Below, one piece after another: positions 1 to 64,000 of a stretch of 64,000 bases of DNA. Source of the DNA: Mogibacterium sp. (GTDB lineage Bacteria > Bacillota > Clostridia > Peptostreptococcales > Anaerovoracaceae); NCBI GenBank assembly GCA_017403955.1, contig JAFRDH010000025.1:1-64000 (forward strand). Direction: 5' to 3'. Position 1 is the first letter of the stretch. Each line of letters starts with the position of its first letter. The notes beneath the pieces are model-generated. The model ran no database searches, was not told the origin of the DNA, and worked only from the letters and a program-made list of their open reading frames with translations. The position numbers and the translations under genes were made by a program.

Positions 1-134
1 GGATATTGCTGGCCGAAGAGACTTGCCGGTAGCCGGTCCACATTGAGAGCGAGCCGCAGGCGACGCTCGAAATGATGTACCGCTGCGTTAAGCCGGCACG
101 AGGCGAGAGCCGTGCTCTGAGGCCAGCAATATCC
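1..134. repeat. structured GC-rich element with 14-bp terminal inverted repeats
   Basis: Bases 1-14 (GGATATTGCTGGCC) are the exact reverse complement of bases 121-134, closing a GC-rich block. Inside are further helices: a GAGCG/CGCTC stem with an inner GCC/GGC stem near 47-80, and a GGCACG/CGTGCT stem near 95-116. It lies just downstream of the acetyl-CoA-synthase-like gene, so it could be a structured 3' end, an independent small RNA or a miniature inverted-repeat element. The window starts at its first base, so the outer stem may be longer. I recognise no known RNA family and see no second copy here. Confidence 0.5.
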
Positions 135-147
135 ACCCTTATTCTAA

Positions 148-885
148 TTAACCTTTAAATTCCTTTTTCTCTTTTCCAAAGTGTAGTTCTTTGAGTCCTT
201 CTACTTCGTCGCAGATTTCTCTGAGGCTGCATGTATGGCAGTCTGTCGACATTCCTTCGAGGATCTTGGACAGTGTGAGCGTGATGTCTCTGGTCTTCTT
301 GGCATCAGCACGCATTCCGGCATAGTCAGCATCGTCTGCAGTGACGAAAATCATTTTGACCGCAACGATATCCGGATTCTTCTTGTACTGAGCAATATAG
401 GAGTTTCCGACCTGCTCGAAAGTGATACCCTTTCTTACAGCCTCTTTGGATACTCTGACCTGCTCACGGAAACTGTCGGATGAAGATCTGATCATATATC
501 CCTTCGGATAAACATGATACTTCACGAAGTCGATGTCCTGGATAGCTCTGAACAGCGGCTCGGTGTCCTCCTGGCCTTCACCCTCAAGATCCTTGACCTT
601 GACGATAGCGATCCTGGCAAAAGGAGTGCTGCCTGAGATCTGATTAAGGTCCTTGCCGTATACGAGGATCTCATCTTTGTCAGCATAATCGCCTGATGTG
701 ACGCATGCATAGTTGACAGCAGGCTTGTTGTCGCCGCCGAGTTCATATGCAGACTCTTTCATCATAACGAGCTGGTTGCCGCCGACATCCTCCCAAGTCT
801 TGTGAGGATCATAAGCATATCTCTTAGGAGTAGTGCTCCCGAGGTATCCGTTAATTTTGTCAATGATCGAATTATATAATTCCAT
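148..885 (-). CDS. stand-alone acetyl-CoA synthase middle-domain-like protein
   Basis: The 245-residue product resembles the middle (second) domain of CO dehydrogenase/acetyl-CoA synthase. The landmarks are a GGN motif near residue 35, an ILVYGKDL strand near 73, and VRVSKEAVRKG near 143, comparable to VSKDAVAKG in the Moorella enzyme, followed by a conserved sheet-helix. The true enzyme continues into a large domain carrying the Ni-Fe A-cluster. Here the chain ends about 30 residues after a short Cys motif (Cys216, Cys219, Cys225) that recalls the first A-cluster cysteines. It is the last gene of the dehydratase-like operon, after a tiny membrane protein. Family resemblance is from memory of the sequence. 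Catalysis of acetyl-CoA synthesis is unlikely without the rest of the enzyme, so a scaffold, metal-carrier or acyl-binding role is inference. Confidence 0.65.
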   Translation of the reverse strand: MELYNSIIDKINGYLGSTTPKRYAYDPHKTWEDVGGNQLVMMKESAYELGGDNKPAVNYACVTSGDYADKDEILVYGKDLNQISGSTPFARIAIVKVKDLEGEGQEDTEPLFRAIQDIDFVKYHVYPKGYMIRSSSDSFREQVRVSKEAVRKGITFEQVGNSYIAQYKKNPDIVAVKMIFVTADDADYAGMRADAKKTRDITLTLSKILEGMSTDCHTCSLREICDEVEGLKELHFGKEKKEFKG

Positions 886-940
886 AATATCCCCTCATAA
901 GAGTATGGCGCAGAGCATTGACCCTGCGCCGTTTTCTCTA

Positions 941-1123
941 TTAGAACTTGATATCTACCGGCTTGCGGTCGAATATCTCATTTACTCTTGCATAGGCCCA
1001 TGCCAGCAGCTTCTGATCGAGGTTGAGCATATAGACCGTAAAGAGTGCTCCTGTTGTTACGCAACCAACTGTCGCTGTGACCTTGAGTGCTTTGCAGACA
1101 GGACATTTCTTCTTATTCTTCAT
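941..1123 (-). CDS. small single-span membrane protein, paralogue of the 70-aa protein at 7949-8161
   Basis: This 60-residue protein starts with a Lys-rich stretch containing CPVC (Cys8, Cys11). One hydrophobic segment follows (about residues 17-35), then a LDQKLLAW motif and a short polar tail. The other small protein of this operon has the same layout and a matching LDGKLLYY motif, so the two look like members of one family. A good ribosome binding site (AAGGAGC) precedes the ATG. It lies between the activator gene and the acetyl-CoA-synthase-like gene. Function unknown; a membrane tether or small partner for the neighbouring Fe-S proteins is speculation. Confidence 0.6.
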   Translation of the reverse strand: MKNKKKCPVCKALKVTATVGCVTTGALFTVYMLNLDQKLLAWAYARVNEIFDRKPVDIKF

Positions 1124-1152
1124 TATTGTGCTCCTTTCGGAATAGCAGCTTC

Positions 1153-1944
1153 TTACTTAGCCTGTCCCTTCTGACGAGCGAACTCAGCAGCACCGAGAGC
1201 TCCCATCAGCTGAGGGTCTGTCTTGAGGTTGATAACCTTGAGCTTAAGTACGTGCTCGATAGCGTCCTTCAGTCCGTCATTCTTAGCACATCCGCCTGTA
1301 AGAGTGATGGAATCTGTAGCGCCGGCCTTCTTAGCCATAACGAAGCATCTCTTAGCTACAGCCATCTGGATTCCAGCAGCGATCTCGTCCATTGGCTTGT
1401 TCTCACCAACGAGTGTGATAACCTCGGACTCAGCGAATACTGTGCACTGTGCAGTGATAGGAATTACGTTCTTAGCTGTGAGTGAGAGCTTGGAGAATTC
1501 AGGGAGTGTCATCTCGAAAGATCTAGCCATAGCTTCATAGAATCTTCCTGTTCCAGCAGCGCACTTATCGTTCATAGCGAAGTTCTTAACTGTTCCGTCT
1601 GTATCAACTGCGATACCCTTAACGTCCTGTCCGCCGATATCGATGATAGCCTTTACTGATGGGTCAGTTACGTGTACGCCCATAGCATGGCAGGAAATCT
1701 CGGAAATGTTCTCGTCAGCGAATGGAACCTTGTTACGTCCATATCCTGTACCGATGAGGTATGCGAGTTCTTTGGAGGACTTGAGGCCAACCTTGCCAAG
1801 AACTTCATCCATAGCCAGCTTAGCTGAAGCTTCGGAATTGATCTTGCTCTTGATTGTGGTATCTGCTACCATCTTGCCGTTCTCATCAAGGATAACTGCC
1901 TTTGTATAAGTTGAACCTACATCACAGCCGCCATAATATTTCAT
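1153..1944 (-). CDS. hgdC: 2-hydroxyacyl-CoA dehydratase activator ATPase (HgdC/BadF/BcrA-type)
   Basis: This 263-residue ASKHA-fold ATPase matches the usual length of HgdC-type activators (archerases). These homodimers hold one [4Fe-4S] cluster and inject single electrons into the dehydratase or reductase, driven by ATP hydrolysis. Visible features are the N-terminal phosphate loop DVGSTYTK, the DIGGQD motif near 102, the two cluster cysteines Cys128 (NDKCAAGTGRF) and Cys167 (TAQCTVFAESEV), and the C-terminal LTGGCAKN motif. It is the only activator beside three dehydratase-like pairs, so it may serve all of them. A promoter-like sequence lies in the 126-bp gap upstream, so it may be expressed separately from the preceding genes. 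Its electron donor is not evident; ferredoxin or flavodoxin is usual for the family. Confidence 0.93.
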   Translation of the reverse strand: MKYYGGCDVGSTYTKAVILDENGKMVADTTIKSKINSEASAKLAMDEVLGKVGLKSSKELAYLIGTGYGRNKVPFADENISEISCHAMGVHVTDPSVKAIIDIGGQDVKGIAVDTDGTVKNFAMNDKCAAGTGRFYEAMARSFEMTLPEFSKLSLTAKNVIPITAQCTVFAESEVITLVGENKPMDEIAAGIQMAVAKRCFVMAKKAGATDSITLTGGCAKNDGLKDAIEHVLKLKVINLKTDPQLMGALGAAEFARQKGQAK

Positions 1945-1990
1945 GATTCTTTCTCTCCTTCTTTTATTACAAAAGTACTATGCTGCCCAC

Positions 1991-2019
1991 ATTATATTCA
2001 CTAATGCAGGGAATGTAAA
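1991..2019 (-). promoter_or_regulatory. sigma-A-like promoter ahead of hgdC
   Basis: On the minus strand TTTACA (2019-2014) is followed after exactly 17 bases by a perfect TATAAT (1996-1991). It sits in the gap between the first A-type subunit gene and the activator gene, about 45 bases before the activator start, and would give the activator, the small membrane protein and the acetyl-CoA-synthase-like gene their own transcript. Confidence 0.6.
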
Positions 2020-2070
2020 CTATTTTTTAACAAATGGTAAATTTAAGCTGTTTTTACAGTTTCAGACTGC

Positions 2071-3933
2071 TTACATAGCGGTCTCATCATCGAACTCTTC
2101 CAGTGTAGGATCGATCGGCTCAGCTCTCATGACTGTTCTCATGTATTCGTTTACCTTGCCTCTCATGTTCTTTCTGGATACTGTTCTAGGGTCCATCAGA
2201 TCGTGCTCGATCCAGATCATGTGATAGTTCTTGTCTCTGCACTGATCGTCAAGGATACCCTGCAGTGTAGCCATGTTCTTGCATGCTACGTTCTGGTACA
2301 TGATGATGATCTCAGCTCTCCAGTCTTCTACCTGTCTCCAGAGCTCGTCAACAACGTTGTGATATCCGCCGTTGGTGTGTCTTCTCATTACCATACGCTC
2401 GTAGAGTCTTGCCAGATCCATCAGAGCTTCTTCCTTGTCCTCAGTCTCGAGAACCTTGGTGAAGTTGAGTGATTCCATCTCTACCAGGATGTCGATGCCC
2501 CAGCAGTTTGCAAGCCAGTTACTGAAGTTAGCATAGTAGTGAGCAGGGCAGGACCAAACGATTCCTCTGTACTTCATTTTGCCGCGCCATGCTTCTTCGC
2601 GTCTCTCGTAAGCCTTCATCATGATGTCATTGACTTTCTCGAAGGTCCTCATTGTACGAGGGTCAGCACCGCCGTCCATCTCGTAGTTCCACTTACGGAA
2701 GAGCTCATAGCAAGGTCCGATGATCTGCGGATAATCGGTCTTGTTGACTTCCCACTTCTGCAGCTCATAAGCGGTTTCTTCGTTGAACCTCTTCATCTGC
2801 TTGAAGTAAGCGTCCCAGTTCCACTTAGCGCCTGTGATTTCCTCAACGAACTTGATGCAGCCCTTGATGTCCTCAACAGCGTCCTGTGTAGTTTCTTCAT
2901 ACTCGTATCTTACAGGGAATGTCAGGTGATAAACCGGCAGATCCGGGAATCTTCTTGACATATACTCTGATGCCATTACTGAGCCGTCGCAAGGCATCGA
3001 GCTTGAGATGAAGCATGAACCCATGTGTGGGAGAGCGTCGATTACGAGCGCGCCGCACTCTGAGCTAGGTACCGGACATGTGTCAGCAGGGAGACCAAAA
3101 CTCTCGACTGCGTCGATGTACGGAATGCATGTGAGCTGGTCGATCTCAGATACCAGGAATACCGGCATGAGCTGATAAGGAATACCTACCAGGTCTGGGA
3201 ATCCTGCCATGATCTGTCCCATTGTCATCTCGTCGAAGAGTACGACCTTCTTGTTGAGTACGGAGTTACCGTTCTTCTTGTCGCACTTAGCGAGGAATAC
3301 CAGATTCTCAGCTACATAACGGAAGATGTCATAGATCATCAGGTGTGACATTCTCAGTGCGCTTCCCTTCTGGCCAAATGTGTTCTTGTCCATGAAGCCT
3401 ACGCAGCAGAAGTATGAGATCATCCATCTGTAGTAGAGTGCTGAGTTGAGAGCAGGAACGAGGTCCTTTGAGAATGTCATGAGGAGCATTCCCCACATTT
3501 TGAGCCATTCCTTGAAGTCATATGCTGTATCTACAGCACCCTTCCACTCTCTTCTTACAGTTGCCATATCTCCCTTACGATAGAGCTTACCAAGAGTCTT
3601 CTCACCGTTGAGGAATACGTCTTTGAGTTCCTCAGGGCTCATCTGTGTTGCCTGCTTGAACTCGAGGATGCATCTGTTCAGGTCATCTTTGCATCTTTCA
3701 GCCTGAAGCTTCCAGAATGCCTTGTGATCTGCTTCCTTGAACATCTCGGTGCAGATACCGACGACTTCCATGAGGTTCTTGCCCTGTGCCTTCCAGTCGA
3801 TATTGTCTTTAGCACGGAAGAATGCAGGGTTAGGGAATTTAGCTTTGCCGTTAGCGGCTGCTTTCTTTGCTTTGATCTCTCTCTTTTCGGCAAGAGCGTT
3901 TCTGATGCCCAATAATTCTGTTGAAAGTACCAT
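2071..3933 (-). CDS. 2-hydroxyacyl-CoA dehydratase/benzoyl-CoA reductase-like A-type subunit, pair 1
   Basis: This 620-residue protein is of the 2-hydroxyglutaryl-CoA dehydratase D-component family (PF06050 type) and is longer than its two paralogues here (543 and 534 residues). The extra length is mainly an N-terminal extension of about 80 residues, including a Lys/Ala-rich stretch. Conserved Cys-containing motifs shared by all three A-type proteins are CPVP, PCDGS and NCWG, candidate [4Fe-4S] ligands. It begins at a TAATG junction with the preceding B-type gene (1-base overlap), so the two are probably translated together as a heterodimer. The substrate cannot be deduced; aromatic or 2-hydroxyacyl thioesters are usual for the family, but these sequences look divergent. 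Confidence 0.8.
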   Translation of the reverse strand: MVLSTELLGIRNALAEKREIKAKKAAANGKAKFPNPAFFRAKDNIDWKAQGKNLMEVVGICTEMFKEADHKAFWKLQAERCKDDLNRCILEFKQATQMSPEELKDVFLNGEKTLGKLYRKGDMATVRREWKGAVDTAYDFKEWLKMWGMLLMTFSKDLVPALNSALYYRWMISYFCCVGFMDKNTFGQKGSALRMSHLMIYDIFRYVAENLVFLAKCDKKNGNSVLNKKVVLFDEMTMGQIMAGFPDLVGIPYQLMPVFLVSEIDQLTCIPYIDAVESFGLPADTCPVPSSECGALVIDALPHMGSCFISSSMPCDGSVMASEYMSRRFPDLPVYHLTFPVRYEYEETTQDAVEDIKGCIKFVEEITGAKWNWDAYFKQMKRFNEETAYELQKWEVNKTDYPQIIGPCYELFRKWNYEMDGGADPRTMRTFEKVNDIMMKAYERREEAWRGKMKYRGIVWSCPAHYYANFSNWLANCWGIDILVEMESLNFTKVLETEDKEEALMDLARLYERMVMRRHTNGGYHNVVDELWRQVEDWRAEIIIMYQNVACKNMATLQGILDDQCRDKNYHMIWIEHDLMDPRTVSRKNMRGKVNEYMRTVMRAEPIDPTLEEFDDETAM

Positions 3934-5123
3934 TACTTCTTGCCTCCTTTCTGGATCTTTTTGATTTCAAGGGATTCTACAAACGCCTGGAATCTTGTTC
4001 TGAGCTGTCCGGATCCTCTTGCATTGTACAGTCTGTCTATAGAGAGAATCGGCCAGCCGTATTCATCTGCCATAATGTGGCTTACCAGAGCTCTTTCAAA
4101 TCCCCAGAAGTCACAGTATTTCATCTGTTCGTAGATGATTCCGTCAGCCTTGAACTCCTTAGCGAGTCTGTCAGCTGTCTCTCTTCTCTGATGTACTTTG
4201 TTGTCAGCAATGTAACGTGCACATTCTGAAGTGTTCATGTAATGACGGACGATCTGCGGAAGTGCATCTTCATCATCAGTGAGTTCGATCACTTCTCTGC
4301 CAGGGATCGATCCGAAGCAGTGTCTGTCAAATACTACTCTTGCGCCTGCTGCCTCGATCATCTTGGTGAACTCAGGGTCATCGATCTCGGATCCGACGAT
4401 ACCGACTCTTGCTCTAGGCAGCTGCTTATCAGGTTTTCTCTTCTTGAGTTCTTCCAGAGTCTCCTTAAGATATGGAAGAATCAGATACTTAGGGCATGTG
4501 TAGGTAACAAGGTTGAGGACGTGGAATTCATATCCTGTGATAACCGGATTGTCAGCCTTACGCATTTCGCTGATTTCCTGCATGACCTTGCAGACTTCGT
4601 TGTGCTCAGCAACTGCTTTTCTGATAGCAGCATCCGAGATATCTACACCAAGATTCTCGTGCATTGCAGCGAGCAGTCTTGTTTCGAGTTGTCTCTGCAT
4701 ATGTCTGTATGAGAAATCCTCAGTCTTGTAAGGTACATCCAGAATCGGCAGGAAGAAGTGATCCTTCTCGTTGCACTTGAGTATGCTGAAATGCTCATAG
4801 AATCTGTTCATCATTGAGCAGGCATCAACTGCAGCAAGTCCGTCCAGGAACTGGAATCCTCCCTCGATAGCCCTCTCCAGCAGTGCACGTGCGAATTCGC
4901 AGACGTAGTTCGACATATAATATGTAGAAATGTCGATGGAGCCTGTTCTAGGTGCACGGAGTCTTACGGAAACGCAGTTGTCAACGTTGAGGAGAACTTC
5001 AGGAATGTGGTAGCAGGTATAGCCCATAATGAACTTACCGTCTTTCTTTGCCTGTTCAACCAGTTCGTTGTCTGCATTGTCCAGAAGGTTCTCGAAGTAG
5101 ATCATGTGCTTCAAGTCTTTCAA
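3933..5123 (-). CDS. 2-hydroxyacyl-CoA dehydratase-like B-type subunit, pair 1
   Basis: This 396-residue partner of the preceding A-type protein belongs to the same PF06050-type family. Candidate Fe-S cysteines lie in GYTCYHIPEVL near 37, SNYVCEFARALLERA near 70-85 and DACSMMNRF near 100, positions that also hold cysteines in the other two B-type proteins here. The start is TTG, supported by a strong GGGAGG ribosome binding site; no ATG fits as well. A repeat element of two GGTGAC...GTCACC hairpins lies in the 112-bp gap upstream, between this gene and the CooC-like gene. In known relatives the two subunits carry [4Fe-4S] clusters and receive one electron from the activator. Confidence 0.8.
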   Translation of the reverse strand: MKDLKHMIYFENLLDNADNELVEQAKKDGKFIMGYTCYHIPEVLLNVDNCVSVRLRAPRTGSIDISTYYMSNYVCEFARALLERAIEGGFQFLDGLAAVDACSMMNRFYEHFSILKCNEKDHFFLPILDVPYKTEDFSYRHMQRQLETRLLAAMHENLGVDISDAAIRKAVAEHNEVCKVMQEISEMRKADNPVITGYEFHVLNLVTYTCPKYLILPYLKETLEELKKRKPDKQLPRARVGIVGSEIDDPEFTKMIEAAGARVVFDRHCFGSIPGREVIELTDDEDALPQIVRHYMNTSECARYIADNKVHQRRETADRLAKEFKADGIIYEQMKYCDFWGFERALVSHIMADEYGWPILSIDRLYNARGSGQLRTRFQAFVESLEIKKIQKGGKK

Positions 5124-5146
5124 TGTAATAACCTCCCTCTTATTTC

Positions 5147-5226
5147 GGTGACAAGGAGACGGCCCGTATTGTCACCATTTATTGTTTATTTGAAGGTGAC
5201 GCATCAGGCCGTCCCCCGGAGTCACC
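5147..5226. repeat. REP/BIME-like pair of hairpins
   Basis: Two imperfect palindromes, each opening with GGTGAC and closing with GTCACC, lie at 5147-5176 and 5195-5226 in opposite orientation, separated by an AT-rich spacer. Each contains a GACGGCC/GGCCGTC core, so the units can also pair with each other as ends of one 80-bp element. This is the layout of a bacterial interspersed mosaic element. It sits in the gap between the CooC-like gene and the first B-type gene, where it could act as an mRNA stabiliser or attenuator. Confidence 0.6.
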
Positions 5227-5235
5227 TTTTATCAA

Positions 5236-5997
5236 CTAAATTAGCTGCATCTTCTTGAGGGCTTCGCGTGTCCCCTTCATTACCGGTGAATCCTCCGGAA
5301 GGTCGAATACGCTGATGCCCATGATGTCGTTATCTGCGTGTGCCTTGTCGTCAGGAATGTAAGCAAGGATCTCCGCCGACTCAACTTTGACGAAAGGTAT
5401 CGATTCCTCTTTGACACGGTTTACGATGACTCCGCACTTATCGTACATGACGAGTTCATCTGCGACCTGCTTGATGGTATCGACAACCTTGCAGCCCTTG
5501 CGGCTTGGGTCAGTAATAAGGAAAAGATGGGTGACCTTCTCCATTACACGGCGGTTGATCTGTTCGATCCCGGCTTCACCGTCGATAACAACGTAATCGA
5601 AGTCATTTGCCAGAAGACTGATGACTTCCTTGAGATATGCATTGACTTTACAGTAGCATCCTGCAGCCTCAGGTCTTCCTATAGCCAGAAAACTGAACTT
5701 CTGCTCTTCGAGCATCGTATCGAAGATCCTGAATCTTGCTTCATTAAGCATCTCGATTGCTTCCTTCGGATGTCCGTCTTCAACACTGTTGACTATTTTC
5801 TTGCGGATCCCGTCGAGTGTGTCTGTCGGCTCAACTCCGAGTGCTGTGGTAAGTCCGATAGCAGGGTCTGCATCGATTGCCAGGATCCTTGCGTCCGGAT
5901 ATTCTTCCGTGAGGATCCTTACCATCGCTGAAGAGATCGAAGTCTTTCCGACTCCGCCTTTGCCTGCTACTGTCAAAATCTTTGTATCATTACTCAT
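5236..5997 (-). CDS. cooC: CooC/AcsF-like nickel-insertion ATPase
   Basis: This 253-residue P-loop ATPase of the MinD/ParA class has the deviant Walker A GKGGVGKT near residue 12 and a DADP motif near 43. Its distinctive feature is GRPEAAGCYC (Cys114 and Cys116), matching the CxC metal-binding motif of CooC, the ATPase that matures the nickel site of CO dehydrogenase; AcsF does the same for acetyl-CoA synthase. The length equals that of Carboxydothermus CooC. No CO dehydrogenase gene is in this window; the neighbours are dehydratase-like genes and an acetyl-CoA-synthase-domain protein. The natural inference is that it matures a metal site in one of these. It lies 47 bp after htpG in the same direction. 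Confidence 0.82.
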   Translation of the reverse strand: MSNDTKILTVAGKGGVGKTSISSAMVRILTEEYPDARILAIDADPAIGLTTALGVEPTDTLDGIRKKIVNSVEDGHPKEAIEMLNEARFRIFDTMLEEQKFSFLAIGRPEAAGCYCKVNAYLKEVISLLANDFDYVVIDGEAGIEQINRRVMEKVTHLFLITDPSRKGCKVVDTIKQVADELVMYDKCGVIVNRVKEESIPFVKVESAEILAYIPDDKAHADNDIMGISVFDLPEDSPVMKGTREALKKMQLI

Positions 5998-6044
5998 TAA
6001 TAATTCTCCAGTTGATTAGTTTTTGTCTGCTCCCCGGTGAAACA

Positions 6045-7937
6045 TCAGAACAAGGAGCAAACGATGTCTGTGTATCCGGATGGATCTGCGATTGGAAGTC
6101 CTGCGATGAGGAGTGACTGGTTGAACAGTACCTCGCACAGCTTCTTGGCTTTCTCAGGATCCTGAAGTCTCGCTCTTTCGAGGGCCAGGAATGCCGGATG
6201 GTCTACGTTGAGTTCGAGTATTCTCTTGGCCTTCATTCCGAGTTCCGGATTGACTGCTGTGAAATACTTTTCCATCTCGAAAGTGATTCCTTCGCCACTC
6301 GACAGGCAGACCGGATGAGTTTTGAGCTTGGTCGTAGCCTTGACTACGTCTACCTTGTCGCCGAGTGTCTGCTTGACGAATTCAAAGGTTTCTTTGAATG
6401 TCTCGGTCATCTGCTCATCTGTCTTACCGTCGCCAAGATCGAAGTCGCCGTCAATGACTGACATAAAGCTTACATCTTTGTATTTCCTGAACATGTCAGG
6501 GATGAATTCATCCGTGCTGTCTGTGAAATACAGGATCTCGATGCCTTTGTCCTTGAGGATCTCAGTCTGAGGCATCTTGTCTACTGCGTCAAAGCTGTCG
6601 CCTGCTGCGTAGTAGATGTACTTCTGGTCTTCCTGCATCCTCTCGACATACTCAGCAAGTGTTACGAGCTTCTTCTCCGTCGAAGAGTAGAACATCAGGA
6701 AATCCTGGAGTTCGTTCTTGTATTTGCCGTAGTCATCGAGTGCGCAGAGCTTGAGCTGTCTGCCAAAGCTCTTGTAGAACTTTTCGTATTTCTCACGGTT
6801 GTTCTTGAGCATTTCCTCGAGAGTAGTTCTGATCTTCTTCTCGAGGTTCTTTGAGATCAGCTTGAGCTGTCTGTCGTGCTGCAGAACTTCTCTTGAAATA
6901 TTGAGCGACAGGTCAGGTGAATCTACAACGCCTTTGACAAAGTTGAAGTACTCTGGAAGGAGTTCTTTGCATTTGTCCATGATCAGTACGCCGGAGCTGT
7001 AAAGCTGAAGTCCGCCCGTGAATTCGTCTGAGTAATACTTGTTCGGTATCATCTCAGGGATGTACATCAAAGCGTTATAGCTGACCAGACCCTCGGCAGA
7101 AACTGTGATCGTTTCAAGCGGCGGCAGATCGTCCTGGAATGTCTGCTTGTAGAATGTCTCGTATTCCTCTCTTGTGACGTCCGCGCGCTTTCTCTGCCAC
7201 AGCGGGATCATTGAGTTGAATACTTCGTATTCGTATACTTCCTCGTATTCCGGATTCTTAGGGTCAGAGCCCTCTTTGATCTTAGGCTGAGGCATCAGCA
7301 TTTTGATTGGGAATCTGATGTAGTCAGAGTATTTCTTGACGAGTTTGTATATAGGGTACTCTCTCAAGTACTGGCTGAATTCATCAGCTTCTTCGCCGTC
7401 CTGTCTGATATGCATGATGACGTCAGTTCCCTGTCCGTCTCTCTCAGCTTCTTCGATAGTGTAACCGCCGGTACCTTCGGAGACCCATCTGTGCGCCTTT
7501 TCCTCGCCGTACTTGCGGGAAACGACTTCGACTTTGTCGGAGACCATGAACGCGGAGTAGAAACCTACGCCGAACTGTCCGATGATGTCTACCTGATCTG
7601 CCTTGTCAGCTTTGGATTTCTCGAGTTCCTCAGAGAATTTCTTGCTCCCTGAGAAAGCGATGGTGCCGAGGTTCTTCTCGAGCTCTTCTTCGTTCATGCC
7701 GATCCCGTTGTCGCTGACCGTGAGTGTACGGTTCTCTTTGTCGAGAGTCAGTATGATCTCAAAATCCTTACGCCTGAGTCCGACTGTGTTGTCGGTGAGC
7801 GAAAGATAGCACATTTTGTCGATGGCATCAGACGCGTTCGAGATGATCTCTCTGAGAAAAATCTCCTTGTGCGTATAAATCGAATTGATCATTAAGTCCA
7901 GCAGACGCTGGGATTCGGCTTTAAACTGTTTCTTCAT
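6045..7937 (-). CDS. htpG: molecular chaperone HtpG (Hsp90)
   Basis: This 630-residue Hsp90 homologue has the usual bacterial length. The N-terminal GHKL ATPase domain shows the expected motifs: the helix with IFLREIISNASDA near 30, SDNGIGM near 95 and GQFGVGFYS near 125. The middle domain has the NISREVLQ stretch near 345. It is a dimeric cytosolic foldase. It sits within the dehydratase-like operon, 11 bp after a tiny membrane-protein gene and before the CooC-like gene, suggesting co-transcription. That is an unusual place for htpG and may mean that the large oxygen-sensitive enzymes here need dedicated folding help, which is inference. Confidence 0.95.
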   Translation of the reverse strand: MKKQFKAESQRLLDLMINSIYTHKEIFLREIISNASDAIDKMCYLSLTDNTVGLRRKDFEIILTLDKENRTLTVSDNGIGMNEEELEKNLGTIAFSGSKKFSEELEKSKADKADQVDIIGQFGVGFYSAFMVSDKVEVVSRKYGEEKAHRWVSEGTGGYTIEEAERDGQGTDVIMHIRQDGEEADEFSQYLREYPIYKLVKKYSDYIRFPIKMLMPQPKIKEGSDPKNPEYEEVYEYEVFNSMIPLWQRKRADVTREEYETFYKQTFQDDLPPLETITVSAEGLVSYNALMYIPEMIPNKYYSDEFTGGLQLYSSGVLIMDKCKELLPEYFNFVKGVVDSPDLSLNISREVLQHDRQLKLISKNLEKKIRTTLEEMLKNNREKYEKFYKSFGRQLKLCALDDYGKYKNELQDFLMFYSSTEKKLVTLAEYVERMQEDQKYIYYAAGDSFDAVDKMPQTEILKDKGIEILYFTDSTDEFIPDMFRKYKDVSFMSVIDGDFDLGDGKTDEQMTETFKETFEFVKQTLGDKVDVVKATTKLKTHPVCLSSGEGITFEMEKYFTAVNPELGMKAKRILELNVDHPAFLALERARLQDPEKAKKLCEVLFNQSLLIAGLPIADPSGYTDIVCSLF

Positions 7938-7948
7938 AGAATTAACCT

Positions 7949-8161
7949 TTATTTCTTCATGTATTCAGAATCAATCTGTTCGTATGGAACTGTATGCGGA
8001 TCTCTTCTTTCCATGTTGTCGAAGTGTCTCTTCATGAACGGCTCTACTACGTAATAGAGCAGCTTGCCGTCAAGATCGAAGTAGAACACGCAGAACAGTC
8101 CTGCATATGCGGCAGCAAGAGCGCCGACAGTTCTCTTTATGTTTTTCTTTGCCTTCATCAT
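7949..8161 (-). CDS. small single-span membrane protein, paralogue of the 60-aa protein at 941-1123
   Basis: This 70-residue protein has a basic N-terminus (KAKKNIKR), one hydrophobic segment (about residues 11-27), the motif LDGKLLYYVVEP and a charged tail of about 25 residues. The hydrophobic segment plus LDxKLL arrangement matches the other small protein of this operon. A GGAGG-type site (AAAGGAGGCCG) precedes the ATG. It directly follows the second A-type subunit gene (12-bp gap). Function unknown; the repeated association with dehydratase-like genes suggests an accessory role. Confidence 0.6.
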   Translation of the reverse strand: MMKAKKNIKRTVGALAAAYAGLFCVFYFDLDGKLLYYVVEPFMKRHFDNMERRDPHTVPYEQIDSEYMKK

Positions 8162-8173
8162 CGGCCTCCTTTT

Positions 8174-9805
8174 CTACCAGCTGTCGCTATCATCAAAGTC
8201 AAGCAGTGTCGGATCGAGTGGTTCCTCGCCCATTACTGTTGTCATGTAGTCATTGATTATCTGTCTGATCTGTGATCTTGGAATAGTTCTCTTGTCAGGG
8301 AGAGCGTGCGGCATCCAGATCGCGTGGATGTTACGTGCTCTGAACTCGTCTTCGAAGAGTCCTACAACACCCTGCATTCCCTTGCACTGCAGCTGGTCAT
8401 ACATCATAACCATATCGCAGTTGAACTTTTCCATGTTCTCCCAGAGCTCGAAGATGTGGTGCAGTCCGCCTACAGCCATTCTTCTCATCGGTGCCCATTC
8501 ATGATACTTAGCCATATCCATGAGGCAGTTCTCATAGGAGTCTGTTCTGATCTCCATATCAAACATCAGAGAGTCCATATTGATAACTGTGTTGAGTCCC
8601 CAGCAGTTATATGCCCATGTGCACCAGTTGGAGTAATAAAGCGGAGCGCATGACCATGCGATCACTCTGTGTCTTGTCTTAGGGAAGGTCTCGATCTTCT
8701 CTTCAACGCACTTTTCCATGATCTTTCTTACACGGCCGTCTACTTCATGCCAGATAGGTCTGTCGCCGTACTGTGACTGGAAGATTCTGTAAAGAGCCTG
8801 TGCAACACCATTGATCGGATAGTATGGAGTGTTGGCATCTACGTCCCACTTCTCCCACTCGAATCTCTGGAGTTCATTCTGTGCTTCGAGGTGCTTTACG
8901 AGTTCGTCCCAGTGGAACTCAACTCCGCACTGCTCCTCTACGAATCTGAAGCAGCCTTCGATCTCCTTAGCGCAGTTCTCGAGTACCGAGTCATCATCGA
9001 ACTGCATTGGCTGCGGCATTGCGAAGAGCGGCTTGTTGATCAGCCAGTCCTGAATAACGGATGTAGCTACTGAACCGTCGCATGCTTCGTTGGTAGTAAC
9101 GAGTGCAGGGTAGAAATCAGGAACATCGTCTTCGATGAAAAGTCCTGCCTCAGCCTGGCACATCGGACATGGGTCTCCAGGGAGTCCATATGCCTGAACA
9201 GCATCGATGTAGTTGAGTACTACGTGGTTGTTAACGTGGCATGTTACGAAGTAAGGGATCATCTGCAGAGGGATATTCTCGAGCTGATCTTTGTATGGGT
9301 AAAATACTCCGCCCCAAACTGTTTCATCGTGTGCGATGGTCTTGTCGTGAAGCTCCTTGTTGCCGCCAAGGTTCTGGTCTCTTACGAACATTCCGACGAT
9401 CTGGGTGATCGAAGCGTTTACCATGGCTCTGTAGTGCCATGCGGATGCTCTCAGAGCAGGTCCTCTCATTCCTTCAAGTCCTCTGTCGAACCAGTGCATT
9501 ACTGTGAGATAGCACTCACCCATCCATCTGTATCTCCAGGTTCCCTTGAGGAACTGGATCAGTCCCTTAGGGCCGCCCAGCTCTACGATATCCATTACCA
9601 TCTTGCCGTAGTTGTACAGCCAGATATTGTTGAAATAGTACATGGTATCCTTGATACCACGCCATTCTCTATGCTTGTAGAGTCCTGTCTTAGGAATATA
9701 CAGGTCTCCGAGTCTTCTCTCTTCATGAGGCTTGCCGTAGACGAAATCCTTAGCAGCCTTCTTGAAGTCGATCTCTTTGAGTTTCTTCAAATCAGGTTTC
9801 TTCAT
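8174..9805 (-). CDS. 2-hydroxyacyl-CoA dehydratase-like A-type subunit, pair 2
   Basis: This 543-residue PF06050-type protein is paralogous to the A-type proteins at 2071-3933 and 11816-13420. Shared landmarks are HREWRG near the N-terminus, CPMCQAEAG, ACDGSV and NCWG, with cysteines at the positions expected to bind or surround the [4Fe-4S] cluster. It follows its B-type partner with a 2-bp gap, so the pair is almost certainly co-translated. It lacks the long N-terminal extension of the pair 1 protein and is closer in size to pair 3. Substrate unknown. The C-terminal acidic tail (DFDDSDSW) ends just before the tiny membrane protein. Confidence 0.8.
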   Translation of the reverse strand: MKKPDLKKLKEIDFKKAAKDFVYGKPHEERRLGDLYIPKTGLYKHREWRGIKDTMYYFNNIWLYNYGKMVMDIVELGGPKGLIQFLKGTWRYRWMGECYLTVMHWFDRGLEGMRGPALRASAWHYRAMVNASITQIVGMFVRDQNLGGNKELHDKTIAHDETVWGGVFYPYKDQLENIPLQMIPYFVTCHVNNHVVLNYIDAVQAYGLPGDPCPMCQAEAGLFIEDDVPDFYPALVTTNEACDGSVATSVIQDWLINKPLFAMPQPMQFDDDSVLENCAKEIEGCFRFVEEQCGVEFHWDELVKHLEAQNELQRFEWEKWDVDANTPYYPINGVAQALYRIFQSQYGDRPIWHEVDGRVRKIMEKCVEEKIETFPKTRHRVIAWSCAPLYYSNWCTWAYNCWGLNTVINMDSLMFDMEIRTDSYENCLMDMAKYHEWAPMRRMAVGGLHHIFELWENMEKFNCDMVMMYDQLQCKGMQGVVGLFEDEFRARNIHAIWMPHALPDKRTIPRSQIRQIINDYMTTVMGEEPLDPTLLDFDDSDSW

Positions 9806-9807
9806 GT

Positions 9808-10998
9808 CTACTTGCCCTCCTGGATCTTCTTGAGTTCTACGCTCTCAACGAATGCCTGGAATCTTGTTCTGAGCTGTCCGGAAGCGGTGTTGATATATTC
9901 TTTCTCGATCGAGCATACAGGGAATCCGTAGTCTCTCGGAAGAACGATAGTATCGATCATTCTCTCATAGCTCCAGTATTCGCAGAACTTGTTGGATGCA
10001 ACGATGATACCGTCAGCCTGATAGTCCTTAGCATAGTCAGCGAGAACCTTCTTGCGGTGTCTCATTTCCTGCTGCTCCATGAATCTTGCGCACTGGCTTG
10101 TGAGGAGGTAATGCTTAGCTACAGCTCTCAGAGGTGTATCGCCTTCCTCTACATTGATGTGGTTCCTTGCTTCGAGTGATCCGTAGCAATATCTGTCTGC
10201 TACTACGAGTGCTCCGCAGCCTTCGATCAGCTTGATGAAATCAGGGTCGTCGTTCTCAGAACCTGCAAGCATAACTTTGATCTTGTAATTAGGCTTGTCG
10301 TCAGGCTCTCTTGTCTTGAGTTCTTCAAGTGTCTCTCTCAGCTTATCTATGATCAGATACTTAGGGCAGCACATCGAAACGAGTGTGATGACACTGAATT
10401 CATATCCTGTGATAGTCGGCCTGTCGAGTTTACGATAGTCGCCGATTGCTGTTACGATATCGTTGACTTCGTTGTTGAGTTCGATCGCTTTGAGAATAGC
10501 TTCGTCCGAAGTGTCTACTCCGAATTCTCTGTTCAGGAAATCCAGTACATGGATCTTGAGCTGCTTCTCATAGTGGTCGATACTGTTCTCATTCTTCTTG
10601 AATGGAACGTCTGTAAATTCTGTCTTGAACGATGCATTGTTGATTACACCGTCCATGTAATCGAGATGCTCCTGGAATCTGCAGGTTACTGTACAAGTTT
10701 CTGTTGCAAGCTGTGCATCGATGAAATTGTAGCCTCCCTCAAGAGCTCTCTCAAGAAGTGATCTGCCGTAGTGGCAGGTTCTTCCGGACATATAGTATGT
10801 AGCCATATCCGGAGATGTGCACCTAGGTGCTCTCAGTCTTACCGAGAAGCAGCCAGGCAGATCCAAAAGGACCTCAGGCATGAAGTAGCATGTGTAGCCG
10901 AGGCACAGATTGCCATCTTCCTTGCCCTTGCGCACGAGGTCATTGTTGGCCTCCTGCAGCAGGTCCTCAAAGTAGATCAGATGCTTTAAGTCACGCAT
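9808..10998 (-). CDS. 2-hydroxyacyl-CoA dehydratase-like B-type subunit, pair 2
   Basis: This 396-residue protein has the same length and N-terminal pattern (MRDLKHLIYFEDLL) as the pair 1 B-type protein. Candidate cluster cysteines are in GYTCYFMPEVL, GRTCHYGRSLLERA and ETCTVTCRF. The start is ATG with AAAGGTG upstream. It is the first gene of a ten-gene co-directional series running down to the acetyl-CoA-synthase-like gene at 148. A good promoter candidate lies at 11113-11142, and a hairpin-forming inverted repeat (CGATGAAG at 11044-11051, CTTCATCG at 11071-11078) lies in the leader. The His-rich gene is transcribed in the opposite direction from the same gap. Confidence 0.8.
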   Translation of the reverse strand: MRDLKHLIYFEDLLQEANNDLVRKGKEDGNLCLGYTCYFMPEVLLDLPGCFSVRLRAPRCTSPDMATYYMSGRTCHYGRSLLERALEGGYNFIDAQLATETCTVTCRFQEHLDYMDGVINNASFKTEFTDVPFKKNENSIDHYEKQLKIHVLDFLNREFGVDTSDEAILKAIELNNEVNDIVTAIGDYRKLDRPTITGYEFSVITLVSMCCPKYLIIDKLRETLEELKTREPDDKPNYKIKVMLAGSENDDPDFIKLIEGCGALVVADRYCYGSLEARNHINVEEGDTPLRAVAKHYLLTSQCARFMEQQEMRHRKKVLADYAKDYQADGIIVASNKFCEYWSYERMIDTIVLPRDYGFPVCSIEKEYINTASGQLRTRFQAFVESVELKKIQEGK

Positions 10999-11043
10999 TA
11001 TGTGTCACCTTTCCTCTCCCTCTTTGAGTAAAAATTTCTCGCT

Positions 11044-11078
11044 CGATGAAGTGCTATTTGATCCGAAAAACTTCATCG
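11044..11078. promoter_or_regulatory. inverted repeat in the leader of the pair 2 operon
   Basis: CGATGAAG at 11044-11051 is matched by its exact reverse complement at 11071-11078, with a 19-base loop. It lies between the predicted promoter (11113-11142, minus strand) and the start of the pair 2 B-type gene at 10998. It could be a leader hairpin or a regulator-binding site; nothing in the sequence says which. Confidence 0.4.
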
Positions 11079-11112
11079 GGCACACTTCACCTCACAATAT
11101 ACTATTGGTATA

Positions 11113-11142
11113 ATTTTAAGGCTCTTGTTATTAATGTGTCAA
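11113..11142 (-). promoter_or_regulatory. promoter for the pair 2 dehydratase-like operon
   Basis: Reading the minus strand, a perfect TTGACA (11142-11137) is followed after 18 bases by TAAAAT (11118-11113), one base from consensus. Transcription would start roughly 110 bases before the pair 2 B-type gene and could continue through ten co-directional genes. Confidence 0.55.
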
Positions 11143-11211
11143 TGGGATATACTCAATTAGAACCGCTATTTTGCAAGGATTTGTGTATTTTTTTGAAACT
11201 TCTTTTTCCAG

Positions 11212-11242
11212 TTGGTCAGTATCCCCTATATAGGGATATAAC
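11212..11242 (+). promoter_or_regulatory. promoter with embedded dyad ahead of the His-rich gene
   Basis: TTGGTC (11212-11217) and TATAAC (11237-11242) are separated by 19 bases, longer than normal. The spacer region contains a near-perfect dyad (TATCCC at 11220-11225, GGGATA at 11233-11238). A long spacer carrying a dyad is typical of promoters controlled by MerR-family activators; C/G tracts in an AT-rich dyad also recall CsoR/RcnR-type metal repressor sites. Which family, if any, acts here is inference; no regulator gene is in view. Confidence 0.35.
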
Positions 11243-11357
11243 AATATAAGAAATCACAATTTATAGTAACCACTTGTAAAATATTCCACGTTTTTCTGAA
11301 ACAATTACCGGGCGCCTTATTTCTATCCATCCGGTCATTTTAAGAGGAGGAATAACT

Positions 11358-11744
11358 ATGTGTAACAGTACAGACCACGAGCACGCAGAACATATCCACG
11401 AACACAGCCACGAGCACACTCACGCTGACGGTACAGTCCATACCCACGAGCATTGCCATTCGCATTCTCATGAGCACTCCGGCGGGCATACTCACGAACA
11501 TATCCATGAAGACGGATCCGTTCATACACATTCTCACTCGCACGCAGCCGCATCATCACCTGAAGAAGCCCTCGCATTGCTCACATACATGCTGAATCAC
11601 AACCGTCATCACGCGGATGAGCTTCATGATCTGGCACATAACTTCGACAGTGTCGAAGGCGACCTCCTTCACGAAGCAGTCGACAAGCTTCAGGAGAGCA
11701 ACGACCTGCTTGAACAGGCACTGTCACTGATCAACAACAAATAG
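11358..11744 (+). CDS. His-rich metal-binding protein, CooJ/Hpn-like in composition
   Basis: In this 128-residue protein the first 62 residues contain 23 histidines, largely as alternating HxH runs with two copies of a DG(T/S)VHTH unit, plus Cys2 and Cys33. The remaining half is predicted helical (SPEEALALLTYML... to the end) with further His residues. No signal peptide is visible, so it is probably cytosolic. Such His-rich proteins store or deliver nickel (CooJ in CO dehydrogenase maturation, Hpn, some HypB N-termini) or zinc. A strong AGAGGAGG site precedes the ATG. It is one of the few plus-strand genes in this arm, divergent from the dehydratase-like operon containing the CooC-like gene, which favours nickel. 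Homology to CooJ itself cannot be claimed from composition. Confidence 0.75.
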   Translation: MCNSTDHEHAEHIHEHSHEHTHADGTVHTHEHCHSHSHEHSGGHTHEHIHEDGSVHTHSHSHAAASSPEEALALLTYMLNHNRHHADELHDLAHNFDSVEGDLLHEAVDKLQESNDLLEQALSLINNK

Positions 11745-11750
11745 CCGCAA

Positions 11751-11786
11751 AACAAATCACCTGCCTTCCGACAGGTGATTGATTTA
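11751..11786. terminator. bidirectional terminator between the His-rich gene and pair 3
   Basis: AATCACCTG (11755-11763) pairs exactly with CAGGTGATT (11772-11780) around an 8-base loop. On the minus strand it is followed by TGTTTTG, on the plus strand by GATTTATT. It lies between two convergent genes and can end both transcripts. Confidence 0.65.
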
Positions 11787-11815
11787 TTACATGATTTTCT
11801 GTGAGGCCACGCGTT

Positions 11816-13420
11816 TTACCACATATTCTCATCAGGGATATGTTCGATCGTCGGATCAAGCGGTTCTTCGCGCATTACCGTTCTCATATACTGGCTGAAC
11901 TCATCACGGATAGCCTGACGTGTGTATACACGCGGGTCGCAAAGGTCATGGCATACCCATACAACATGGATGCCCCTTTCTCTGCCCTGCTCCTCGAACA
12001 TTCCGTGCATTCCGTCAAGCGCTTTGCATGACATGTGTTCCCACATCATTACCATATCAGCATTCATCATTTCGCAGAAGTCCCAGAGCTCATCAACGAG
12101 TACTTTGTAGCCGCCGTGTGTACGGTTACGCATGATCATGTTCTCATTGAGCCATGCCATGTCATAGTAAGCCTGCTCTCTGTTCTCCGGAGTATCTTCT
12201 TCGGCGATCATTCTGGTGTTGACCATGGACAGCATGTCTGTCAGAGGAACAACGCCCCAGCAATGCATCATCCAGTAAAGCATGTGGATGTTGTACTGAG
12301 GCTGTACGCCCCAGATGATACATCTGTGTCTGTATTCAGGAGCCATCATGCTCTTGCGCTGATATCCCTTATGGACAAGCTTGAGGAGCTTCTTGTCGAT
12401 CGGCGGGAATTCAGGTGATCTTCCGCAGTTGCCCATGTAGTTGGTATCGTTGTAAAGCGAGAATACCGAGCCTACGAACTGCGGATAATATGTGCTGTTG
12501 ACATCGAGCCATTCCAGACGTTTTCTTGTAGCGTCATTGACTCTCTTAGCGCACTCGAAGTAGCGTGTCCAGTTCCACTTCTCGCCTGCGTGCTCTTCAA
12601 CGAACTTGATAGCAGCCTTGATGTCTTCTGCGGCATACTTCTGAACGTCATCTTCTCTGTGACGCATAGGAGCTGCCAGCTGGAAAGTAGGGATCCCGTA
12701 CTCTTTCTCGAGTCTGTGCGCAATTACGCCGTTGCCCATGAGTGAGCCGTCACAGGTAGTGTTGACCTGGACTGCGCAGCAGCCGAGTACGGCAAAGTCA
12801 TCATCGATCGAGATTCCGGCTTCTGCCTCAGGCATCGGGCAGACATCGCCCGGAAGTCCGAATTCCTGAGCTACGTCGAGGTAGTGTGTTGTTGAATACT
12901 GTGTGAGGAGGTTTGCAACGAACATAGTCGGAACCTCTCTGAGGATAGCTTTGGTCTCGTCAAAGCCCATCATGAACGCTGTCATGGCGTTCTCGTCTGT
13001 CAGAACGCAGTGGCGTGAATATTCTTCATCGTTACCGGTCCTGCGGTCGCCTCTGAAGATGTTATCCATGGTCTTCGCAACGTCATAGATAACGAAGTTC
13101 ATTGCGGTATGTGTTATACGAAGTGCCTCGTCACGCAGACCCAGTGTGAACTTGTCCATCATGTGAGGTACTGCCAGATAGTTGGCCATCCAGCGGTATC
13201 TGAACATCGCCTTGATATTGCGAGGCTTGGAGATGAACCTTGCCAGGATGGACATGATGTAGAGCCATCTGTAGTAATCATAAAGTGTATCCTTGACACC
13301 TCTCCACTCACGGCGCTTAAGGACTTTGCTCTTGCCGTTGGTCGGGTAAAGCTGGCCGAGAGTCTGCTCGCCTTTGCGTTTGCGAGGATTCTTGATCGTT
13401 TTCATTCTCTTGAAAGCCAT
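11816..13420 (-). CDS. 2-hydroxyacyl-CoA dehydratase-like A-type subunit, pair 3
   Basis: This 534-residue PF06050-type protein is the third A-type paralogue. It shares RREWRGVKDTLY near the N-terminus, CPMPEAEAG, TTCDGSL and HCWG with pairs 1 and 2, so the candidate Fe-S cysteines are retained. A very basic N-terminus (KRMKTIKNPRKRKG) precedes the conserved part. Its ATG overlaps the TAA of its B-type partner by one base (TAATG), as in pair 1. The pair has its own promoter and leader and lies beyond the convergent His-rich gene, so it is regulated separately from pairs 1 and 2. Substrate unknown. Confidence 0.8.
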   Translation of the reverse strand: MAFKRMKTIKNPRKRKGEQTLGQLYPTNGKSKVLKRREWRGVKDTLYDYYRWLYIMSILARFISKPRNIKAMFRYRWMANYLAVPHMMDKFTLGLRDEALRITHTAMNFVIYDVAKTMDNIFRGDRRTGNDEEYSRHCVLTDENAMTAFMMGFDETKAILREVPTMFVANLLTQYSTTHYLDVAQEFGLPGDVCPMPEAEAGISIDDDFAVLGCCAVQVNTTCDGSLMGNGVIAHRLEKEYGIPTFQLAAPMRHREDDVQKYAAEDIKAAIKFVEEHAGEKWNWTRYFECAKRVNDATRKRLEWLDVNSTYYPQFVGSVFSLYNDTNYMGNCGRSPEFPPIDKKLLKLVHKGYQRKSMMAPEYRHRCIIWGVQPQYNIHMLYWMMHCWGVVPLTDMLSMVNTRMIAEEDTPENREQAYYDMAWLNENMIMRNRTHGGYKVLVDELWDFCEMMNADMVMMWEHMSCKALDGMHGMFEEQGRERGIHVVWVCHDLCDPRVYTRQAIRDEFSQYMRTVMREEPLDPTIEHIPDENMW

Positions 13421-14622
13421 TATTTCGCACCTCCCTGCAGCTTCTTGATCTCAATACTCTCAACGAAAGCCTGGACTCTGGTACGCATCTGTCCTGCGGC
13501 GGATGCGATATTATATGGTCTGTCTACGGACAGTACCGGGAATCCATAATCTTCTCTCAGCATGTGAGATCCCAGCATGCGCTCATATGCCCATGGATCG
13601 CAGAATTTGACCTGCTCGTAAATGATACCGTCGGCATTGTATTCTTTGGCGATATCGTTGACGTATTTCTTGCGGCCGTATACCTTCTCCATGTTCATCA
13701 TACGAGGGCACATACCCCAGTATACATAATGACGGCAAACCTGTGTGAGGATGTCTTCATCTGAGTTCTCGTCGATCTCGATCGGCATTCTGCCAGGGAA
13801 TGAGCCGAAGCAGAATCTGTCTGCGCATACATACGTACCGCAATCTTCGATCAGTTTGATGAATGCAACGTCATCGACTTCTGAGCCGACTACCATGACA
13901 CGTGCGCGCCACTTCTTGCCGTCCGGTTCTCTGTTCCTGACTTCTTCAACGGTCTCTTCGAGTTTATCTATCAGCAGATGCTTAGGGCATACATATGTTG
14001 CCAGCGTCAGAACCGCAAATTCGTATCCGGTGATCCTCGGATCTTCTTCCTTACGGAATTCGCTGAGCTCTCTGATCAGGCGGCATACATGATTGTGTTC
14101 TTCTACAGCCTTGAGGATAGCTTCGTCCGAAACGTCTATACCGTATTTCTCCTTAAGCGGCTTGAGAATATGGTTCTTGCACTGGAGAACCAGAAGTTCG
14201 ACTCCGTTCTCATCTGCCTTCAGCGGGATCTCCATGAACTCATAGAAGAATTTCTTCTTGCCCTCGTCCATTGTATGCAGAAGCTCCATGTTCTCTGCAG
14301 CACGGTTCATCATTGTACATCCGTCTGCAGCTATCAGGCAGTCTGCGAAATTGAATCCGCCTTCGATCGCTCTTTCGAGTAACGCCCTGCTTGTCTCGCA
14401 CAGCAGATTGGTCATGTAATATGTCGCAATGTCTACTGAGCCGGAATTCGGCGCAAAAAGACGAACTGAGAACGCATTGCCGAGGTTCATCAGCGGTTCA
14501 GGCAGATTCTCGCATGTAAAAGCTGCGCAGATGTTGCCTTCAGCCTTGGCCTGTTCGATCAGTTCGTTATTTGCATTTTGCAGGAGGTTCTCAAAATATA
14601 AAAGATACTTAAGATCTTTCAT
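13420..14622 (-). CDS. 2-hydroxyacyl-CoA dehydratase-like B-type subunit, pair 3
   Basis: The open frame extends to 14706, but the start is taken at 14622. There an ATG has an AGAGGTG site 5-6 bases upstream and gives MKDLKYLLYFENLL, aligning with the N-termini of both other B-type proteins; the protein is then 400 residues. Candidate Fe-S cysteines are in FTCENLPEPL, NLLCETSRALLERA and DGCTMMNRAAEN. Its leader carries a terminator-like hairpin (14657-14703) downstream of a promoter candidate. Together with the A-type protein it forms the third pair of the locus; no third activator gene is nearby. Confidence 0.8.
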   Translation of the reverse strand: MKDLKYLLYFENLLQNANNELIEQAKAEGNICAAFTCENLPEPLMNLGNAFSVRLFAPNSGSVDIATYYMTNLLCETSRALLERAIEGGFNFADCLIAADGCTMMNRAAENMELLHTMDEGKKKFFYEFMEIPLKADENGVELLVLQCKNHILKPLKEKYGIDVSDEAILKAVEEHNHVCRLIRELSEFRKEEDPRITGYEFAVLTLATYVCPKHLLIDKLEETVEEVRNREPDGKKWRARVMVVGSEVDDVAFIKLIEDCGTYVCADRFCFGSFPGRMPIEIDENSDEDILTQVCRHYVYWGMCPRMMNMEKVYGRKKYVNDIAKEYNADGIIYEQVKFCDPWAYERMLGSHMLREDYGFPVLSVDRPYNIASAAGQMRTRVQAFVESIEIKKLQGGAK

Positions 14623-14656
14623 AGATACACCTCTTTCTTTTCCCTCTCCTGGATAC

Positions 14657-14703
14657 AAAAAACACACCCGGTTCCGGACATAGGTTCGGTTCCGGAATGT
14701 GTT
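14657..14703 (-). promoter_or_regulatory. terminator-like hairpin in the leader of pair 3 (possible attenuator)
   Basis: On the minus strand AACACA...CCGG pairs with CCGG...TGTGTT and is followed at once by a run of six T. The stem arms contain two direct copies of TCCGGAACC. It lies between the promoter candidate at 14723-14751 and the start codon at 14622, so it would end transcription early unless disrupted. Confidence 0.45.
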
Positions 14704-14722
14704 CATTGTTGCTTTTGTTAAA

Positions 14723-14751
14723 AGTGTAACCCTTTACGGATGTATTTTCAA
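14723..14751 (-). promoter_or_regulatory. promoter for pair 3
   Basis: On the minus strand TTGAAA (14751-14746), a 17-base spacer, then TACACT (14728-14723). It is about 100 bases upstream of the B-type start codon and directly upstream of the terminator-like hairpin. Confidence 0.45.
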
Positions 14752-14811
14752 GAACTTATGGGACACATTCATTCGTTTTGGTATAACAACTGGTAAGAAT
14801 CATCCTGAAAG

Positions 14812-15954
14812 CTATTCTGCCAGCATTTCGGTGAATTTTTTCATCACACCCGGGATGTCTATCTGCTGAGGGCAGACCTTTGCACAAGAGCCGCATCCGA
14901 TACATGCTGAAGGAAGTTTCTCTTTATCAAATGCTGCAAGTGCCATTGGAGCGATGAAGCCGCCTTCGCTGTATGAGTGCTCATTGTACAGCGAGAGGAT
15001 CTTCGGGATATCCAGTCCTTTCGGACAATGTGTAGTGCAGTATCTGCATGCTGTACACGGAACAGTACCTGCATTCTTGCCTGTTACACTGAAGTGAGCT
15101 GCCGTGAGGAGAGAAGCGATCTCATCGTCTGAGATAGTTTTCCTGAAATCAAAGAATTCGATGTTCTCTTTGAGCTGCTGCATATCTGACATTCCTGAAA
15201 GGATCATCGTTACGCCCGGGATAGATACGAGGAATCCGAACGCCCAGTTTGCAGGCGTATATTCCGGATGAGTTTTCTCGAGCATCTTTTCTGCGCCGAG
15301 GCATGACTTAGCGAGCTTTCCGCCTCTTAAGCCCTCCATTACCCAGATAGGCATGCCGAGATTATTGAGGGCTTCGACTTTGTATCTTGCATCCTGGAAT
15401 TCGAAGTCGAGATAGTTCAGCTGGATCTGGCAGAACTCAAGGTGCATCCAGTATTTTCTGATGAACTTGTGCATTGTCTCAAATGAGCCGTGGCATGAGA
15501 AACCGAGGTGTCTGATCCTGCCGGCTTCTTTCTGCTTGAGCAGATAATCCATGAGGCCGATCTCTTCATCAAGATATTTGTCGACATTCAGCTCGCAAAC
15601 ATTGTGGAAGAGATAGAAATCGAAATAGTCTGTCTTGCACTTCTCAAGCTGCTTCTCGAAAATCTCTTCGATATGATCGAAGTTCGAAAGATCATATCCC
15701 GGGAACTTGCTTGCAAGATAATAGCTGCTGCGGTCATATTTGGAAAGTGCCTCTCCGATCACGGTCTCGCTGTTGCCGCCGTGATATCCCCATGCAGTGT
15801 CGTAATAGTTGACGCCGTTCGCCATAGCATAGTCGACCATTTCCTGTACTGCTGCAGCATCAGGTCTTGAATCATCACCATCGATAACAGGCAGTCTCAT
15901 GCAGCCCATTCCCAGAGCTGACAGCTTCAGATCTTTGAAATCATTGTAAAACAT
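14812..15954 (-). CDS. aldo/keto reductase with C-terminal ferredoxin domain
   Basis: This 380-residue protein is an aldo/keto reductase TIM barrel (about residues 1-280; LGMGCMRLP at the start, NGVNYYDTAWGYHGGNSE around 50 with the expected Asp/Tyr) fused to a 2[4Fe-4S] ferredoxin-like domain. The cluster motifs are CTACRYCTTHCPKG near 300 and CIGCGSCAKVCPQQ near 355. This architecture is common in anaerobes and is usually annotated as a predicted oxidoreductase of unknown substrate. It is the last gene of a four-gene series starting at 17284, 24 bp after the CooT-like gene. Its Fe-S clusters could pass electrons to or from the dehydratase-like system; that link rests on position only. Confidence 0.88.
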   Translation of the reverse strand: MFYNDFKDLKLSALGMGCMRLPVIDGDDSRPDAAAVQEMVDYAMANGVNYYDTAWGYHGGNSETVIGEALSKYDRSSYYLASKFPGYDLSNFDHIEEIFEKQLEKCKTDYFDFYLFHNVCELNVDKYLDEEIGLMDYLLKQKEAGRIRHLGFSCHGSFETMHKFIRKYWMHLEFCQIQLNYLDFEFQDARYKVEALNNLGMPIWVMEGLRGGKLAKSCLGAEKMLEKTHPEYTPANWAFGFLVSIPGVTMILSGMSDMQQLKENIEFFDFRKTISDDEIASLLTAAHFSVTGKNAGTVPCTACRYCTTHCPKGLDIPKILSLYNEHSYSEGGFIAPMALAAFDKEKLPSACIGCGSCAKVCPQQIDIPGVMKKFTEMLAE

Positions 15955-15978
15955 ATACTTCTCCTTTTCTTCTGTCTG

Positions 15979-16161
15979 TTACTTGACGATTATGAAGTTC
16001 TCTGTGAGATCGATCTGCTCAAGGTTGCCGTCAAAAGCAGTTCTGATGCCCATGATATCTGTGAAATAGATCTTCCCGTCAACGATCTTGATATCTGCTA
16101 CGTTCTTCGCAAGAAGATTCTTATCATCTACGCTGTTCTTGTAAACATTTGAAAGGCACAT
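15979..16161 (-). CDS. cooT: CooT-family nickel-binding protein
   Basis: This 60-residue protein begins MCLSNVYK, the hallmark of the CooT family, in which Cys2 is the nickel ligand of a small dimeric beta-barrel protein. The remainder (VADIKIVDGKIYFTDIMG...LEQIDLTENFIIV) fits the alternating beta pattern and length of the family. In Rhodospirillum, CooT works with CooC and CooJ to supply nickel to CO dehydrogenase. Here the ATG overlaps the stop codon of the preceding acetyltransferase gene by one base (TAATG). It is the third nickel-linked protein near this locus, after the CooC-like ATPase and the His-rich protein. Confidence 0.8.
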   Translation of the reverse strand: MCLSNVYKNSVDDKNLLAKNVADIKIVDGKIYFTDIMGIRTAFDGNLEQIDLTENFIIVK

Positions 16162-16817
16162 TAGTCCATCCTCCTTTTCTCAACACCATATTTCGCAGTT
16201 ATTTCATCCCAGTCAATACGTTCATCGCGGAAACAGAATTCCGTGTCACGTTCGCCGATTTCACGTATCACTCTGCACGGATCGCCATAAGCGACTACAT
16301 TCGGCGGAATGTCTCTGGTAACCACACTTCCGGCTCCGATGACTGCATTATCACCGATCGTTACGCCCGGAAGTATCACTACTCCCGCACCGACCCATAC
16401 GCATGAACCGATGTGCACGTCTTTGTTATACTGGAGAACCGATCCCGCGCCCTTCCTGAGTTCCGGAAGGACCGGATGTCCTGCAGTGACGATCGTTACA
16501 TTCGGTCCGAATTTGGTCCAGTCGCCAATGTATATATGGCCGTCATCTACGAGAGTCATATTGAAATTCATGTAAATACAGGAGCCGAGGTGAACATGCC
16601 TGCCGCCCCAGTTTGCATAGAGCGGTCTCTGGATGAACACATTCTCTCCGCATTCGGCGAACATTTTGCTCATCATATTCTGCTGTTCGCGGAACTGCGA
16701 CGGTCTCAGCAGATTGAAGTCGTGCAGTAATTCCTGGCAGGCAAGCTGTTCTTTCGCAAGATCCTCATTTATCGGATCATAGAGAAGGCCTTCGGCCATT
16801 CTTTCTTCATCTGTCAT
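16161..16817 (-). CDS. maltose/galactoside-type O-acetyltransferase (left-handed beta-helix)
   Basis: This 218-residue hexapeptide-repeat acetyltransferase is of the LacA/Maa/NodL type. The N-terminal helical part starts MTDEERMAEGLLYDP, typical of maltose O-acetyltransferases. The hexapeptide turns follow (HVHLGSCIYMNFN, VWVGAGVVILPGVTIGDNAVIGAGSVV), and it ends with NVVAYGDPCRVIRE. The likely reaction is acetyl transfer from acetyl-CoA to a sugar hydroxyl. It overlaps the preceding gene by 4 bases (ATGA) and the CooT gene by 1 base, so these are translationally linked, though no functional connection with nickel is obvious. Confidence 0.9.
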   Translation of the reverse strand: MTDEERMAEGLLYDPINEDLAKEQLACQELLHDFNLLRPSQFREQQNMMSKMFAECGENVFIQRPLYANWGGRHVHLGSCIYMNFNMTLVDDGHIYIGDWTKFGPNVTIVTAGHPVLPELRKGAGSVLQYNKDVHIGSCVWVGAGVVILPGVTIGDNAVIGAGSVVTRDIPPNVVAYGDPCRVIREIGERDTEFCFRDERIDWDEITAKYGVEKRRMD

Positions 16818-17284
16818 ATCGCTGCCTGACCTTCCCTGTGGAGTCCGAGCTGGTCAAATGTGAATTCACCTTTGTGGAGCAATTCCGCCAGCTCATCACG
16901 AACGCTGCCTTCGACTCTTGAAGCCGGCTCGCGTCCGATCATTTCGAAAGCGATCATTGCAACGAAATCTGCGATCTGAGTCCTGTTGTCCAGTCTGTGA
17001 TCACTCGCATCAAAGTCTGTCTGTTCTTCGAGGATAGAAAGGAACGGCGCAAAGCTCTCAAGCATTTTGTTGTGAGCTGCGGTCCTGCGTCTGTCAAGGG
17101 TCGCGATCTCTTCCTGCTTCTCGGAGAAGCTCATGAACATTTCTGCCCGGATCTCGTTCCCTTTGAAGATATGTGCCTCTACTTTTCTCAGATACTCCTC
17201 TGCATCTCTGATAAGTCTGTCAGCGACCTGTCTGTTCTCTTCATTACTCCAGTCGACTTGTCTGATGTAATCTGTGATTTTCAT
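16814..17284 (-). CDS. uncharacterised 156-aa helical protein
   Basis: I do not recognise the family with confidence. The 156-residue product is predicted to be almost wholly alpha-helical, rich in Glu and Arg, without signal peptide, membrane segment or cysteines. A central helix (EEIATLDRRRTAAHNKMLES) is followed by FAPFLSILEEQT. It starts with ATG after AGGAGAT and is the first gene of the operon leading to the acetyltransferase, CooT and the aldo/keto reductase, with a 4-base overlap into the acetyltransferase. A promoter candidate lies immediately upstream. Confidence 0.7.
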   Translation of the reverse strand: MKITDYIRQVDWSNEENRQVADRLIRDAEEYLRKVEAHIFKGNEIRAEMFMSFSEKQEEIATLDRRRTAAHNKMLESFAPFLSILEEQTDFDASDHRLDNRTQIADFVAMIAFEMIGREPASRVEGSVRDELAELLHKGEFTFDQLGLHREGQAAI

Positions 17285-17333
17285 GTGATCTCCTGTTCAG
17301 ATACATTCGGGGCAATATTTACACGTTCTAATC

Positions 17334-17362
17334 ATTTTATCCCTACGGGCCTTTGCCGTCAA
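17334..17362 (-). promoter_or_regulatory. promoter for the 156-aa protein-acetyltransferase-cooT-reductase operon
   Basis: On the minus strand TTGACG (17362-17357), a 17-base spacer and TAAAAT (17339-17334), about 50 bases before the first start codon. It separates this operon from the helicase-MoxR-VWA operon upstream. Confidence 0.5.
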
Positions 17363-17381
17363 TAAAACATGTGCATGCGGT

Positions 17382-18563
17382 TCAGATCCTGACGATCCTG
17401 CCCCATGGAGGATCGATCTGTTTATTATTGATCAGCCAGAGCACCGGGATGCCCATAGCCGCGGATTCAGGCGGGAAAGGCGCATATCCATCTGTAAGTA
17501 TTATGATGCTCGTGATCTCAAGACCTGCCATTTCATCACGTATATAGTTGAAAACGGCTTCGAAACTGGTCCCGCCTCCGCCATACGGACGGATCAGTTT
17601 GAATTCCTGTTCGTCCATAAAAGGCAGCGGCTTTATTACCTCTTCATCGAAGAATCCGAGCCAGCCCTCGAGCCTGCCGCTGTATTGATCTATTGCTCCT
17701 TTGACCTCTGAATACGCCTGCGTTATTTCTTTCTTAGTCATTGATCCGGAGGTGTCTATCATGAAAAGCACATTCCTGACGACTTCGTCCATAACATTGA
17801 AATCCGGCAGGAAGAACGGGCTATCCGGGAATCTCCTGTCCGGCGGGGTGAAGGAGTAGTCGACGAGTTCTTCCTGGACGAAATCATTAAGCAGAGTCCG
17901 CCAGTCTGTAACAGGTTCAAGCAGCTCTTCTATCGCTCTCTTGAGTCCTGCCGGAAGATTCCCGCGGCCTTTCTGCGCGGCCTCATATGCTTCTCTCAGT
18001 CTCTGCTCCCATAATTCCTCAAGTCCGGGTTCCGTGCTTGTTCCCCATTTCGAGTGATTGTCCGTGAGTTTGAATCCTCCTGAGCGGCTTCCGCGGGAAC
18101 CGGATAAGTCTTTCTCCAGCATCTCATACACTTCTTCAGCAGTATAGAGTCTGCCTTCTTTCCCGTCAGGCGCTATATGCATCGACTCGCCGTATTTCTG
18201 CAGAGAGATGCTTCTCACATCATTCCCGTTCGACTCTAAGATCGTCGAGTTCACTACGATATCGCAAGCCACATTGAACAGGAAATTATCGCGTTCTCCC
18301 GTTCTCAGGCAATGTCTCAGAACGACATGGAGGATCTCATGCTGCATGACGAATACCAGCTCCCTGTCAGTGATCACGTCAAGAAATGACGGTGCGAAAT
18401 ACATCTTCACTCCGTCTGTTGCCGCAGTTCCGACCGATTCATCAAGTGCGAACTGAATGTGCATAAGCAGGATGCCGTAGAAACCGTTCCTTGCCATCAG
18501 GCTCATTCTCGCCTTGAGGATCCTTATCGTATATTCCTGTGTTTTGGTGCTGCTGACAGCCAT
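17382..18563 (-). CDS. VWA-like/putative metallopeptidase protein (DUF2201 type)
   Basis: In this 393-residue protein, residues 1-130 form a putative zinc metallopeptidase-like region with MQHEILHVVLRH near 75-86 (an HExxH motif). Residues from about 265 form a VWA-like domain with FMIDTSGSMTKKE, a MIDAS-like DTSGS loop. This two-part organisation (predicted metal-dependent peptidase plus VWA-like DUF2201) is regularly encoded next to a MoxR AAA+ ATPase, as here (18-bp gap). Such pairs are thought to act as chaperone or remodelling systems. The third upstream gene is a large helicase, and the operon promoter has LexA-like boxes, suggesting a role during DNA damage or against invading DNA. Confidence 0.82.
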   Translation of the reverse strand: MAVSSTKTQEYTIRILKARMSLMARNGFYGILLMHIQFALDESVGTAATDGVKMYFAPSFLDVITDRELVFVMQHEILHVVLRHCLRTGERDNFLFNVACDIVVNSTILESNGNDVRSISLQKYGESMHIAPDGKEGRLYTAEEVYEMLEKDLSGSRGSRSGGFKLTDNHSKWGTSTEPGLEELWEQRLREAYEAAQKGRGNLPAGLKRAIEELLEPVTDWRTLLNDFVQEELVDYSFTPPDRRFPDSPFFLPDFNVMDEVVRNVLFMIDTSGSMTKKEITQAYSEVKGAIDQYSGRLEGWLGFFDEEVIKPLPFMDEQEFKLIRPYGGGGTSFEAVFNYIRDEMAGLEITSIIILTDGYAPFPPESAAMGIPVLWLINNKQIDPPWGRIVRI

Positions 18564-18581
18564 ATTTCCTCCCTCCTGAGA

Positions 18582-19715
18582 CTAGTCGAAACCATTAAGA
18601 AGACGGCCTTTGGTCCTGAGCCATTTGACGAATTCAGGGATCTTCATGAGCTCACTGCGAAAATCATCGGAAATGTTCATGTAATCCTGCATCAGAACTG
18701 TCGAGAAGTCCGGAGGAAGTGTGTCAGCATACGCTATAGAGTTAGCGATCCTGTCAAGTTCCGTCCTGTGTTCATATGCATATCTCGCCATTGAAGAAAT
18801 GAGTGCGTAAAGAGCGTCCGGTCTCTTCGGTGCTCTTGGTCTCTTGCCGTCAAAAATCATTTCGATATCCGGGAGTTGTTCGAAAACTCTCGACCATGTC
18901 CGGAATTCGACAGCAGATCCCGTGCCGATGATGCCGGCTATCAGCGTGTACATGTCTTCTATACTGTCACTTATGTTATTGAGCAAAGCGCTGACCATTT
19001 CCCATGCTCTCGGAGTCGGGAATGCGATATCGTCTTTCAGAGAATCGAACTTCATCAGATAATCCGGCTTGAACGCAAGGAATGCGGTGACTTTCTCGTT
19101 GATGCCTGATCTGACCGCCCAATTGCGCCATGCATCATAGCTCGTCTCTATCTCCAGGTGGAGAAGTCTGTTGGCAAGAGCCTTAGGCATTTTGTAAGCT
19201 ACTGATTTGTCGGTGACTCTGTTGCCTGCTGCGATCACTATGCAGTTATCCGGAAGCTTGTGTTCTCCGACGGTCCTGTCAAGCGTGATCTGATAAGCTG
19301 CTGCCTGTACCGACTGCGGAGCGGCTGAGATCTCATCGAGGAACAGTATATTGATGATGCCTTTCCCCGGATCCATATCGAATATCTGCGGTTTCAGCCA
19401 GACTGCAAGGGTCTTGTCCTCGTTTGCTGTCGGGATACCTCTGAGGTCGATCGGATTGAACATCAGAAGTCTTACATCTGTGATATTGACTTTCACAGAT
19501 GTATTAAGCTCGATCCGCTCTGCGATCTGCCTTACTGCCTGGGACTTTCCGACACCGGGCGGTCCCCACATCATGACAGACGGCAGCAACGTCATTTTCC
19601 GGTTCTTTTTGATCATCGAAACATACATCATAGCGAGCATGTCGACGGCTTTTCCGACATTCACAGCCGGCACGCTGCCGGTCAGGATCGGTTTGGTGGT
19701 TGATTTGGTACTCAT
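18582..19715 (-). CDS. MoxR-family AAA+ ATPase
   Basis: This 377-residue AAA+ ATPase has Walker A GPPGVGKSQA near 51, Walker B ILFLDEISAAP near 124 and a sensor-like AAGNRV near 163. MoxR ATPases work as rings together with VWA-domain partners to insert cofactors, remodel proteins or control complexes. The partner is presumably the VWA-like protein encoded 18 bp downstream. It lies 32 bp after the helicase gene and in the same direction, so all three appear to form one transcript. Confidence 0.88.
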   Translation of the reverse strand: MSTKSTTKPILTGSVPAVNVGKAVDMLAMMYVSMIKKNRKMTLLPSVMMWGPPGVGKSQAVRQIAERIELNTSVKVNITDVRLLMFNPIDLRGIPTANEDKTLAVWLKPQIFDMDPGKGIINILFLDEISAAPQSVQAAAYQITLDRTVGEHKLPDNCIVIAAGNRVTDKSVAYKMPKALANRLLHLEIETSYDAWRNWAVRSGINEKVTAFLAFKPDYLMKFDSLKDDIAFPTPRAWEMVSALLNNISDSIEDMYTLIAGIIGTGSAVEFRTWSRVFEQLPDIEMIFDGKRPRAPKRPDALYALISSMARYAYEHRTELDRIANSIAYADTLPPDFSTVLMQDYMNISDDFRSELMKIPEFVKWLRTKGRLLNGFD

Positions 19716-19747
19716 TTTAAGTTTCCTCCCGATGTACAGTATCGTAT

Positions 19748-22700
19748 CTAATTAGTCTGTCCGAGAAGATCATTGACGCCGAGTTCCTCATCGATGCTGT
19801 TAAGGATCGATGTCACTGCGTCGATCTGATCAGAATAGTTGTCATCAGACATAAGTTCTATTTCGATCTCCTGCTGCTCCTTGTGGAGAAGCTCAAGCTG
19901 GCGCTCGATGAGTTCAACTCTCTGGCCGAGCTTGTCAAGGTAATTGTCGATCCTGATGAGCGCTCCTCCGTCCTTTTCACTGAGTTCGACCCTGTATCTG
20001 CCCTCATGTACTATATACAGATAAGGATGATCCGGATCCATTCCGGCAGGGAGAATAATGAAAAAGCCTCTGTAATTGAGAATGTTCCTGTCTTCACTCC
20101 TGTTGTTATTGTTCTGAAGAGCTTTGGAAAGTGTTTCTCTTATGTGTTTGCGCCATTTTGATCTTACGATTTTTTCCTTTACTGAGATATTCTTGTAAAT
20201 GTTCCGCCCATAAATCTCGACATACTCGGCATCTGCTCTGCATGTCTGCAGTTCCAGTTCTTTCGCTGCGATAAGGTCCGGAAGTTCTCCGTATCTCTGC
20301 TCGAGTCTTAGCTTATTCTCAAGGCTCTTCTTCCTGAGGATCGAAAGTCTTGTGAGCTCGTTCCTGGTCTCGACCCTACTCTTGAGGAGCGGATTGCCGA
20401 GAGCCAGAGCTTTGACTTCAGCGTAGTTCAGAACAGCATCGTCTACCTCGTTACCGGATCTTCCGTGGATAGAATCTGACAAAATGTCTACGATAAATCT
20501 CTGCTTGGTCTCAAGGAGCTGCCATGAATATGCATCGAAGCTGCCTTCTGTTATGTATCTGAAAATGAATATCTCAGGATTCATATTGCCGCTTCTTAAT
20601 ATTCTTCCCTCTCTCTGGACCATATCCGCCGGTCTCCACGGCACATCGAGATGATGAAGCGCGATGAGTCTGTCCTGTATGTTGACGCCGAGTCCGAGTT
20701 TGAAAGTTGAACCGATAAGGATCCTGATCTCTCCGGATCTTACCTGTGCAAAGAGTTTCTCTCTCTTGGCGTCGGTCGTGGCATCATGTATATAGGCTAT
20801 GTCTTTCTCATTTACTCCGTAACGGACGAGCTGTCTTTTGACCTCATCATAAACATTGAAGCCTGCTTTAGGTGTCGAAATGTCGCAGAAAATAAGCTGT
20901 GCCATTCTCTCGTCCGCTGTCTTGCGATACAGAATAGCAGCTCTCTCGGCGCATTCCGAAGCCTTGCATCTTCCGACATCACCGTAGATGTCGTACCATT
21001 TCCCGAGGATCTGGCCTTTGGCGGCTTCTTCTTCTCTTATGAGCCTGATATCCAGAGCAGCTTTACGGCCGTCGCTGGTGATCTTGAGCATGTTGTCTTC
21101 CTGGCGTGGAATATCATGGTTGTGGACCTTGTCCGCGCGCTTTGAGATCTGTGTCAGGAATGCGCTGAGTTCTGATGACTTCGGCACCATGACATCCGTA
21201 TATCCTTTGAACTCCGGCAGACCCTGGCTGTCATCGAGCATATGGAAGTCTGCGATCGATGCCAGGATAGTGGTAAGTTCAGGAATATTGTGGAATCTGG
21301 AAAATCTCGTTGTGAGCCTGAATGTATTGGTGTCTACAGCGATCTCGAATTCTGTTGTTTCTTCGGCGAACATCGATACCCAGCTCTGGAAAGTCTGAAG
21401 TCCGAGCAGCTCAAGTTCTCCGCTCTGGAGATATTTCTGGAAAACGAAGATATCGGTTATCGAGTTGGTGATCGGAGTTCCTGTCGCCATAACGACGCCC
21501 CCGCCGTTATTCCTGCTCTGGATAAGACGGACCTTTTCCATCATGGAGCTGCACTTCGCAGAACCTGTTCTGCTGATACCGAGAACACCGGTGATCGTCG
21601 TATCGACCGGAACGTTCTTGTAGTTATGAGCCTCATCGAGGAACAGTCGGTCTATTCCGAGATCGTCAAAACAGACAAGCTCCTTGGCAGGGTCTTTCTC
21701 TACCATGGCGCTTGCAAGTTTCTTGTCCAGAGTTTCTATTCTCTTCTTGAACTTGCCGGTAACGTCTTTCTTCTTGTTCTTGATGCGGAGAAGTTCGTCT
21801 CTTTCTTCTCTGAGCTCGTCCATGTAGGCCTTCTTGGACAGCGGGATGTTGTCAAAGCAGCTGTACGGGATAATGACAGCGTCGAAGTCTTCTTCTCTGA
21901 CTCTGAGAAGTGTGCGGTTCTTCTTGGAAGGTGTGAAATCGGAAGGCTTGATGCAGAGGACTTTTGCTTCCGGATAAAGTTTCATGAACAGGTCGTTCCA
22001 CTGATCAACGATATTATTCGGTACAGAAAACATGATCTTTCTTGCCATGCCGAGTCTCTTGAGCTCCATGGCGGCTGCGATCATGATATATGTCTTCCCG
22101 GCGCCGACGTCGTGTGCAAGCAAAGTGTTCGGTGTGAAGAGGATCCTGGCTACACTGTTCTTCTGGTAAGGGCGCAGTGTGACTTCCGGAGCCATACCCG
22201 GGAAATCAAGGAAGCTCCCGTTGAATTTGCGGGCTACATTGTAGCAGTACCTGTCTTCGTAGAGTTTCTTGAGTCTTGAGGCTCTGACCTTGTCTTCCCA
22301 AAGCCATCTGCGGAATTCCATCAGAATAAGCCGCTGCTTCTCCTGGGCTGCAGCGGTCTCCTCTTTGTTGATGACTCTCTTGGTGCCTGACTTCGTATAT
22401 TGTGACGACACTTCATCAGTGATCTTGACGGTCTTCTTGTTGAGAAGATTCTCTATGATATGAATTGCGTCGATACGTTTGGTACCATAGGTCGAATTGT
22501 TCCTGATATAGTGTGAAAATCTCGGTTTGTCCGGTATATCCCAGCTTCCGGTCTCCTCATCATGCACGATCCCCTTGCACTTATCGTAATAATTAGGCTG
22601 GATGATGTAATTAACAAAGTCTTCGATCACATCCACCGGTACCCAAGGGGAACCCAGCGTAACGTATATAGCGTCCGCAGATATTTCACTCGGAAGGATC

Positions 22701-23149
22701 GCTTCAAGAGCCTTGATATTCTCTTCGAACATGCCTGGATATGTCTTGCAAGCGATCTTGGCTTTGATAAGTTTGTATCTCAGATTGCCTGAAAGGTATT
22801 CGTCAGAAGTCTCCCATCCCTGATCAGGATCACCATTCCATGTATCCGGATCACAGAAAATAACGCCTTTGAGTGCCTGTGCGGCTTCACGTGTGGTCGT
22901 GCCGGCAGCTTGCGCTATCCTGATAAGATCTACGCGGCCGGTGTCTCTGATACATTTAATAAGGGCATCCGAAATGGAATCTGAAGCGCCTTCATCCGAT
23001 CCTGCATCTGCGCTCTCAGTTTCATCTGTGTATTCCGGCATGCTGCTGCCCGGATAGAGCAAAATCGAAGGGTCAAGATCGAGGTCGATGACCTCAGACT
23101 CGCTCCCGGGAACAAACCTGAACGCATTATTTGTTGTATTTATTTCCAT
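19748..23149 (-). CDS. large SNF2-like helicase of the methylase-helicase family, methylase part absent
   Basis: This 1133-residue superfamily 2 helicase has motif I DVGAGKTYIMI near 345, motif II DEAHNYKN near 500, motif III MATGTPITNS near 550, and a helicase C domain with QREGRILRSG near 840. Ahead of the ATPase core is LGSPWVPVDVIEDF, a motif I associate with the large DNA methylase-helicase proteins of conjugative elements and phages; no N6-methylase catalytic motif is present. The N-terminus is acidic and low in complexity. A coiled-coil-like C-terminal part follows the helicase. It heads an operon with MoxR and VWA genes, and its promoter carries three LexA-like boxes. A role in DNA repair or defence is inferred. 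Confidence 0.82.
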   Translation of the reverse strand: MEINTTNNAFRFVPGSESEVIDLDLDPSILLYPGSSMPEYTDETESADAGSDEGASDSISDALIKCIRDTGRVDLIRIAQAAGTTTREAAQALKGVIFCDPDTWNGDPDQGWETSDEYLSGNLRYKLIKAKIACKTYPGMFEENIKALEAILPSEISADAIYVTLGSPWVPVDVIEDFVNYIIQPNYYDKCKGIVHDEETGSWDIPDKPRFSHYIRNNSTYGTKRIDAIHIIENLLNKKTVKITDEVSSQYTKSGTKRVINKEETAAAQEKQRLILMEFRRWLWEDKVRASRLKKLYEDRYCYNVARKFNGSFLDFPGMAPEVTLRPYQKNSVARILFTPNTLLAHDVGAGKTYIMIAAAMELKRLGMARKIMFSVPNNIVDQWNDLFMKLYPEAKVLCIKPSDFTPSKKNRTLLRVREEDFDAVIIPYSCFDNIPLSKKAYMDELREERDELLRIKNKKKDVTGKFKKRIETLDKKLASAMVEKDPAKELVCFDDLGIDRLFLDEAHNYKNVPVDTTITGVLGISRTGSAKCSSMMEKVRLIQSRNNGGGVVMATGTPITNSITDIFVFQKYLQSGELELLGLQTFQSWVSMFAEETTEFEIAVDTNTFRLTTRFSRFHNIPELTTILASIADFHMLDDSQGLPEFKGYTDVMVPKSSELSAFLTQISKRADKVHNHDIPRQEDNMLKITSDGRKAALDIRLIREEEAAKGQILGKWYDIYGDVGRCKASECAERAAILYRKTADERMAQLIFCDISTPKAGFNVYDEVKRQLVRYGVNEKDIAYIHDATTDAKREKLFAQVRSGEIRILIGSTFKLGLGVNIQDRLIALHHLDVPWRPADMVQREGRILRSGNMNPEIFIFRYITEGSFDAYSWQLLETKQRFIVDILSDSIHGRSGNEVDDAVLNYAEVKALALGNPLLKSRVETRNELTRLSILRKKSLENKLRLEQRYGELPDLIAAKELELQTCRADAEYVEIYGRNIYKNISVKEKIVRSKWRKHIRETLSKALQNNNNRSEDRNILNYRGFFIILPAGMDPDHPYLYIVHEGRYRVELSEKDGGALIRIDNYLDKLGQRVELIERQLELLHKEQQEIEIELMSDDNYSDQIDAVTSILNSIDEELGVNDLLGQTN

Positions 23150-23255
23150 AGGGCATACCTCCTGTTTTGCACAGTCTACCAGCTGAATTCAGGTCAGTTT
23201 CCGGCGGGTGGGAAAACTCCAAACGTTCAGGATGATCAGTGTTATCGGGAAAGAA

Positions 23256-23303
23256 ATTATAGCAGAACGACCGTTCTCAAACAAGCGTTCAGAATGTTTG
23301 TTC
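23256..23303 (-). promoter_or_regulatory. SOS-type promoter with three LexA-like boxes
   Basis: On the minus strand TTGTTT (23284-23279), 17 bases, and TATAAT (23261-23256) form a promoter ahead of the helicase gene. A perfect Gram-positive LexA half-site pair GAAC-N4-GTTC (23265-23276) lies within the spacer. Two one-mismatch copies follow at 23279-23290 and 23292-23303, so the three boxes are spaced about 13-14 bp apart. Confidence 0.6.
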
Positions 23304-23325
23304 TTGCACTAAAAAAGAGCATTAC

Positions 23326-23360
23326 AAAACAGGCACTGTTTCGCTGTGAAACAATGCCTG
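23326..23360 (-). terminator. intrinsic terminator after the DUF1385-PrmC gene
   Basis: CAGGCA (23330-23335) pairs with TGCCTG (23355-23360), with an inner GTTTC/GAAAC stem. On the minus strand the hairpin is followed by TTTTGTAATG. It closes the long housekeeping series that ends with the gene at 23379. Confidence 0.75.
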
Positions 23361-23378
23361 CTGTTATTGATATCTGAC

Positions 23379-25469
23379 CTATATCCTCTCTGCGATTATT
23401 ACTCTGTCGAGGTCGGCAAGGTCTTTGATCTTGCGGATATTTGTGTATACCTTTGATTTCATCAAGAGTCTCTTTACTGCGCCTGCCTGGTCTTCTCCGA
23501 TCTCAAGGGCAAGGATCCCTCCTGATCTGAGATGCCCGCTTGCCTCATCTGCAATTATGCGGTAGAAATCAAGGCCGTCATCTCCACCGTCAAGGGCAAG
23601 TCTCGGTTCGTGTTCACGCACCTCCACGCTCAGCCTGTCGATGACTTTGGTCTCTATATATGGCGGATTGCAGACTATAACATCGTATTGCTTTTCCTCA
23701 GGAAGAGCTTTGAACATATCTCCCAGCAGGAAGATGCATTGTCTGTTGACCTTATTGATCCCCGCATTATTCATCGCTGTCTTGAGAGCTTCTTCTGATA
23801 CATCCGTCAAAGTTACCAGAGCCTCCGGGACATTATACGCAATGCTGACGCCGAGCGCTCCGCTACCAGTGCACATATCAAGGACCTCAGGGTGCTCCCA
23901 GTCCTTTTCACGGATCAGTTTGATCACATTTTCCGCGAGGACTTCTGTATCAAGTCTCGGGATAAGGACCGAAGGATTAACTCTGAAAGGAAGACCCATG
24001 AATTCCTGGATGCCGAGAATGTACTGCAGCGGAACTCCGGTGATCCTTTGCTGGATCCTTTTCTCATATTCACGGAAGTCATCTTCATTCATCAGCTCGC
24101 GTGATCTTGTGATGAGTTCAGACTGAGTGTAGCCTGTCGCATATGACAAAATCATACGGGCTTCGTTCTTACCATTTTCGATCATGCTGAGAGCGGCCTG
24201 TCCCCATTTCAGAGCATTCTCGATCGTCGTTATGTCATTGGTAAATCTCTTTGCCATCGTCCTTGTCTTGGCGGACTCCTTATTATGATCGGCAATGCCC
24301 TTTACAAGGGAGACCGCATCGGTTTCATCGCGTGCCACGATCGTATATCCGTCTTTGTCAAGGCTGTCAAGGAACTGGATCGCTTCATTTATCGCTTCAT
24401 CGTCCGCATCCTCAGGAGTATCAGGGATCTTGCGGCTCATGACCTCAGATCCCTCGCGCCAGAGTTCGTCCGGTAAAAGGTTGCCGTCTGCATCTACGAT
24501 CCCTTCCATCTCCGGTCTCTCCGGCTTTACGAGAACCGCTTTGAGAGAAAGAATGGCTACTTCAAGCTGTTCTTTGGTCGGTTCTGCAGTCGTAAGTTTC
24601 TGGAACATCAGTCCCGGCCAGCTGAGTATCCTGACCAGTGTCCCGCTCGAGCGGCCTGCCCATTTGAGGAGCTCATAGCTGATGCCTGCGATCACAGGTA
24701 TAAGGAGTATTCTGGAAGTGATCCTCCAGACCAGATTCGGCCATCCGAGGAAGCTGAACAGCAAAAGGCTGATGAGCAGAACGAACACCAGGAAGCTCGT
24801 ACCGCATCTCGGATGCAGAGTGTAGAACTGATCTGCATTGTCCGGTGTGAGCTCAAGTCCGTTCTCAAAACAGTGGATCGTCTTATGTTCCGCTCCGTGA
24901 TACCTGAAGAGCGTCTTGATATCTTCCATTTTGCGTATCGCGACAACATAGGCCACGAAAATCGCTATTCTGAGAAGTCCTTCGATGAGATTGAGCACGA
25001 TCGAGCTGCTTATCACCTTGCCGAGGAAGTTTACGACCCATGTAGGCAGTATGATGAAGAACACCACAGAAATAATAATGGCCGTTATAAGAGCTGAAGC
25101 CATAAGGAAGTTCCACGCAGCCTTGTCGCCGAACTTCTTGTTCACCCATGCCTCTAATTTGCCCGGTTCCTCTGCATATTCCTCAGGAGCATATTTCTCG
25201 AGGATATCTGCAGAGTCCATCAGCGTCGACATTCCTGTCACAAGAGAGTTAACAAAAGCAACGACTCCTCTGACCAGCGGGATCTTCATAGCCTTTGGCT
25301 GAGGCGGCTTCTTCTTAGTCTTCAGGTAAAGCTCACCTGAAGGAAGCCGCATGGCAAGTGCGATGCGGTCCGGTCCCTGCATCATCACTCCTTCCATGAC
25401 CGCCTGCCCTCCGATCGAAGTAGGACAGGCTTCTTTTATAAAGATTTTGCTATAATCCAATTTGTCCAT
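23379..25469 (-). CDS. prmC: fusion of DUF1385 membrane protein and PrmC release-factor methyltransferase
   Basis: This 696-residue protein joins two usually separate genes. Residues 1-310 are a DUF1385 membrane protein with GGQAVMEGVMMQGP near 20, two hydrophobic pairs, and YHGAEHKTIHCFENG near 190 with HPRCGTSF near 220. After a charged linker (about 310-410), residues 415-696 are PrmC/HemK, which methylates the GGQ glutamine of release factors using S-adenosylmethionine. It has DMCTGSGALG near 525 and the catalytic NPPY near 600. In many Clostridia these two genes are neighbours, so a fusion is plausible. The reading frame is continuous here, with no sign of a frameshift. It follows rho by about 20 bp and ends the operon. 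Confidence 0.9.
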   Translation of the reverse strand: MDKLDYSKIFIKEACPTSIGGQAVMEGVMMQGPDRIALAMRLPSGELYLKTKKKPPQPKAMKIPLVRGVVAFVNSLVTGMSTLMDSADILEKYAPEEYAEEPGKLEAWVNKKFGDKAAWNFLMASALITAIIISVVFFIILPTWVVNFLGKVISSSIVLNLIEGLLRIAIFVAYVVAIRKMEDIKTLFRYHGAEHKTIHCFENGLELTPDNADQFYTLHPRCGTSFLVFVLLISLLLFSFLGWPNLVWRITSRILLIPVIAGISYELLKWAGRSSGTLVRILSWPGLMFQKLTTAEPTKEQLEVAILSLKAVLVKPERPEMEGIVDADGNLLPDELWREGSEVMSRKIPDTPEDADDEAINEAIQFLDSLDKDGYTIVARDETDAVSLVKGIADHNKESAKTRTMAKRFTNDITTIENALKWGQAALSMIENGKNEARMILSYATGYTQSELITRSRELMNEDDFREYEKRIQQRITGVPLQYILGIQEFMGLPFRVNPSVLIPRLDTEVLAENVIKLIREKDWEHPEVLDMCTGSGALGVSIAYNVPEALVTLTDVSEEALKTAMNNAGINKVNRQCIFLLGDMFKALPEEKQYDVIVCNPPYIETKVIDRLSVEVREHEPRLALDGGDDGLDFYRIIADEASGHLRSGGILALEIGEDQAGAVKRLLMKSKVYTNIRKIKDLADLDRVIIAERI

Positions 25470-25489
25470 TAGTTAAGCCTTTCGAATGA

Positions 25490-26860
25490 TCACCTCATCT
25501 TCTTGAGCATGAAGTTCACGAAATCCTGATTGCTCTTGGTACTTGAAAGGTTGTCTATGATCTCTTCGGTAACATCCATTACGCTTCCCGAAGACATCGC
25601 CCTTCTAAGCATAAACATTACTGAATATTCATCCGGTGTGAGCAGGAGATCCTCTCTTCTTGTGCCCGATTTGTACAGATCGATAGCCGGGAATATCCTG
25701 CGCTCACTGAGTTGTCTGTCAAGGTGAAGCTCCATATTGCCTGTACCCTTGAACTCTTCATAAATAACATCGTCCATTCTGCTTCCGGTGTCTACAAGAG
25801 CAGTCGCGAGAATAGTAACGCTGCCTCCTTCTTCGATATTTCTTGCTGTACCGAAGAATTTCTTAGGCGGATGGAGCGCGCCAGGATCAAGTCCTCCGGA
25901 CAAAGTCCTTCCGGATGAAGGGACTTCCATATTATACGCTCTTGCAAGTCTTGTGATCGAATCCAGGAGAATCATTACATCCTTGCCGGATTCTGCGAGT
26001 CTCTTCGCTCTTTCTATTACCATCGAAGCGACCTTGACATGATGTGACGACTGTTCATCGAATGTCGAGTATATTACTTCGGAGTGCTTAAGACTCCTCT
26101 TCATGTCCGTGACTTCCTCAGGTCTCTCATCTACGAGAAGAACGATCAGCTCGATATCCGGATATTTGTCCTCGACTGCAGCAGCGATTTTCTTGAGAAG
26201 AACCGTCTTACCGGCTTTCGGCTGTGCAACGATGAGACCTCTCTGTCCTCTTCCTATAGGTGCGACGAGATCCATGACTCTTGTCGAAAGATCGATACTT
26301 GAGTTCTCGAGCACGATTTTCTGATTAGGGAAAATCGGTGTGAGCGTATCGAAGTGAGGTCTTCTCTTCGATGCCATCGGATCCATTCCGTTGACTGTTT
26401 TGACATACAGAAGTGCCCCGAATCTTTCATTGGCGCGAGGTTTTCTTGTGATGCCGAGGATCTTATCTCCCGTTCTGAGTCCGAATCTTCTGATCTGACT
26501 GTTAGACACATATATGTCTTTGCTGGAAGTAAGGAAGTTGTCAAATCTCAGAAATCCGAATCCGTCTTCAGCGATCTCGAGTATTCCTTCTACCTCAGGT
26601 CTCTCTTCCTGTGTCTGTTCTTCGCCTTCCGTTTCTACGTCGCCGGCAGCCTCTGCATCCGCATCAGGAACGATCTCATCCGGTACTTCAGGCATTTCTT
26701 CGGCAGCAGGAACTTCTCCTGCAGGCTCTTCTTCGCAAACTGCAGGTTCAGCAGCAGGAGCAGCAGGCGCCGGGGTCTTCTTGATTCTCGTGTAGCTTCT
26801 TTTCTTAGGCTTTTCCGTGGTCTCTGCTGTTTCTGTGATGTTGATTATTTCTTCTGTCAT
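25490..26860 (-). CDS. rho: transcription termination factor Rho
   Basis: The start is taken at 26860, where the ATG has GGAGG correctly spaced; an earlier in-frame TTG overlaps that site. The 456-residue hexameric RNA helicase has an RNA-binding cold-shock-like domain ([18 protein letters not shown] near 105) and the RecA-type core with Walker [11 protein letters not shown] near 215 and the Q/R-loop region after [13 protein letters not shown]. The first about 85 residues are an extra Ala/Glu/Pro-rich acidic segment, the kind of low-complexity insertion seen in Rho of some anaerobes. It lies between the LTA synthase-like gene and the DUF1385-PrmC fusion. Confidence 0.95.
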
Positions 26861-26885
26861 AAAGACCTCCAAGTAGATAGGATAG

Positions 26886-28985
26886 TTATAACTCTTCGTT
26901 CGCTCCGACAGTCGTGAGGATCTCGTCCTCAGACTTGTCTACCTGACTTACTTCCAGTCTGGAAACATCTTCTGCATCTATTTTCTCGCTGAGTGCCAGC
27001 AGCGTTGGTGACATATATACAGTCGCGAGCTGTTTGCCGTCGAGGCTGATTATAGATCTCTCGGTAAAATTCTTGCCTCTTATGTAGTAACGGTCTCCGA
27101 TCTTGACGATCTCTTTGATGGAAATGTTCTTGTGTCCCATCTTCATATCTACCGTCTCGAACGGCTCCTCGCCGCCAAAGGCATAATTCTTTCCGTACAG
27201 CATGTCGTAGGCAAGCGCTTCCTGATCGGAAAGATAGCTCTTTTTCTTAGGCTTTGTGGTCTGCTGATAATCGAAGATAACGCCCTCGTGGCTGAGTCCG
27301 GCATCGTCGAGAAGGATCGCTCCGCTCTGGTACGAGTGGATATTTCTGTCTTTTTTTTCAAGACCGATATTGTCCCAGATGACATATCTCGTCTGATACA
27401 GGTCATCTGCTTTGTAATTTTCTTCTTTGACATCGAGTGCAGGGATATGGTCGCCGTAGATTATCATGACCGTCGGCTCTTCGGCTTCATTGATCTCATT
27501 GATCAGATCACCAATGAATGTATCCATCTCATGACACTCGTTCAGATAGTATTCATATCTCCACTTAGTGTAGTCGTCCTCTGCCGTTACTGTCGTATAA
27601 GGATTCTTGAATACCTGCTCAGTCGGGTAAGCGCCATGCCCCTCGACCGAAATAACATGCAGAAAATCGCGGGATTCGGTGGATTTCATGATATCCATGA
27701 TCTCACCTGTGAGCACCGTATCCTTGCACCAGTTCGTCGGTGTGAACGATACGTTGTTCATATATTCAACAGATGTGAAAGAATCGAATCCGAGATTAGC
27801 GTAAACTTCGTTTCTGTTGTAGAAGAGTGCCCTGTGGTTATGCAGTGCACTGGTCGCATATCCGTGATTCTTTGCCACATATGCAATACTCTCAAGAGTT
27901 TTCTCCCTGAGTTTGCCCTTGTAAGGATATTCGCCCGGTCCGAAGAACTTAGCGCTTATGCCCGTCAGGACTTCAAACTCGGTATTTGCAGTTCCTGCGC
28001 CGCATGCCGGAACAATGAATCTGCCCGATGAGTAATTCTTATAAAGTTCATTGAATACCGGTGTCGGGTCGCGGTCGACCTTGATATTGGCATAGTCCTG
28101 AGCGACCGTGAAAGATTCCATCTGCAAAACGATAATATTCGGATGGTCCAGACTGTCATCCTTTTCTACCAGCGAAGTGTCAGTCCCTTTGGTAGTCCTT
28201 TTCTCGAGTATCGATGAGATCATCTGCTCCGAATAACCTTTTGGACGTGAGATGCCTGCATTCGCCGAAGTGGTGATGAAGCAGTAAGCAAGACCGTAGT
28301 CTCTGTAAGCATAGTTAAGGTTACCGAAGAAAGTGCCGATGATTCCGCTGCGGATCGCCCCGAATGATGCCCCGAGCGTTACCGCAACTGTTATGACGAT
28401 AGCCGCTATCGACTTGGCGTATTTGATATTTCTCCACTTCTCACTTCTGAGGAATATCATTATGATCGCCATCAGTCCGAGCACTACAGCCGCAATAGCG
28501 AGAATAAGTTCCCATGATGCAAAATATGTGGTCGCTATGGTAAGTCCGTCGGCGAAGTTCTGAAGATCGTAGAGTGTGAATGGTGTCATTCTGGAAAGAA
28601 GAATCACGCCGTTGACAGTGCCTAATACTATCCAGAGAAGTGAAATAATGAACCACGCGAACCGTCTGCGCTTGAATAAAAGTGCAAATGTCATGGTGCA
28701 GAAGACTATCAGAGTGTTGTAGAGGAATACTACAGGATGAGTAAAAGCCCATTTGAAGCCTTCAGCAGGGCCCGTCGAAAAACGCGCGAACCACTCCATG
28801 TACATGTTGATCACCAGCGCTGCGGCCGACATCAGCAGTACATATTTGACCTCGTGAAGATCTGCATCGAAATATTTAGATGCCCTTTTCGGAAAGATTT
28901 TGTAAAAGACAGTCCTGATCCCTTTACCGATCTTGCCTATAATTCCGGCAAGAGTTCCGAGAATCAGTTTGATTCGTTCAAGCAA
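26886..28985 (-). CDS. lipoteichoic acid synthase-like sulfatase-family membrane enzyme
   Basis: This 699-residue protein has about five transmembrane helices in the first 215 residues, followed by an extracellular alkaline phosphatase/sulfatase-type domain. Motifs are NIIVLQMESF near 280, PACGAGTANTEFEVLTG near 325 (the Thr of TANTEFE is the expected nucleophile) and IIYGDHIP near 515. LtaS-type enzymes transfer glycerol phosphate from phosphatidylglycerol to the growing lipoteichoic acid or its starter. The start is TTG with GGGAGG upstream and overlaps rsmA by 22 bases. Whether it is a primary synthase, a primase or a phosphatidylglycerol phosphotransferase of other type cannot be settled. 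Confidence 0.88.
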   Translation of the reverse strand: MLERIKLILGTLAGIIGKIGKGIRTVFYKIFPKRASKYFDADLHEVKYVLLMSAAALVINMYMEWFARFSTGPAEGFKWAFTHPVVFLYNTLIVFCTMTFALLFKRRRFAWFIISLLWIVLGTVNGVILLSRMTPFTLYDLQNFADGLTIATTYFASWELILAIAAVVLGLMAIIMIFLRSEKWRNIKYAKSIAAIVITVAVTLGASFGAIRSGIIGTFFGNLNYAYRDYGLAYCFITTSANAGISRPKGYSEQMISSILEKRTTKGTDTSLVEKDDSLDHPNIIVLQMESFTVAQDYANIKVDRDPTPVFNELYKNYSSGRFIVPACGAGTANTEFEVLTGISAKFFGPGEYPYKGKLREKTLESIAYVAKNHGYATSALHNHRALFYNRNEVYANLGFDSFTSVEYMNNVSFTPTNWCKDTVLTGEIMDIMKSTESRDFLHVISVEGHGAYPTEQVFKNPYTTVTAEDDYTKWRYEYYLNECHEMDTFIGDLINEINEAEEPTVMIIYGDHIPALDVKEENYKADDLYQTRYVIWDNIGLEKKDRNIHSYQSGAILLDDAGLSHEGVIFDYQQTTKPKKKSYLSDQEALAYDMLYGKNYAFGGEEPFETVDMKMGHKNISIKEIVKIGDRYYIRGKNFTERSIISLDGKQLATVYMSPTLLALSEKIDAEDVSRLEVSQVDKSEDEILTTVGANEEL

Positions 28986-29872
28986 GTTATGCCTCCCAGC
29001 GAGTCTGCGAGTAACGCAAACTCTTCTAAGCTCAGGCTCTCCGCCCTGCGTTCATGCTCAATTCCCGCATTGTCGAGAGCCGCAGCGATTGTATTTTTGT
29101 CAAAGTCACCAAGACCTGTAAGTGAATTCAGCAGAGTCTTGCGTCTCTGCGAGAAGCCTGCTTTGATACATCTGAAGAAAAGCTTTTCATCTTGTACCTC
29201 TACAGGTCTCTCAGGCAGCAGATCAAGCCTCAGGACTACGGAATCCACCTTAGGTACAGGGTAGAAACAGTCTCGTGAAACATCTGTGATCTCTGAGACC
29301 TCAGCGTAGTAGTGGACCGAGTAAGTGATCGCTCCTGCAAGCTTCGTGCCCGGCTTTGCAGCGATCCTGTCACCTACTTCTTTCTGCATCATAACGGTGA
29401 TGCTCGTCGCTCCGGTTTCTGCTTCAAGCAGCTTCATTATGATAGGTGTCGTAATGTAGTACGGCAGATTTCCTACTATCCTGACGTCCCTGAGCCCATA
29501 TTCCTCAAGCTCTCTTGATATAACGCCGGCAATATCCACTTTGAGAATGTCATCATGAATGATCTCGACATTGCCGAGGCTGAAGGTCTTGACTCTGAGT
29601 CCTTCTAGCATTCTCTCATCGAGTTCGACTGCGACCAGATGTCCTGCCCTCTCTGCGAGAGGAAGGGTCAGCGCACCTGTTCCCGGTCCGATCTCTATAA
29701 CAAGGGAATCCTCAGTAACTCCGCTTCCTTCAACGATCGCCTCAATAATATCCTCATCGATCAGGAAATTCTGGCCAAGGCTCTTGGCAGGTCTTACTCC
29801 GAGCGCCTGCGGAGGTCTTGTCTTATATCTTGTATTCTTCTTTGATCCTGAGGACCGTTTCTTTGAGCTCAT
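28964..29872 (-). CDS. rsmA: 16S rRNA dimethyladenosine transferase RsmA (KsgA)
   Basis: This 302-residue class I S-adenosylmethionine-dependent enzyme dimethylates two adjacent adenines in the 3' terminal helix of 16S rRNA. The signatures are SLGQNFLID near 30, EIGPGTGALTLPL near 60 and the catalytic NLPYYITTPI near 135. The N-terminal 20 residues are basic. The start overlaps the end of the RNase M5 gene by about 50 bases, the usual rnmV-rsmA pairing in Firmicutes. The following LTA synthase-like gene overlaps its end. Confidence 0.95.
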   Translation of the reverse strand: MSSKKRSSGSKKNTRYKTRPPQALGVRPAKSLGQNFLIDEDIIEAIVEGSGVTEDSLVIEIGPGTGALTLPLAERAGHLVAVELDERMLEGLRVKTFSLGNVEIIHDDILKVDIAGVISRELEEYGLRDVRIVGNLPYYITTPIIMKLLEAETGATSITVMMQKEVGDRIAAKPGTKLAGAITYSVHYYAEVSEITDVSRDCFYPVPKVDSVVLRLDLLPERPVEVQDEKLFFRCIKAGFSQRRKTLLNSLTGLGDFDKNTIAAALDNAGIEHERRAESLSLEEFALLADSLGGITCLNESN

Positions 29873-30413
29873 TTCTATCTATTCCAAATCCTTTAAGTCT
29901 GGTGATCATTGTTCGTGCGTTGCAAAATCCGATCCCCAGCTCCCTGCAGACTTCTGCCCTGAGTCCGGATGAGCCTTCACCACCCGAAAGGCCTAAGTCT
30001 ATCAGGTCGGCTGAAGTCACTGTATCTGCTTCGCTCATTGTATCCGCCTGTCTTGCCATGTTCCCGAGAGCTCTTTCCAGAGCTTCGATGATTGCAGCAG
30101 GCTCTGCATTTTCAATGCCTATATCGTCTCTGCATACGGCATCGCGTTTGTCCATATAACACTGGACCGCGTCCGGATATTTCTCAGTGAGTCTTTTTCT
30201 GATCCTCTCTCCGGCAGAATCAGGATCGGTCAGTATAATAATACCCTTTTCTTCGTATGCTTTGTCGATAAGTGCCCATGTTTCAGCACTTATCCCGTAT
30301 CCGTGGGTCGGTATGATCAGTGCTTCGGCAGCCTTTGATACGGCATCTACGTCATCTCTGCCTTCAACCACGATCGCCTGACTGATCATCAGTTTTTCAT
30401 TAACCTTCTTCAT
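29823..30413 (-). CDS. rnmV: ribonuclease M5
   Basis: RNase M5 matures 5S rRNA in low-GC Gram-positives using a Toprim domain. Visible here are the first metal-binding Glu in IVVEGRDD and TDPDSAGERIRKRL, and the C-terminal RNA-binding region. An open frame extends upstream to 30536, but MKKVNEKLMISQAIVVEGR at 30413 gives the usual length (196 residues) and position relative to the Toprim domain; no strong ribosome site is visible there. It overlaps the end of the FtsB-like gene by 14 bases, so translation is likely coupled. Confidence 0.9.
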   Translation of the reverse strand: MKKVNEKLMISQAIVVEGRDDVDAVSKAAEALIIPTHGYGISAETWALIDKAYEEKGIIILTDPDSAGERIRKRLTEKYPDAVQCYMDKRDAVCRDDIGIENAEPAAIIEALERALGNMARQADTMSEADTVTSADLIDLGLSGGEGSSGLRAEVCRELGIGFCNARTMITRLKGFGIDRNELKETVLRIKEEYKI

Positions 30414-30888
30414 TTTCAGCTGTTTCATCATCTTCAAAGACAAACATGATCTCACCCGGATCAAGAAGCCTGAGCTGCTTACGTGCCTGATCTTTGATAT
30501 ATTCCTTGTCTCCGACTTTCTTGAGTTCTTCTGCAAGCCGGTCTCTTTCTTCTCTGAGCTCCTGCTGCTGCCTCTTCAGTGCGTAATTCTCTGCTTTGAG
30601 CCTGAATATCTCACGTCCGCACATAGTGAAGAGCAGAACAAAGACAAGTACGATGCCCAGTAAAGTCAGACGTTTCTTGAGGATACGCTTCCTGCTCCTC
30701 ATTCTTCGTCTCAGTGCGATCCTTGCCGCGAGTTCATCTGCATCGATCGTCTCCTCAGTCTCGACCGGTACCATGACCTGTTCTTCATCCTGGGCATCAG
30801 AAGCGGCATCGCTGTCTTCATTTACAGCGGTGCCGATCTCATCATATTCAGTTGTCCACTGATATTTCTCTTCTGACAATTCTAACAC
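30400..30888 (-). CDS. septum formation initiator FtsB/DivIC family protein
   Basis: This 162-residue protein has an acidic cytoplasmic N-terminus of about 70 residues, one transmembrane segment (LTLLGIVLVFVLLFTMCG), then a coiled coil (FRLKAENYALKRQQQELREE...) ending in RKQLRLLDPGEIMFVFE, the characteristic tail of DivIC/FtsB proteins. These form a division-site complex with FtsL and FtsQ/DivIB. The start is GTG, directly after the stop of the M23 peptidase gene. The long acidic cytoplasmic part is unusual compared with about 100-residue FtsB. Confidence 0.88.
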   Translation of the reverse strand: MLELSEEKYQWTTEYDEIGTAVNEDSDAASDAQDEEQVMVPVETEETIDADELAARIALRRRMRSRKRILKKRLTLLGIVLVFVLLFTMCGREIFRLKAENYALKRQQQELREERDRLAEELKKVGDKEYIKDQARKQLRLLDPGEIMFVFEDDETAENEEG

Positions 30889-32799
30889 CTAAATTCCGAG
30901 GAATGGTCTCGGGTTGACCGGTGAACCGTTCAGCACTACCTCGAAGTGCAGATGGCTTCCGAAGCTGTGTCCTGTATTACCTACCAGAGCGATCAGCTGT
31001 CCCTGATATACTTTCTCTCCGTATGTGACAAGAAGCTGACTGCAGTGTGCGTATCTTGTCTGTCTTCCGTCTTCGTGCTGGATGAATACTACATTTCCGT
31101 AACCTGAGTAGTACTCTGACTTAACTACCGTACCACCGTCTGTCGCGTAGATAGGTGTTCCTGTCGGAGCTCCCATATCGATTCCGGCATGCAGACGTCC
31201 CCATCTGAAGCCGAAGTTCGAAGTAAGTACGTAATTGTGGATCGGCATTACATAGGTTCCGGTAGGAGCAGTTCTAGGTCTCTCTGCAGTTCCGATCAGA
31301 ATGATCTTGTCCTGTTTCTCACGGACTGTATCGATCTTGTCTGCTTTACGTTTAGTGACTTCTCCTCCGACTTTTGTAATTGTTCCTTCGAAGATCTGGA
31401 TACCATCGATTCCTTCCTGCTCGATATGCGTATCGCCTTCGTAGTAATCGTCGCTTTCTTTCTTGATGGTCTCGTATTCGATAGTCTCTCTCATTCTGCC
31501 CTTCTCGACCATCTTTACGCTTACAGGTGCATATGTCTTGCGGATGCAGACTTTATCACCCTGTTCGATCTGAGTTACAACATTCTCGTTGTTCTCATCG
31601 TAAATGTTGATCGGTTCAACGCCGAATGTTCTGGCGATCCTTCCGAGATTCTCATCACTTTCGACGATATGATATATTTCAGCCTCGCCGCCGGCTGTCA
31701 TCTTCTCAAGCGCGTCTTTGTTACTCTGTACGCTTGAAAGGAGTACGTTAAGCGGCCTGATATCGAGTTCATTGGTAAATTCAGCCGAAACAAGTTCCAT
31801 GCCCTTGTCCGGTTTGCTGAGGACATCCATGCTCTCAAGCAAGAGGTTCTCTGCGTCAGCACTGCTCTTGACGATCGCTGCCAGTTCCTTGCCGTCATAG
31901 ATGCCGTACGCTTCGGTTTCGATATCTGTCATATAGACCAGTTTGTTGACTGCTGTATCTGAATTGTCGATACTCTTGCCGCGAGAGTCTACGAGGTTGA
32001 ATGTCACATTCTGGTTCGCAGTGAATGAAATATCCGAACCATCAGTGCTGTTCTCTGACATCTTCGTTCCGACGATGTCGAGGACGTCTATGACATCCTC
32101 CTGATTCTTGACATATCCGAGGATCTTGCCGTTGTAAGCATATTCATAAACCGTGAATTTATCGAAAACAGCCAGTACGACAGCGGCAAAAACACCGATC
32201 AGCAGAAGCGCCAGACCGATGATCCTTCTCGACTGTCTGTAAGTCGATGTGACTTTGTGAGCTGTTGTGACAAATTCTATCCATGTATTCGCTGCGGCAT
32301 TGCAGATACCCGACTGGATATTGTCAAAAGTATTGACGATCTTGTTCGCAGCACCTTTTTCAGAACTCCTTGCAAGCTGTCTTTCTATGCGGCGAAGCTC
32401 CTTTTCATCCGGAACGGCATCTGTAAACAGCTTATTCCTGCCGGAAGTATTCTTCTCAGCAGCCTTCGGTTCTTCTGATTCCGGAGTTTCTTCCGGTTCA
32501 GAAGTTTCTGCAGGTTCTGAAGTTTCTGCAGGTTCTGAAGCCTCTTCATTTTCAGGAGTTTCTTCAAGTTCAGAAACCGTTTCTGTTGCTGCTTCTTCTT
32601 GCGCCAGGAGCTCCTCAGGTTCAACGAATGTCGCTTCACCCGGGACGATGTCTCTGTCCGCAAGATATTTAGCGTATGCCAAAGCGAGCGCCCTCAGTTC
32701 TTCTTCACTCTGTTCGGGCTGCGTCGTTTCAGCTGTTTCTGCGTAAACTTGTCTTTCTTCTCCGGTTTTTTCTATTGTTTCCTTGTTTTCTGGAACCAT
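30889..32799 (-). CDS. cell-wall M23 peptidase with LysM and G5 domains
   Basis: In this 636-residue membrane-anchored protein, residues 1-130 are acidic with near-repeated SEPAETSEPAET units. A transmembrane segment lies near 190-215 (IIGLALLLIGVFAAVVLAVF). A LysM domain near 375-420 (YHIVESDENLGRIARTFG) and a G5-type domain near 450-500 follow. The C-terminal M23 endopeptidase domain has HAGIDMG near 545 and HLHFEV near 615, the zinc ligands of active lysostaphin-type enzymes. It probably cleaves peptidoglycan cross-bridges near the division or elongation site. Its start overlaps the DnaD-like gene by 28 bases. Two exact 18-bp units at 32511-32546 encode part of the repeat. Confidence 0.92.
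   Translation of the reverse strand: MVPENKETIEKTGEERQVYAETAETTQPEQSEEELRALALAYAKYLADRDIVPGEATFVEPEELLAQEEAATETVSELEETPENEEASEPAETSEPAETSEPEETPESEEPKAAEKNTSGRNKLFTDAVPDEKELRRIERQLARSSEKGAANKIVNTFDNIQSGICNAAANTWIEFVTTAHKVTSTYRQSRRIIGLALLLIGVFAAVVLAVFDKFTVYEYAYNGKILGYVKNQEDVIDVLDIVGTKMSENSTDGSDISFTANQNVTFNLVDSRGKSIDNSDTAVNKLVYMTDIETEAYGIYDGKELAAIVKSSADAENLLLESMDVLSKPDKGMELVSAEFTNELDIRPLNVLLSSVQSNKDALEKMTAGGEAEIYHIVESDENLGRIARTFGVEPINIYDENNENVVTQIEQGDKVCIRKTYAPVSVKMVEKGRMRETIEYETIKKESDDYYEGDTHIEQEGIDGIQIFEGTITKVGGEVTKRKADKIDTVREKQDKIILIGTAERPRTAPTGTYVMPIHNYVLTSNFGFRWGRLHAGIDMGAPTGTPIYATDGGTVVKSEYYSGYGNVVFIQHEDGRQTRYAHCSQLLVTYGEKVYQGQLIALVGNTGHSFGSHLHFEVVLNGSPVNPRPFLGI
32511..32546. repeat. tandem 18-bp coding repeat
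   Basis: Two adjacent copies of an 18-bp unit (GAAGTTTCTGCAGGTTCT) encode SEPAET repeats in the N-terminal part of the M23 peptidase. Partial copies flank them. Such units can change in number by slippage or recombination. Confidence 0.7.
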
Positions 32800-34160
32800 T
32801 TATAAGCCTCTTCTGCACGTTCCTTGCAGCACGTGCATGTTCTTCCGTCATCTGTATATCCGGTATCCTTGCAGATATTGCACTTGTATTGTCTTTCAAG
32901 ATAATCTTCAGGATATCCGTTCTGTATCAGAAGAGATCTCTTCTCTTCTTCGAGGTTTTTCCTCTGCTCGCGCAGCTGCTGTCTCTTGTCTTTGCTCTCA
33001 CCCGGCTGCATACTCAGCAGCTTGTTATTGAGCGAAGCCTCTGCAGCAAGTACTTCTTTCATGCCCGGGATACGGTGTCTGACCTCCCCGAGTCTCGCCT
33101 TGCGGGCTCTGTCTTCCTCTTGTCTCAGATATTCATAATAATCTCTGAGCACTTTGCGGCTGACCATTGCCTCATCCGGCTTTTCGTTATCTGTTTCCGC
33201 TGCAGCAACAGGAGTTTTGTTCTGTTCAGGCGTCCTGACCCTCGTATTGACCCCGCCCTTTTCGAGTCTCTTGTTCTCCAGGATCTTGTTCACATATCTC
33301 AGGTTAGGCTCCCTGACACCTGCGGCTGCTTTGCACGCGTCCAGGACCTCCGCTACCGTATAACCCAGCGTATCGACCCAGCGGTCCATGATCTCTCTGT
33401 CTGCCGGAGCAGGAAGTCTGTTCCAGCCGAGAGCCCCGAAGACCTGTCTGTAGAACTCATTTCTCTTGCTGTGCCTGTCAAGCATGACCTTGACCTGAGC
33501 CACATCCCTGCAGCCCTCTTCTTTCCAGCGGAGTGCGACCTTGAATATGTAATCGACACTGTATTTATCTATGTCAGTGCAATAATCGATGGCAAAATCC
33601 AGAATGTCAGGCTCAATGTTGTATACTTTGATCGCATCTGTCAGTTTTGCGGCCTCACGGCGCGACAAAGTCCTGCCGGTAGTCTCCTGATACTTCTCGA
33701 AGATCCCGCGCAGCTGCTGATTGATAAGTCTCTCGATGATTGCTTCTGCAGCTTCTTCGGTATCGGCATATCCTTCTGTGAAGTTTGCAGATGGTTCGTC
33801 CTCCTCTGCCGGGACCGGATATGTTTCTTCGATCGTTTTGCCGTAGAACAGGTCTATCTGCCTGACAAATTCGATCACATAATCATCCGCATCACGGCTT
33901 CCGTGGATCCTGACAAGACCGTTCGACTCCCAGTATTTCCAGGCATTATCGACATCTTTCTCAGTCAGTCCGAGCGTTAAAGCCATGGTCCTTGAGTCGA
34001 TATCCTCATTGAACTGAGCATACATCAGCCCAAAAAGGAACACCTTAACACAGTCCCCCGGAGCATCCGGAAGGAACTCGTTAATGAAGAGATTTTCGAC
34101 TGTAGTATTATACAGAAAAATATCTTTGTGTTCGCCTGTGCTGAATTTGGTTCTTGCCAT
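32772..34160 (-). CDS. DnaD-domain replication protein with a DnaI/DnaC-like zinc tail
   Basis: In this 462-residue protein the N-terminal part (to about 110) is a winged-helix-like region, and two DnaD-type helical domains follow (about 150-225 and 225-300, containing YKVYNIEPDILDFAIDYC-like and WVDTLGYTVAEVLDACK motifs). The last about 60 residues (GYPEDYLERQYKCNICKDTGY...CTCCKERAE) match the start of DnaI/DnaC helicase loaders, including the CxxC...CxC zinc motif, but no AAA+ ATPase follows. DnaD proteins help load the replicative helicase at the origin. It lies 3 bp after dnaB. The zinc tail could recruit a loader or helicase. Confidence 0.85.
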   Translation of the reverse strand: MARTKFSTGEHKDIFLYNTTVENLFINEFLPDAPGDCVKVFLFGLMYAQFNEDIDSRTMALTLGLTEKDVDNAWKYWESNGLVRIHGSRDADDYVIEFVRQIDLFYGKTIEETYPVPAEEDEPSANFTEGYADTEEAAEAIIERLINQQLRGIFEKYQETTGRTLSRREAAKLTDAIKVYNIEPDILDFAIDYCTDIDKYSVDYIFKVALRWKEEGCRDVAQVKVMLDRHSKRNEFYRQVFGALGWNRLPAPADREIMDRWVDTLGYTVAEVLDACKAAAGVREPNLRYVNKILENKRLEKGGVNTRVRTPEQNKTPVAAAETDNEKPDEAMVSRKVLRDYYEYLRQEEDRARKARLGEVRHRIPGMKEVLAAEASLNNKLLSMQPGESKDKRQQLREQRKNLEEEKRSLLIQNGYPEDYLERQYKCNICKDTGYTDDGRTCTCCKERAEEAYKWFQKTRKQ

Positions 34161-34163
34161 TAA

Positions 34164-35531
34164 TTACAGATTCTCCTGTGCAATGTTGCCAAACTTGACA
34201 TATCTCGGTACCCATGCCAGAGTTGCCGATCCGACCGGTCCGTTACGATGCTTCGCTATGTTGACAACACATGTAAGTCCTGTTGATGCGTCGACCTGCG
34301 CTCTTTCATCATCATTCTGGTAATAGTCCTCTCTCTTGAGGAAAATTACGATATCTGCGTCCTGCTCGATCGCTCCCGAATCTCTGAGGTCGGAAAGTTT
34401 CGGCATGTGATCGCCGCCTCGCTGCTCAGGTCCTCTGGAAAGCTGTGAAAGCAGTATGACTGCGCATCCGAGCTCTTTCGCCATGATCTTGATGGATCTT
34501 GTGATTGCGGCGATTTCTTTTTCTCTCTGTTCGATCCTGTAGCCGCCCATACTCATGAGCTGGAGATAGTCAATGATGACAAGGTCGAGTCCGCCTCTTT
34601 CCTGGCTGAATCTGCGGCACTTGTTCTTCATTTCTACCGGTGTTATTGACGAAGTCTCATCGATCACGAGATTCGCGTCAAAGAAGCTGTCCTGGGCAGC
34701 GCTGATGCTTTCCCAGTCTTCTACCGTGAGTTCTCCTCGTCTTATATTCTCAAGAGGCACACTCGATGTCATCGAGAGAAGTCTCTGTCCGAGCTGTGTA
34801 TCCGACATCTCAAGGCTGAAAACTATTACTTTGTAACCGCTTGTGGCAGCGTGTTCTGCTATATTGAGCGCCCATGCGGTCTTGCCTACGCCCGGTCTTG
34901 CGGCCAGGATAACAAGGTCGGTCTTCTGGAATCCGCCGAGGATCCTGTCAACATCCTTGAATCCCGTAGGGATACCTTTGATCTCTCCGCCCTGTCTTTC
35001 AAGCTCCTGTATCTCTTTGATGTTCTGGAAAATAACATCATTGATATCTGTATAGCTTGATTTCTGCGTCTTGTGCGCGATCTCAAGGATTCTCTGTTCA
35101 GCGCTGTCGAGGATATCTTCCGGCGGCAGCTCATCAGAATACGCAGATTCTCTGATAAGTTCTGCTTCTTTGATAAGCTGTCTCATCTTGGACTTGTTAG
35201 CTACAGTATCCGCATAGTATTTGGCATTCGAAATAACGATGGCATCGTCCATGAGTTTGCTCAGGTATGTGATGCCGCCGACCATCTCAGCAGTTTTCCG
35301 TTGTTTGAGAGCAGAGTAGACCGTAGTGATATCAACGCCTACACCCTTCTGCTCCATCTCGACCATAGTCTTGAAGATTTCTTTGTGCTCATTCAGATAG
35401 AAATCATCAGGTCTGAGGATGCCGCTCACATCTGCGCGCGCATCCTGACTTTTGAGCATCGCACCGAGAACAGCCATTTCAGCTTCAATGTCCTGAGGCG
35501 GTGTCAAAATGTTATTTCTTTCTTCGTCCAT
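34164..35531 (-). CDS. dnaB: replicative DNA helicase DnaB
   Basis: This 455-residue hexameric 5'-3' helicase (DnaC in Bacillus nomenclature) unwinds the fork. The N-terminal domain has the typical PPQDIEAEMAVLGAML start, and the RecA-like core has Walker A ARPGVGKTAWALN near 215, Walker B VIIDYLQLM near 325 and the LSQLSRGPEQR arginine-finger region. Normal length, no intein. It follows rplI by 32 bp and is followed closely by the DnaD-domain protein, its probable loader partner. Confidence 0.96.
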   Translation of the reverse strand: MDEERNNILTPPQDIEAEMAVLGAMLKSQDARADVSGILRPDDFYLNEHKEIFKTMVEMEQKGVGVDITTVYSALKQRKTAEMVGGITYLSKLMDDAIVISNAKYYADTVANKSKMRQLIKEAELIRESAYSDELPPEDILDSAEQRILEIAHKTQKSSYTDINDVIFQNIKEIQELERQGGEIKGIPTGFKDVDRILGGFQKTDLVILAARPGVGKTAWALNIAEHAATSGYKVIVFSLEMSDTQLGQRLLSMTSSVPLENIRRGELTVEDWESISAAQDSFFDANLVIDETSSITPVEMKNKCRRFSQERGGLDLVIIDYLQLMSMGGYRIEQREKEIAAITRSIKIMAKELGCAVILLSQLSRGPEQRGGDHMPKLSDLRDSGAIEQDADIVIFLKREDYYQNDDERAQVDASTGLTCVVNIAKHRNGPVGSATLAWVPRYVKFGNIAQENL

Positions 35532-35563
35532 TTTGCTTAAGTCCGTAAATGCTTAAGGAAAAA

Positions 35564-36013
35564 CTACTTGGAGCCTTCGATCCTGACTTTGACTTTTGCA
35601 GATATATCCTGGAATACCTTGATCTCTACCTCAGTAGTTCCGGTCTCTTTGATCGGCTTGTCGAGGATGATCTTTCTGCGGTCAAGTTCTTCTCCTGTCT
35701 GATCGAAAATAGCCTGTGCTATATCCATCGATGTGATCGATCCGAAAAGTTTGCCGTTGTCACCGACTTTTGTCTTGATCACAACGCCTCTGCCTCTGAG
35801 CTTAGCAGCGAATTTCTCAGCTTCTGCTCTCTCCTGTGCCAGCTTCTCAGCGGCTCTTGCTTTCTCTCTTTCGAAAGCCTTTTTGTTTGCAGGAGTTGCT
35901 TCAACAGCAAGGCCGCCCGGGATCAGCTTATTGCGTGCAAAACCATCGCTGACTTTTACGATCTGGCCTTCTTTGCCGGTTCCTTTTACATCTTTCTTGA
36001 GAATTACTTCCAT
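35564..36013 (-). CDS. rplI: 50S ribosomal protein L9
   Basis: This 149-residue L9 protein has the conserved N-terminal rRNA-binding domain ([28 protein letters not shown]), a long connecting helix rich in Ala, Glu and Lys, and the C-terminal domain with LFGSIT and KVRIEG. It spans the L1 side of the 50S subunit. The gdpP-rplI-dnaB order is the common Firmicutes arrangement. Confidence 0.97.
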
Positions 36014-36061
36014 TTTGTTCCTGCTTTCTTTCTATTAGTTTAATTATTGATCGTCTGTTAT

Positions 36062-37810
36062 TTATTCTGCCGGTGGTGCCATGATCTCAGATACCAGCTT
36101 CCTGAGCTGCTGCACAACGTTTTCGATGTCGTCATCTACCTGCGCTGCTGCTGAAGTCAAGTGTCCGCCGCCGCCGAATTTTTCCATCATAGACTGGACG
36201 TTTACTGCACCGAGAGATCTGGCGCTTATTATGGTCTGTCCCTTCTCATTGCTGCTGACGGCAAATGATGCTCTGACGCCTTTGACCATGAGAAGTTCAT
36301 CTGCGACCTGTGCGTTGATGATCACGGTATTGCCTGTATTGCCCTCAGGCATTGCAAATGCAGCACCGTAGTCAGTAAAATCAGCACCCGCGATCGCACT
36401 GGCTTTTATCTTGAATTCACCCTTATTCATCTGGAAGAATCGCTTGACCTCTACAGTATCAGCGCCCGCTCTTTTGAGCCATGATGCTGCTTCGAAGGTC
36501 CTGACTCCGGTCCTTCCTGAGAAATTGTTAGTATCGACCATGATTCCGGCAAGCATCGCTTCTGCCTCGAATTTGTTTATGAATCTCTTCTGCGCAAAAT
36601 GCTGGAGAAGTTCTGCCATAAGTTCGCTTGCGGATGATGCATAAGACTCGATATAAGCAATCGATGCGTTTTTGAACGAGTCTTCTGTGATCCTGTGATG
36701 GTCTATGATTATTCTTGTACTGCATGCAGTTACAAGCTCAGGACATTCAACGAGTTTAGGGCGGTTGGTGTCCACAATAATGAGGAGAGTCTTAGGTGTA
36801 ACGCCTTTGAGCGCTCTTTCCTGCTTGATGATATTGTAGTCTCCGGTGTCTTCCGCCTGATTGTATATGGAATCAAGAGCTTCATTGTGCTTGTCGATCA
36901 CTATGTAAGCATCTTTTCCCAGATATTTGCAGATACAATATGCACCGATCGCTGAACCGAAAGCGTCCATATCCGGCCATTTGTGACCCATGATAAGGAC
37001 CTTGTCTGCATCCTTGATCATAGCCTTCATAGCATGAGCGATCACTCTGGATTTACCGCGGTTACTCTTTTCGATCGCCTGAAGAGTGCCTCCATAGTAT
37101 TTCGTGCCTTCATCGTTCTTGACTACTGCCTGATCTCCGCCTCGTCCGACTGCAAGTTCTAATGCCGCCTGTGCCAGATCTTTTGCTTCGAGCATCGAAA
37201 TGTCTGACACTCCCGCGCCGATGCTTATCGAAGCAGGGAAACCCTTGGTCGACTCGATTTTCCTGACTTCATCGAGTATGCTGAAGTTGGCCTTGCCCAT
37301 TTTCTCGAGCCTGCCGCGGGTCGTGAACATTATGTATTTGTCATCATCTGTGGTCATGACAGGTGAATCATAATGGTCTGCCCATTTTCTCAGGAGAACA
37401 TCGATCTGCGAAGGGATCACCCGCTTGTTGTCCTCCCCTGAGTTGGCGATCAGATCTTCATAGTTATCTATGTTGATGAATATGATGACCGCCCTGTCGT
37501 TCTCCAGCTGGCTTCGGAATGACTCTCTTGCTGTCGCCTCATCGAAGAGAACCGTGATTTCCTTTTCCGGATCTACATCATTATTGGTGCGGATCTTGAA
37601 AAGTCTGTCATTTCTGAAGATAATGATCTCTTCTTCGTTAGCTTTGAGAAGGGATTCTCTCTTGACGCCAGTCAGTGTGAAGAAATTCGAACCTGCAATG
37701 TCTTCATAGACGAAAACATTCTTGATAAGCGGATTCGCGCAGAGTACGAGCCCTTCAGTGTCGACCACACATGTCGGCAGCGGGATCTGGTTGATAAAGT
37801 TCGTGTCCAT
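36062..37810 (-). CDS. gdpP: GdpP-like cyclic-di-AMP phosphodiesterase lacking membrane helices
   Basis: In this 582-residue protein, residues 1-85 are PAS-like, about 95-230 a degenerate GGDEF domain (the catalytic motif is replaced), and 260-460 a DHH domain with MGHKWPDMDAFGSA, VDTNRP and DHHR. A DHHA1 domain ends in KFGGGGHLTSAAAQ. The DHH/DHHA1 part hydrolyses cyclic di-AMP to pApA in characterised homologues. Those usually begin with two transmembrane helices; here the protein starts directly with the PAS-like part and no hydrophobic segment is seen, so it should be cytosolic. No upstream in-frame extension is apparent, because parB ends 11 bp before. Confidence 0.9.
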   Translation of the reverse strand: MDTNFINQIPLPTCVVDTEGLVLCANPLIKNVFVYEDIAGSNFFTLTGVKRESLLKANEEEIIIFRNDRLFKIRTNNDVDPEKEITVLFDEATARESFRSQLENDRAVIIFINIDNYEDLIANSGEDNKRVIPSQIDVLLRKWADHYDSPVMTTDDDKYIMFTTRGRLEKMGKANFSILDEVRKIESTKGFPASISIGAGVSDISMLEAKDLAQAALELAVGRGGDQAVVKNDEGTKYYGGTLQAIEKSNRGKSRVIAHAMKAMIKDADKVLIMGHKWPDMDAFGSAIGAYCICKYLGKDAYIVIDKHNEALDSIYNQAEDTGDYNIIKQERALKGVTPKTLLIIVDTNRPKLVECPELVTACSTRIIIDHHRITEDSFKNASIAYIESYASSASELMAELLQHFAQKRFINKFEAEAMLAGIMVDTNNFSGRTGVRTFEAASWLKRAGADTVEVKRFFQMNKGEFKIKASAIAGADFTDYGAAFAMPEGNTGNTVIINAQVADELLMVKGVRASFAVSSNEKGQTIISARSLGAVNVQSMMEKFGGGGHLTSAAAQVDDDIENVVQQLRKLVSEIMAPPAE

Positions 37811-37821
37811 AACTTTGCCTC

Positions 37822-38847
37822 TTACTTGAAAGCTTCTCTGATGATATCGATAATTCGGTTGAGTTCTTCAATACTGTAGAACTCAAGCTCCAGTTTGCCC
37901 CTAGTATCTCCTGTTATGTTGACTTTAGTTCCTGTCAAAGTCATAAGCTCTCTTTCGACAGCTTTGACGTCTTCTGATTTTGCTGCTGCGGTGTTCGTCT
38001 TGCGGCGTTTTCTCTCAGGCCTCAGCTCGTCCTTGACCCTTTCCGCGAGTTTTTCGGTTGCTCTTACTGACAGATCATTGCGGATGATCTTGTCAGCGAC
38101 TTCTTTCTGCTTCTTCTTGTCCGGGATGTTGATGATCGTCCGTCCGTGTGCTGCAGACATCTGTCCGCTTGATACGAATTCCTGTATCTCCGGAGGCAGT
38201 TTCAGCAGTCTTATGCTGTTCGCAATATATGTTCTGCTCCTTCCGAGCGAAGCAGATACCTGCTCCTGTGTGAAGCCGTACTTCTCAGTCATTGCCTTGA
38301 GTCCGAGTGCTTCTTCAATAGGATTCAGGTCTTCTCTCTGCATATTCTCGATGATCGCGACGATCGCATTTTGTCTGTCATCGAATTCTCTGACTATGCA
38401 CGGTACTTTCTTGAGTCCGGCGATCCTCGATGCGCGCCATCTTCTTTCACCGGCTACGAGCTCGTAACCGTTTGCGCCCGGTCTTACGATCAGAGGCTGG
38501 ATCACTCCGTTCGTCTTGATCGATTCTGCAAGCTCTGCCAGCTTGGTCTCGTCAAAATTCTTACGAGGCTGTGCGCTGTTAGGCTTGATATCGTTGATAT
38601 CTACGTAAATGATCCTGTCTTCTGTATCTTCTGTCTTCGCTGCAGAGGTCTTCTTTGTCCGTTTCTTCGGTGCTGCCCCGGATCCGCTTTTTACGGAAGG
38701 CGGATCTGCCGGTGGTTCTTCCTGAACTGCTTCCGGTACGTCATTAAGCTCTTCTACAACAGGCGCAGTATATTCTTCTTCATTTATAGGAGCGGCATCC
38801 GCAAAGAGCGCATCCAGGCCCCTTCCAAGTCCTGCTTTTCTTGCCAT
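37822..38847 (-). CDS. parB: chromosome partitioning protein ParB (Spo0J)
   Basis: This 341-residue ParB has the CTP-binding N-terminal domain with VAGERRWRASRIAG near 130 and ENMQREDLNPIEEA near 168, a helix-turn-helix (FTQEQVSASLGRSRTYIANSIRLL) and a C-terminal dimerisation domain. The first 90 residues include an acidic, Pro/Lys-rich segment longer than in Bacillus Spo0J. It loads on parS and slides along DNA as a clamp. Two perfect parS sites lie about 1.8 kb upstream. It follows parA with a 2-bp gap. Confidence 0.95.
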   Translation of the reverse strand: MARKAGLGRGLDALFADAAPINEEEYTAPVVEELNDVPEAVQEEPPADPPSVKSGSGAAPKKRTKKTSAAKTEDTEDRIIYVDINDIKPNSAQPRKNFDETKLAELAESIKTNGVIQPLIVRPGANGYELVAGERRWRASRIAGLKKVPCIVREFDDRQNAIVAIIENMQREDLNPIEEALGLKAMTEKYGFTQEQVSASLGRSRTYIANSIRLLKLPPEIQEFVSSGQMSAAHGRTIINIPDKKKQKEVADKIIRNDLSVRATEKLAERVKDELRPERKRRKTNTAAAKSEDVKAVERELMTLTGTKVNITGDTRGKLELEFYSIEELNRIIDIIREAFK

Positions 38848-38849
38848 GT

Positions 38850-39635
38850 CTATTTTTTCTTTCTTCTTGCTCGTTCTCTTGCGAGAAACTCCTTGGTGAA
38901 TGCCTGATATGCTTTAGCTCCCGGCGCTGACGGATCATACTTGATGATCGGAACACCATAGCTTGGCGCTTCCGCAAGTCTGACGTTACGCGGGATTATT
39001 GTTTCATACATAGCGCTGCCAAAGAAATTCCTTACGTCTTCAACGACAGCTGCTGACAGATTTGTACGTCCGTCAAACATGCTGAGAATTACTCCGTCTA
39101 TGTAGAGCTTCGGATTCATGCGTTTTCTGACCATCTCTATTGTGCTGATCAGCTGGCTTACACCTTCAAGCGCATAGAATTCGCACTGAATAGGAATGAG
39201 CACGCTGTCAACGGCTGTAAGCGAGTTGATAGTCAGTATTCCCAGTGATGGAGGGCAGTCTACAAGGATGTAATCATACTCATTCTTGACTGCATCGATC
39301 ACTCTCTTAAGTCTTCCTTCGCGACCTTCCATCTGAGCAAGCTCAACCTCTGCGCCCGCAAGATCCACACTCGCAGGGATAATGAAGAGATTTTCAGTGT
39401 TGGTAGGGAGTACAGCCTTTCTTACATCAAAGGTCTTATCTATAAGACAATCGTAAAGAGTCGTCTTGAGTGTTCTCTTCCTTATTCCTATACCACTTGT
39501 CGTATTGCCCTGAGGATCTATGTCCACCATAAGGACCTTTTTCCCTCTGTTCGCCAGACAAGCAGCAAGATTGATGTTAGTTGTTGTTTTACCTACTCCA
39601 CCCTTCTGGTTGAAGATAGCTATAGCTTTGCCCAT
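38850..39635 (-). CDS. parA: chromosome partitioning ATPase ParA (Soj)
   Basis: The start is chosen at 39635, an ATG with GGGAGG upstream that puts MGKAIAIFNQKGGVGKTTT at the N-terminus; the open frame continues 23 codons further but lacks support. The 261-residue Walker-type ATPase has the deviant Walker A KGGVGKTT, VDIDPQGN and DCPPSLG motifs. With ParB it segregates the origin region and, in Firmicutes, tunes DnaA activity. An AT-rich, gene-poor stretch of about 1.1 kb lies upstream. Confidence 0.95.
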   Translation of the reverse strand: MGKAIAIFNQKGGVGKTTTNINLAACLANRGKKVLMVDIDPQGNTTSGIGIRKRTLKTTLYDCLIDKTFDVRKAVLPTNTENLFIIPASVDLAGAEVELAQMEGREGRLKRVIDAVKNEYDYILVDCPPSLGILTINSLTAVDSVLIPIQCEFYALEGVSQLISTIEMVRKRMNPKLYIDGVILSMFDGRTNLSAAVVEDVRNFFGSAMYETIIPRNVRLAEAPSYGVPIIKYDPSAPGAKAYQAFTKEFLARERARRKKK

Positions 39636-40634
39636 TAAATACCTCCCGGGGGTCTGAACGCCTTGCAAATACTCGGTTTCTTCAAAAAGAGCACACAAAT
39701 GCATAGTACCCGATTAAATACTTTCTGCAATTATACTTCTTTTTGTACCATAATTTCCAGTTTTGTTTTGTTTCTTATGTGACGTTTCCGTGATTTTCGT
39801 GGCCTAAAATACGTGCATTGAACAGGTAGTGTTGTTTTGGAGATTTCAATACTACATCTTGTGTTCAAACAATCCTAAAATTGTATTAAGAGAACCCTTG
39901 ATCTGCACTGTTTCGTTAATAAAATGCGCATTAGAGGCTATCCTAATATCAAACAATTCAAGTATTCTATAAGGATTTATCCTATTATGCAGTCAATTCT
40001 AAAAAGCTGCCCGGTCTACCCGTTTCTGACATCTTTTGATCCGGAGAAATTCGTCCTCTTTGCTTTATTCATTGTTCTGATGGCCCAATCATTCCTTCAG
40101 GAAATCTTACTGGTTCATATACTTTCCCCTAATACGATTCCGTATGGCCCAATCATTCCCTTCTGAAAGCATCCGGTTCCTGATCAGCTTCATCCATTTT
40201 GTACCGATCCTTCTCCACCTTCCCCAAGTTCTCTTACATGAATGATTCCCGTTTGGGCCATTGTGCATCGTTATTGCGCCAAGTATACCAATCGTTAAGA
40301 CTTGGTCTCTTCCTATTCTTATAGGTATACTTCTTATATGTATGCACCTGATCCTATTGAGCCCGGTGTATATTGCCAGATTTATCCGTGAGCAAGTGCC
40401 CCTGTCAATTGATGCCAACTACTTTAGATCCCAGGAGAATCTGTCAAGTGATTGTTCCCTTGCCACATATCTTTGGAATATAATCCATTCTGCTCCAATG
40501 CATCGGGGACATCCGGCGTCTTTAATTGTTTTTCCGAGGGCCTTATTCTCTTTGTCCTTCTTGCTCTTTCCGTCATTTCCCTATCATTTTTTACTAGTTA
40601 CTGCTTTTCGTCTGTTTTCGTCAGTTTCAAAAAA
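39636..40634. other. gene-poor intergenic kilobase upstream of parA
   Basis: No convincing gene is seen; small open frames in both directions lack ribosome sites and look like random translation. Visible structure is ATGGCCCAATCATTCC in direct repeat (40080-40095 and 40144-40159) with an inverted TTGGGCCAT copy (40253-40261), and an inverted pair AAGTATACC (40281-40289) and GGTATACTT (40324-40332). A TATAAT on the minus strand (39735-39730) may be the -10 element of the parA promoter. The stretch may be decayed coding DNA or a spacer next to the centromere-like parS sites. Confidence 0.5.
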
Positions 40635-40650
40635 TGTTTCACGTGAAACA
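40635..40650. other. parS site 1
   Basis: A perfect 16-bp palindrome TGTTTCACGTGAAACA, identical to the consensus parS recognised by Firmicutes ParB. It lies just beyond the terminator of the rsmG operon, upstream of parA. Confidence 0.93.
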
Positions 40651-40681
40651 TTTTATGGTTAAGTAACCATTGTCTTGACAT

Positions 40682-40710
40682 AAAAAATGGAGAGGGAACT
40701 TTCCTCTCCA
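40682..40710 (-). terminator. intrinsic terminator of the rsmG operon
   Basis: TGGAGAGG (40688-40695) pairs with CCTCTCCA (40703-40710) around a 7-base loop. On the minus strand the hairpin is followed by a run of six T. It lies between the two parS sites and ends transcription from rsmG. Confidence 0.85.
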
Positions 40711-40736
40711 CAATTCCGTCTTAGATGACGGATAAT

Positions 40737-40752
40737 TGTTTCACGTGAAACA
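40737..40752. other. parS site 2
   Basis: A second perfect TGTTTCACGTGAAACA palindrome, 102 bp from the first and ending 2 bp before the stop codon of rsmG. Confidence 0.93.
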
Positions 40753-40754
40753 TT

Positions 40755-41432
40755 TTATTTCTTTCTGATCACCATCAGTACGTGTCCGGAGATATCCGAG
40801 CTTTCTCCGGATATGTTGACCGCTCTGATGAAGCTTCCTTTATACTTCTTCAGCTGCTTCTGAGCATCTTTGAGTTCTGTCTGATAGTTCTCACCTTTAT
40901 AAGGAATGAAGTATCCACCGCTTTTTACATAAGGCAGGCACCATCCTGACAATTTGTCGAGACTTGCAACTGCTCTGGAAACGCAGACATCAAAGGATTC
41001 TTTGAATTCTTCTTTTCTTGCAAGCTCTTCAGCTCTGCCATGTATGGTCATAAGATTAGAAATTCCGAGGTCTGCAGCAAACTCATCAATAACTTTAAGT
41101 CTTTTGAGTGTTGAATCCATCAATACAAAAGTCTTCTCAGGAAATGCAATTGCGAGCAGCGCACCCGGGAATCCGGCTCCTGTTCCGATATCTATGATCC
41201 TTTCAGCTGAAAGAAATTCAGGAAGTTCAGCTGCAGCAAGTGAATCAGCAAGATGCTTCTGCATTGCTTCATCTCTGTCCCTGACTGCAGTGAGATTGAT
41301 ATGTTCATTTCTTTCAAGGACTTTATCTACATAAGAGACAAGCTTCTCCGTTGCAGCTTCACCATATCGCGAAGTCAGTTCCTGTATTAAGTTAAGAGTA
41401 TCTTCTTTATTAGCCATAGGAATCAAAGTCAA
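40755..41432 (-). CDS. rsmG: 16S rRNA m7G527 methyltransferase RsmG (GidB)
   Basis: The 225-residue product (from a TTG at 41432; an ATG at 41417 would give 220 residues, and neither has a strong ribosome site) is a Rossmann-fold methyltransferase. It has the N-terminal helical part, VNLTAVRD-like HINLTAVRDRDE near 50, IDIGTGAGFPG near 83 and the VSRAVASL motif near 150. It methylates G527 of 16S rRNA. The upstream TTG overlaps the stop of mnmG, the usual gene partner, so coupling is likely. Confidence 0.94.
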   Translation of the reverse strand: MTLIPMANKEDTLNLIQELTSRYGEAATEKLVSYVDKVLERNEHINLTAVRDRDEAMQKHLADSLAAAELPEFLSAERIIDIGTGAGFPGALLAIAFPEKTFVLMDSTLKRLKVIDEFAADLGISNLMTIHGRAEELARKEEFKESFDVCVSRAVASLDKLSGWCLPYVKSGGYFIPYKGENYQTELKDAQKQLKKYKGSFIRAVNISGESSDISGHVLMVIRKK

Positions 41433-43435
41433 TTGGTTCTTGAATTATTCTCTCTATATTCTTTCTCCAGGTAAATCAGGAGAACATTGATATCCGCAGG
41501 TGATACTCCGGATATTCTGCTCGCCTGTCCTACTGTTCGAGGCCTGATATCAGAAAGCTTCTGTCTTGCCTCAAGTCTGAGTCCGCGGATCGAGTGGTAA
41601 TCAAGATCCTCTCTCAGGTTCTTACTTTCGAGTTTACGAAGTTTCTCTACTTCGCTCTTCTGTTTACGGATGTATCCGTCATACTTGAGCATTACTTCTA
41701 CTTCAGTGCGCTCATTTGCAGTAAGCTCCGGCCTTGTATCATCATCGATTTCAGCAAGGTCTTCATAAGAAATAGACGGTCTTCTGAGAATATCCGAAAA
41801 TGACTGGTTTTCAGTTTCAGCTATATCTCTGCGCTTTCTCTCGAGCTGCTCTTCTGTCATCTTATCTTTCTGAAGCTCACATTCATGAAGGAGCAGGAAT
41901 TCTCTGAAAGTATTGATATCAACTCTCTTGGATCTGAGTCTGTCAGCTTCGGAATCGACCTTACTCTTCTTGGCCAGATATCTTGCATATCTCTCTTCTG
42001 TAACAGAACCAAGTTCATAACCAATTTCGGTAAGTCTTCTGTCCGCATTGTCCTGACGAAGGAGAAGCCGGTATTCAGCTCTTGAAGTCATTATCCTGTA
42101 AGGCTCATTAGTTCCCTTGGTAACAAGGTCATCGATGAGAACTCCTATATATGCCTGATCCCTTCTGAGGACAAGAGGATCTCTTCCGGTCAGCTTCATG
42201 ACAGCATTGATCCCGGCAATAAGGCCCTGTGCTCCGGCCTCTTCATAACCGGAACTGCCGTTGAACTGACCAGCACAGAAGAAGTTCTCAAACAGCTTAC
42301 TTTCAAGACTTGGCTTGAGCGAAAGCGGATCAACACAGTCATATTCAATTGCATATGCAGGCCTGACGATCACAGCATGTTCAAGTCCCGGGATAGTAGC
42401 ATAGAAAGCATGCTGCACATCCTCAGGAAGACTGGAACTCATGCCCTGGATATACATCCAGTCAGTATCAAGCCCTTCCGGTTCAACAAATAACTGGTGT
42501 CTGTTTCTGTCTCTGAATCGCGAAACTTTGTCTTCAATTGACGGACAGTATCTTGGTCCGACTCCGACAATGTTTCCTGAATACATAGCAGACTTCTCAA
42601 TATTATCAAGAATGATTTTGTGTGTATGCTCGTTAGTATAAGAAAGCCAGCATGAGACCTGATCTATATCATATGACTTATCCTCATTCATGAAACTGAA
42701 CGGAACGATCTTTTCATCACCCTTCTGCTCTTTCATAGCAGAATAATCAAGGGTATCTCTCAGCATTCTTGCAGGAGTGCCGGTTTTGAACCTCCGCATT
42801 GGGAAGCCAAGTTTTCTCAGTTCATCACCGAGATGTGTTGAAGGCGGGAGACCTGCAGGACCTGAAACCGTAACATCATCACCAATGAAGATCTTGCCGC
42901 TCAGGAACGTTCCGGTACAAATAATGACAGCATCCGCACTGAATGTCCTGCCATCTGAAGTGACAACACCCGTGACTTTGCCTTTGCACTTATTGAACGA
43001 ACTGCTATCATCCTCTTCATCCGGATATTTGATAACAATAAGATCAACGATCTCAGCCTCAAAGAGATCGAGATTCTCCTGAGACCTGATCGTCCTGAGC
43101 ATCTCGTCATGATAACGATGTTTATCAGCCTGCGCTCTCAGAGAATGAACAGCCGGTCCCTTGGATGTATTCAGCATCTTGGACTGAATGAATGTCTTAT
43201 CTATATTGATGCCCATCTCACCGCCGAGCGCATCGATCTCACGAACAAGATGGCCTTTGCCGGTACCACCGATAGAAGGATTGCACGGCATCATTGCAAC
43301 AGACTCAAGATCAGTGCAGAAAATAGCTGTTTTCATTCCCATTCTTGCCGCAACAAGACCGGCCTCGCATCCAGCGTGACCGGCACCAATTACAACTACA
43401 TTATATTTACTATCATTTACAGAATTATTTGTCAT
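41429..43435 (-). CDS. mnmG: tRNA modification enzyme MnmG (GidA)
   Basis: This 668-residue FAD protein, with MnmE, adds the carboxymethylaminomethyl (or aminomethyl) group to U34 of certain tRNAs. It shows the FAD motif VIGAGHAGCEAGLVAARMG at the N-terminus, CNPSIGGTGKGHLVREIDALGGEMG near 50, FNGSSGYEEAGAQGLIAGINA near 385, and the C-terminal MnmE-binding region ending with SRISGVSPADINVLL. It is about 40 residues longer than E. coli MnmG. It follows mnmE with a 10-bp gap. Confidence 0.96.
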   Translation of the reverse strand: MTNNSVNDSKYNVVVIGAGHAGCEAGLVAARMGMKTAIFCTDLESVAMMPCNPSIGGTGKGHLVREIDALGGEMGINIDKTFIQSKMLNTSKGPAVHSLRAQADKHRYHDEMLRTIRSQENLDLFEAEIVDLIVIKYPDEEDDSSSFNKCKGKVTGVVTSDGRTFSADAVIICTGTFLSGKIFIGDDVTVSGPAGLPPSTHLGDELRKLGFPMRRFKTGTPARMLRDTLDYSAMKEQKGDEKIVPFSFMNEDKSYDIDQVSCWLSYTNEHTHKIILDNIEKSAMYSGNIVGVGPRYCPSIEDKVSRFRDRNRHQLFVEPEGLDTDWMYIQGMSSSLPEDVQHAFYATIPGLEHAVIVRPAYAIEYDCVDPLSLKPSLESKLFENFFCAGQFNGSSGYEEAGAQGLIAGINAVMKLTGRDPLVLRRDQAYIGVLIDDLVTKGTNEPYRIMTSRAEYRLLLRQDNADRRLTEIGYELGSVTEERYARYLAKKSKVDSEADRLRSKRVDINTFREFLLLHECELQKDKMTEEQLERKRRDIAETENQSFSDILRRPSISYEDLAEIDDDTRPELTANERTEVEVMLKYDGYIRKQKSEVEKLRKLESKNLREDLDYHSIRGLRLEARQKLSDIRPRTVGQASRISGVSPADINVLLIYLEKEYRENNSRTN

Positions 43436-43445
43436 ATCTGATCTA

Positions 43446-44897
43446 CTATTTGCCCAGGCAGAACTTGCTGAATACTGTATTCAGTACCTCTTCGCCGACT
43501 TCTTCTCCTATGATCTTGCCGAGAGAATCATAAGCGTAATGAACGGAAAGCTCAGCAACTTCAAGGGGTTCACCGCTCTGGATCATGCTGATCGCTTCAT
43601 CCAGATTCATTTCAGCATTTCTCAGCATTCTCATATGTCTCTCATTAGTAATAATATTCATCTCTTTGGCATTGATGCTGCCGAGATCATACATGTCGCG
43701 GACTGCATTCGACACGAGCTTTACCGCTTCAGGAACTCCCTTTTCAATAAGTGAAGTCCTGACTATAGTAGCCTGCGGGAGCTTAGCCCTCACTTCTTCC
43801 TCGCTTACAGACCTGCCGAGGTCATCTTTATTGATAACGACAAGAAGGTGCTCGCTGTTCATTTTCTCGATATATCCGAGGACAGTATCATCTTTATCAT
43901 CAAGATCCTGGCTGCCGTCAAGTACGAGAATTATAAGATCTGCCGAAGCCATAGCTTTCTCAGTTCGCTCGATACCAATTTTCTCGACTTTATCGTCAGT
44001 TGTTCTGAGTCCGGCTGTATCGACAAGAACGATAGGAACGCCGTTGATAGAAACGCTCTCTTCAACAGTATCCCTGGTAGTACCCGGAACATCTGTAACA
44101 ATTACTCTGCCTTCACCGAGAAGCGCATTCATAAGAGAACTTTTGCCTGCATTCGGTTTACCGGCAATTACGACTCTGATCCCTTCACGAGCGATCCTGC
44201 CGATGGAAGCTGTTTCCATGAGAGTCTGGACATCCGAAAGGACCCATCGAAGCTGTCCGACGATCCCGTTATCGTCATCATCGGAGAAAAAGCCATCGCC
44301 TCCGATCTCATCTTCGTCTTCTTCAGGATAGTCGATGTTGACTGCCATTTCGGCAAGAATGTCGAGCAGGGTATCACGGATATCTCTGATCGTATCTCCG
44401 AGTCTGCCTGCGCTCTGGCTCTCAGCGATGCTAAGCGAAAGATCACTCTTTGCATTGATGATGTCTATTACAGCCTCTGCCTGAGAGAGATCCATCTTGC
44501 CATTCAGGAAAGCGAGTTTGGTGAATTCGCCCGGCTCAGCCATTCTGACATCTTCGATACCTGAATCGAGAACTGCCTGAAGAATACTCTTGAGTGCGAC
44601 ATTGCTCCCGTGAGCCTGGATCTCAAGAACATCTTCTCCTGTATATGAATTTGGCGCCTGCATATAAATGAAGAGCGCCTCATCGATGATCTCACTGTCA
44701 GGGGAGGACGCGTCTCTGCTGACTCTGCTGAGATAAGCATGTCTCGGCTCAATGGTTTCAGGAAAGCTGACCATGAGCTTCTTCATTATATCCTTGCATG
44801 CAGGTCCGCTTATTTTGACTATACCTATACCGGCTTCTCCCGGCGCTGATGAAATTGCAGCAATAGTATCTGCCATACAAAACTCCTTAATTTTCAA
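43446..44897 (-). CDS. mnmE: tRNA modification GTPase MnmE
   Basis: In this 483-residue enzyme the N-terminal tetrahydrofolate-binding domain (DTIAAISSAPGEAGIGIVKISG) is followed by the helical domain and an inserted G domain. The G domain has GKPNAGKSSLMNAL near 245, DVPGTTRDT near 270, DTAGLR near 297 and NKDDL near 362. The C-terminus FCLGK carries the Cys of the conserved C-x-G-K motif. An acidic insertion (EEDEDEIGGDGFFSDDDD) precedes the G domain. It is 15 bp after deoB, so it may be co-transcribed with the nucleoside genes. Confidence 0.96.
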   Translation of the reverse strand: MKIKEFCMADTIAAISSAPGEAGIGIVKISGPACKDIMKKLMVSFPETIEPRHAYLSRVSRDASSPDSEIIDEALFIYMQAPNSYTGEDVLEIQAHGSNVALKSILQAVLDSGIEDVRMAEPGEFTKLAFLNGKMDLSQAEAVIDIINAKSDLSLSIAESQSAGRLGDTIRDIRDTLLDILAEMAVNIDYPEEDEDEIGGDGFFSDDDDNGIVGQLRWVLSDVQTLMETASIGRIAREGIRVVIAGKPNAGKSSLMNALLGEGRVIVTDVPGTTRDTVEESVSINGVPIVLVDTAGLRTTDDKVEKIGIERTEKAMASADLIILVLDGSQDLDDKDDTVLGYIEKMNSEHLLVVINKDDLGRSVSEEEVRAKLPQATIVRTSLIEKGVPEAVKLVSNAVRDMYDLGSINAKEMNIITNERHMRMLRNAEMNLDEAISMIQSGEPLEVAELSVHYAYDSLGKIIGEEVGEEVLNTVFSKFCLGK

Positions 44898-44912
44898 TGG
44901 TTACAGCATTTC

Positions 44913-46076
44913 CTACATGATCTGATCAAGGAAGGAAGTGCCGTCTCCACGATATTTTATTCCGAAATATTCTGCTATTGTGGATGCCTGATCTGCGAAA
45001 GTACTTCTTGTTCCGAGATCAACACCTTTTCTGAGTTTGCTGCCGTATACAAGGCATGGAACATACTCTCTGGTGTGGTCGCTACCCTTGAATCCCGGGT
45101 CGCATCCATGATCCGCAGTGATGATAAGCATATCATCTTCTCTCAGGATCTCAAGAAGCTGACCAAGCTGGACATCGAAGTCATTGAGCGCCTTCGAATA
45201 AGCAGGAATATCTCTTCTGTGTCCGTAGATCATATCCGTATCAACAAGATTTACATAGCAAAGACCGTTAAAATCTGCTCCTGCAATGTCGATAGTCCTC
45301 TCCATATTGGCATCGTTGCCTTTGTTAGGATAACTGAACATGACACTCTTGCCTGCGAATATGTCATAGATCTTGCCGACACCTATATTGACAAAACCCT
45401 CTGATTTGAGTGCGTCCATGACCGTTTCGCGTGAAGGCTGCAGACTGAAATCATGCCTTCTCACGGTTCTTTTATAAGGCCATTCGCCTTCAAAAGGTCT
45501 CGCAATTATTCTTCCGACTCCATGTTCTCCCTGCATGATATTCCTTGCTTTAGCGCAGATATCATAAAGCTCATTGATCGGGATCACGTCTTCATGCGCG
45601 GCTATCTGAAGAACAGAATCTGCACTTGTATAGACAATAAGCGCTCCTGTTTCTACATGCTCTCTGCCGTAGTCCCTGATGACGTCCGTGCCGGAATATG
45701 TCTTATTGCAAAGTATCTTGCGGCCTGTTGCCTGCTTGAGTGCATCGAGTATCTCCTGCGGGAATCCATCCGGATAAGTCGGAAGAGGTGTGTGTGAAAT
45801 CGTTCCTGCCATTTCCCAATGTCCGACAGTCGTATCTTTGCCAAAAGACTGCTCCTGCATCCTGCAGTAGCAACCGATAACATCATCCGCAGGTTTTCTG
45901 AAGGAAGTGCCTTCAATATTGAACAGACCAAGTCTGGCAAGATTCGGTACATTGAGGAGGCCGCTCCTGTAGCAGCTGCCGAGAGTGTCGCTTCCTTCAT
46001 CACCGAATTTTGCCGCATCAGGGGCTTCTCCGCATCCGACGCTGTCCAAAACTATCCAAAATACTCTTCTATCCAT
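44913..46076 (-). CDS. deoB: phosphopentomutase DeoB
   Basis: This 387-residue metalloenzyme of the alkaline phosphatase superfamily interconverts (deoxy)ribose 1-phosphate and 5-phosphate. Seen are [11 protein letters not shown] near 11 with the metal-binding Asp, GSCYRSG, a [11 protein letters not shown] motif with the phosphate-accepting Thr near 80-90, and the C-terminal [22 protein letters not shown]. It feeds deoxyribose 5-phosphate to DeoC, encoded upstream in the same direction. Its start overlaps the end of udp by 25 bases, with AAGGATG as ribosome site. Confidence 0.96.
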
Positions 46077-46855
46077 TTGTCATCCTTATCCATTTTGATC
46101 AAATTGCGAATTGCCTGAATAGCTACTCTGATCGGCAGATCGATATCATGGACCTGTGCATTTGGCAGGCCTTCTTTCTCTCTCTCCTGATTGGCTACAC
46201 AGAGGAAGCACGAGCCGACCCTGACTTTACGGTATGAACCGACAACGAAAAGTGCAGCAGATTCCATCTCAGACGCCAGACAGCCAAGTTCTTTCCAGGC
46301 ATTCCATTTATACATCAATTCCGGTCCTACCGGCATGAGTTCAGGCTGATGTTGTCCATAGAATGCATCCTTACACTGAACGACACCCGCATGAAAATCC
46401 GCTCTGAGTTTAGACGCTGCCATAACAATAGCGCTGGTCACCATTGGATCAGGTACAGCAGGGAATTCGATCGGAGCATATTCTTTCGATGTTCCTTCCA
46501 TACGTATCGCTCCGGTCGCAATGACTACATCGCCGCCTTTTACATTGATGTCGACTCCTCCGCAAGTACCGACTCTGATAAAAGTATCTGCTCCGATATT
46601 CGCGAGTTCTTCGAGTGCGATAGAAGCAGAAGGACCGCCGATACCGGTACTTGTAACACTGACTTTGACTCCATCGAGAGTTCCGGAATATGTTACAAAT
46701 TCACGACTGTCTCCGACCAGTACAGGATCATCAAAATACTTAGCGATCTTAGCGCATCTCTTAGGGTCGCCCGGAAGAATCACGTATTTTCCGACATCAC
46801 CGGGCTTTAATCCGATGTGATATTGAGTGCCGGCACCCTCTGTATAATCGATCAT
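46052..46855 (-). CDS. udp: nucleoside phosphorylase, uridine phosphorylase-like
   Basis: This 267-residue PNP/UDP-family phosphorylase has a phosphate loop in LPGDPKRC near 28, [15 protein letters not shown] near 70, VGTCGGVD near 97 and the substrate-binding EMESAALF near 200. The sequence context ([16 protein letters not shown]) is closest to uridine phosphorylase, which splits uridine or deoxyuridine into base and (deoxy)ribose 1-phosphate. Its product is the DeoB substrate. Purine specificity cannot be fully excluded. Confidence 0.88.
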
Positions 46856-46936
46856 AATAGTGTTCCTTTCTGTAAAAATATTGCGAAAACTATCATAATA
46901 TTGTAAAAATGTGGGTCTTTTGACGATATTTTGCCA

Positions 46937-47590
46937 CTATTCGGCTGCTTTTACGACCTTTACGATCCTGCTTGTTCCGAGTCTTTCTGCTCCGAGTTCG
47001 AGGAACTTCTCAGCATCTTCAAGACCGGAGATGCCGCCTGCGGCTTTCATTTTGACGCCTTCTCCGATGTTCTTAGCGAAGAGTTCGATGTCTTCAAAAG
47101 TAGCTCCGCCTCCGCCGAATCCGGTGGATGTCTTAATAAAATCAGCTCCTGCGAAAGTAACGATCTCGCACATTTTGACCTTTTCTTCTTCAGTCAGCAT
47201 GCATGTCTCGATAATGACTTTGAGAATATGATCTTCGCAGATATCCTTGAGAGTAGTAATTTCATTTTCGATATCTTCCCATTTTCCGTCCTTGACCCAT
47301 CCAAGGTTGATGACCATATCGATCTCATCTGCTCCGGCATCGAGTGCATCACTTGTTTCAAAAGCTTTGACAGCAGTTGTGTTATATCCGTTCGGGAATC
47401 CGATAACTGTGCAGATTTTGACTCTGCCTGCAGCATACTCTGCAGCCTGACGCACATATGATGGCGGGATGCATACTGAAGCAGTCTGATATTTGATTCC
47501 GTCATCTATGATCTGCTTGATGTCTCCCCATGTAGCAGTCTGCTTGAGTAAAGTATGGTCAACGTGACTGAGAATTTGCTTAACATCCAT
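46937..47590 (-). CDS. deoC: deoxyribose-phosphate aldolase DeoC
   Basis: The start is at 47590, an ATG with AAGGAGG upstream (the open frame continues to 47638 without support). This gives 217 residues, [16 protein letters not shown]. It is a class I aldolase cleaving deoxyribose 5-phosphate to acetaldehyde and glyceraldehyde 3-phosphate. The active-site regions are VIGFPNGY near 60, the DMVINLG motif near 87, KVIIETCML near 131 and FIKTSTGF with the Schiff-base Lys near 153. TTGAAG and TATAGA 17 bp apart at 47610-47638 may be its promoter. Confidence 0.95.
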
Positions 47591-47696
47591 TTGAGTCAGC
47601 CTCCTTATTTCTATATATTTGATCTGATAATTCTTCAATTGCTCAAAAGTTCATACATAGTTACGATATCACACATAGCTGAAGAATACAATCAAA

Positions 47697-47735
47697 AGCC
47701 GCCCTCCCGGAATACGGAGAAGGGCGGAGGCCTTA
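47697..47735 (-). terminator. terminator of the transglutaminase-like gene
   Basis: On the minus strand CCGCCCT pairs with AGGGCGG, followed by CTTTTG. It lies 10 bases after the stop codon of the gene at 47746. Confidence 0.65.
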
Positions 47736-47745
47736 GGTGATCACA

Positions 47746-49440
47746 CTATTTGGTTTTGACTTTCTTCTTAGCGCTCCATGCGCTGTAGTAAGTCCTTCCT
47801 CCCATTTTGGCGAAGGTACGGATCCGGACATAATAATTCTTCTTTTTCTTGAGTTTGCTTATTTTCTTTGAAGCCTTGTTATATCCGTAAACGGTTACGG
47901 TCTTTGCCTTGCTGAAGTTCTTCTTGAGGCTGTACTGGATCTGGTAACCGTCAATGTAGAGACCGGCAAGAGGTGTTGCCATCTTGTTCCATTTGACTGT
48001 GAAAGATTTCTTACCCTTCGTCAGTTTCTTGATCTTTGTAGGTCTGATCGTGATAGCGCGGTTACTGACGAGAGCATATACATTTTTCTTTGCCAGAATT
48101 CTCTCTGCCGGAAGGAAAACGGATCTGGTCCATTCATCATATTCACGGTAATTATCTTCGATCGTGTAATGATCGGCAGTTCCTGCCGGAGCACCTCTCA
48201 GGAACCATTTATTGATATCTGCAGAATCTCCGGTATCCATCCATGTCGGGTCAACAACATAGTTGAATCCGTCATTCATTCTTACAAGATTCCACATATG
48301 ATTACTGTTTTCACCTGTGCCTGCTGATCCGGTAACGATCGAGCACTCGATCCAAGGGCTTTTGAACTTACTCAAATCGCACAAGTATTTAAACGCTCTG
48401 GCATAACCCGCACAAACGACTTTGGTCCTCTCATCTCCATCGAATACATTTATCATATCCCACGGAGTACGCCAATATCTCTCGCTCTGCGGGAGATTTG
48501 CAGAATAACTGTCATATTCTGTCACTTTGGCTATAACATCGCAATAGTAGAAAAGTCTATAGAGATCAATGTATTGCGGTGTCTGGTCTGTAAGCGATTC
48601 TTTGGCATAGTTATCAAAAGTAGTAACGACCGTTCTTGCGTTATTCCTTGCACTGATCGCTGCTTTTATCTTGCTCAGATTCGCTGTATATGTACCCGAA
48701 CCCATTTCAGGCACTACCGGGATCATGAACCTGATATAGCTTCCTGCCTTGAAAGTCAAAGTAGTTGCTGTATAGTTATACTCTATGCCCCATTCGTAGA
48801 ATCTGTCCTTTGAATACCAGTTGACCCAGAAACCGTTGGCTGCCATATCTCCCTCGAGACTCTTGTAGACCTTCTTCCAGTCTTCAGGAACCAGGAGTTT
48901 CTGGATTTTCTCCTTTGCAGCACTGGTTACCTTCCATTTGCCGCCTGACTTATAGCCGATTTTGCTGACGCCGAGCTGCTTAGCAGTGAATTTACGCTTG
49001 CCGAGCATACTCGAGAGTTTAACAACTTTGATCGTGGAAGACTGCTTGGCTGCTCCTACATTCGTGATAATCGACTTGAAATTATTGTAATAATACAGAT
49101 TGTTGCCGGTAAGTCTGTTGCCCTTATTAGAATTTGCATCTGCATCCTTTGCTTTCTGTTCATCCAGATACATAAATTCTTCAAGGAGTTCACCTGTTTC
49201 GGCTGCTTCAACATCTTCAGGATCTATGCCCTGTGAATCATATAGCTCCTCATATCCCATATCCGACTCGTCCATGAGCTCGTCTTCGGATCCGGCTGCT
49301 TCATCAGAAAGAACATCTTCCCTGACTGTTCCGGCATCAGAAACATCCGACACCTCTTCAGCAAAAGCCATAGCAGGAATCATCGTGATGAGCATGATCA
49401 GAGTCAATAGTATTGATGTTATCCTTTTTCTGTTGTTCAT
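47746..49440 (-). CDS. secreted transglutaminase-like protein with fibronectin type III-like domain
   Basis: This 564-residue protein has a clear signal peptide (KRITSILLTLIMLITMIPAMAFA) and an acidic, low-complexity stretch to about residue 100. A transglutaminase/protease-like domain around 340-410 contains VVCAGYARAFKYLC, NHMWNLVR and VVDPTWMD, giving the Cys-His-Asp triad. A Lys-rich fibronectin type III-like domain ends the protein (FTVKWNKM...YYVRIRTFA). Such proteins are cell-surface or secreted in gut and oral Clostridia; activity and substrate are unknown. It stands alone between deoC and the nucleoside transporter genes, with its own terminator and a TATAAT in the upstream region. 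Confidence 0.85.
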   Translation of the reverse strand: MNNRKRITSILLTLIMLITMIPAMAFAEEVSDVSDAGTVREDVLSDEAAGSEDELMDESDMGYEELYDSQGIDPEDVEAAETGELLEEFMYLDEQKAKDADANSNKGNRLTGNNLYYYNNFKSIITNVGAAKQSSTIKVVKLSSMLGKRKFTAKQLGVSKIGYKSGGKWKVTSAAKEKIQKLLVPEDWKKVYKSLEGDMAANGFWVNWYSKDRFYEWGIEYNYTATTLTFKAGSYIRFMIPVVPEMGSGTYTANLSKIKAAISARNNARTVVTTFDNYAKESLTDQTPQYIDLYRLFYYCDVIAKVTEYDSYSANLPQSERYWRTPWDMINVFDGDERTKVVCAGYARAFKYLCDLSKFKSPWIECSIVTGSAGTGENSNHMWNLVRMNDGFNYVVDPTWMDTGDSADINKWFLRGAPAGTADHYTIEDNYREYDEWTRSVFLPAERILAKKNVYALVSNRAITIRPTKIKKLTKGKKSFTVKWNKMATPLAGLYIDGYQIQYSLKKNFSKAKTVTVYGYNKASKKISKLKKKKNYYVRIRTFAKMGGRTYYSAWSAKKKVKTK

Positions 49441-49535
49441 TGTTCTTCTCCCATAGCAGCATAAAGAACTATTAATTACCCTATTATAATATCACGCTAT
49501 TGCATCCATACAAAAGCAGGAACAATAATAAATAA

Positions 49536-49581
49536 TAAAAACAGCCGCCGGTCTACTGATGATTCAGTGACTCAGCGGCTG
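49536..49581 (-). terminator. terminator of the BMP-type ABC transporter operon
   Basis: CAGCCGC (49542-49548) pairs with GCGGCTG (49575-49581), with a further CACTGA/CAGTAG-type inner pairing. On the minus strand the stem is followed by TGTTTTTATT. It lies about 20 bases after the stop of the last permease gene. Confidence 0.75.
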
Positions 49582-49600
49582 GATTTATATTGTTTAAAGA

Positions 49601-50608
49601 CTATCTCATTCCCTTATCATAAGGAATACCTTCTGCCTTAGGTACTCTGGAGCTCTTGGATGTGAATGCAAGTACTACCAGTGTGATGATGTAAGGCAGC
49701 ATTCTGTAAACATACGGGCTGATGCCGAGTTCATTCAGCATGAATACTCCATCTCCGTTGATATCAAGTGTCGAGTATGTAGCTGCGATACACTTGAACA
49801 AACCGAAGAGAATGGATCCGCCTGCGATATTGAGTGGTGTCCAGTTACCGAAGATCATTACAGCGAGGGCTAAGAAACCGTAGCCTGCGACGTCTCCGTT
49901 GGATGTCATATTCGCAGTTGTCATCGCGAATGTGAATCCGCCTACACCTGCAAGGAAACCCGAAAGTCCTACACCGAGGTATCTCATTTTGTATACATTG
50001 ATACCGAGGGAGTCAGCAGCCTGTGGGTTTTCACCGCAGGATCTGAGTCTCATTCCTGTCTTAGTTTTGTAAAGGAAAATCGATACCAGTATGAAAATGA
50101 TAATGCAGATATAGGTTGTCAGATATACCTTATTCAGGAAGAAATCTCCGACAGGGCCAAAGCTGTATCCCTTAGGGAATCCGAATGTCGAAGGCTTGAT
50201 CATGAACCAGCCTGCAGCACCGCCTTCTGCCATACCCATTGTGTTCTGCTGTACGATCATGTAGATGAAGAACATAACAAGAGCAGGAGCGAGCATGTTC
50301 AGAGCTGTACCGCCGATCGTCTGGTCAGCCTTGAGGTTGATTGCTGAGAAAGCCAGCAGCATCGAGAATAAGATTCCGCAGATTCCTGAGAGAATGAGCG
50401 AGATGAGCATGATCAACTGTCCCTGCTCAACTGTCCATCCTGCGCCCTGGAATATTCTGACAAATACTACTCCCATGAATGCGCCGAATATCATGATACC
50501 TTCAAGCGCCAGGTTGATAACACCTGAACGTTCAGCACATACACCGGCAAGGGCTACAATCATAAGAGGAACAGCATAAAGCATCATTTGTTGTAATAAG
50601 AATACCAT
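49601..50608 (-). CDS. BMP-type nucleoside ABC transporter, permease (NupQ-like)
   Basis: This 335-residue integral membrane protein of the branched-chain amino acid/ribose permease class has 8-9 hydrophobic segments. The N-terminus carries GVCAERSGVINLALEGIMIFGAF, a typical signature of the second permease of BmpA-linked nucleoside importers, and RSCGENPQAADSLGIN is the loop contacting the ATPase. It overlaps the preceding permease by one base. With its partners it should import nucleosides that feed udp, deoB and deoC. Confidence 0.92.
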   Translation of the reverse strand: MVFLLQQMMLYAVPLMIVALAGVCAERSGVINLALEGIMIFGAFMGVVFVRIFQGAGWTVEQGQLIMLISLILSGICGILFSMLLAFSAINLKADQTIGGTALNMLAPALVMFFIYMIVQQNTMGMAEGGAAGWFMIKPSTFGFPKGYSFGPVGDFFLNKVYLTTYICIIIFILVSIFLYKTKTGMRLRSCGENPQAADSLGINVYKMRYLGVGLSGFLAGVGGFTFAMTTANMTSNGDVAGYGFLALAVMIFGNWTPLNIAGGSILFGLFKCIAATYSTLDINGDGVFMLNELGISPYVYRMLPYIITLVVLAFTSKSSRVPKAEGIPYDKGMR

Positions 50609-51897
50609 TACTTCTGTCCTCCTTCCTCAGTTTCAGCTGATGCAATTTCTTTTGGATTCTCCTCAGGAGCATCTTCATCTTCAGTGCCTTCAGGTTCAGC
50701 ATTTACATTGCCGTGATCATGTTTGATCTTCTTGGACAGTACTGTCTTGAAGAGCATTGAGAATGCTGAGAGGTATACGATGACAGCGATGATGATATCA
50801 GCGATGTATTCATTATAAGCTGTCAGGTATTTGAGCTGGAGTCCGGAAATATTCAGCATCGACATGAATATACCGGAGAAAACTACTCCGATCGGATGAT
50901 TTGCTGCGAGCAGTGCGACCGGGATACCGTTAAATCCTTCTGCAGGAAGTTTCTGATATGTTGACCAGTAGAATTCTGTATTTCCTGAGAGGAAGTATAA
51001 CGAAGCACCGGCTGCGGCAAGTGCACCGGCAATTGCCATTGAGAGAATGATATTTCTCTTGTCGTTGATACCGGCATACTTAGCTGCATGTCTGTTGGCA
51101 CCGCATGCACGAAGCTCATATCCGAATGTAGTTTTGGTCATCATGATCCACATTGCAACAGCAATAAGAATCGCGATCCAGAATCCGCCGTTTGCCTGAG
51201 AACCGGCAAATATTTTATCCATGAGCAGTTTAGGTGTTACTACTCCTACATTCTTGAGGGGGATAATATAACCAACCTTACCGCCTTCTGCGGCATTCTT
51301 GAATGATTCATGTGCATCGAACCACCAGGTAACAAGGTTTGCAGCTATCCAGTTAGTCATGATACACGTGATTACCTCGTTGATGTTGAGGTAAGCTTTG
51401 AAAATACCAGGTATCGCGCCCCAGAGTCCTCCGAGAAGAACACCTACGAGGAAAGCCAGGAGCCATGCGATTCCCTTCGGGCAGCCTGTCCAGCCAAGCC
51501 AGAGACCGACTGACAAAGTTCCCATTGTACCCATCAGATACTGTCCGGAAGCGCCGATATTAAACAGACCTGTTTTGAATGCGATCGCTACAGAAAGACC
51601 TGTCATTATCAGAGGAACAGCTCTGAAGAGCATGTTACCGATGTTGACACCGTTAAATCCGAATGAAAGCTGTCCTGCAGAATCTCTTCCTGTGGAGAAT
51701 ACTCCGAGGAATACAAGTCTGATACCATCCCATACACCGCTTGTAGAAATATTAGACTTGGTCATTCCTACAATAATTACGATTATAGAACCTACAGCCA
51801 TACCGATGAGGATGGAGATAAGCGCTGAGTATACAGATACAGCACCTTCAGATTTATACCATTTCAGTTTACCTGTTACAGGATCCTTCTTAGGCAT
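50608..51897 (-). CDS. BMP-type nucleoside ABC transporter, permease (NupP-like)
   Basis: The start is set at 51897, an ATG with GGAGG upstream; it overlaps the ATPase gene by 8 bases. The 429-residue permease has about 9-10 hydrophobic helices. Signatures include FNIGASGQYLMGTMG near 125 and the coupling loop RACGANRHAAKYAGIN near 265. The C-terminal 40 residues are a charged, acidic tail. It forms the membrane channel together with the following permease. Confidence 0.92.
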   Translation of the reverse strand: MPKKDPVTGKLKWYKSEGAVSVYSALISILIGMAVGSIIVIIVGMTKSNISTSGVWDGIRLVFLGVFSTGRDSAGQLSFGFNGVNIGNMLFRAVPLIMTGLSVAIAFKTGLFNIGASGQYLMGTMGTLSVGLWLGWTGCPKGIAWLLAFLVGVLLGGLWGAIPGIFKAYLNINEVITCIMTNWIAANLVTWWFDAHESFKNAAEGGKVGYIIPLKNVGVVTPKLLMDKIFAGSQANGGFWIAILIAVAMWIMMTKTTFGYELRACGANRHAAKYAGINDKRNIILSMAIAGALAAAGASLYFLSGNTEFYWSTYQKLPAEGFNGIPVALLAANHPIGVVFSGIFMSMLNISGLQLKYLTAYNEYIADIIIAVIVYLSAFSMLFKTVLSKKIKHDHGNVNAEPEGTEDEDAPEENPKEIASAETEEGGQK

Positions 51898-53437
51898 CTG
51901 CTTTTCCTCCTTCCTCCTGACGCTTAGCACCGGACATGTAAAGACCGAGTTCTTCAGGTGTAGTCTTCTTAGGGTCTACTTCGCCGACTATTTCACCCTC
52001 ATAGATGACGAGGATTCTATCTGAGAGTCCCATTACCTCTTCAAGTTCGAGAGATACAAGTAAAACAGCGTGGCCTTTGTCTCTCTCTGCTACGATCTGG
52101 TTATGGATATGCTCGATCGCACCAACGTCCAGACCTCTTGTAGGCTGAACAGCAATCAGAAGAGGCTCATTTCTGTCAAGCTCTCTTGCGATGATTGCTT
52201 TCTGCTGGTTACCACCGGACATCGATCTTGTAACAGTGATCGGACCCTGACCTGAACGTACATCAAAGTCTTTGATCAATTTCTCTGAGTACTTTCTTAC
52301 TTCATCGAATTTGATAAATCCATGATTCTGGAATCTAGGCTCTTTATATTTCTGAAGAACAAGATTCTGCTCAAGAGTATATGAGAGAACCAGACCATGT
52401 TTATGTCTGTCTTCAGGAATGTGAGACATTCCGGCAAGAGCTCTCTTTCTGATAGAAGCCTTCGAAATATCCTGTCCGCAAAGTGTGATCGTACCTGCTG
52501 ATGCTTTCTCAAGACCTGTAAGTCCGAAAATAAGCTCTGTCTGACCATTTCCGTCGATACCGGCAATACAGAGAATTTCTCCTGCCCTGACTTCGAAAGA
52601 AACATTGTTGACAGCATTATTCTTATGTATCTTTGAAGGTACTGTGAGACCTTCTACCTTGAGAACAGTTTCTCCAGGAGTAGCTTCTTTTTTCTTGAGT
52701 TCGAGCTGAACAGGACGTCCGACCATCATGTTGGAAAGTTCCTGTTTGTTAGTGTCCTTGGTATTGACGGTGCCGATATATTTACCTTTACGGAGTACAG
52801 TTACTCTGTCAGATACCGCCATGATTTCGTTGAGTTTGTGAGTGATGAACAGGATGGATTTACCTTCTTTGGCAAATCCTCTCATTATTTCCATAAGTTC
52901 GTCGATTTCCTGCGGAGTAAGAACAGCTGTAGGCTCGTCGAAAATCAGGATGTCATTATCTCTGTAAAGCATCTTAAGAATCTCGACTCTCTGCTGCATA
53001 CCTACAGTAATATCTTCTACCTTGGCATCAACGTCAACCTTAAGTCCGTATTTCTCGGAAAGAGCCATTACCTTTTCTCTTGCTTCTTTCTTCTTGAGAA
53101 AACCAAGAGCACCGGTCGTTTCCGCCCCCAAAATAATATTGTCCAGCACCGTAAATACATCGATGAGCTTGAAGTGCTGATGTACCATTCCTATTCCAAG
53201 AGCAGTAGCATCATTAGGATTGTTGATTTTGACAACTTCTCCATTTTTTTTGATTTCTCCTGCTTCAGGCTGATACAATCCGAAAAGAACGCTCATCAGT
53301 GTTGACTTACCCGCTCCGTTTTCCCCGAGAAGAGCATGGATCTCACCCTTCCTGAGTTGAAGCGTTATGTCATCATTAGCCACGATCCCCGGGAATTCCT
53401 TACGGATGTGGTTCATTTCTATTACGTATTCTGACAT
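51890..53437 (-). CDS. BMP-type nucleoside ABC transporter, duplicated ATPase (NupO-like)
   Basis: The start at 53437 (ATG, GAGGG upstream) gives 515 residues. It has two ATP-binding cassettes in tandem as in sugar/nucleoside transporters: the first with LLGENGAGKSTLMSVL near 36 and DEPTAVLTP near 160, the second with IAGIDGNGQTELIFGL near 290 and the signature SGGNQQKAIIARELD near 410. The second Walker A is degenerate (GIDGNGQT), as is normal for this subfamily. It energises import by the two permeases encoded downstream. Confidence 0.94.
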   Translation of the reverse strand: MSEYVIEMNHIRKEFPGIVANDDITLQLRKGEIHALLGENGAGKSTLMSVLFGLYQPEAGEIKKNGEVVKINNPNDATALGIGMVHQHFKLIDVFTVLDNIILGAETTGALGFLKKKEAREKVMALSEKYGLKVDVDAKVEDITVGMQQRVEILKMLYRDNDILIFDEPTAVLTPQEIDELMEIMRGFAKEGKSILFITHKLNEIMAVSDRVTVLRKGKYIGTVNTKDTNKQELSNMMVGRPVQLELKKKEATPGETVLKVEGLTVPSKIHKNNAVNNVSFEVRAGEILCIAGIDGNGQTELIFGLTGLEKASAGTITLCGQDISKASIRKRALAGMSHIPEDRHKHGLVLSYTLEQNLVLQKYKEPRFQNHGFIKFDEVRKYSEKLIKDFDVRSGQGPITVTRSMSGGNQQKAIIARELDRNEPLLIAVQPTRGLDVGAIEHIHNQIVAERDKGHAVLLVSLELEEVMGLSDRILVIYEGEIVGEVDPKKTTPEELGLYMSGAKRQEEGGKADA

Positions 53438-53533
53438 ATTCTTTTCCCTCTGATTGATGTTCATACTTCTTTGAAAAAAGGGGGAAATTAATCCCCCTTG
53501 ATTCAACATTTCTGATTATTAATAACTTTCAGA

Positions 53534-54676
53534 TTATTTTACGAAAGTAATATTATCAAGTCCTGCTGTGCTTGGATCAGCCATCTCTGAGTTGTTATCA
53601 ACTGTGATCTCGCCTGACTTGATCTTCTCGAAGAGTGCATTGTATTCGTCTACAGACCAGTTCTGGAGAGCCCATGTATCAACAGGGAGACCTACTGCAT
53701 CGTCAGCAGCTCCGAGAACGAGAGCTCCCTTCTGGAGACCGGCAGTATAGAAGTTGCCAAGTGAGATCTGTACGGACTGAGCAAGACCCTTCATAGCGGA
53801 TGTTACTACAGCGCTTGACTGGTTGGACTGGTCAACGTCTACACCGATGATAGCACCGTCTGCAGCTTCAGCAGCAGCAGCTCCGGAGTTGAACATTGTA
53901 CCACCGCACATGAAGATAACTTCTGTTCCGGCATTGAACCATCCAGCGAGCATTGCCTGCAGGTCGTCAGATGCGGAGAAGGATGAACCATACTCCCAGC
54001 TGTATCTCATTTCAACTTTTTCGCCCTTCTCACCAGCAGCTGCGTTAGCTCCCTGAGCATAACCATAGCCGTATCTGATGCAAGCAGGGTTTGATCCGCC
54101 GCCACCGCCGGAGAATCCGAGCTTTGTGTAGCCTTCCATTACAGCTGCATATCCTGCAAGATATCCAGCCTGCTCTTCCTGATAGGATACTCCGAGTACG
54201 TTGTCGATTCCCATATCCCATCCATCGATGAAGATGAACTGAACTTCAGGATATTTAGGAGCAACTGCCTCAAGTGCTGTAGCCTGAAGGAATCCAGGTG
54301 TTACGATTACTTCAGCACCTGCGTCGCAAGCGTCAGACATAGCCTTGATTCTGTCTTCGTCGGTAGCATTCTGTCCGTTAGCCGGCTGATAATACTTATA
54401 AGTCTTGTCGTTCTCATAAGCATACATTTTGCATCCGTTCCAAGTAAACTGGTTGAAAGAACCGTCCTTCAGCTGACCAACGTCAGTTACCATTGCGATC
54501 TGGTATGTACCATCAGCAGATTCGCAGTTATCATCGATATCATCGAAGCTTACTTCTGCTGTTGCCTGATCCTGATCATCAGCTGCAGGTTCTTCTGAAC
54601 CACCGCCACCCCCGCATGCTGCAAAAGCGAATACCATTGCAAATGCGAGGAGTAAAACAAATAATTTCTTCTTCAT
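53534..54676 (-). CDS. bmpA: BMP-family nucleoside-binding lipoprotein
   Basis: The start at 54676 has GGAGGG upstream and gives a lipoprotein signal (MKKKLFVLLLAFAMVFAFAAC, lipobox Cys at 21) followed by a Gly/Glu-rich linker. The 380-residue protein then shows BMP/PnrA-family features: VTDVGQLKDGSFNQFTWNG near 65, the FIDGWDM strand near 150, GFSGGGGG near 190 and GVDVDQSNQSS near 290. It captures nucleosides outside the membrane for the ABC transporter. The longer open frame upstream to 54916 is not used. A TATAAT on the minus strand (54749-54744) may be its -10 element. Confidence 0.94.
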   Translation of the reverse strand: MKKKLFVLLLAFAMVFAFAACGGGGGSEEPAADDQDQATAEVSFDDIDDNCESADGTYQIAMVTDVGQLKDGSFNQFTWNGCKMYAYENDKTYKYYQPANGQNATDEDRIKAMSDACDAGAEVIVTPGFLQATALEAVAPKYPEVQFIFIDGWDMGIDNVLGVSYQEEQAGYLAGYAAVMEGYTKLGFSGGGGGSNPACIRYGYGYAQGANAAAGEKGEKVEMRYSWEYGSSFSASDDLQAMLAGWFNAGTEVIFMCGGTMFNSGAAAAEAADGAIIGVDVDQSNQSSAVVTSAMKGLAQSVQISLGNFYTAGLQKGALVLGAADDAVGLPVDTWALQNWSVDEYNALFEKIKSGEITVDNNSEMADPSTAGLDNITFVK

Positions 54677-54872
54677 ATTACCCTCCTCAAGGTTTAGATG
54701 AACATTACAATATGAGAAACTCATTCGTTTCCATGATGAAATAATTATAATCGATACGTGATTGAAATAAAATAAAATATCTACTAAAAATACAATAAAA
54801 ATTAGAGCTGATATGTAGTAAAATTTGGTGATTAATCTTTCATTTTCTATACATAAAAGGAGACTGATCAAT

Positions 54873-55454
54873 ATGGCAAAACTATATTTCAAATACGGAG
54901 CTATGGGTTCTTCCAAGTCCGCGCAGGCTCTTATTACAAAGTTTAATTATGAAGAGAAGGGGATGTCAGTATGGCTCATCAAGCCGGGTACTGATACAAG
55001 AGACGGAGCAAATATAATCCAGAGCAGGATCGGTCTGAAACAAACCGCGCAGGTTATTTCACCTGATGATGATATCATTGACGAATATCATAAAGCCGGA
55101 AGCTATGATGTAATTATTTCAGATGAATCACAGTTTCTGACACCAAAGCAGATCGACGGGCTCAGGCAGCTTGTAGATGAAGAGAATATTCCTGTTTTAT
55201 GCTTTGGTCTGAGAACAGACTTTCTCACGCATTTCTTTCCGGGATCAAAGAGACTCATGGAACTCGCCGATTCTATTACAGAAATCAAAACTATCTGTGA
55301 ATGCGGACGCAAGGCTACAGTCAATGCAAGATTCGATGATAACGGAAATATAATCACAGAGGGTGATCAGGTCGTTCTCGGCGGAAATGACAGATATACG
55401 GCTATGTGTCACAAATGCTGGAAACAGAGAATCAAAGAACAGAATAATAAATAA
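54873..55454 (+). CDS. tdk: thymidine kinase
   Basis: The start at 54873 (ATG with AAGGAG upstream) gives 193 residues. This type II thymidine kinase has P-loop YGAMGSSKSAQAL at residue 8, DESQFL near 87 (catalytic Glu), and a zinc-binding lasso with CECG and CHKC near 145 and 182. It salvages thymidine to dTMP. It is divergent from bmpA and starts a plus-strand trio with psuK and psuG, opposite to the direction of most genes on this side of the origin. Confidence 0.95.
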   Translation: MAKLYFKYGAMGSSKSAQALITKFNYEEKGMSVWLIKPGTDTRDGANIIQSRIGLKQTAQVISPDDDIIDEYHKAGSYDVIISDESQFLTPKQIDGLRQLVDEENIPVLCFGLRTDFLTHFFPGSKRLMELADSITEIKTICECGRKATVNARFDDNGNIITEGDQVVLGGNDRYTAMCHKCWKQRIKEQNNK

Positions 55455-55467
55455 AGGATTTTAATTG

Positions 55468-56412
55468 ATGGAAGACTACATTGTTGTTATAGGAGCTGCA
55501 AATATAGATATCGGCGGTAATCCTTATAATAAATTGATCAAGAATGATTCTAATCCCGGCAAAATCACTATCAGTTATGGCGGAGTAGGGAGAAACATCG
55601 CAGAAAATCTTTCGATGCTTGGGATGAATGTCAAGCTTGTTGTTGCTATGGGTAATGATGCCCTGGGAAGAGACCTTCTTGAATATTGTAAAAAATGCGG
55701 AATAGATACGAGTTATACATTGATAGATGATGGTAATTCTTCAATGTATATGTACATCAATAATGTAGAAGGGGATATGGCTATTGCTCTTTCTGATGTA
55801 GATATTGCACACAAAATAACTCCATCATATCTTGACAGCATCGAAAAATTAATTAATAATGCACAGGTTGTTGTGATGGATTGTAATGTAACTCATGAAT
55901 TATTTATGCATCTCAAGAAGATATGTAAAGTTCCGATATTCATCGATCCTGTTTCACAATCTCATGCAAGCAAGATAAAAAATCATCTTAACGGAATCAA
56001 TACAATAAAACCAAACCGACTTGAAGCTGAATATCTCACAGATATTCCAATAGAAAGTCTTGAAGATTATAAAAAAGCAGCAGAAGAAATACTGTCACAA
56101 GGTGTTAAAAGAGTTTTCATATCTATGGGATCTGATGGTATGCTGGCAGCTCAGGATAATGATTACTATTTGATAGATAAATATCCTGTAGAAGTAAAAA
56201 GTACAACAGGTGCAGGTGATTCAGCAGGTGCAGCACTTATATGGTCACTTTCAGATAAAGAATACGGACAAGATATAATAAGAGCTGCAGAGGCAGCTAA
56301 TGCTGCTGCTTCTGTAACCGTAGAATCCGGTAAAACTATAAATCACGAACTTTCAGAAGAATTGATCATTCAAAGAATAGAAGAAGGCAAAATGAAAGTT
56401 CATAAAATATAA
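55468..56412 (+). CDS. psuK: PfkB-family kinase, probable pseudouridine kinase
   Basis: This 314-residue ribokinase-type sugar/nucleoside kinase has GAANIDIGG near the N-terminus, GGVGRNIAENLSMLG near 37 and the C-terminal TTGAGDSAGAAL near 252, with the anion-hole GAGD and catalytic Asp. The neighbouring gene is psuG, so the substrate is probably pseudouridine, phosphorylated to pseudouridine 5'-phosphate. The ATG at 55468 has an AAAGGA site; a TTG directly ahead is ignored. Confidence 0.9.
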   Translation: MEDYIVVIGAANIDIGGNPYNKLIKNDSNPGKITISYGGVGRNIAENLSMLGMNVKLVVAMGNDALGRDLLEYCKKCGIDTSYTLIDDGNSSMYMYINNVEGDMAIALSDVDIAHKITPSYLDSIEKLINNAQVVVMDCNVTHELFMHLKKICKVPIFIDPVSQSHASKIKNHLNGINTIKPNRLEAEYLTDIPIESLEDYKKAAEEILSQGVKRVFISMGSDGMLAAQDNDYYLIDKYPVEVKSTTGAGDSAGAALIWSLSDKEYGQDIIRAAEAANAAASVTVESGKTINHELSEELIIQRIEEGKMKVHKI

Positions 56413-56437
56413 ATAATCGTAAGGAGAAATAATAAAA

Positions 56438-57349
56438 ATGAATAAATATCTTGATATCAATCCGGAAGTAAAAGAAGCGATCGAAAACGGCAGACCGGTA
56501 GTAGCTCTTGAATCTACTATTATTTCACATGGAATGCCATATCCTCAGAATGTAGAAACTGCACTCAATGTTGAAAAGATTATCAGAGAAAATGGTGCAG
56601 TTCCTGCAACTATCGCTATTATCGGCGGACGTCTCAAAGCAGGACTTACCCCTGAAGAAATAGAATATTTCGGAAAGAAAGGCCCTGAAATCACGAAAGC
56701 TTCAAGAAGAGACCTCGCAATGTTATGCGCAAAAGGTGAAGACGGAGCTTGTACTGTAACAACAACCATGATGATAGCAAATATGGCAGGTATAAAAGTA
56801 TTTGCTACAGGCGGTATCGGAGGAGTACACAGAGGCGCAGAAACTACTATGGATATAAGTGCTGACCTCGAAGAACTTGCTCAGACACAGGTAATGGTAA
56901 TTTGTGCAGGATGTAAATCAATTCTTGATATAGGTCTTACACTTGAATATCTTGAAACTCACGGTGTTCCGGTAATAGGTATGGGAACTGAAGATATGCC
57001 TGCATTCTATACAAGTAAGAGCGGTTTCAAAGTAGATTACAAAGTAGATTCACCGGCTGAACTTGCTCATTTCTTCAAAACCCATATAGAACTCGGATTA
57101 AAGGGAGGAATACTGGTAGGTAATCCGATTCCTGATGAATATTCGATGGATCCTGAAGTAATAAATCCTGCAATAGATAAGGCAATAGAAGAATGTAACA
57201 GTCTCGGAATCAAAGGAAAAGCAACAACTCCGTTCCTTCTTGCAAAAGTAAAAGAGATCACAGGCGGAGACAGCCTTGAATCAAATATCAGACTTGTCTA
57301 TAACAACGCAAAAGTAGCAGCACTCACAGCTTCAGAACTTTGCAAGTAA
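56438..57349 (+). CDS. psuG: pseudouridine-5'-phosphate glycosidase
   Basis: This 303-residue enzyme cleaves the C-C bond of pseudouridine 5'-phosphate, giving uracil and ribose 5-phosphate. Family motifs are VALESTIISHGMPYPQN near 23, CTVTTTMMIAN near 105, FATGGIGGVHRGAE near 123 and GILVGNPIPDE near 220. It follows psuK by 25 bp with AAGGAGA upstream. A bidirectional terminator separates it from the convergent dnaN. Confidence 0.97.
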   Translation: MNKYLDINPEVKEAIENGRPVVALESTIISHGMPYPQNVETALNVEKIIRENGAVPATIAIIGGRLKAGLTPEEIEYFGKKGPEITKASRRDLAMLCAKGEDGACTVTTTMMIANMAGIKVFATGGIGGVHRGAETTMDISADLEELAQTQVMVICAGCKSILDIGLTLEYLETHGVPVIGMGTEDMPAFYTSKSGFKVDYKVDSPAELAHFFKTHIELGLKGGILVGNPIPDEYSMDPEVINPAIDKAIEECNSLGIKGKATTPFLLAKVKEITGGDSLESNIRLVYNNAKVAALTASELCK

Positions 57350-57356
57350 ATACACT

Positions 57357-57389
57357 AAAAAACCTCTTCATTTCTGAAGAGGTTTTTTT
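57357..57389. terminator. bidirectional terminator between psuG and dnaN
   Basis: CCTCTTCA (57363-57370) pairs with TGAAGAGG (57375-57382) around a 4-base loop. It is flanked by a run of A on the left and seven T on the right, so it works for both convergent genes. Confidence 0.92.
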
Positions 57390-57390
57390 A

Positions 57391-58494
57391 TTAGTTCATT
57401 CTTATCGGAAGTATGAGATATGTGTATTTGTTACCTTTGAGAGGTTTGATGATACATGGACTTATACTGTCCTTGAAATTGATATTTATCTCTTCTTCTT
57501 CTATAACACTGAGTGCATCTTTGAGATATTTTGAATTGAGTCCTATATTGAGATTCTCTCCTTCATTGATGATCTCTACTTTCTCTTCAATATTTCCTTC
57601 TTCATTGAGAGACTTGATCACCAGGATTTCTTTATCAATATTGAATCTTATAAGATTGTTGTTCTGTACAGATGCAAGAAGGGAAGCTCTTTCTGTACTC
57701 TTGAGAAGATCATTCTTCTTGACTCTTATGTTGATAGATCCTTCCTTATTGAGAATCCTTTCATAATCAATGAATTTGCCTGCAAATGTGTTGATTATGA
57801 CTTTATTATTATCGAATTTCATTATTACCTTGTTACCGGCAATATCGAAACTCATCTTATCTTCGCCGTCATCACTCATTATTTTGGCTGTTTCATTGAT
57901 GAGCTTGGCAGGAATAACAACGCTTACATTATCATTATTATCTACCTCTATCTGATAAGTAGCTATCCTGTAAGGATCAACAGCTACCATTTTCATCTTG
58001 CCATTCTTTATTTCAACAAGAACTCCTGTAATAATACCATTGAAATCATCAGTCGACGCGCTGAATGCAGTCTTTCTGATCATTTTCTTAACGTCTTCTT
58101 TGCTGAGATAGATTACTCTTTCACCTTCATTGAGTTTGATTCTCGGAAAATCATCAGCTTTGAAGCAAATGATCTCTGAATTTGAACCGCCACTTCTGAT
58201 ATTGACTTTAACAGAATCCGGATCAAAATCGATCATCACATCTTCTTCAGGAAGCTTGCTTATAATCGCAGTAAATAATTTTGCCGGTACTACAAACTCG
58301 CATTTATCATTACACTGAACTGCAATATTGGATTCGATAGTAATATTTGTATCAGTAGCAGTCAGTTTCATTACTCCATCTTTGACATCTATAAGAATAC
58401 CTTCAAGTATGTTAGATGTAGTTCTCAGAGGAACAGAGTGAGATACATTAGATAGAGCTTTATTCAGTTCCGTTCTGTTACAGTAAATCTTCAT
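57391..58494 (-). CDS. dnaN: DNA polymerase III beta sliding clamp
   Basis: This 367-residue clamp subunit has the expected three-domain length. The N-terminus (MKIYCNRTELNKALSNVSHSVP) and C-terminus (YLILPIRMN) are typical of DnaN. It encircles DNA and holds the polymerase. It lies downstream of dnaA in the same direction, separated by the 160-bp origin unwinding region. recF and gyrB, which usually follow, are not here; the next gene is the convergent psuG. Confidence 0.96.
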   Translation of the reverse strand: MKIYCNRTELNKALSNVSHSVPLRTTSNILEGILIDVKDGVMKLTATDTNITIESNIAVQCNDKCEFVVPAKLFTAIISKLPEEDVMIDFDPDSVKVNIRSGGSNSEIICFKADDFPRIKLNEGERVIYLSKEDVKKMIRKTAFSASTDDFNGIITGVLVEIKNGKMKMVAVDPYRIATYQIEVDNNDNVSVVIPAKLINETAKIMSDDGEDKMSFDIAGNKVIMKFDNNKVIINTFAGKFIDYERILNKEGSINIRVKKNDLLKSTERASLLASVQNNNLIRFNIDKEILVIKSLNEEGNIEEKVEIINEGENLNIGLNSKYLKDALSVIEEEEININFKDSISPCIIKPLKGNKYTYLILPIRMN

Positions 58495-58508
58495 GACAGA
58501 TATCCTCT

Positions 58509-58570
58509 TTCGTTATTATTATAAATAAGTTTGTAGTATTAATAGTAGGTCTTGTGGATAATGTGGAAAA
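58509..58570 (-). other. origin unwinding region (DnaA boxes, DnaA-trios, AT-rich element)
   Basis: On the minus strand, after dnaA, TTTTCCACA (58570-58562) and a perfect DnaA box TTATCCACA (58561-58553) stand end to end. They are followed by CCTACTATTAATACTAC, a run of DnaA-trio-like triplets (about 58548-58532), and then an AT-rich stretch to about 58509. This reproduces the order of the Bacillus subtilis basal unwinding system in the same gene gap, so strand opening most likely begins here. Confidence 0.8.
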
Positions 58571-58654
58571 CTCCTGAAAGTCTTTATTTTGAACTGTTCA
58601 GAAGATTCTATAAAGGTTGAAAACCATGCTGAAAAATGATTTAAAAAATGTTGA

Positions 58655-60010
58655 TTAATATTTTTTGGCGTTTATTCCGGTCTGAAGCTTGGCTTTTATT
58701 GATTTAATGTTTTCAATCAGCTCTTCGTCATATTTGAGAGCTTCTTCTATTTTCTCTACTGCATGTATAACAGTTGAATAATGTCTGTTGCCGAACAGTT
58801 TTCCAATTTTAGGAAGTGACAGATCAGTAGTTTCTCTGCAAAGATACATAGCTACCTGTCTTGGAAGTGTTATCTCAGCATTTCTCTTAGGAGAATCCAT
58901 GTCTGCGATTTTGATTTTATAATGATTTGCAACGACAGATCTTATTCTTTCAGGCGCTACTGCCTGCTCGTTATCCTTAATGATATCCTTGAGAATACTT
59001 CTCGCATTATCTACATTTATTTCTTCATTAAGAAGCTGCGAAAGACCTACTACTCTGTTATATGCACCTTCGAGTTCTCTGATATTGTCCTTTACCTGAT
59101 CTGCAATAAGGCAGAGAACATCATAAAAATCATCGGTGATCTCTATTTCGGATTTTTTAGCGAGATTCTTGAGAATCGCTACTCTGGTCTCATAATCAGG
59201 AGACTGGATATCAGCTATCATATTCCAGCTGAATCTTGTACGAAGTCTTTCATCAAGTCCTTTGAGACTGACAGGGGGGCAGTCGCTTGTGATGACGATC
59301 TGCTTATTATTCTGATAAAGTGCTTCAAAAGTATGGAAAAATTCTTCCTGCGTTGCTTCTTTCCCTTCAAGGAACTGGATATCGTCAATCAATAAAACAT
59401 CGAGCTTTCTGTATTTGTTACGGAAGCTCTTGGTTTTATTGTCGTTGATTGCTGTAATAAGCTCATTAGTGAACATTTCTGTTGATACATACAGAACCTT
59501 AGAAGCAGGATTATTTTTAATAATATGTACACCAATAGCCTGCATCAGATGAGTTTTGCCGAGACCTGATCCTCCGTAAATAAAAAGAGGATTATAAATA
59601 TCTCCCGGCGCCTCTGCTACAGCAACAGAAACAGCATGTGCGTATTTATTTGAATTGCCTACTACAAAATTTTCAAAATTAAAACGAGGATTGAAGAGTT
59701 TCTCCTGGTTAAGAGGATTCTTCATCTTTGTTGTATCTATCTTAGATGCCTCGTATTCTTTTTCCTGTTTGATGACTACTCTGTATTTTTTATCAAGACT
59801 GCTGTTGAGAGCATTTTCAATCAGATTCAGATAATGCTCGTTGATATGATTTATTAATTTTGACTGCTCCGGCCAGGCAAGATAAATAATACCTGCTTCC
59901 TCCTCTATGTGGTGTATATAAAGAGGAGCGATCCAGGTAGTGTAGCTCAGATTATTAGTGTTAGCCTTGAGAAAATTCAGGGTAGTACCCCATATCTTGT
60001 TCTTGTCCAA
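58655..60010 (-). CDS. dnaA: chromosomal replication initiator DnaA
   Basis: The start is taken as TTG at 60010, which has GGAG eight bases upstream; a GTG at 60037 without such a site is the alternative. The protein then has 451 residues. It has the N-terminal oligomerisation domain, AAA+ core with GGSGLGKTHLMQAIG near 145 and IDDIQFLEGKEATQEEFF near 210, and a C-terminal DNA-binding domain with the GNRHYSTVIHA signature. It binds DnaA boxes found on both sides of its own gene. Confidence 0.97.
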   Translation of the reverse strand: MDKNKIWGTTLNFLKANTNNLSYTTWIAPLYIHHIEEEAGIIYLAWPEQSKLINHINEHYLNLIENALNSSLDKKYRVVIKQEKEYEASKIDTTKMKNPLNQEKLFNPRFNFENFVVGNSNKYAHAVSVAVAEAPGDIYNPLFIYGGSGLGKTHLMQAIGVHIIKNNPASKVLYVSTEMFTNELITAINDNKTKSFRNKYRKLDVLLIDDIQFLEGKEATQEEFFHTFEALYQNNKQIVITSDCPPVSLKGLDERLRTRFSWNMIADIQSPDYETRVAILKNLAKKSEIEITDDFYDVLCLIADQVKDNIRELEGAYNRVVGLSQLLNEEINVDNARSILKDIIKDNEQAVAPERIRSVVANHYKIKIADMDSPKRNAEITLPRQVAMYLCRETTDLSLPKIGKLFGNRHYSTVIHAVEKIEEALKYDEELIENIKSIKAKLQTGINAKKY

Positions 60011-60027
60011 CTTTATTCTCCATTCAT

Positions 60028-60178
60028 TTATACACACATTTTACATAAAGTTTTCCACATATGCAAAGGGTGAAATCAGCGTAAAAAAGTGTGAAAATAA
60101 TAGTCAAAAATATAGTTATCCACATATTGTTGATAAAGTTGTTAATAACTATCAGTCTCTACTATATCTTGTGTATAA
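60028..60178. other. DnaA-box cluster upstream of dnaA (second half of bipartite oriC)
   Basis: Four nonamers match DnaA boxes: TTATACACA (60028-60036), TTTTCCACA (60051-60059), TTATCCACA (60116-60124, perfect) and TTATACACA on the minus strand (60170-60178). The surrounding DNA is AT-rich. Together with the boxes in the dnaA-dnaN gap this forms a bipartite origin. The same boxes probably autoregulate dnaA. Confidence 0.8.
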
Positions 60179-60247
60179 CTGATTTTTTGTATATTTTGTT
60201 TTTTATTTAGATATTTATTTTTAATGCTTTCTCCGGCAATACTGAAC

Positions 60248-60276
60248 TTGACTTAATAAAATCCTTAAATTATAAT
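60248..60276 (+). promoter_or_regulatory. promoter of the rpmH operon
   Basis: TTGACT (60248-60253), a 17-base spacer and a perfect TATAAT (60271-60276), about 80 bases before rpmH. Confidence 0.75.
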
Positions 60277-60356
60277 GTTTTGGCGTATGTGCTTTTGGAA
60301 TTTAGAGAGCACGTGGTTTTATATTTTTTAATTTATTATATTAAGGAGAAATAGAA

Positions 60357-60491
60357 ATGAAAAGAACTTATCAGCCTAAGAAGAGACAGAGACTTAAGGA
60401 GCACGGATTCCGCAAGAGAATGGCAACAGCTAACGGCCGCAAGGTACTCAAGAGAAGAAGAGCAAGAGGCAGAAAGTCCCTCACAGTCTAA
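60357..60491 (+). CDS. rpmH: 50S ribosomal protein L34
   Basis: This 44-residue basic protein begins [12 protein letters not shown] and ends GRKSLTV, the full L34 sequence pattern with FRKRM and [19 protein letters not shown] stands upstream of the ATG. It is divergent from dnaA across oriC, as in most bacteria, and is followed by rnpA. Confidence 0.98.
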
Positions 60492-60512
60492 TTGATTGAT
60501 TTGGTGTAACAG

Positions 60513-60857
60513 GTGAGAAATAACAGTGAACTGACACTTCGTAAACAGAAAGATTTTGTCAGATTATATAATAGTGGCAGATCTAAGGGCAGCAAGTATG
60601 TTGTGGTTATATATAAAAGAAATAACCTCGATTATACAAGGACAGCTTTCGTTTCAAGTAAGAAAGTCGGTAATTCTGTTCAAAGAAACAGATCAAGAAG
60701 ATTAATGAGACAATCATACGCTTCATTCAGTAACAGGGTGTCAAATGGCTATGACATTATATTTGTCGCAAGAAATACTATTAATGATGCCAGGCAGAAT
60801 GAAGTAGAAAAATCAATGTTCGGGGCAGTCAGAGCCTGTGGATTAATGAATAAGTGA
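60513..60857 (+). CDS. rnpA: ribonuclease P protein component
   Basis: This 114-residue basic protein starts with GTG 21 bp after rpmH. Family landmarks are the N-terminal LRKQKDFVRLYNSGRSKGSKY, the RNR motif in VGNSVQRNRSRRLMR near 65, and DIIFVARN near 88. It helps RNase P RNA process tRNA precursors. An AACAGG site upstream is only moderate. Confidence 0.95.
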   Translation: MRNNSELTLRKQKDFVRLYNSGRSKGSKYVVVIYKRNNLDYTRTAFVSSKKVGNSVQRNRSRRLMRQSYASFSNRVSNGYDIIFVARNTINDARQNEVEKSMFGAVRACGLMNK

Positions 60858-60881
60858 TTAATATTGACCTGTGACACAACT

Positions 60882-61112
60882 ATGAAAAAAGAAAGAAATA
60901 TATTTCAAAAGTTTTTAATCATTATGGTAAGGGCATATCAAATAGGTATATCTCCCTATATAGGTGCACATTGCAGATATACTCCGACATGCAGCGCATA
61001 TTTTATTGAAGCTGTAGAGAAATACGGAGCGCTCAAAGGCAGCTGGATGGGGATCAAGAGAATACTCAGATGTCATCCGGGCCATCCGGGCGGATATGAT
61101 CCTGTACCGTAA
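60882..61112 (+). CDS. yidD: membrane protein insertion efficiency factor YidD
   Basis: The ATG at 60882 gives 76 residues; a TTG at 60864 would add six, and neither has a strong ribosome site. The hallmark [14 protein letters not shown]-like motif ([10 protein letters not shown]), the W[21 protein letters not shown] ending and an amphipathic helix at the start identify YidD. It assists YidC, encoded 15 bp downstream. Confidence 0.94.
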
Positions 61113-61127
61113 GAATGGAGACAATTA

Positions 61128-61889
61128 ATGGGAATTATTGCAAAACCTATCGGATATCTGCTGATGTGGATATATAAATTAGTAGGAAGTTACGGCATAG
61201 CTCTCATCATTCTGACTTTTATCGTTAAGCTTGCTCTGTATCCATTGTATTCAAAGCAGATCAAGTCTTCTGCAAATATGGCTGAGATGTCCGAGAGATC
61301 TCAGGAAATACAGCGCAGATATGCAAACGATAGAGAAAAGATGAATGAAGAGATGCAGAAGCTGTACAGCGAAACAGGATTCAATCCTATGAGCGGATGT
61401 CTTCCTATGCTTATTCAGTTTCCGATCATTATGGGACTTTTCGCACTTCTGAGAAATCCGATGAAGTATATGCCGGCCGGCAGTACAATGATTTTTGCAA
61501 ATCACGAGTCTTTCCTCTGGATCAAAGACCTCGCACAGCCGGATATGTGGATTTTGCCTATCGCTGCAGGAGTTGCTACTTATTTTGCGTTCAGCATGAA
61601 CAGTGCTATGACAACACAGCCGGGCGCATCTGCAGGACAGGCTAAGGCAATGAATGCAATTATGAAATACTTCTTCCCGTTGAGCATTCTCTGGCTCGCC
61701 AGATCTTATCCGGCCGGACTTGCTATTTATTGGGCAGGCGGACAGTTCATGCAGATTTTCTTCAATCTGAGAATCAACAAAGTAAGAGATGAAATGAACA
61801 AAGAGAGGGAGCATAAAAAGCTTATCGACAGAGCTGAGAAAGAGATTGCCAGGAAGAAGAGAGCAAGAATGAAAGGAAATGTTCAGTAA
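61128..61889 (+). CDS. yidC: membrane protein insertase YidC/Oxa1
   Basis: This 253-residue insertase of the short Gram-positive type has five hydrophobic segments: near 10-45, MSGCLPMLIQFPIIMGLFALL near 90, IAAGVATYFAF near 140, and two more near 185-215. The polar Arg in the conserved core and a basic C-terminal tail that can contact the ribosome are visible. No lipobox is evident at the N-terminus. It is directly followed by jag. Confidence 0.95.
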   Translation: MGIIAKPIGYLLMWIYKLVGSYGIALIILTFIVKLALYPLYSKQIKSSANMAEMSERSQEIQRRYANDREKMNEEMQKLYSETGFNPMSGCLPMLIQFPIIMGLFALLRNPMKYMPAGSTMIFANHESFLWIKDLAQPDMWILPIAAGVATYFAFSMNSAMTTQPGASAGQAKAMNAIMKYFFPLSILWLARSYPAGLAIYWAGGQFMQIFFNLRINKVRDEMNKEREHKKLIDRAEKEIARKKRARMKGNVQ

Positions 61890-62768
61890 ATGAAAACTTC
61901 AGAAAAATGGGGTGTCGATGTAGATACTGCTGTTGATCTTGCGCTCAAGGATCTTAAGTTGACCAGAGAAGAAGTTGAAATAGAAGTACTTGAGGAGTCA
62001 TCGAACGGATTTCTCGGTATCGGTTCTAAACTTGCAAGAGTTAGAGTAACTGCTAAGGAAAATACATCTTCATCAACTAAAGAGAAAGCAACATTCGATG
62101 AAATCGATGCTATTCTCGCAGGTCTTCCTGAAAACATGTCAAGCAAACTTCCTGATGAAGTCAGAGCTGACTACGATAAATTCGAAGCTGAAGAGCGTGA
62201 AGATGCACGCGCAAGAGAAAAAGCAAAAGCTAAGGCTAAGAAGCAGAACAAATCTTCCCGCAGCAAGAAATATGATCTTGATCTCGAAGATACAATGCTT
62301 TATGAAGTGAAGAAGCTCGATCCTGTAGAGGGACATCCTGTGGAAAAGTTTCTCAGGGATATCGCAGAGCAAATGGGAATTGACCTTGATTTCAGTGTAA
62401 AAGCCGGCAAGGAGCTGGTATTCGTTGAGATCACAGGAAAAGATACAGGAACAATTATCGGTAAGAGGGGAGCAACACTCGATGCTGTTCAGTGCCTTGC
62501 AAGCTATGTAGTAAACAAGGACAATAGCAAATATATAAGAGTTATCCTTGATGCTGAGAATTACAGATCAAAGAGAGAAAAGACTCTCGTGAGCCTCGCA
62601 AACAGACTCGCAGGCAAAGTTGAAAGAACTAAGAAATCTGTAACACTTGAACCTATGAATCCATATGAGCGCAAAGTAATTCACTGCACTCTTCAGAATC
62701 ATCCTAAGGTCAAGACAAGAAGTGAGGGCAAGGATCCTTACCGCAGAGTCATCATCGAACTTAAATAG
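61890..62768 (+). CDS. jag: RNA-binding protein Jag (KhpB)
   Basis: In this 292-residue protein an N-terminal Jag-N domain (GVDVDTAVDLALKDL...VLEESSNGFLGIGSKLARV) is followed by an acidic then Lys-rich linker (about 60-135). A KH domain has GTIIGKRGATLDA near 190, and an R3H domain near the end has SVTLEPMNPYERKVIH. KhpB with KhpA binds RNA and affects division and elongation in Firmicutes. Its start is one base after the yidC stop. In many relatives mnmE follows; here an insertion sequence does. Confidence 0.95.
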   Translation: MKTSEKWGVDVDTAVDLALKDLKLTREEVEIEVLEESSNGFLGIGSKLARVRVTAKENTSSSTKEKATFDEIDAILAGLPENMSSKLPDEVRADYDKFEAEEREDARAREKAKAKAKKQNKSSRSKKYDLDLEDTMLYEVKKLDPVEGHPVEKFLRDIAEQMGIDLDFSVKAGKELVFVEITGKDTGTIIGKRGATLDAVQCLASYVVNKDNSKYIRVILDAENYRSKREKTLVSLANRLAGKVERTKKSVTLEPMNPYERKVIHCTLQNHPKVKTRSEGKDPYRRVIIELK

Positions 62769-62793
62769 TTATGCTATTAAAAAAGGGCTTATA

Positions 62794-62966
62794 GGACAAA
62801 ACGTGTTGGTAAAAACCGCTGTAACTGTTGAAATTTCAACGGTTGCAGCGGTTATATCTTTTTTGAAAGAAGATACAGGGTGGACAAAATGTGTTGGTAA
62901 AAATCGCTATAACCATTGAAATTTCAATGGCTACAGGCGCTATATCTTCCTTAGAAAGAGTGTTTT
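62794..62966 (+). repeat. duplicated 88-bp repeat at the left end of the insertion sequence
   Basis: Two similar units start at 62794 and 62882, each opening GGACAAAA(C/T)GTGTTGGTAAAAA and containing a palindrome centred on TGAAATTTCA. In the first unit the hairpin (62814-62853) is nearly perfect and is followed by ATATCTTTTTTG, so it can act as a terminator for the jag operon. The second unit runs into the transposase leader. The pair may be the left end of the element plus a remnant end of an earlier copy. Confidence 0.65.
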
Positions 62967-64000
62967 GGAGGAAGATGCTATGAAACATGTTATTTGTCCT
63001 GTTTGCGGAGGCGTTTGCACCAAATATGGAAAGACTAAAGCTGGAACACAAAGATGGCATTGTAATAAATGTGCGATTTCTTTTTCACCTAAAATTGATA
63101 ATTCAGCGAAGCAGCTGAAGGTATTTCTGGAGTGGCTGTTCAGTAAAGAGAGACAAAAAGATATGCCAGGTGAAGGCAGAACTTTTCGCAGAAAGACAGC
63201 AAAATTCTGGAATGTATGGCCGCTTCCTCCAGTGGTGGAAGCCAGTAGAGAAGTCCTGTTTGTCGATGGTATTTATCTTAACCGGCATGCCTGTATCCTG
63301 ATCTGTTGTGACAGACAGCATGTCCTCGGGTGGTACCTATGCAGGTATGAGCATTCAGGTGCATGGATCGCTCTCATGTCGCGTATTGGTGAGCCTGAAC
63401 TCGTGGTATCTGACGGAGGCTCAGGTTTTGCAAAAGCTTTAAGGAAGACCTGGCCACATGCAAAGCATCAACGATGCGTATTCCATGCATTCTGTCAGAT
63501 CAAGCGTTACACCACTACACAGCCGAAAACCGCTGCAGGCATTGAATTATATGCACTTTCGAAGGAGCTGCTGCATATTGAGACAAAAGAAGGAGCTGCA
63601 AAATGGGTGGATATGTTCGTCGACTGGATGGCCAGATACAGCCGGTTTTTAAGCCAGTTGACATATGACGAAAATGGCAATTCCAGATTTAAACATGAGC
63701 GACTGATCAAGGCAAAGAATTCGATTATCCGGCTTTTAAAGGAAGGGACGATGTTCACTTATCTGGACGCATCTCTTAGAGACAAAATCGATGACATACC
63801 TTCAACAACCAACCAAATAGAAGGTGGCATAAATTCCAGGCTTAGAGCGATGCTCAGGGAGCATAGAGGCCTTTCTATCGAGAGAAGAATAAAAGCGGTA
63901 TTCTGGTGGTGCTATATGCACTCACCAGATCCGCTTTCTGCTTCTGAAATATTAAAGACAATGCCTACCGACAAAAGTATAGCCGATATTTACCAGAAAA
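62882..64000 (+). mobile_element. IS256-superfamily (IS1249-like) insertion sequence, right part outside window
   Basis: The element starts with one of two GGACAAAA repeats and carries a transposase gene that is still open at the window edge. The right terminal repeat and any target duplication are not visible, so the exact borders are uncertain. Confidence 0.75.
62980..64000 (+). CDS. IS1249-like transposase, 3' end outside window
   Basis: The frame from the ATG at 62980 (GGAGGAAG upstream) is open for 340 codons to the window end. An N-terminal zinc ribbon (CPVC and CNKC within the first 35 residues) precedes a DDE-type catalytic core with FVDGIYL, VSDGGSGF and the TTNQIEGGINSRLR stretch typical of IS256-superfamily transposases. 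Nothing suggests inactivation in the visible part. It sits behind jag, where mnmE is often found in Firmicutes. Confidence 0.9.
   Translation, partial: MKHVICPVCGGVCTKYGKTKAGTQRWHCNKCAISFSPKIDNSAKQLKVFLEWLFSKERQKDMPGEGRTFRRKTAKFWNVWPLPPVVEASREVLFVDGIYLNRHACILICCDRQHVLGWYLCRYEHSGAWIALMSRIGEPELVVSDGGSGFAKALRKTWPHAKHQRCVFHAFCQIKRYTTTQPKTAAGIELYALSKELLHIETKEGAAKWVDMFVDWMARYSRFLSQLTYDENGNSRFKHERLIKAKNSIIRLLKEGTMFTYLDASLRDKIDDIPSTTNQIEGGINSRLRAMLREHRGLSIERRIKAVFWWCYMHSPDPLSASEILKTMPTDKSIADIYQK

Follow-up and report, generated by a model that had tools for sequence, protein, structure and literature searches.

Known nickel enzymes are few, and we know of none that is an ATP-driven double-cubane reductase. 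In acetyl-CoA synthase (ACS), a CGC motif and the fourth cysteine of the A cluster hold the nickel ions, and AcsF, an ATPase of the CooC family, loads the enzyme. The class I benzoyl-CoA reductases BzdNOPQ and MbdONPQ combine an ATP-dependent activator, a six-cysteine double-cubane subunit and a catalytic subunit with three cysteines on one [4Fe-4S] cluster; to our knowledge, they have no CooC or ACS-like component. DCCP, which also carries the double-cubane ligands, is described as a single homodimeric protein (PMC11971306).

Components of the locus

In the window analyzed here, i.e., the whole stretch of 64,000 nucleotides from Mogibacterium sp., positions 148..16161 had been read in a preliminary description as a possible nickel-linked, ATP-driven reductase system. 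The parts named were three dehydratase-like subunit pairs, a single ATP-dependent activator, an ACS middle-domain protein, a CooC-like ATPase with a CxC motif, a His-rich protein and a CooT-family protein. All of them are real open reading frames located as that description had them, and each of these assignments held up in the comparisons given below. Missing from its list were a chaperone, a 70-aa protein and an aldo-keto reductase with ferredoxin domains. All cluster parts are encoded on the minus strand, with the His-rich gene (plus strand) as the sole exception.

The activator (an acyl-CoA dehydratase activase; 1153..1944) belongs to the BadF/BcrA ATPase family (PF01869, E = 2.2e-55; TIGR00241, 211 bits with a cut-off of 125). 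Its residues C128 and C167, which we take to be the cluster-holding cysteines, are each present in 16 of 16 representatives under 85% identity. The three pairs are A1 (2071..3933) and B1 (3933..5123), A2 (8174..9805) and B2 (9808..10998), and A3 (11816..13420) and B3 (13420..14706), where the true start of B3 is probably 28 codons further in, on visual comparison with B1 and B2. All six proteins match PF06050 (4.8e-27 to 1.9e-89), and they have the HGD-D fold as two related subunits with ligands for a [4Fe-4S] or double-cubane cluster. The A proteins are catalytic-type subunits, of which A2 and A3 each form their own clade in the tree. A1 has an N-terminal helical extension, and a Foldseek search with it returned, at E <= 0.001, only BzdNO, HadBC, MbdON and DCCP chains. 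Among representatives under 85% identity, its cluster cysteines are kept in 37 of 37 (C286 and C315) and 35 of 36 (C551) sequences. The B proteins are double-cubane-type subunits; using the ligand list given in PMC11971306 and an alignment to BzdN, we located six ligand cysteines in B1 (C37, C75, C102, C269, C301 and C337), and B2 and B3 likewise have six. These cysteines are invariant in 13 B sequences, and each occurs in 32-33 of 33 representatives under 85% identity.

The subunits score below the equivalog families of known enzymes. For the DCCP equivalog NF040772, which requires at least 350 bits, B1 reaches 140, B2 128.5 and B3 127.6 bits, and the scores of A and B are far below the benzoyl-CoA reductase cut-offs. 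The position of BzdO His131, which belongs with a Glu to the catalytic pair of BzdO, corresponds to Gly317 or Ser318 in A (with a one-residue shift of the profile alignment at Cys128); each of these residues is invariant in 14 A sequences, and the position is never His. A counterpart of the catalytic Glu of BzdO was not located in A. A further conserved cysteine of A, C477 (35/37), was considered as a possible additional nickel ligand; by the alignment to MbdO, it lies off the double-cubane ligand positions. We saw no unmistakable nickel site in A, which we count against a role for nickel. The ATP-driven reductase part of the earlier reading is nevertheless well supported, because of the conserved cysteines and the fold.

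The CdhC-like protein (148..885, 245 aa) consists of ACS domain 2 (PF03598, E = 1.9e-8, 34.8 bits with a cut-off of 24) followed by C216-x2-C219-x5-C225. All 23 Foldseek matches of its model at E <= 0.001 are ACS. All 47 representatives under 85% identity keep the cysteine triad, which aligns with A-cluster cysteines one to three in four ACS proteins. It is not a full-length ACS: it scores 30 bits for NF040764 (cut-off 800), and its chain ends shortly past the third cysteine, at 245 aa versus about 710. Several features argue against nickel in this protein, namely that the fourth A-cluster cysteine and the CGC nickel motif are absent, that the spacing to the third cysteine is 5 rather than the 8 of ACS, and that the model has a pLDDT below 50 over the C-terminal cysteine region. 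A possible fourth ligand is His235, found in 15 of 17 aligned sequences, with an extra cysteine in the two most distant ones; from these sequences, the fourth ligand looks exchangeable. The contig starts at base 1 of the window, and the 3' side of this gene is therefore unseen at this locus.

The CooC-like nickel-insertion ATPase (5236..5997) matches CooC (3kje, 1e-16), with its CYC motif (C114 and C116) aligned on that of CooC. This motif and the deviant Walker A residues K13 and K18 are present in 28 of 28 representatives under 85% identity, which places the protein in the CooC family by sequence. It is stated in PMC6006190, however, that nickel binding is not universal among CooC proteins.

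The CooT-like small protein (15979..16161; PF10133, 60.6 bits with a cut-off of 27) starts with MC, and Cys2 of CooT is reported as nickel-binding (PMC6006190). The same source gives CODH in 85 of 111 CooT proteomes, so that CooT without CODH is known elsewhere, a figure that we count against the nickel reading. The His-rich protein (11358..11744, plus strand) has 29 His in 128 aa and homologues in loci of the window's genus. It has no match in Pfam or NCBIfam, and we call it CooJ-like from its composition only. Between A2 and B1 are also the HtpG (Hsp90) chaperone (6045..7937; NF003555, 661.7 bits with a cut-off of 371) and the 70-aa protein (7949..8161), which has no Pfam match and has relatives at the same place elsewhere. 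The aldo-keto reductase with ferredoxin motifs (14812..15954; PF00248, PF13187) lies next to CooT. A sigma-70-like promoter before B2 (TTGACA-18-TAAAAT; 11113..11142, minus strand) is a consensus match only, of which 29 were found and 20.8 expected; a terminator-like hairpin that would act in both directions, located between the His-rich gene and A3 (11755..11780), is likewise only a consensus match. Scans against Rfam found nothing in the window, nor in the 7 relative loci examined.

Co-occurrence across genomes

We compared 73 loci and used for counts the 54 with at least 5.2 kb upstream. The stretches fetched around the CdhC-like gene contain CooC at 52 of these 54 loci, A and B at 51 each and the activator at 50, so that the parts do co-occur in other genomes, the check proposed in the preliminary description. 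The essential unit is these five genes, which occur in several orders. The three pairs that the description had included are not essential; many loci have one pair, and one pair is enough elsewhere. The genomes behind two such loci (L143 and L145) have one A each at E <= 1e-60, of clade 3. In the six loci of the window's genus read further upstream, pair 3 was seen in full in one and only at the edge in another.

Among 299 genomes of one other family, those with this A clade (E <= 1e-60) and those with a CdhC-like protein (E < 1e-50) are the same 24. In the 299 genomes, we also considered whether the system excludes CODH/ACS, and rejected this idea: 24 genomes have the CdhC-like protein, 19 an ACS-length match and 1 both, close to the 1.5 or so expected by chance. 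Across 49 loci, the divergence of the CdhC-like proteins parallels that of CooC (Mantel r 0.946, 0/2000 permutations), for which common descent alone could suffice. We found no description of the gene set in the main text of openly licensed PMC papers.

The accessory genes are less regular. Of the 54 fetched stretches, mostly extending to 10 kb upstream, 8 contain CooT and 4 the His-rich gene, which counts against the nickel reading. Both recur in the window's genus and in Lachnospiraceae/f31 loci, and a His-rich homologue is at the same place in all 6 genus loci fetched further upstream, with CooT in only 2 of them. HtpG is found in 23 of 54 loci and is part of the extended cluster in the window's genus. 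At 7 of 73 loci, HypA is a neighbor of the system and is accompanied by a large flavin/Fe-S protein resembling isoprene reductase, and IsrA-like matches occur in 8 of 54 fetched stretches. All six of these proteins that we examined (891-980 aa), one of them from a locus where no HypA was seen (L140), have two CxC motifs 74 residues apart and two further invariant cysteines nearby. The same CxC arrangement is described for IsrA, with HypA nearby in 73% of 988 homologues (PMC10134865). Because HypA accompanies the IsrA-like neighbor, we did not count it as nickel evidence.

Other nickel enzymes

An ordinary CODH/ACS elsewhere in the organism might have explained the nickel genes. Its genome, which is 95% complete, has no match to PF03063 (CODH), PF00374 (NiFe hydrogenase) or PF00449 (urease); its one PF03598 match is the window's CdhC-like gene itself, and no full-length ACS was found in it. 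Among 40 genomes of the genus with a CdhC-like protein, we identified neither CODH (one fragment is unclassified) nor NiFe hydrogenase, and urease gave no match above the cut-off. The absences are weaker for 24 of the 40 genomes, which are less than 90% complete or more than 5% contaminated. Of all 71 genomes with the system, 11 have a CODH, four of these by frame length alone, which counts against the nickel reading; in the other 60, none was identified. An additional ACS beta-subunit gene is mentioned in Acetobacterium wieringae (PMC10134865).

Proposed function and alternative explanations

On balance, we lean toward a two-component, ATP-driven reductase of the same type as the benzoyl-CoA reductases and hydroxyacyl-CoA dehydratases, with a nickel-iron-sulfur part that CooC would supply. 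The activator dimer, with one [4Fe-4S] cluster, would spend ATP to lift an electron to very low potential; the electron would pass to the double-cubane [8Fe-9S] cluster of B and then to the three-cysteine [4Fe-4S] cluster of A, where the substrate would be reduced. The activator step and the clusters of B and A are supported by conserved ligands and fold. We infer from sequence that one of the cluster proteins holds nickel. CooC, aided in the window's genus by CooT and the His-rich protein, would load it, as proposed by analogy with AcsF, and its destination would be the CdhC-like protein or a site that this protein shares with A. The three A/B pairs are old paralogues with a single activator, CooC and CdhC-like protein in common, and they probably act on different substrates. 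Genes that recur nearby encode predicted reductases of C=C or C=O bonds, a hint that the substrates may be unsaturated, aromatic or carbonyl compounds.

The same reductase might instead work without nickel, with the CooC-like and CdhC-like proteins assembling or delivering an Fe-S cluster (such as B's double cubane or A's open cluster) and C-x2-C-x5-C holding a plain [4Fe-4S]. The missing CGC motif, the exchangeable-looking fourth ligand and the absence of CooT and the His-rich gene from most of the fetched stretches all fit this explanation. However, the CYC motif of CooC is invariant, CooT and the His-rich protein recur in two groups, and two ordinary dehydratase clusters and a double-cubane-type gene elsewhere in the same genome have no Coo homologue within the 10.7-17 kb fetched around each. 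We consider this explanation unlikely, although it is the likeliest of the alternatives.

Less probable still is an ordinary CoA-thioester reductase or dehydratase whose ACS-like domain is simply a docking site for CoA or the substrate; the nickel genes would then be incidental or have a role in nickel storage. ACS, the parent of the domain, handles CoA, and the A/B fold is common to acyl-CoA dehydratases and benzoyl-CoA reductase. However, the 19 window proteins scanned, which extend to 23 kb, include neither a CoA transferase nor an acyl-CoA dehydrogenase, whereas both ordinary clusters have a CoA-transferase-like gene and one of them also has acyl-CoA-dehydrogenase- and Etf-like genes (all named by eye from N-termini); the regular presence of CooC also speaks against it. 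It is quite improbable that the nickel proteins serve another nickel enzyme, such as lactate racemase or the isoprene-reductase-like protein: our search of 71 genomes covered only CODH, NiFe hydrogenase and urease, and the isoprene-reductase-like gene, adjoined by HypA, is present at 7 of 73 loci, but CooC accompanies the rest of the gene set in 52 of 54 loci, and the chaperones described for lactate racemase and IsrA homologues are different ones, LarE and HypA/HypB (PMC10134865).

Returning to the CooC-supplied reductase, the five-gene set is conserved in some gut bacteria, even where the three common nickel enzymes were not found, and it may therefore be a new kind of nickel enzyme. That it represents a new class, i.e., an ATP-driven Fe-S reductase complex with an ACS-derived nickel-iron-sulfur site and a dedicated CooC, is a more tentative proposal, to which we give slightly less than even chances. 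If true, nickel chemistry would take place at potentials reachable only through ATP-driven electron transfer.

Comparison with known systems

BzdNOPQ and MbdONPQ share with the cluster the activator, the six-cysteine subunit, the three-cysteine catalytic subunit and the fold; they differ at the position of BzdO His131, which is Gly or Ser in A, and in the equivalog cut-offs, which are far from reached. HadBC with its activator, the (R)-2-hydroxyisocaproyl-CoA dehydratase, is likewise a heterodimer with this fold (3o3m, 3o3o) and a homodimeric-type activator (TIGR00241), whereas B in the window has the full double-cubane ligands, the partners include ACS-like and CooC proteins, and the cluster has no CoA-pathway genes. 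DCCP and its reductase resemble the system in the double-cubane ligands of B, a CDG motif in A and an ATP-driven activator; unlike DCCP as described, the window system has two different subunits plus CooC and the CdhC-like protein. IsrA, a putative isoprene reductase, is also a reductase for which a nickel link has been proposed on the basis of its chaperone genes, and the genome concerned has no NiFe hydrogenase; in the published description, however, it is a flavin/Fe-S protein with HypA/HypB as chaperones and no ATP-dependent activator (PMC10134865).

With AcsB/CdhC and AcsF, the system has in common ACS domain 2, the first A-cluster cysteines and, at 52 of 54 loci, an ATPase of the CooC type; it differs in the lack of CGC, in length and in that no CODH was identified in most genomes. 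The CdhC-like protein is a piece of ACS that exists apart from CODH. If nickel is present, this would explain the persistence of nickel chaperone genes in genomes in which the searches for CODH, NiFe hydrogenase and urease found none, and two ancient metal chemistries, the Ni-Fe-S chemistry of ACS and ATP-driven reduction at very low potential, would be joined in gut anaerobes.

A conserved five-gene system

The preliminary description proposed that the dehydratase-like pairs, activator, acetyl-CoA-synthase (ACS)-like protein and nickel-supply genes of the window possibly form one system, and named co-occurrence of the parts in other genomes as a check. This observation proved real and wider than the window: a five-gene system is conserved, encoding a CooC-like ATPase (5236-5997), the dehydratase-like subunits B (B1, 3933-5123) and A (A1, 2071-3933), an activator (1153-1944) and a CdhC-like protein (148-885), all on the minus strand in the window. 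We compared 73 loci, excluding the window; in 54 of them the sequence extends 5.2 kb or more upstream of the CdhC-like gene. Neighbours were counted by tblastn on either strand of the retrieved sequence, which mostly reached up to 10 kb on each side of that gene. Among these 54 loci, the core partners are CooC (52), B (51), A (51) and the activator (50), and other neighbours are HtpG (23), an OYE-type flavoenzyme (9), an isoprene-reductase-like protein (8), CooT (8), HypA (6) and the His-rich protein (4). Loci from the window's genus make up 26 of the 54 and are not independent; outside the genus, all four partners occur at 27 of 28 loci, the exception being L057, which has CooC and the CdhC-like gene only. 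The activator is absent at locus L078. Where sequence farther upstream was read, at six genus loci, all six have the His-rich gene and two have CooT.

The commonest gene order is CooC-B-A-Act-CdhCl, where Act is the activator and CdhCl the CdhC-like gene. Further orders are CooC-Act-CdhCl with B-A downstream, B-A-Act-CdhCl-CooC, CdhCl-CooC-B-A-Act and B-A-CooC-Act-CdhCl, and the linkage therefore survives rearrangement. In one other family (f31), probably Lachnospiraceae given its kinship with loci L059 and L060, a profile of A at E <= 1e-60 matched 24 of 299 genomes, exactly those in which the CdhC-like protein matches at E < 1e-50. The A genes used for this profile had been reached via the CdhC-like gene, and matches were requested only at E <= 1e-60, so the result means that this A clade was not found without the CdhC-like protein in f31. 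Because the genomes are related, we claim no formal probability for this co-occurrence. Across 49 loci, the distances for CooC, activator and CdhC-like proteins are correlated (r 0.80-0.95), as can result from shared ancestry alone.

Layout and genomic context in the window

Contig C18, which begins with the window, comes from a 2.2-Mb, 95%-complete genome. As transcribed on the minus strand, the order is CooT, an aldo-keto reductase with ferredoxin motifs, B3-A3, B2-A2, a 70-aa protein, HtpG, the CooC-like ATPase, B1-A1, the activator and the CdhC-like gene, beyond whose end the contig stops after 147 bases. The His-rich gene lies on the plus strand, between B3-A3 and B2-A2. Spacing is mostly 2-126 bases or a 1-base overlap, with wider gaps before the CdhC-like gene (267 bases) and around the His-rich gene (817 bases). 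A promoter preceding B2 and a two-way hairpin separating A3 from the His-rich gene are predicted, both by consensus matching only. At 17382-23149, three genes in a row encode a VWA-like DUF2201 protein, a MoxR-type AAA ATPase and an SNF2-type helicase of 1133 aa; they may form a mobile or defence island.

Two ordinary dehydratase clusters occur elsewhere in this genome, each with an activator, a pair and a CoA-transferase-like gene; the cluster on contig C13 adds acyl-CoA-dehydrogenase-like and Etf-like genes (identified by eye). The genome further has a double-cubane-type gene with an activator. In 17.0, 10.7 and 13.0 kb around these three loci, tblastn found no homologues of CooC, CooT, the His-rich protein or the CdhC-like protein. 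A tree built from 35 A proteins places the window's A genes in three supported clades, each with Lachnospiraceae or f31 members; the pairs are therefore old, and may have been transferred between families.

Protein identities and metal-site cysteines

For the CdhC-like protein, the ACS middle domain is the sole Pfam or NCBIfam match at E <= 0.001, and all 13 matches among PDB sequences at E <= 0.002 are ACS. With its AlphaFold2 model (mean pLDDT 79, C-terminus under 50), all 23 Foldseek hits at E <= 0.001 are ACS. The A1 model (mean pLDDT 78) gave 20 hits at this threshold, all to BzdNO, HadBC, MbdON(PQ) or DCCP chains. The CooC-like protein is nearest to CooC 3kje from Carboxydothermus (1e-16); its CYC motif aligns on CYC and is kept in 28 of 28 representatives. 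The window's CooT has the family domain and Cys2, reported as nickel-binding in CooT (PMC6006190).

The double-cubane cysteines of BzdN are 36, 73, 100, 263, 293 and 327, according to PMC11971306, and B1 C37, C75, C102, C269, C301 and C337 align with them; each is kept in 32-33 of 33 representatives, in an alignment where B residue numbers run two higher. In A, C286 aligns with BzdO Cys95 and C315 with Cys128 to within one residue (both conserved 37/37), while C551 aligns with Cys380 via a very weak second stretch and via MbdO (35/36). The alignment of A shows no conservation at the positions of the three distal double-cubane ligands.

In the CdhC-like protein, C216, C219, C225, E48 and R144 are each present in 47 of 47 representatives, and H235 in 45. 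In an alignment with four ACS proteins taken from fetched genomes, the cysteine triad matches the positions of the first three cysteines of the A-cluster (506, 509 and 518). PMC8910529 and PMC10299331 name 509, 595 and 597 as nickel ligands. The fourth A-cluster cysteine and CGC are absent from the CdhC-like protein in this four-ACS alignment, and the spacing to the third cysteine differs from that of ACS; the equivalence of the triad is therefore likely, but not proven. H235 is missing from the two most divergent members (23% identity), which have an extra cysteine, a pattern that looks as if a fourth ligand had been exchanged.

Our confidence varies from claim to claim. The conserved system is very probably an ATP-driven reductase. 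We lean towards nickel being part of it, and a location at the CdhC-like protein or beside it is a tentative suggestion, somewhat less probable than its converse.

Distribution and other nickel enzymes

Of 47 genomes in the window's genus, 40 have the CdhC-like protein (in three, the match is short and lies at a contig end); of the 18 good-quality genomes, 16 have it. It also occurs at 41 named loci in genome_contigs, with titles such as Mogibacterium, Crickella, uncultured Clostridiales and similar, plus one Oscillospiraceae and two Lachnospiraceae. An even class sample gave matches at E < 1e-40 in 7 of 391 genomes, the window's among them, and five weaker matches within frames of 537-719 aa. 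In the family of genome G230, 4 of 40 genomes match, with one more match in a frame of 745 aa. Matches in a phylum sample (106/398) are strong only in the window's genome and G626; the remainder (E 1e-5 to 1e-18) are mostly in ACS-length frames.

We searched 71 CdhC-like-bearing genomes (41 of good quality, 16 of these among the 40 from the genus) for the prismane family, NiFe hydrogenase and urease. The prismane family (CODH or hybrid-cluster protein) occurs in 20 of the 71, including 4 of the 40 and none of the 16. Twelve of these proteins were fetched and 10 classed by NCBIfam, as CODH (G359, G906, G230, G1012, G996, G877, G626) or hybrid-cluster protein (G930, G012, G911). CODH was assigned by frame length alone in G342, G438, G447 and G1001, for a total of 11 of 71 genomes and 9 of the 41. 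The genus matches are hybrid-cluster proteins, one by model and two by length, and an unclassified 146-aa fragment. No CODH was identified in the 40 genus genomes, that fragment aside. NiFe hydrogenase was found in 8 of 71 genomes (seven partial matches) and none of the 40; urease exceeded the cut-off in 3 of 71 and none of the 40, five of which have weak matches below it.

CODH-like proteins with a His-rich N-terminal extension occur at L152:430-2547 (minus strand) and L153:185-2248 (plus strand), scoring 491.8 and 478.5 bits against TIGR01702 (cut-off 478). Their genomes also carry the five-gene system.

Neighbouring predicted reductases and known systems

At a minority of loci, reductase-type genes adjoin the core: an OYE-type FMN/FAD enzyme (L060, L072, L127, L130, L131), an IsrA-like protein with HypA (L073, 10633-13921; L126, L132, L133, L134, L137, L139) or an aldo-keto reductase (the window, L048, L049). 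All three kinds of neighbour are predicted to reduce C=C or C=O bonds, a weak hint that the system reduces an unsaturated, aromatic or carbonyl compound. The IsrA-type flavin/Fe-S protein and HypA beside the core operon would place two separately nickel-linked reductases side by side. L048 and L049 have only the CdhC-like gene and the aldo-keto reductase, with nucleoside-catabolism-like genes (named by eye) adjoining in L048. A very distant five-gene version, at L084 and L085, has a CdhC-like protein 23% identical to the window's, with an extra cysteine and the usual histidine missing; an OYE-type enzyme is near, and L084 also has GcvT-like and butyrate-kinase-like genes.

We found no account of the five-gene set in open PMC text. 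In PMC13056359, CooC, CooJ and CooT are treated as CODH maturation proteins, and the word "dehydratase" is absent from its main text. At L144, the five-gene set has two activators in tandem, with 34% and 43% identity to that of the window, which recall the two-subunit activators of benzoyl-CoA reductases.
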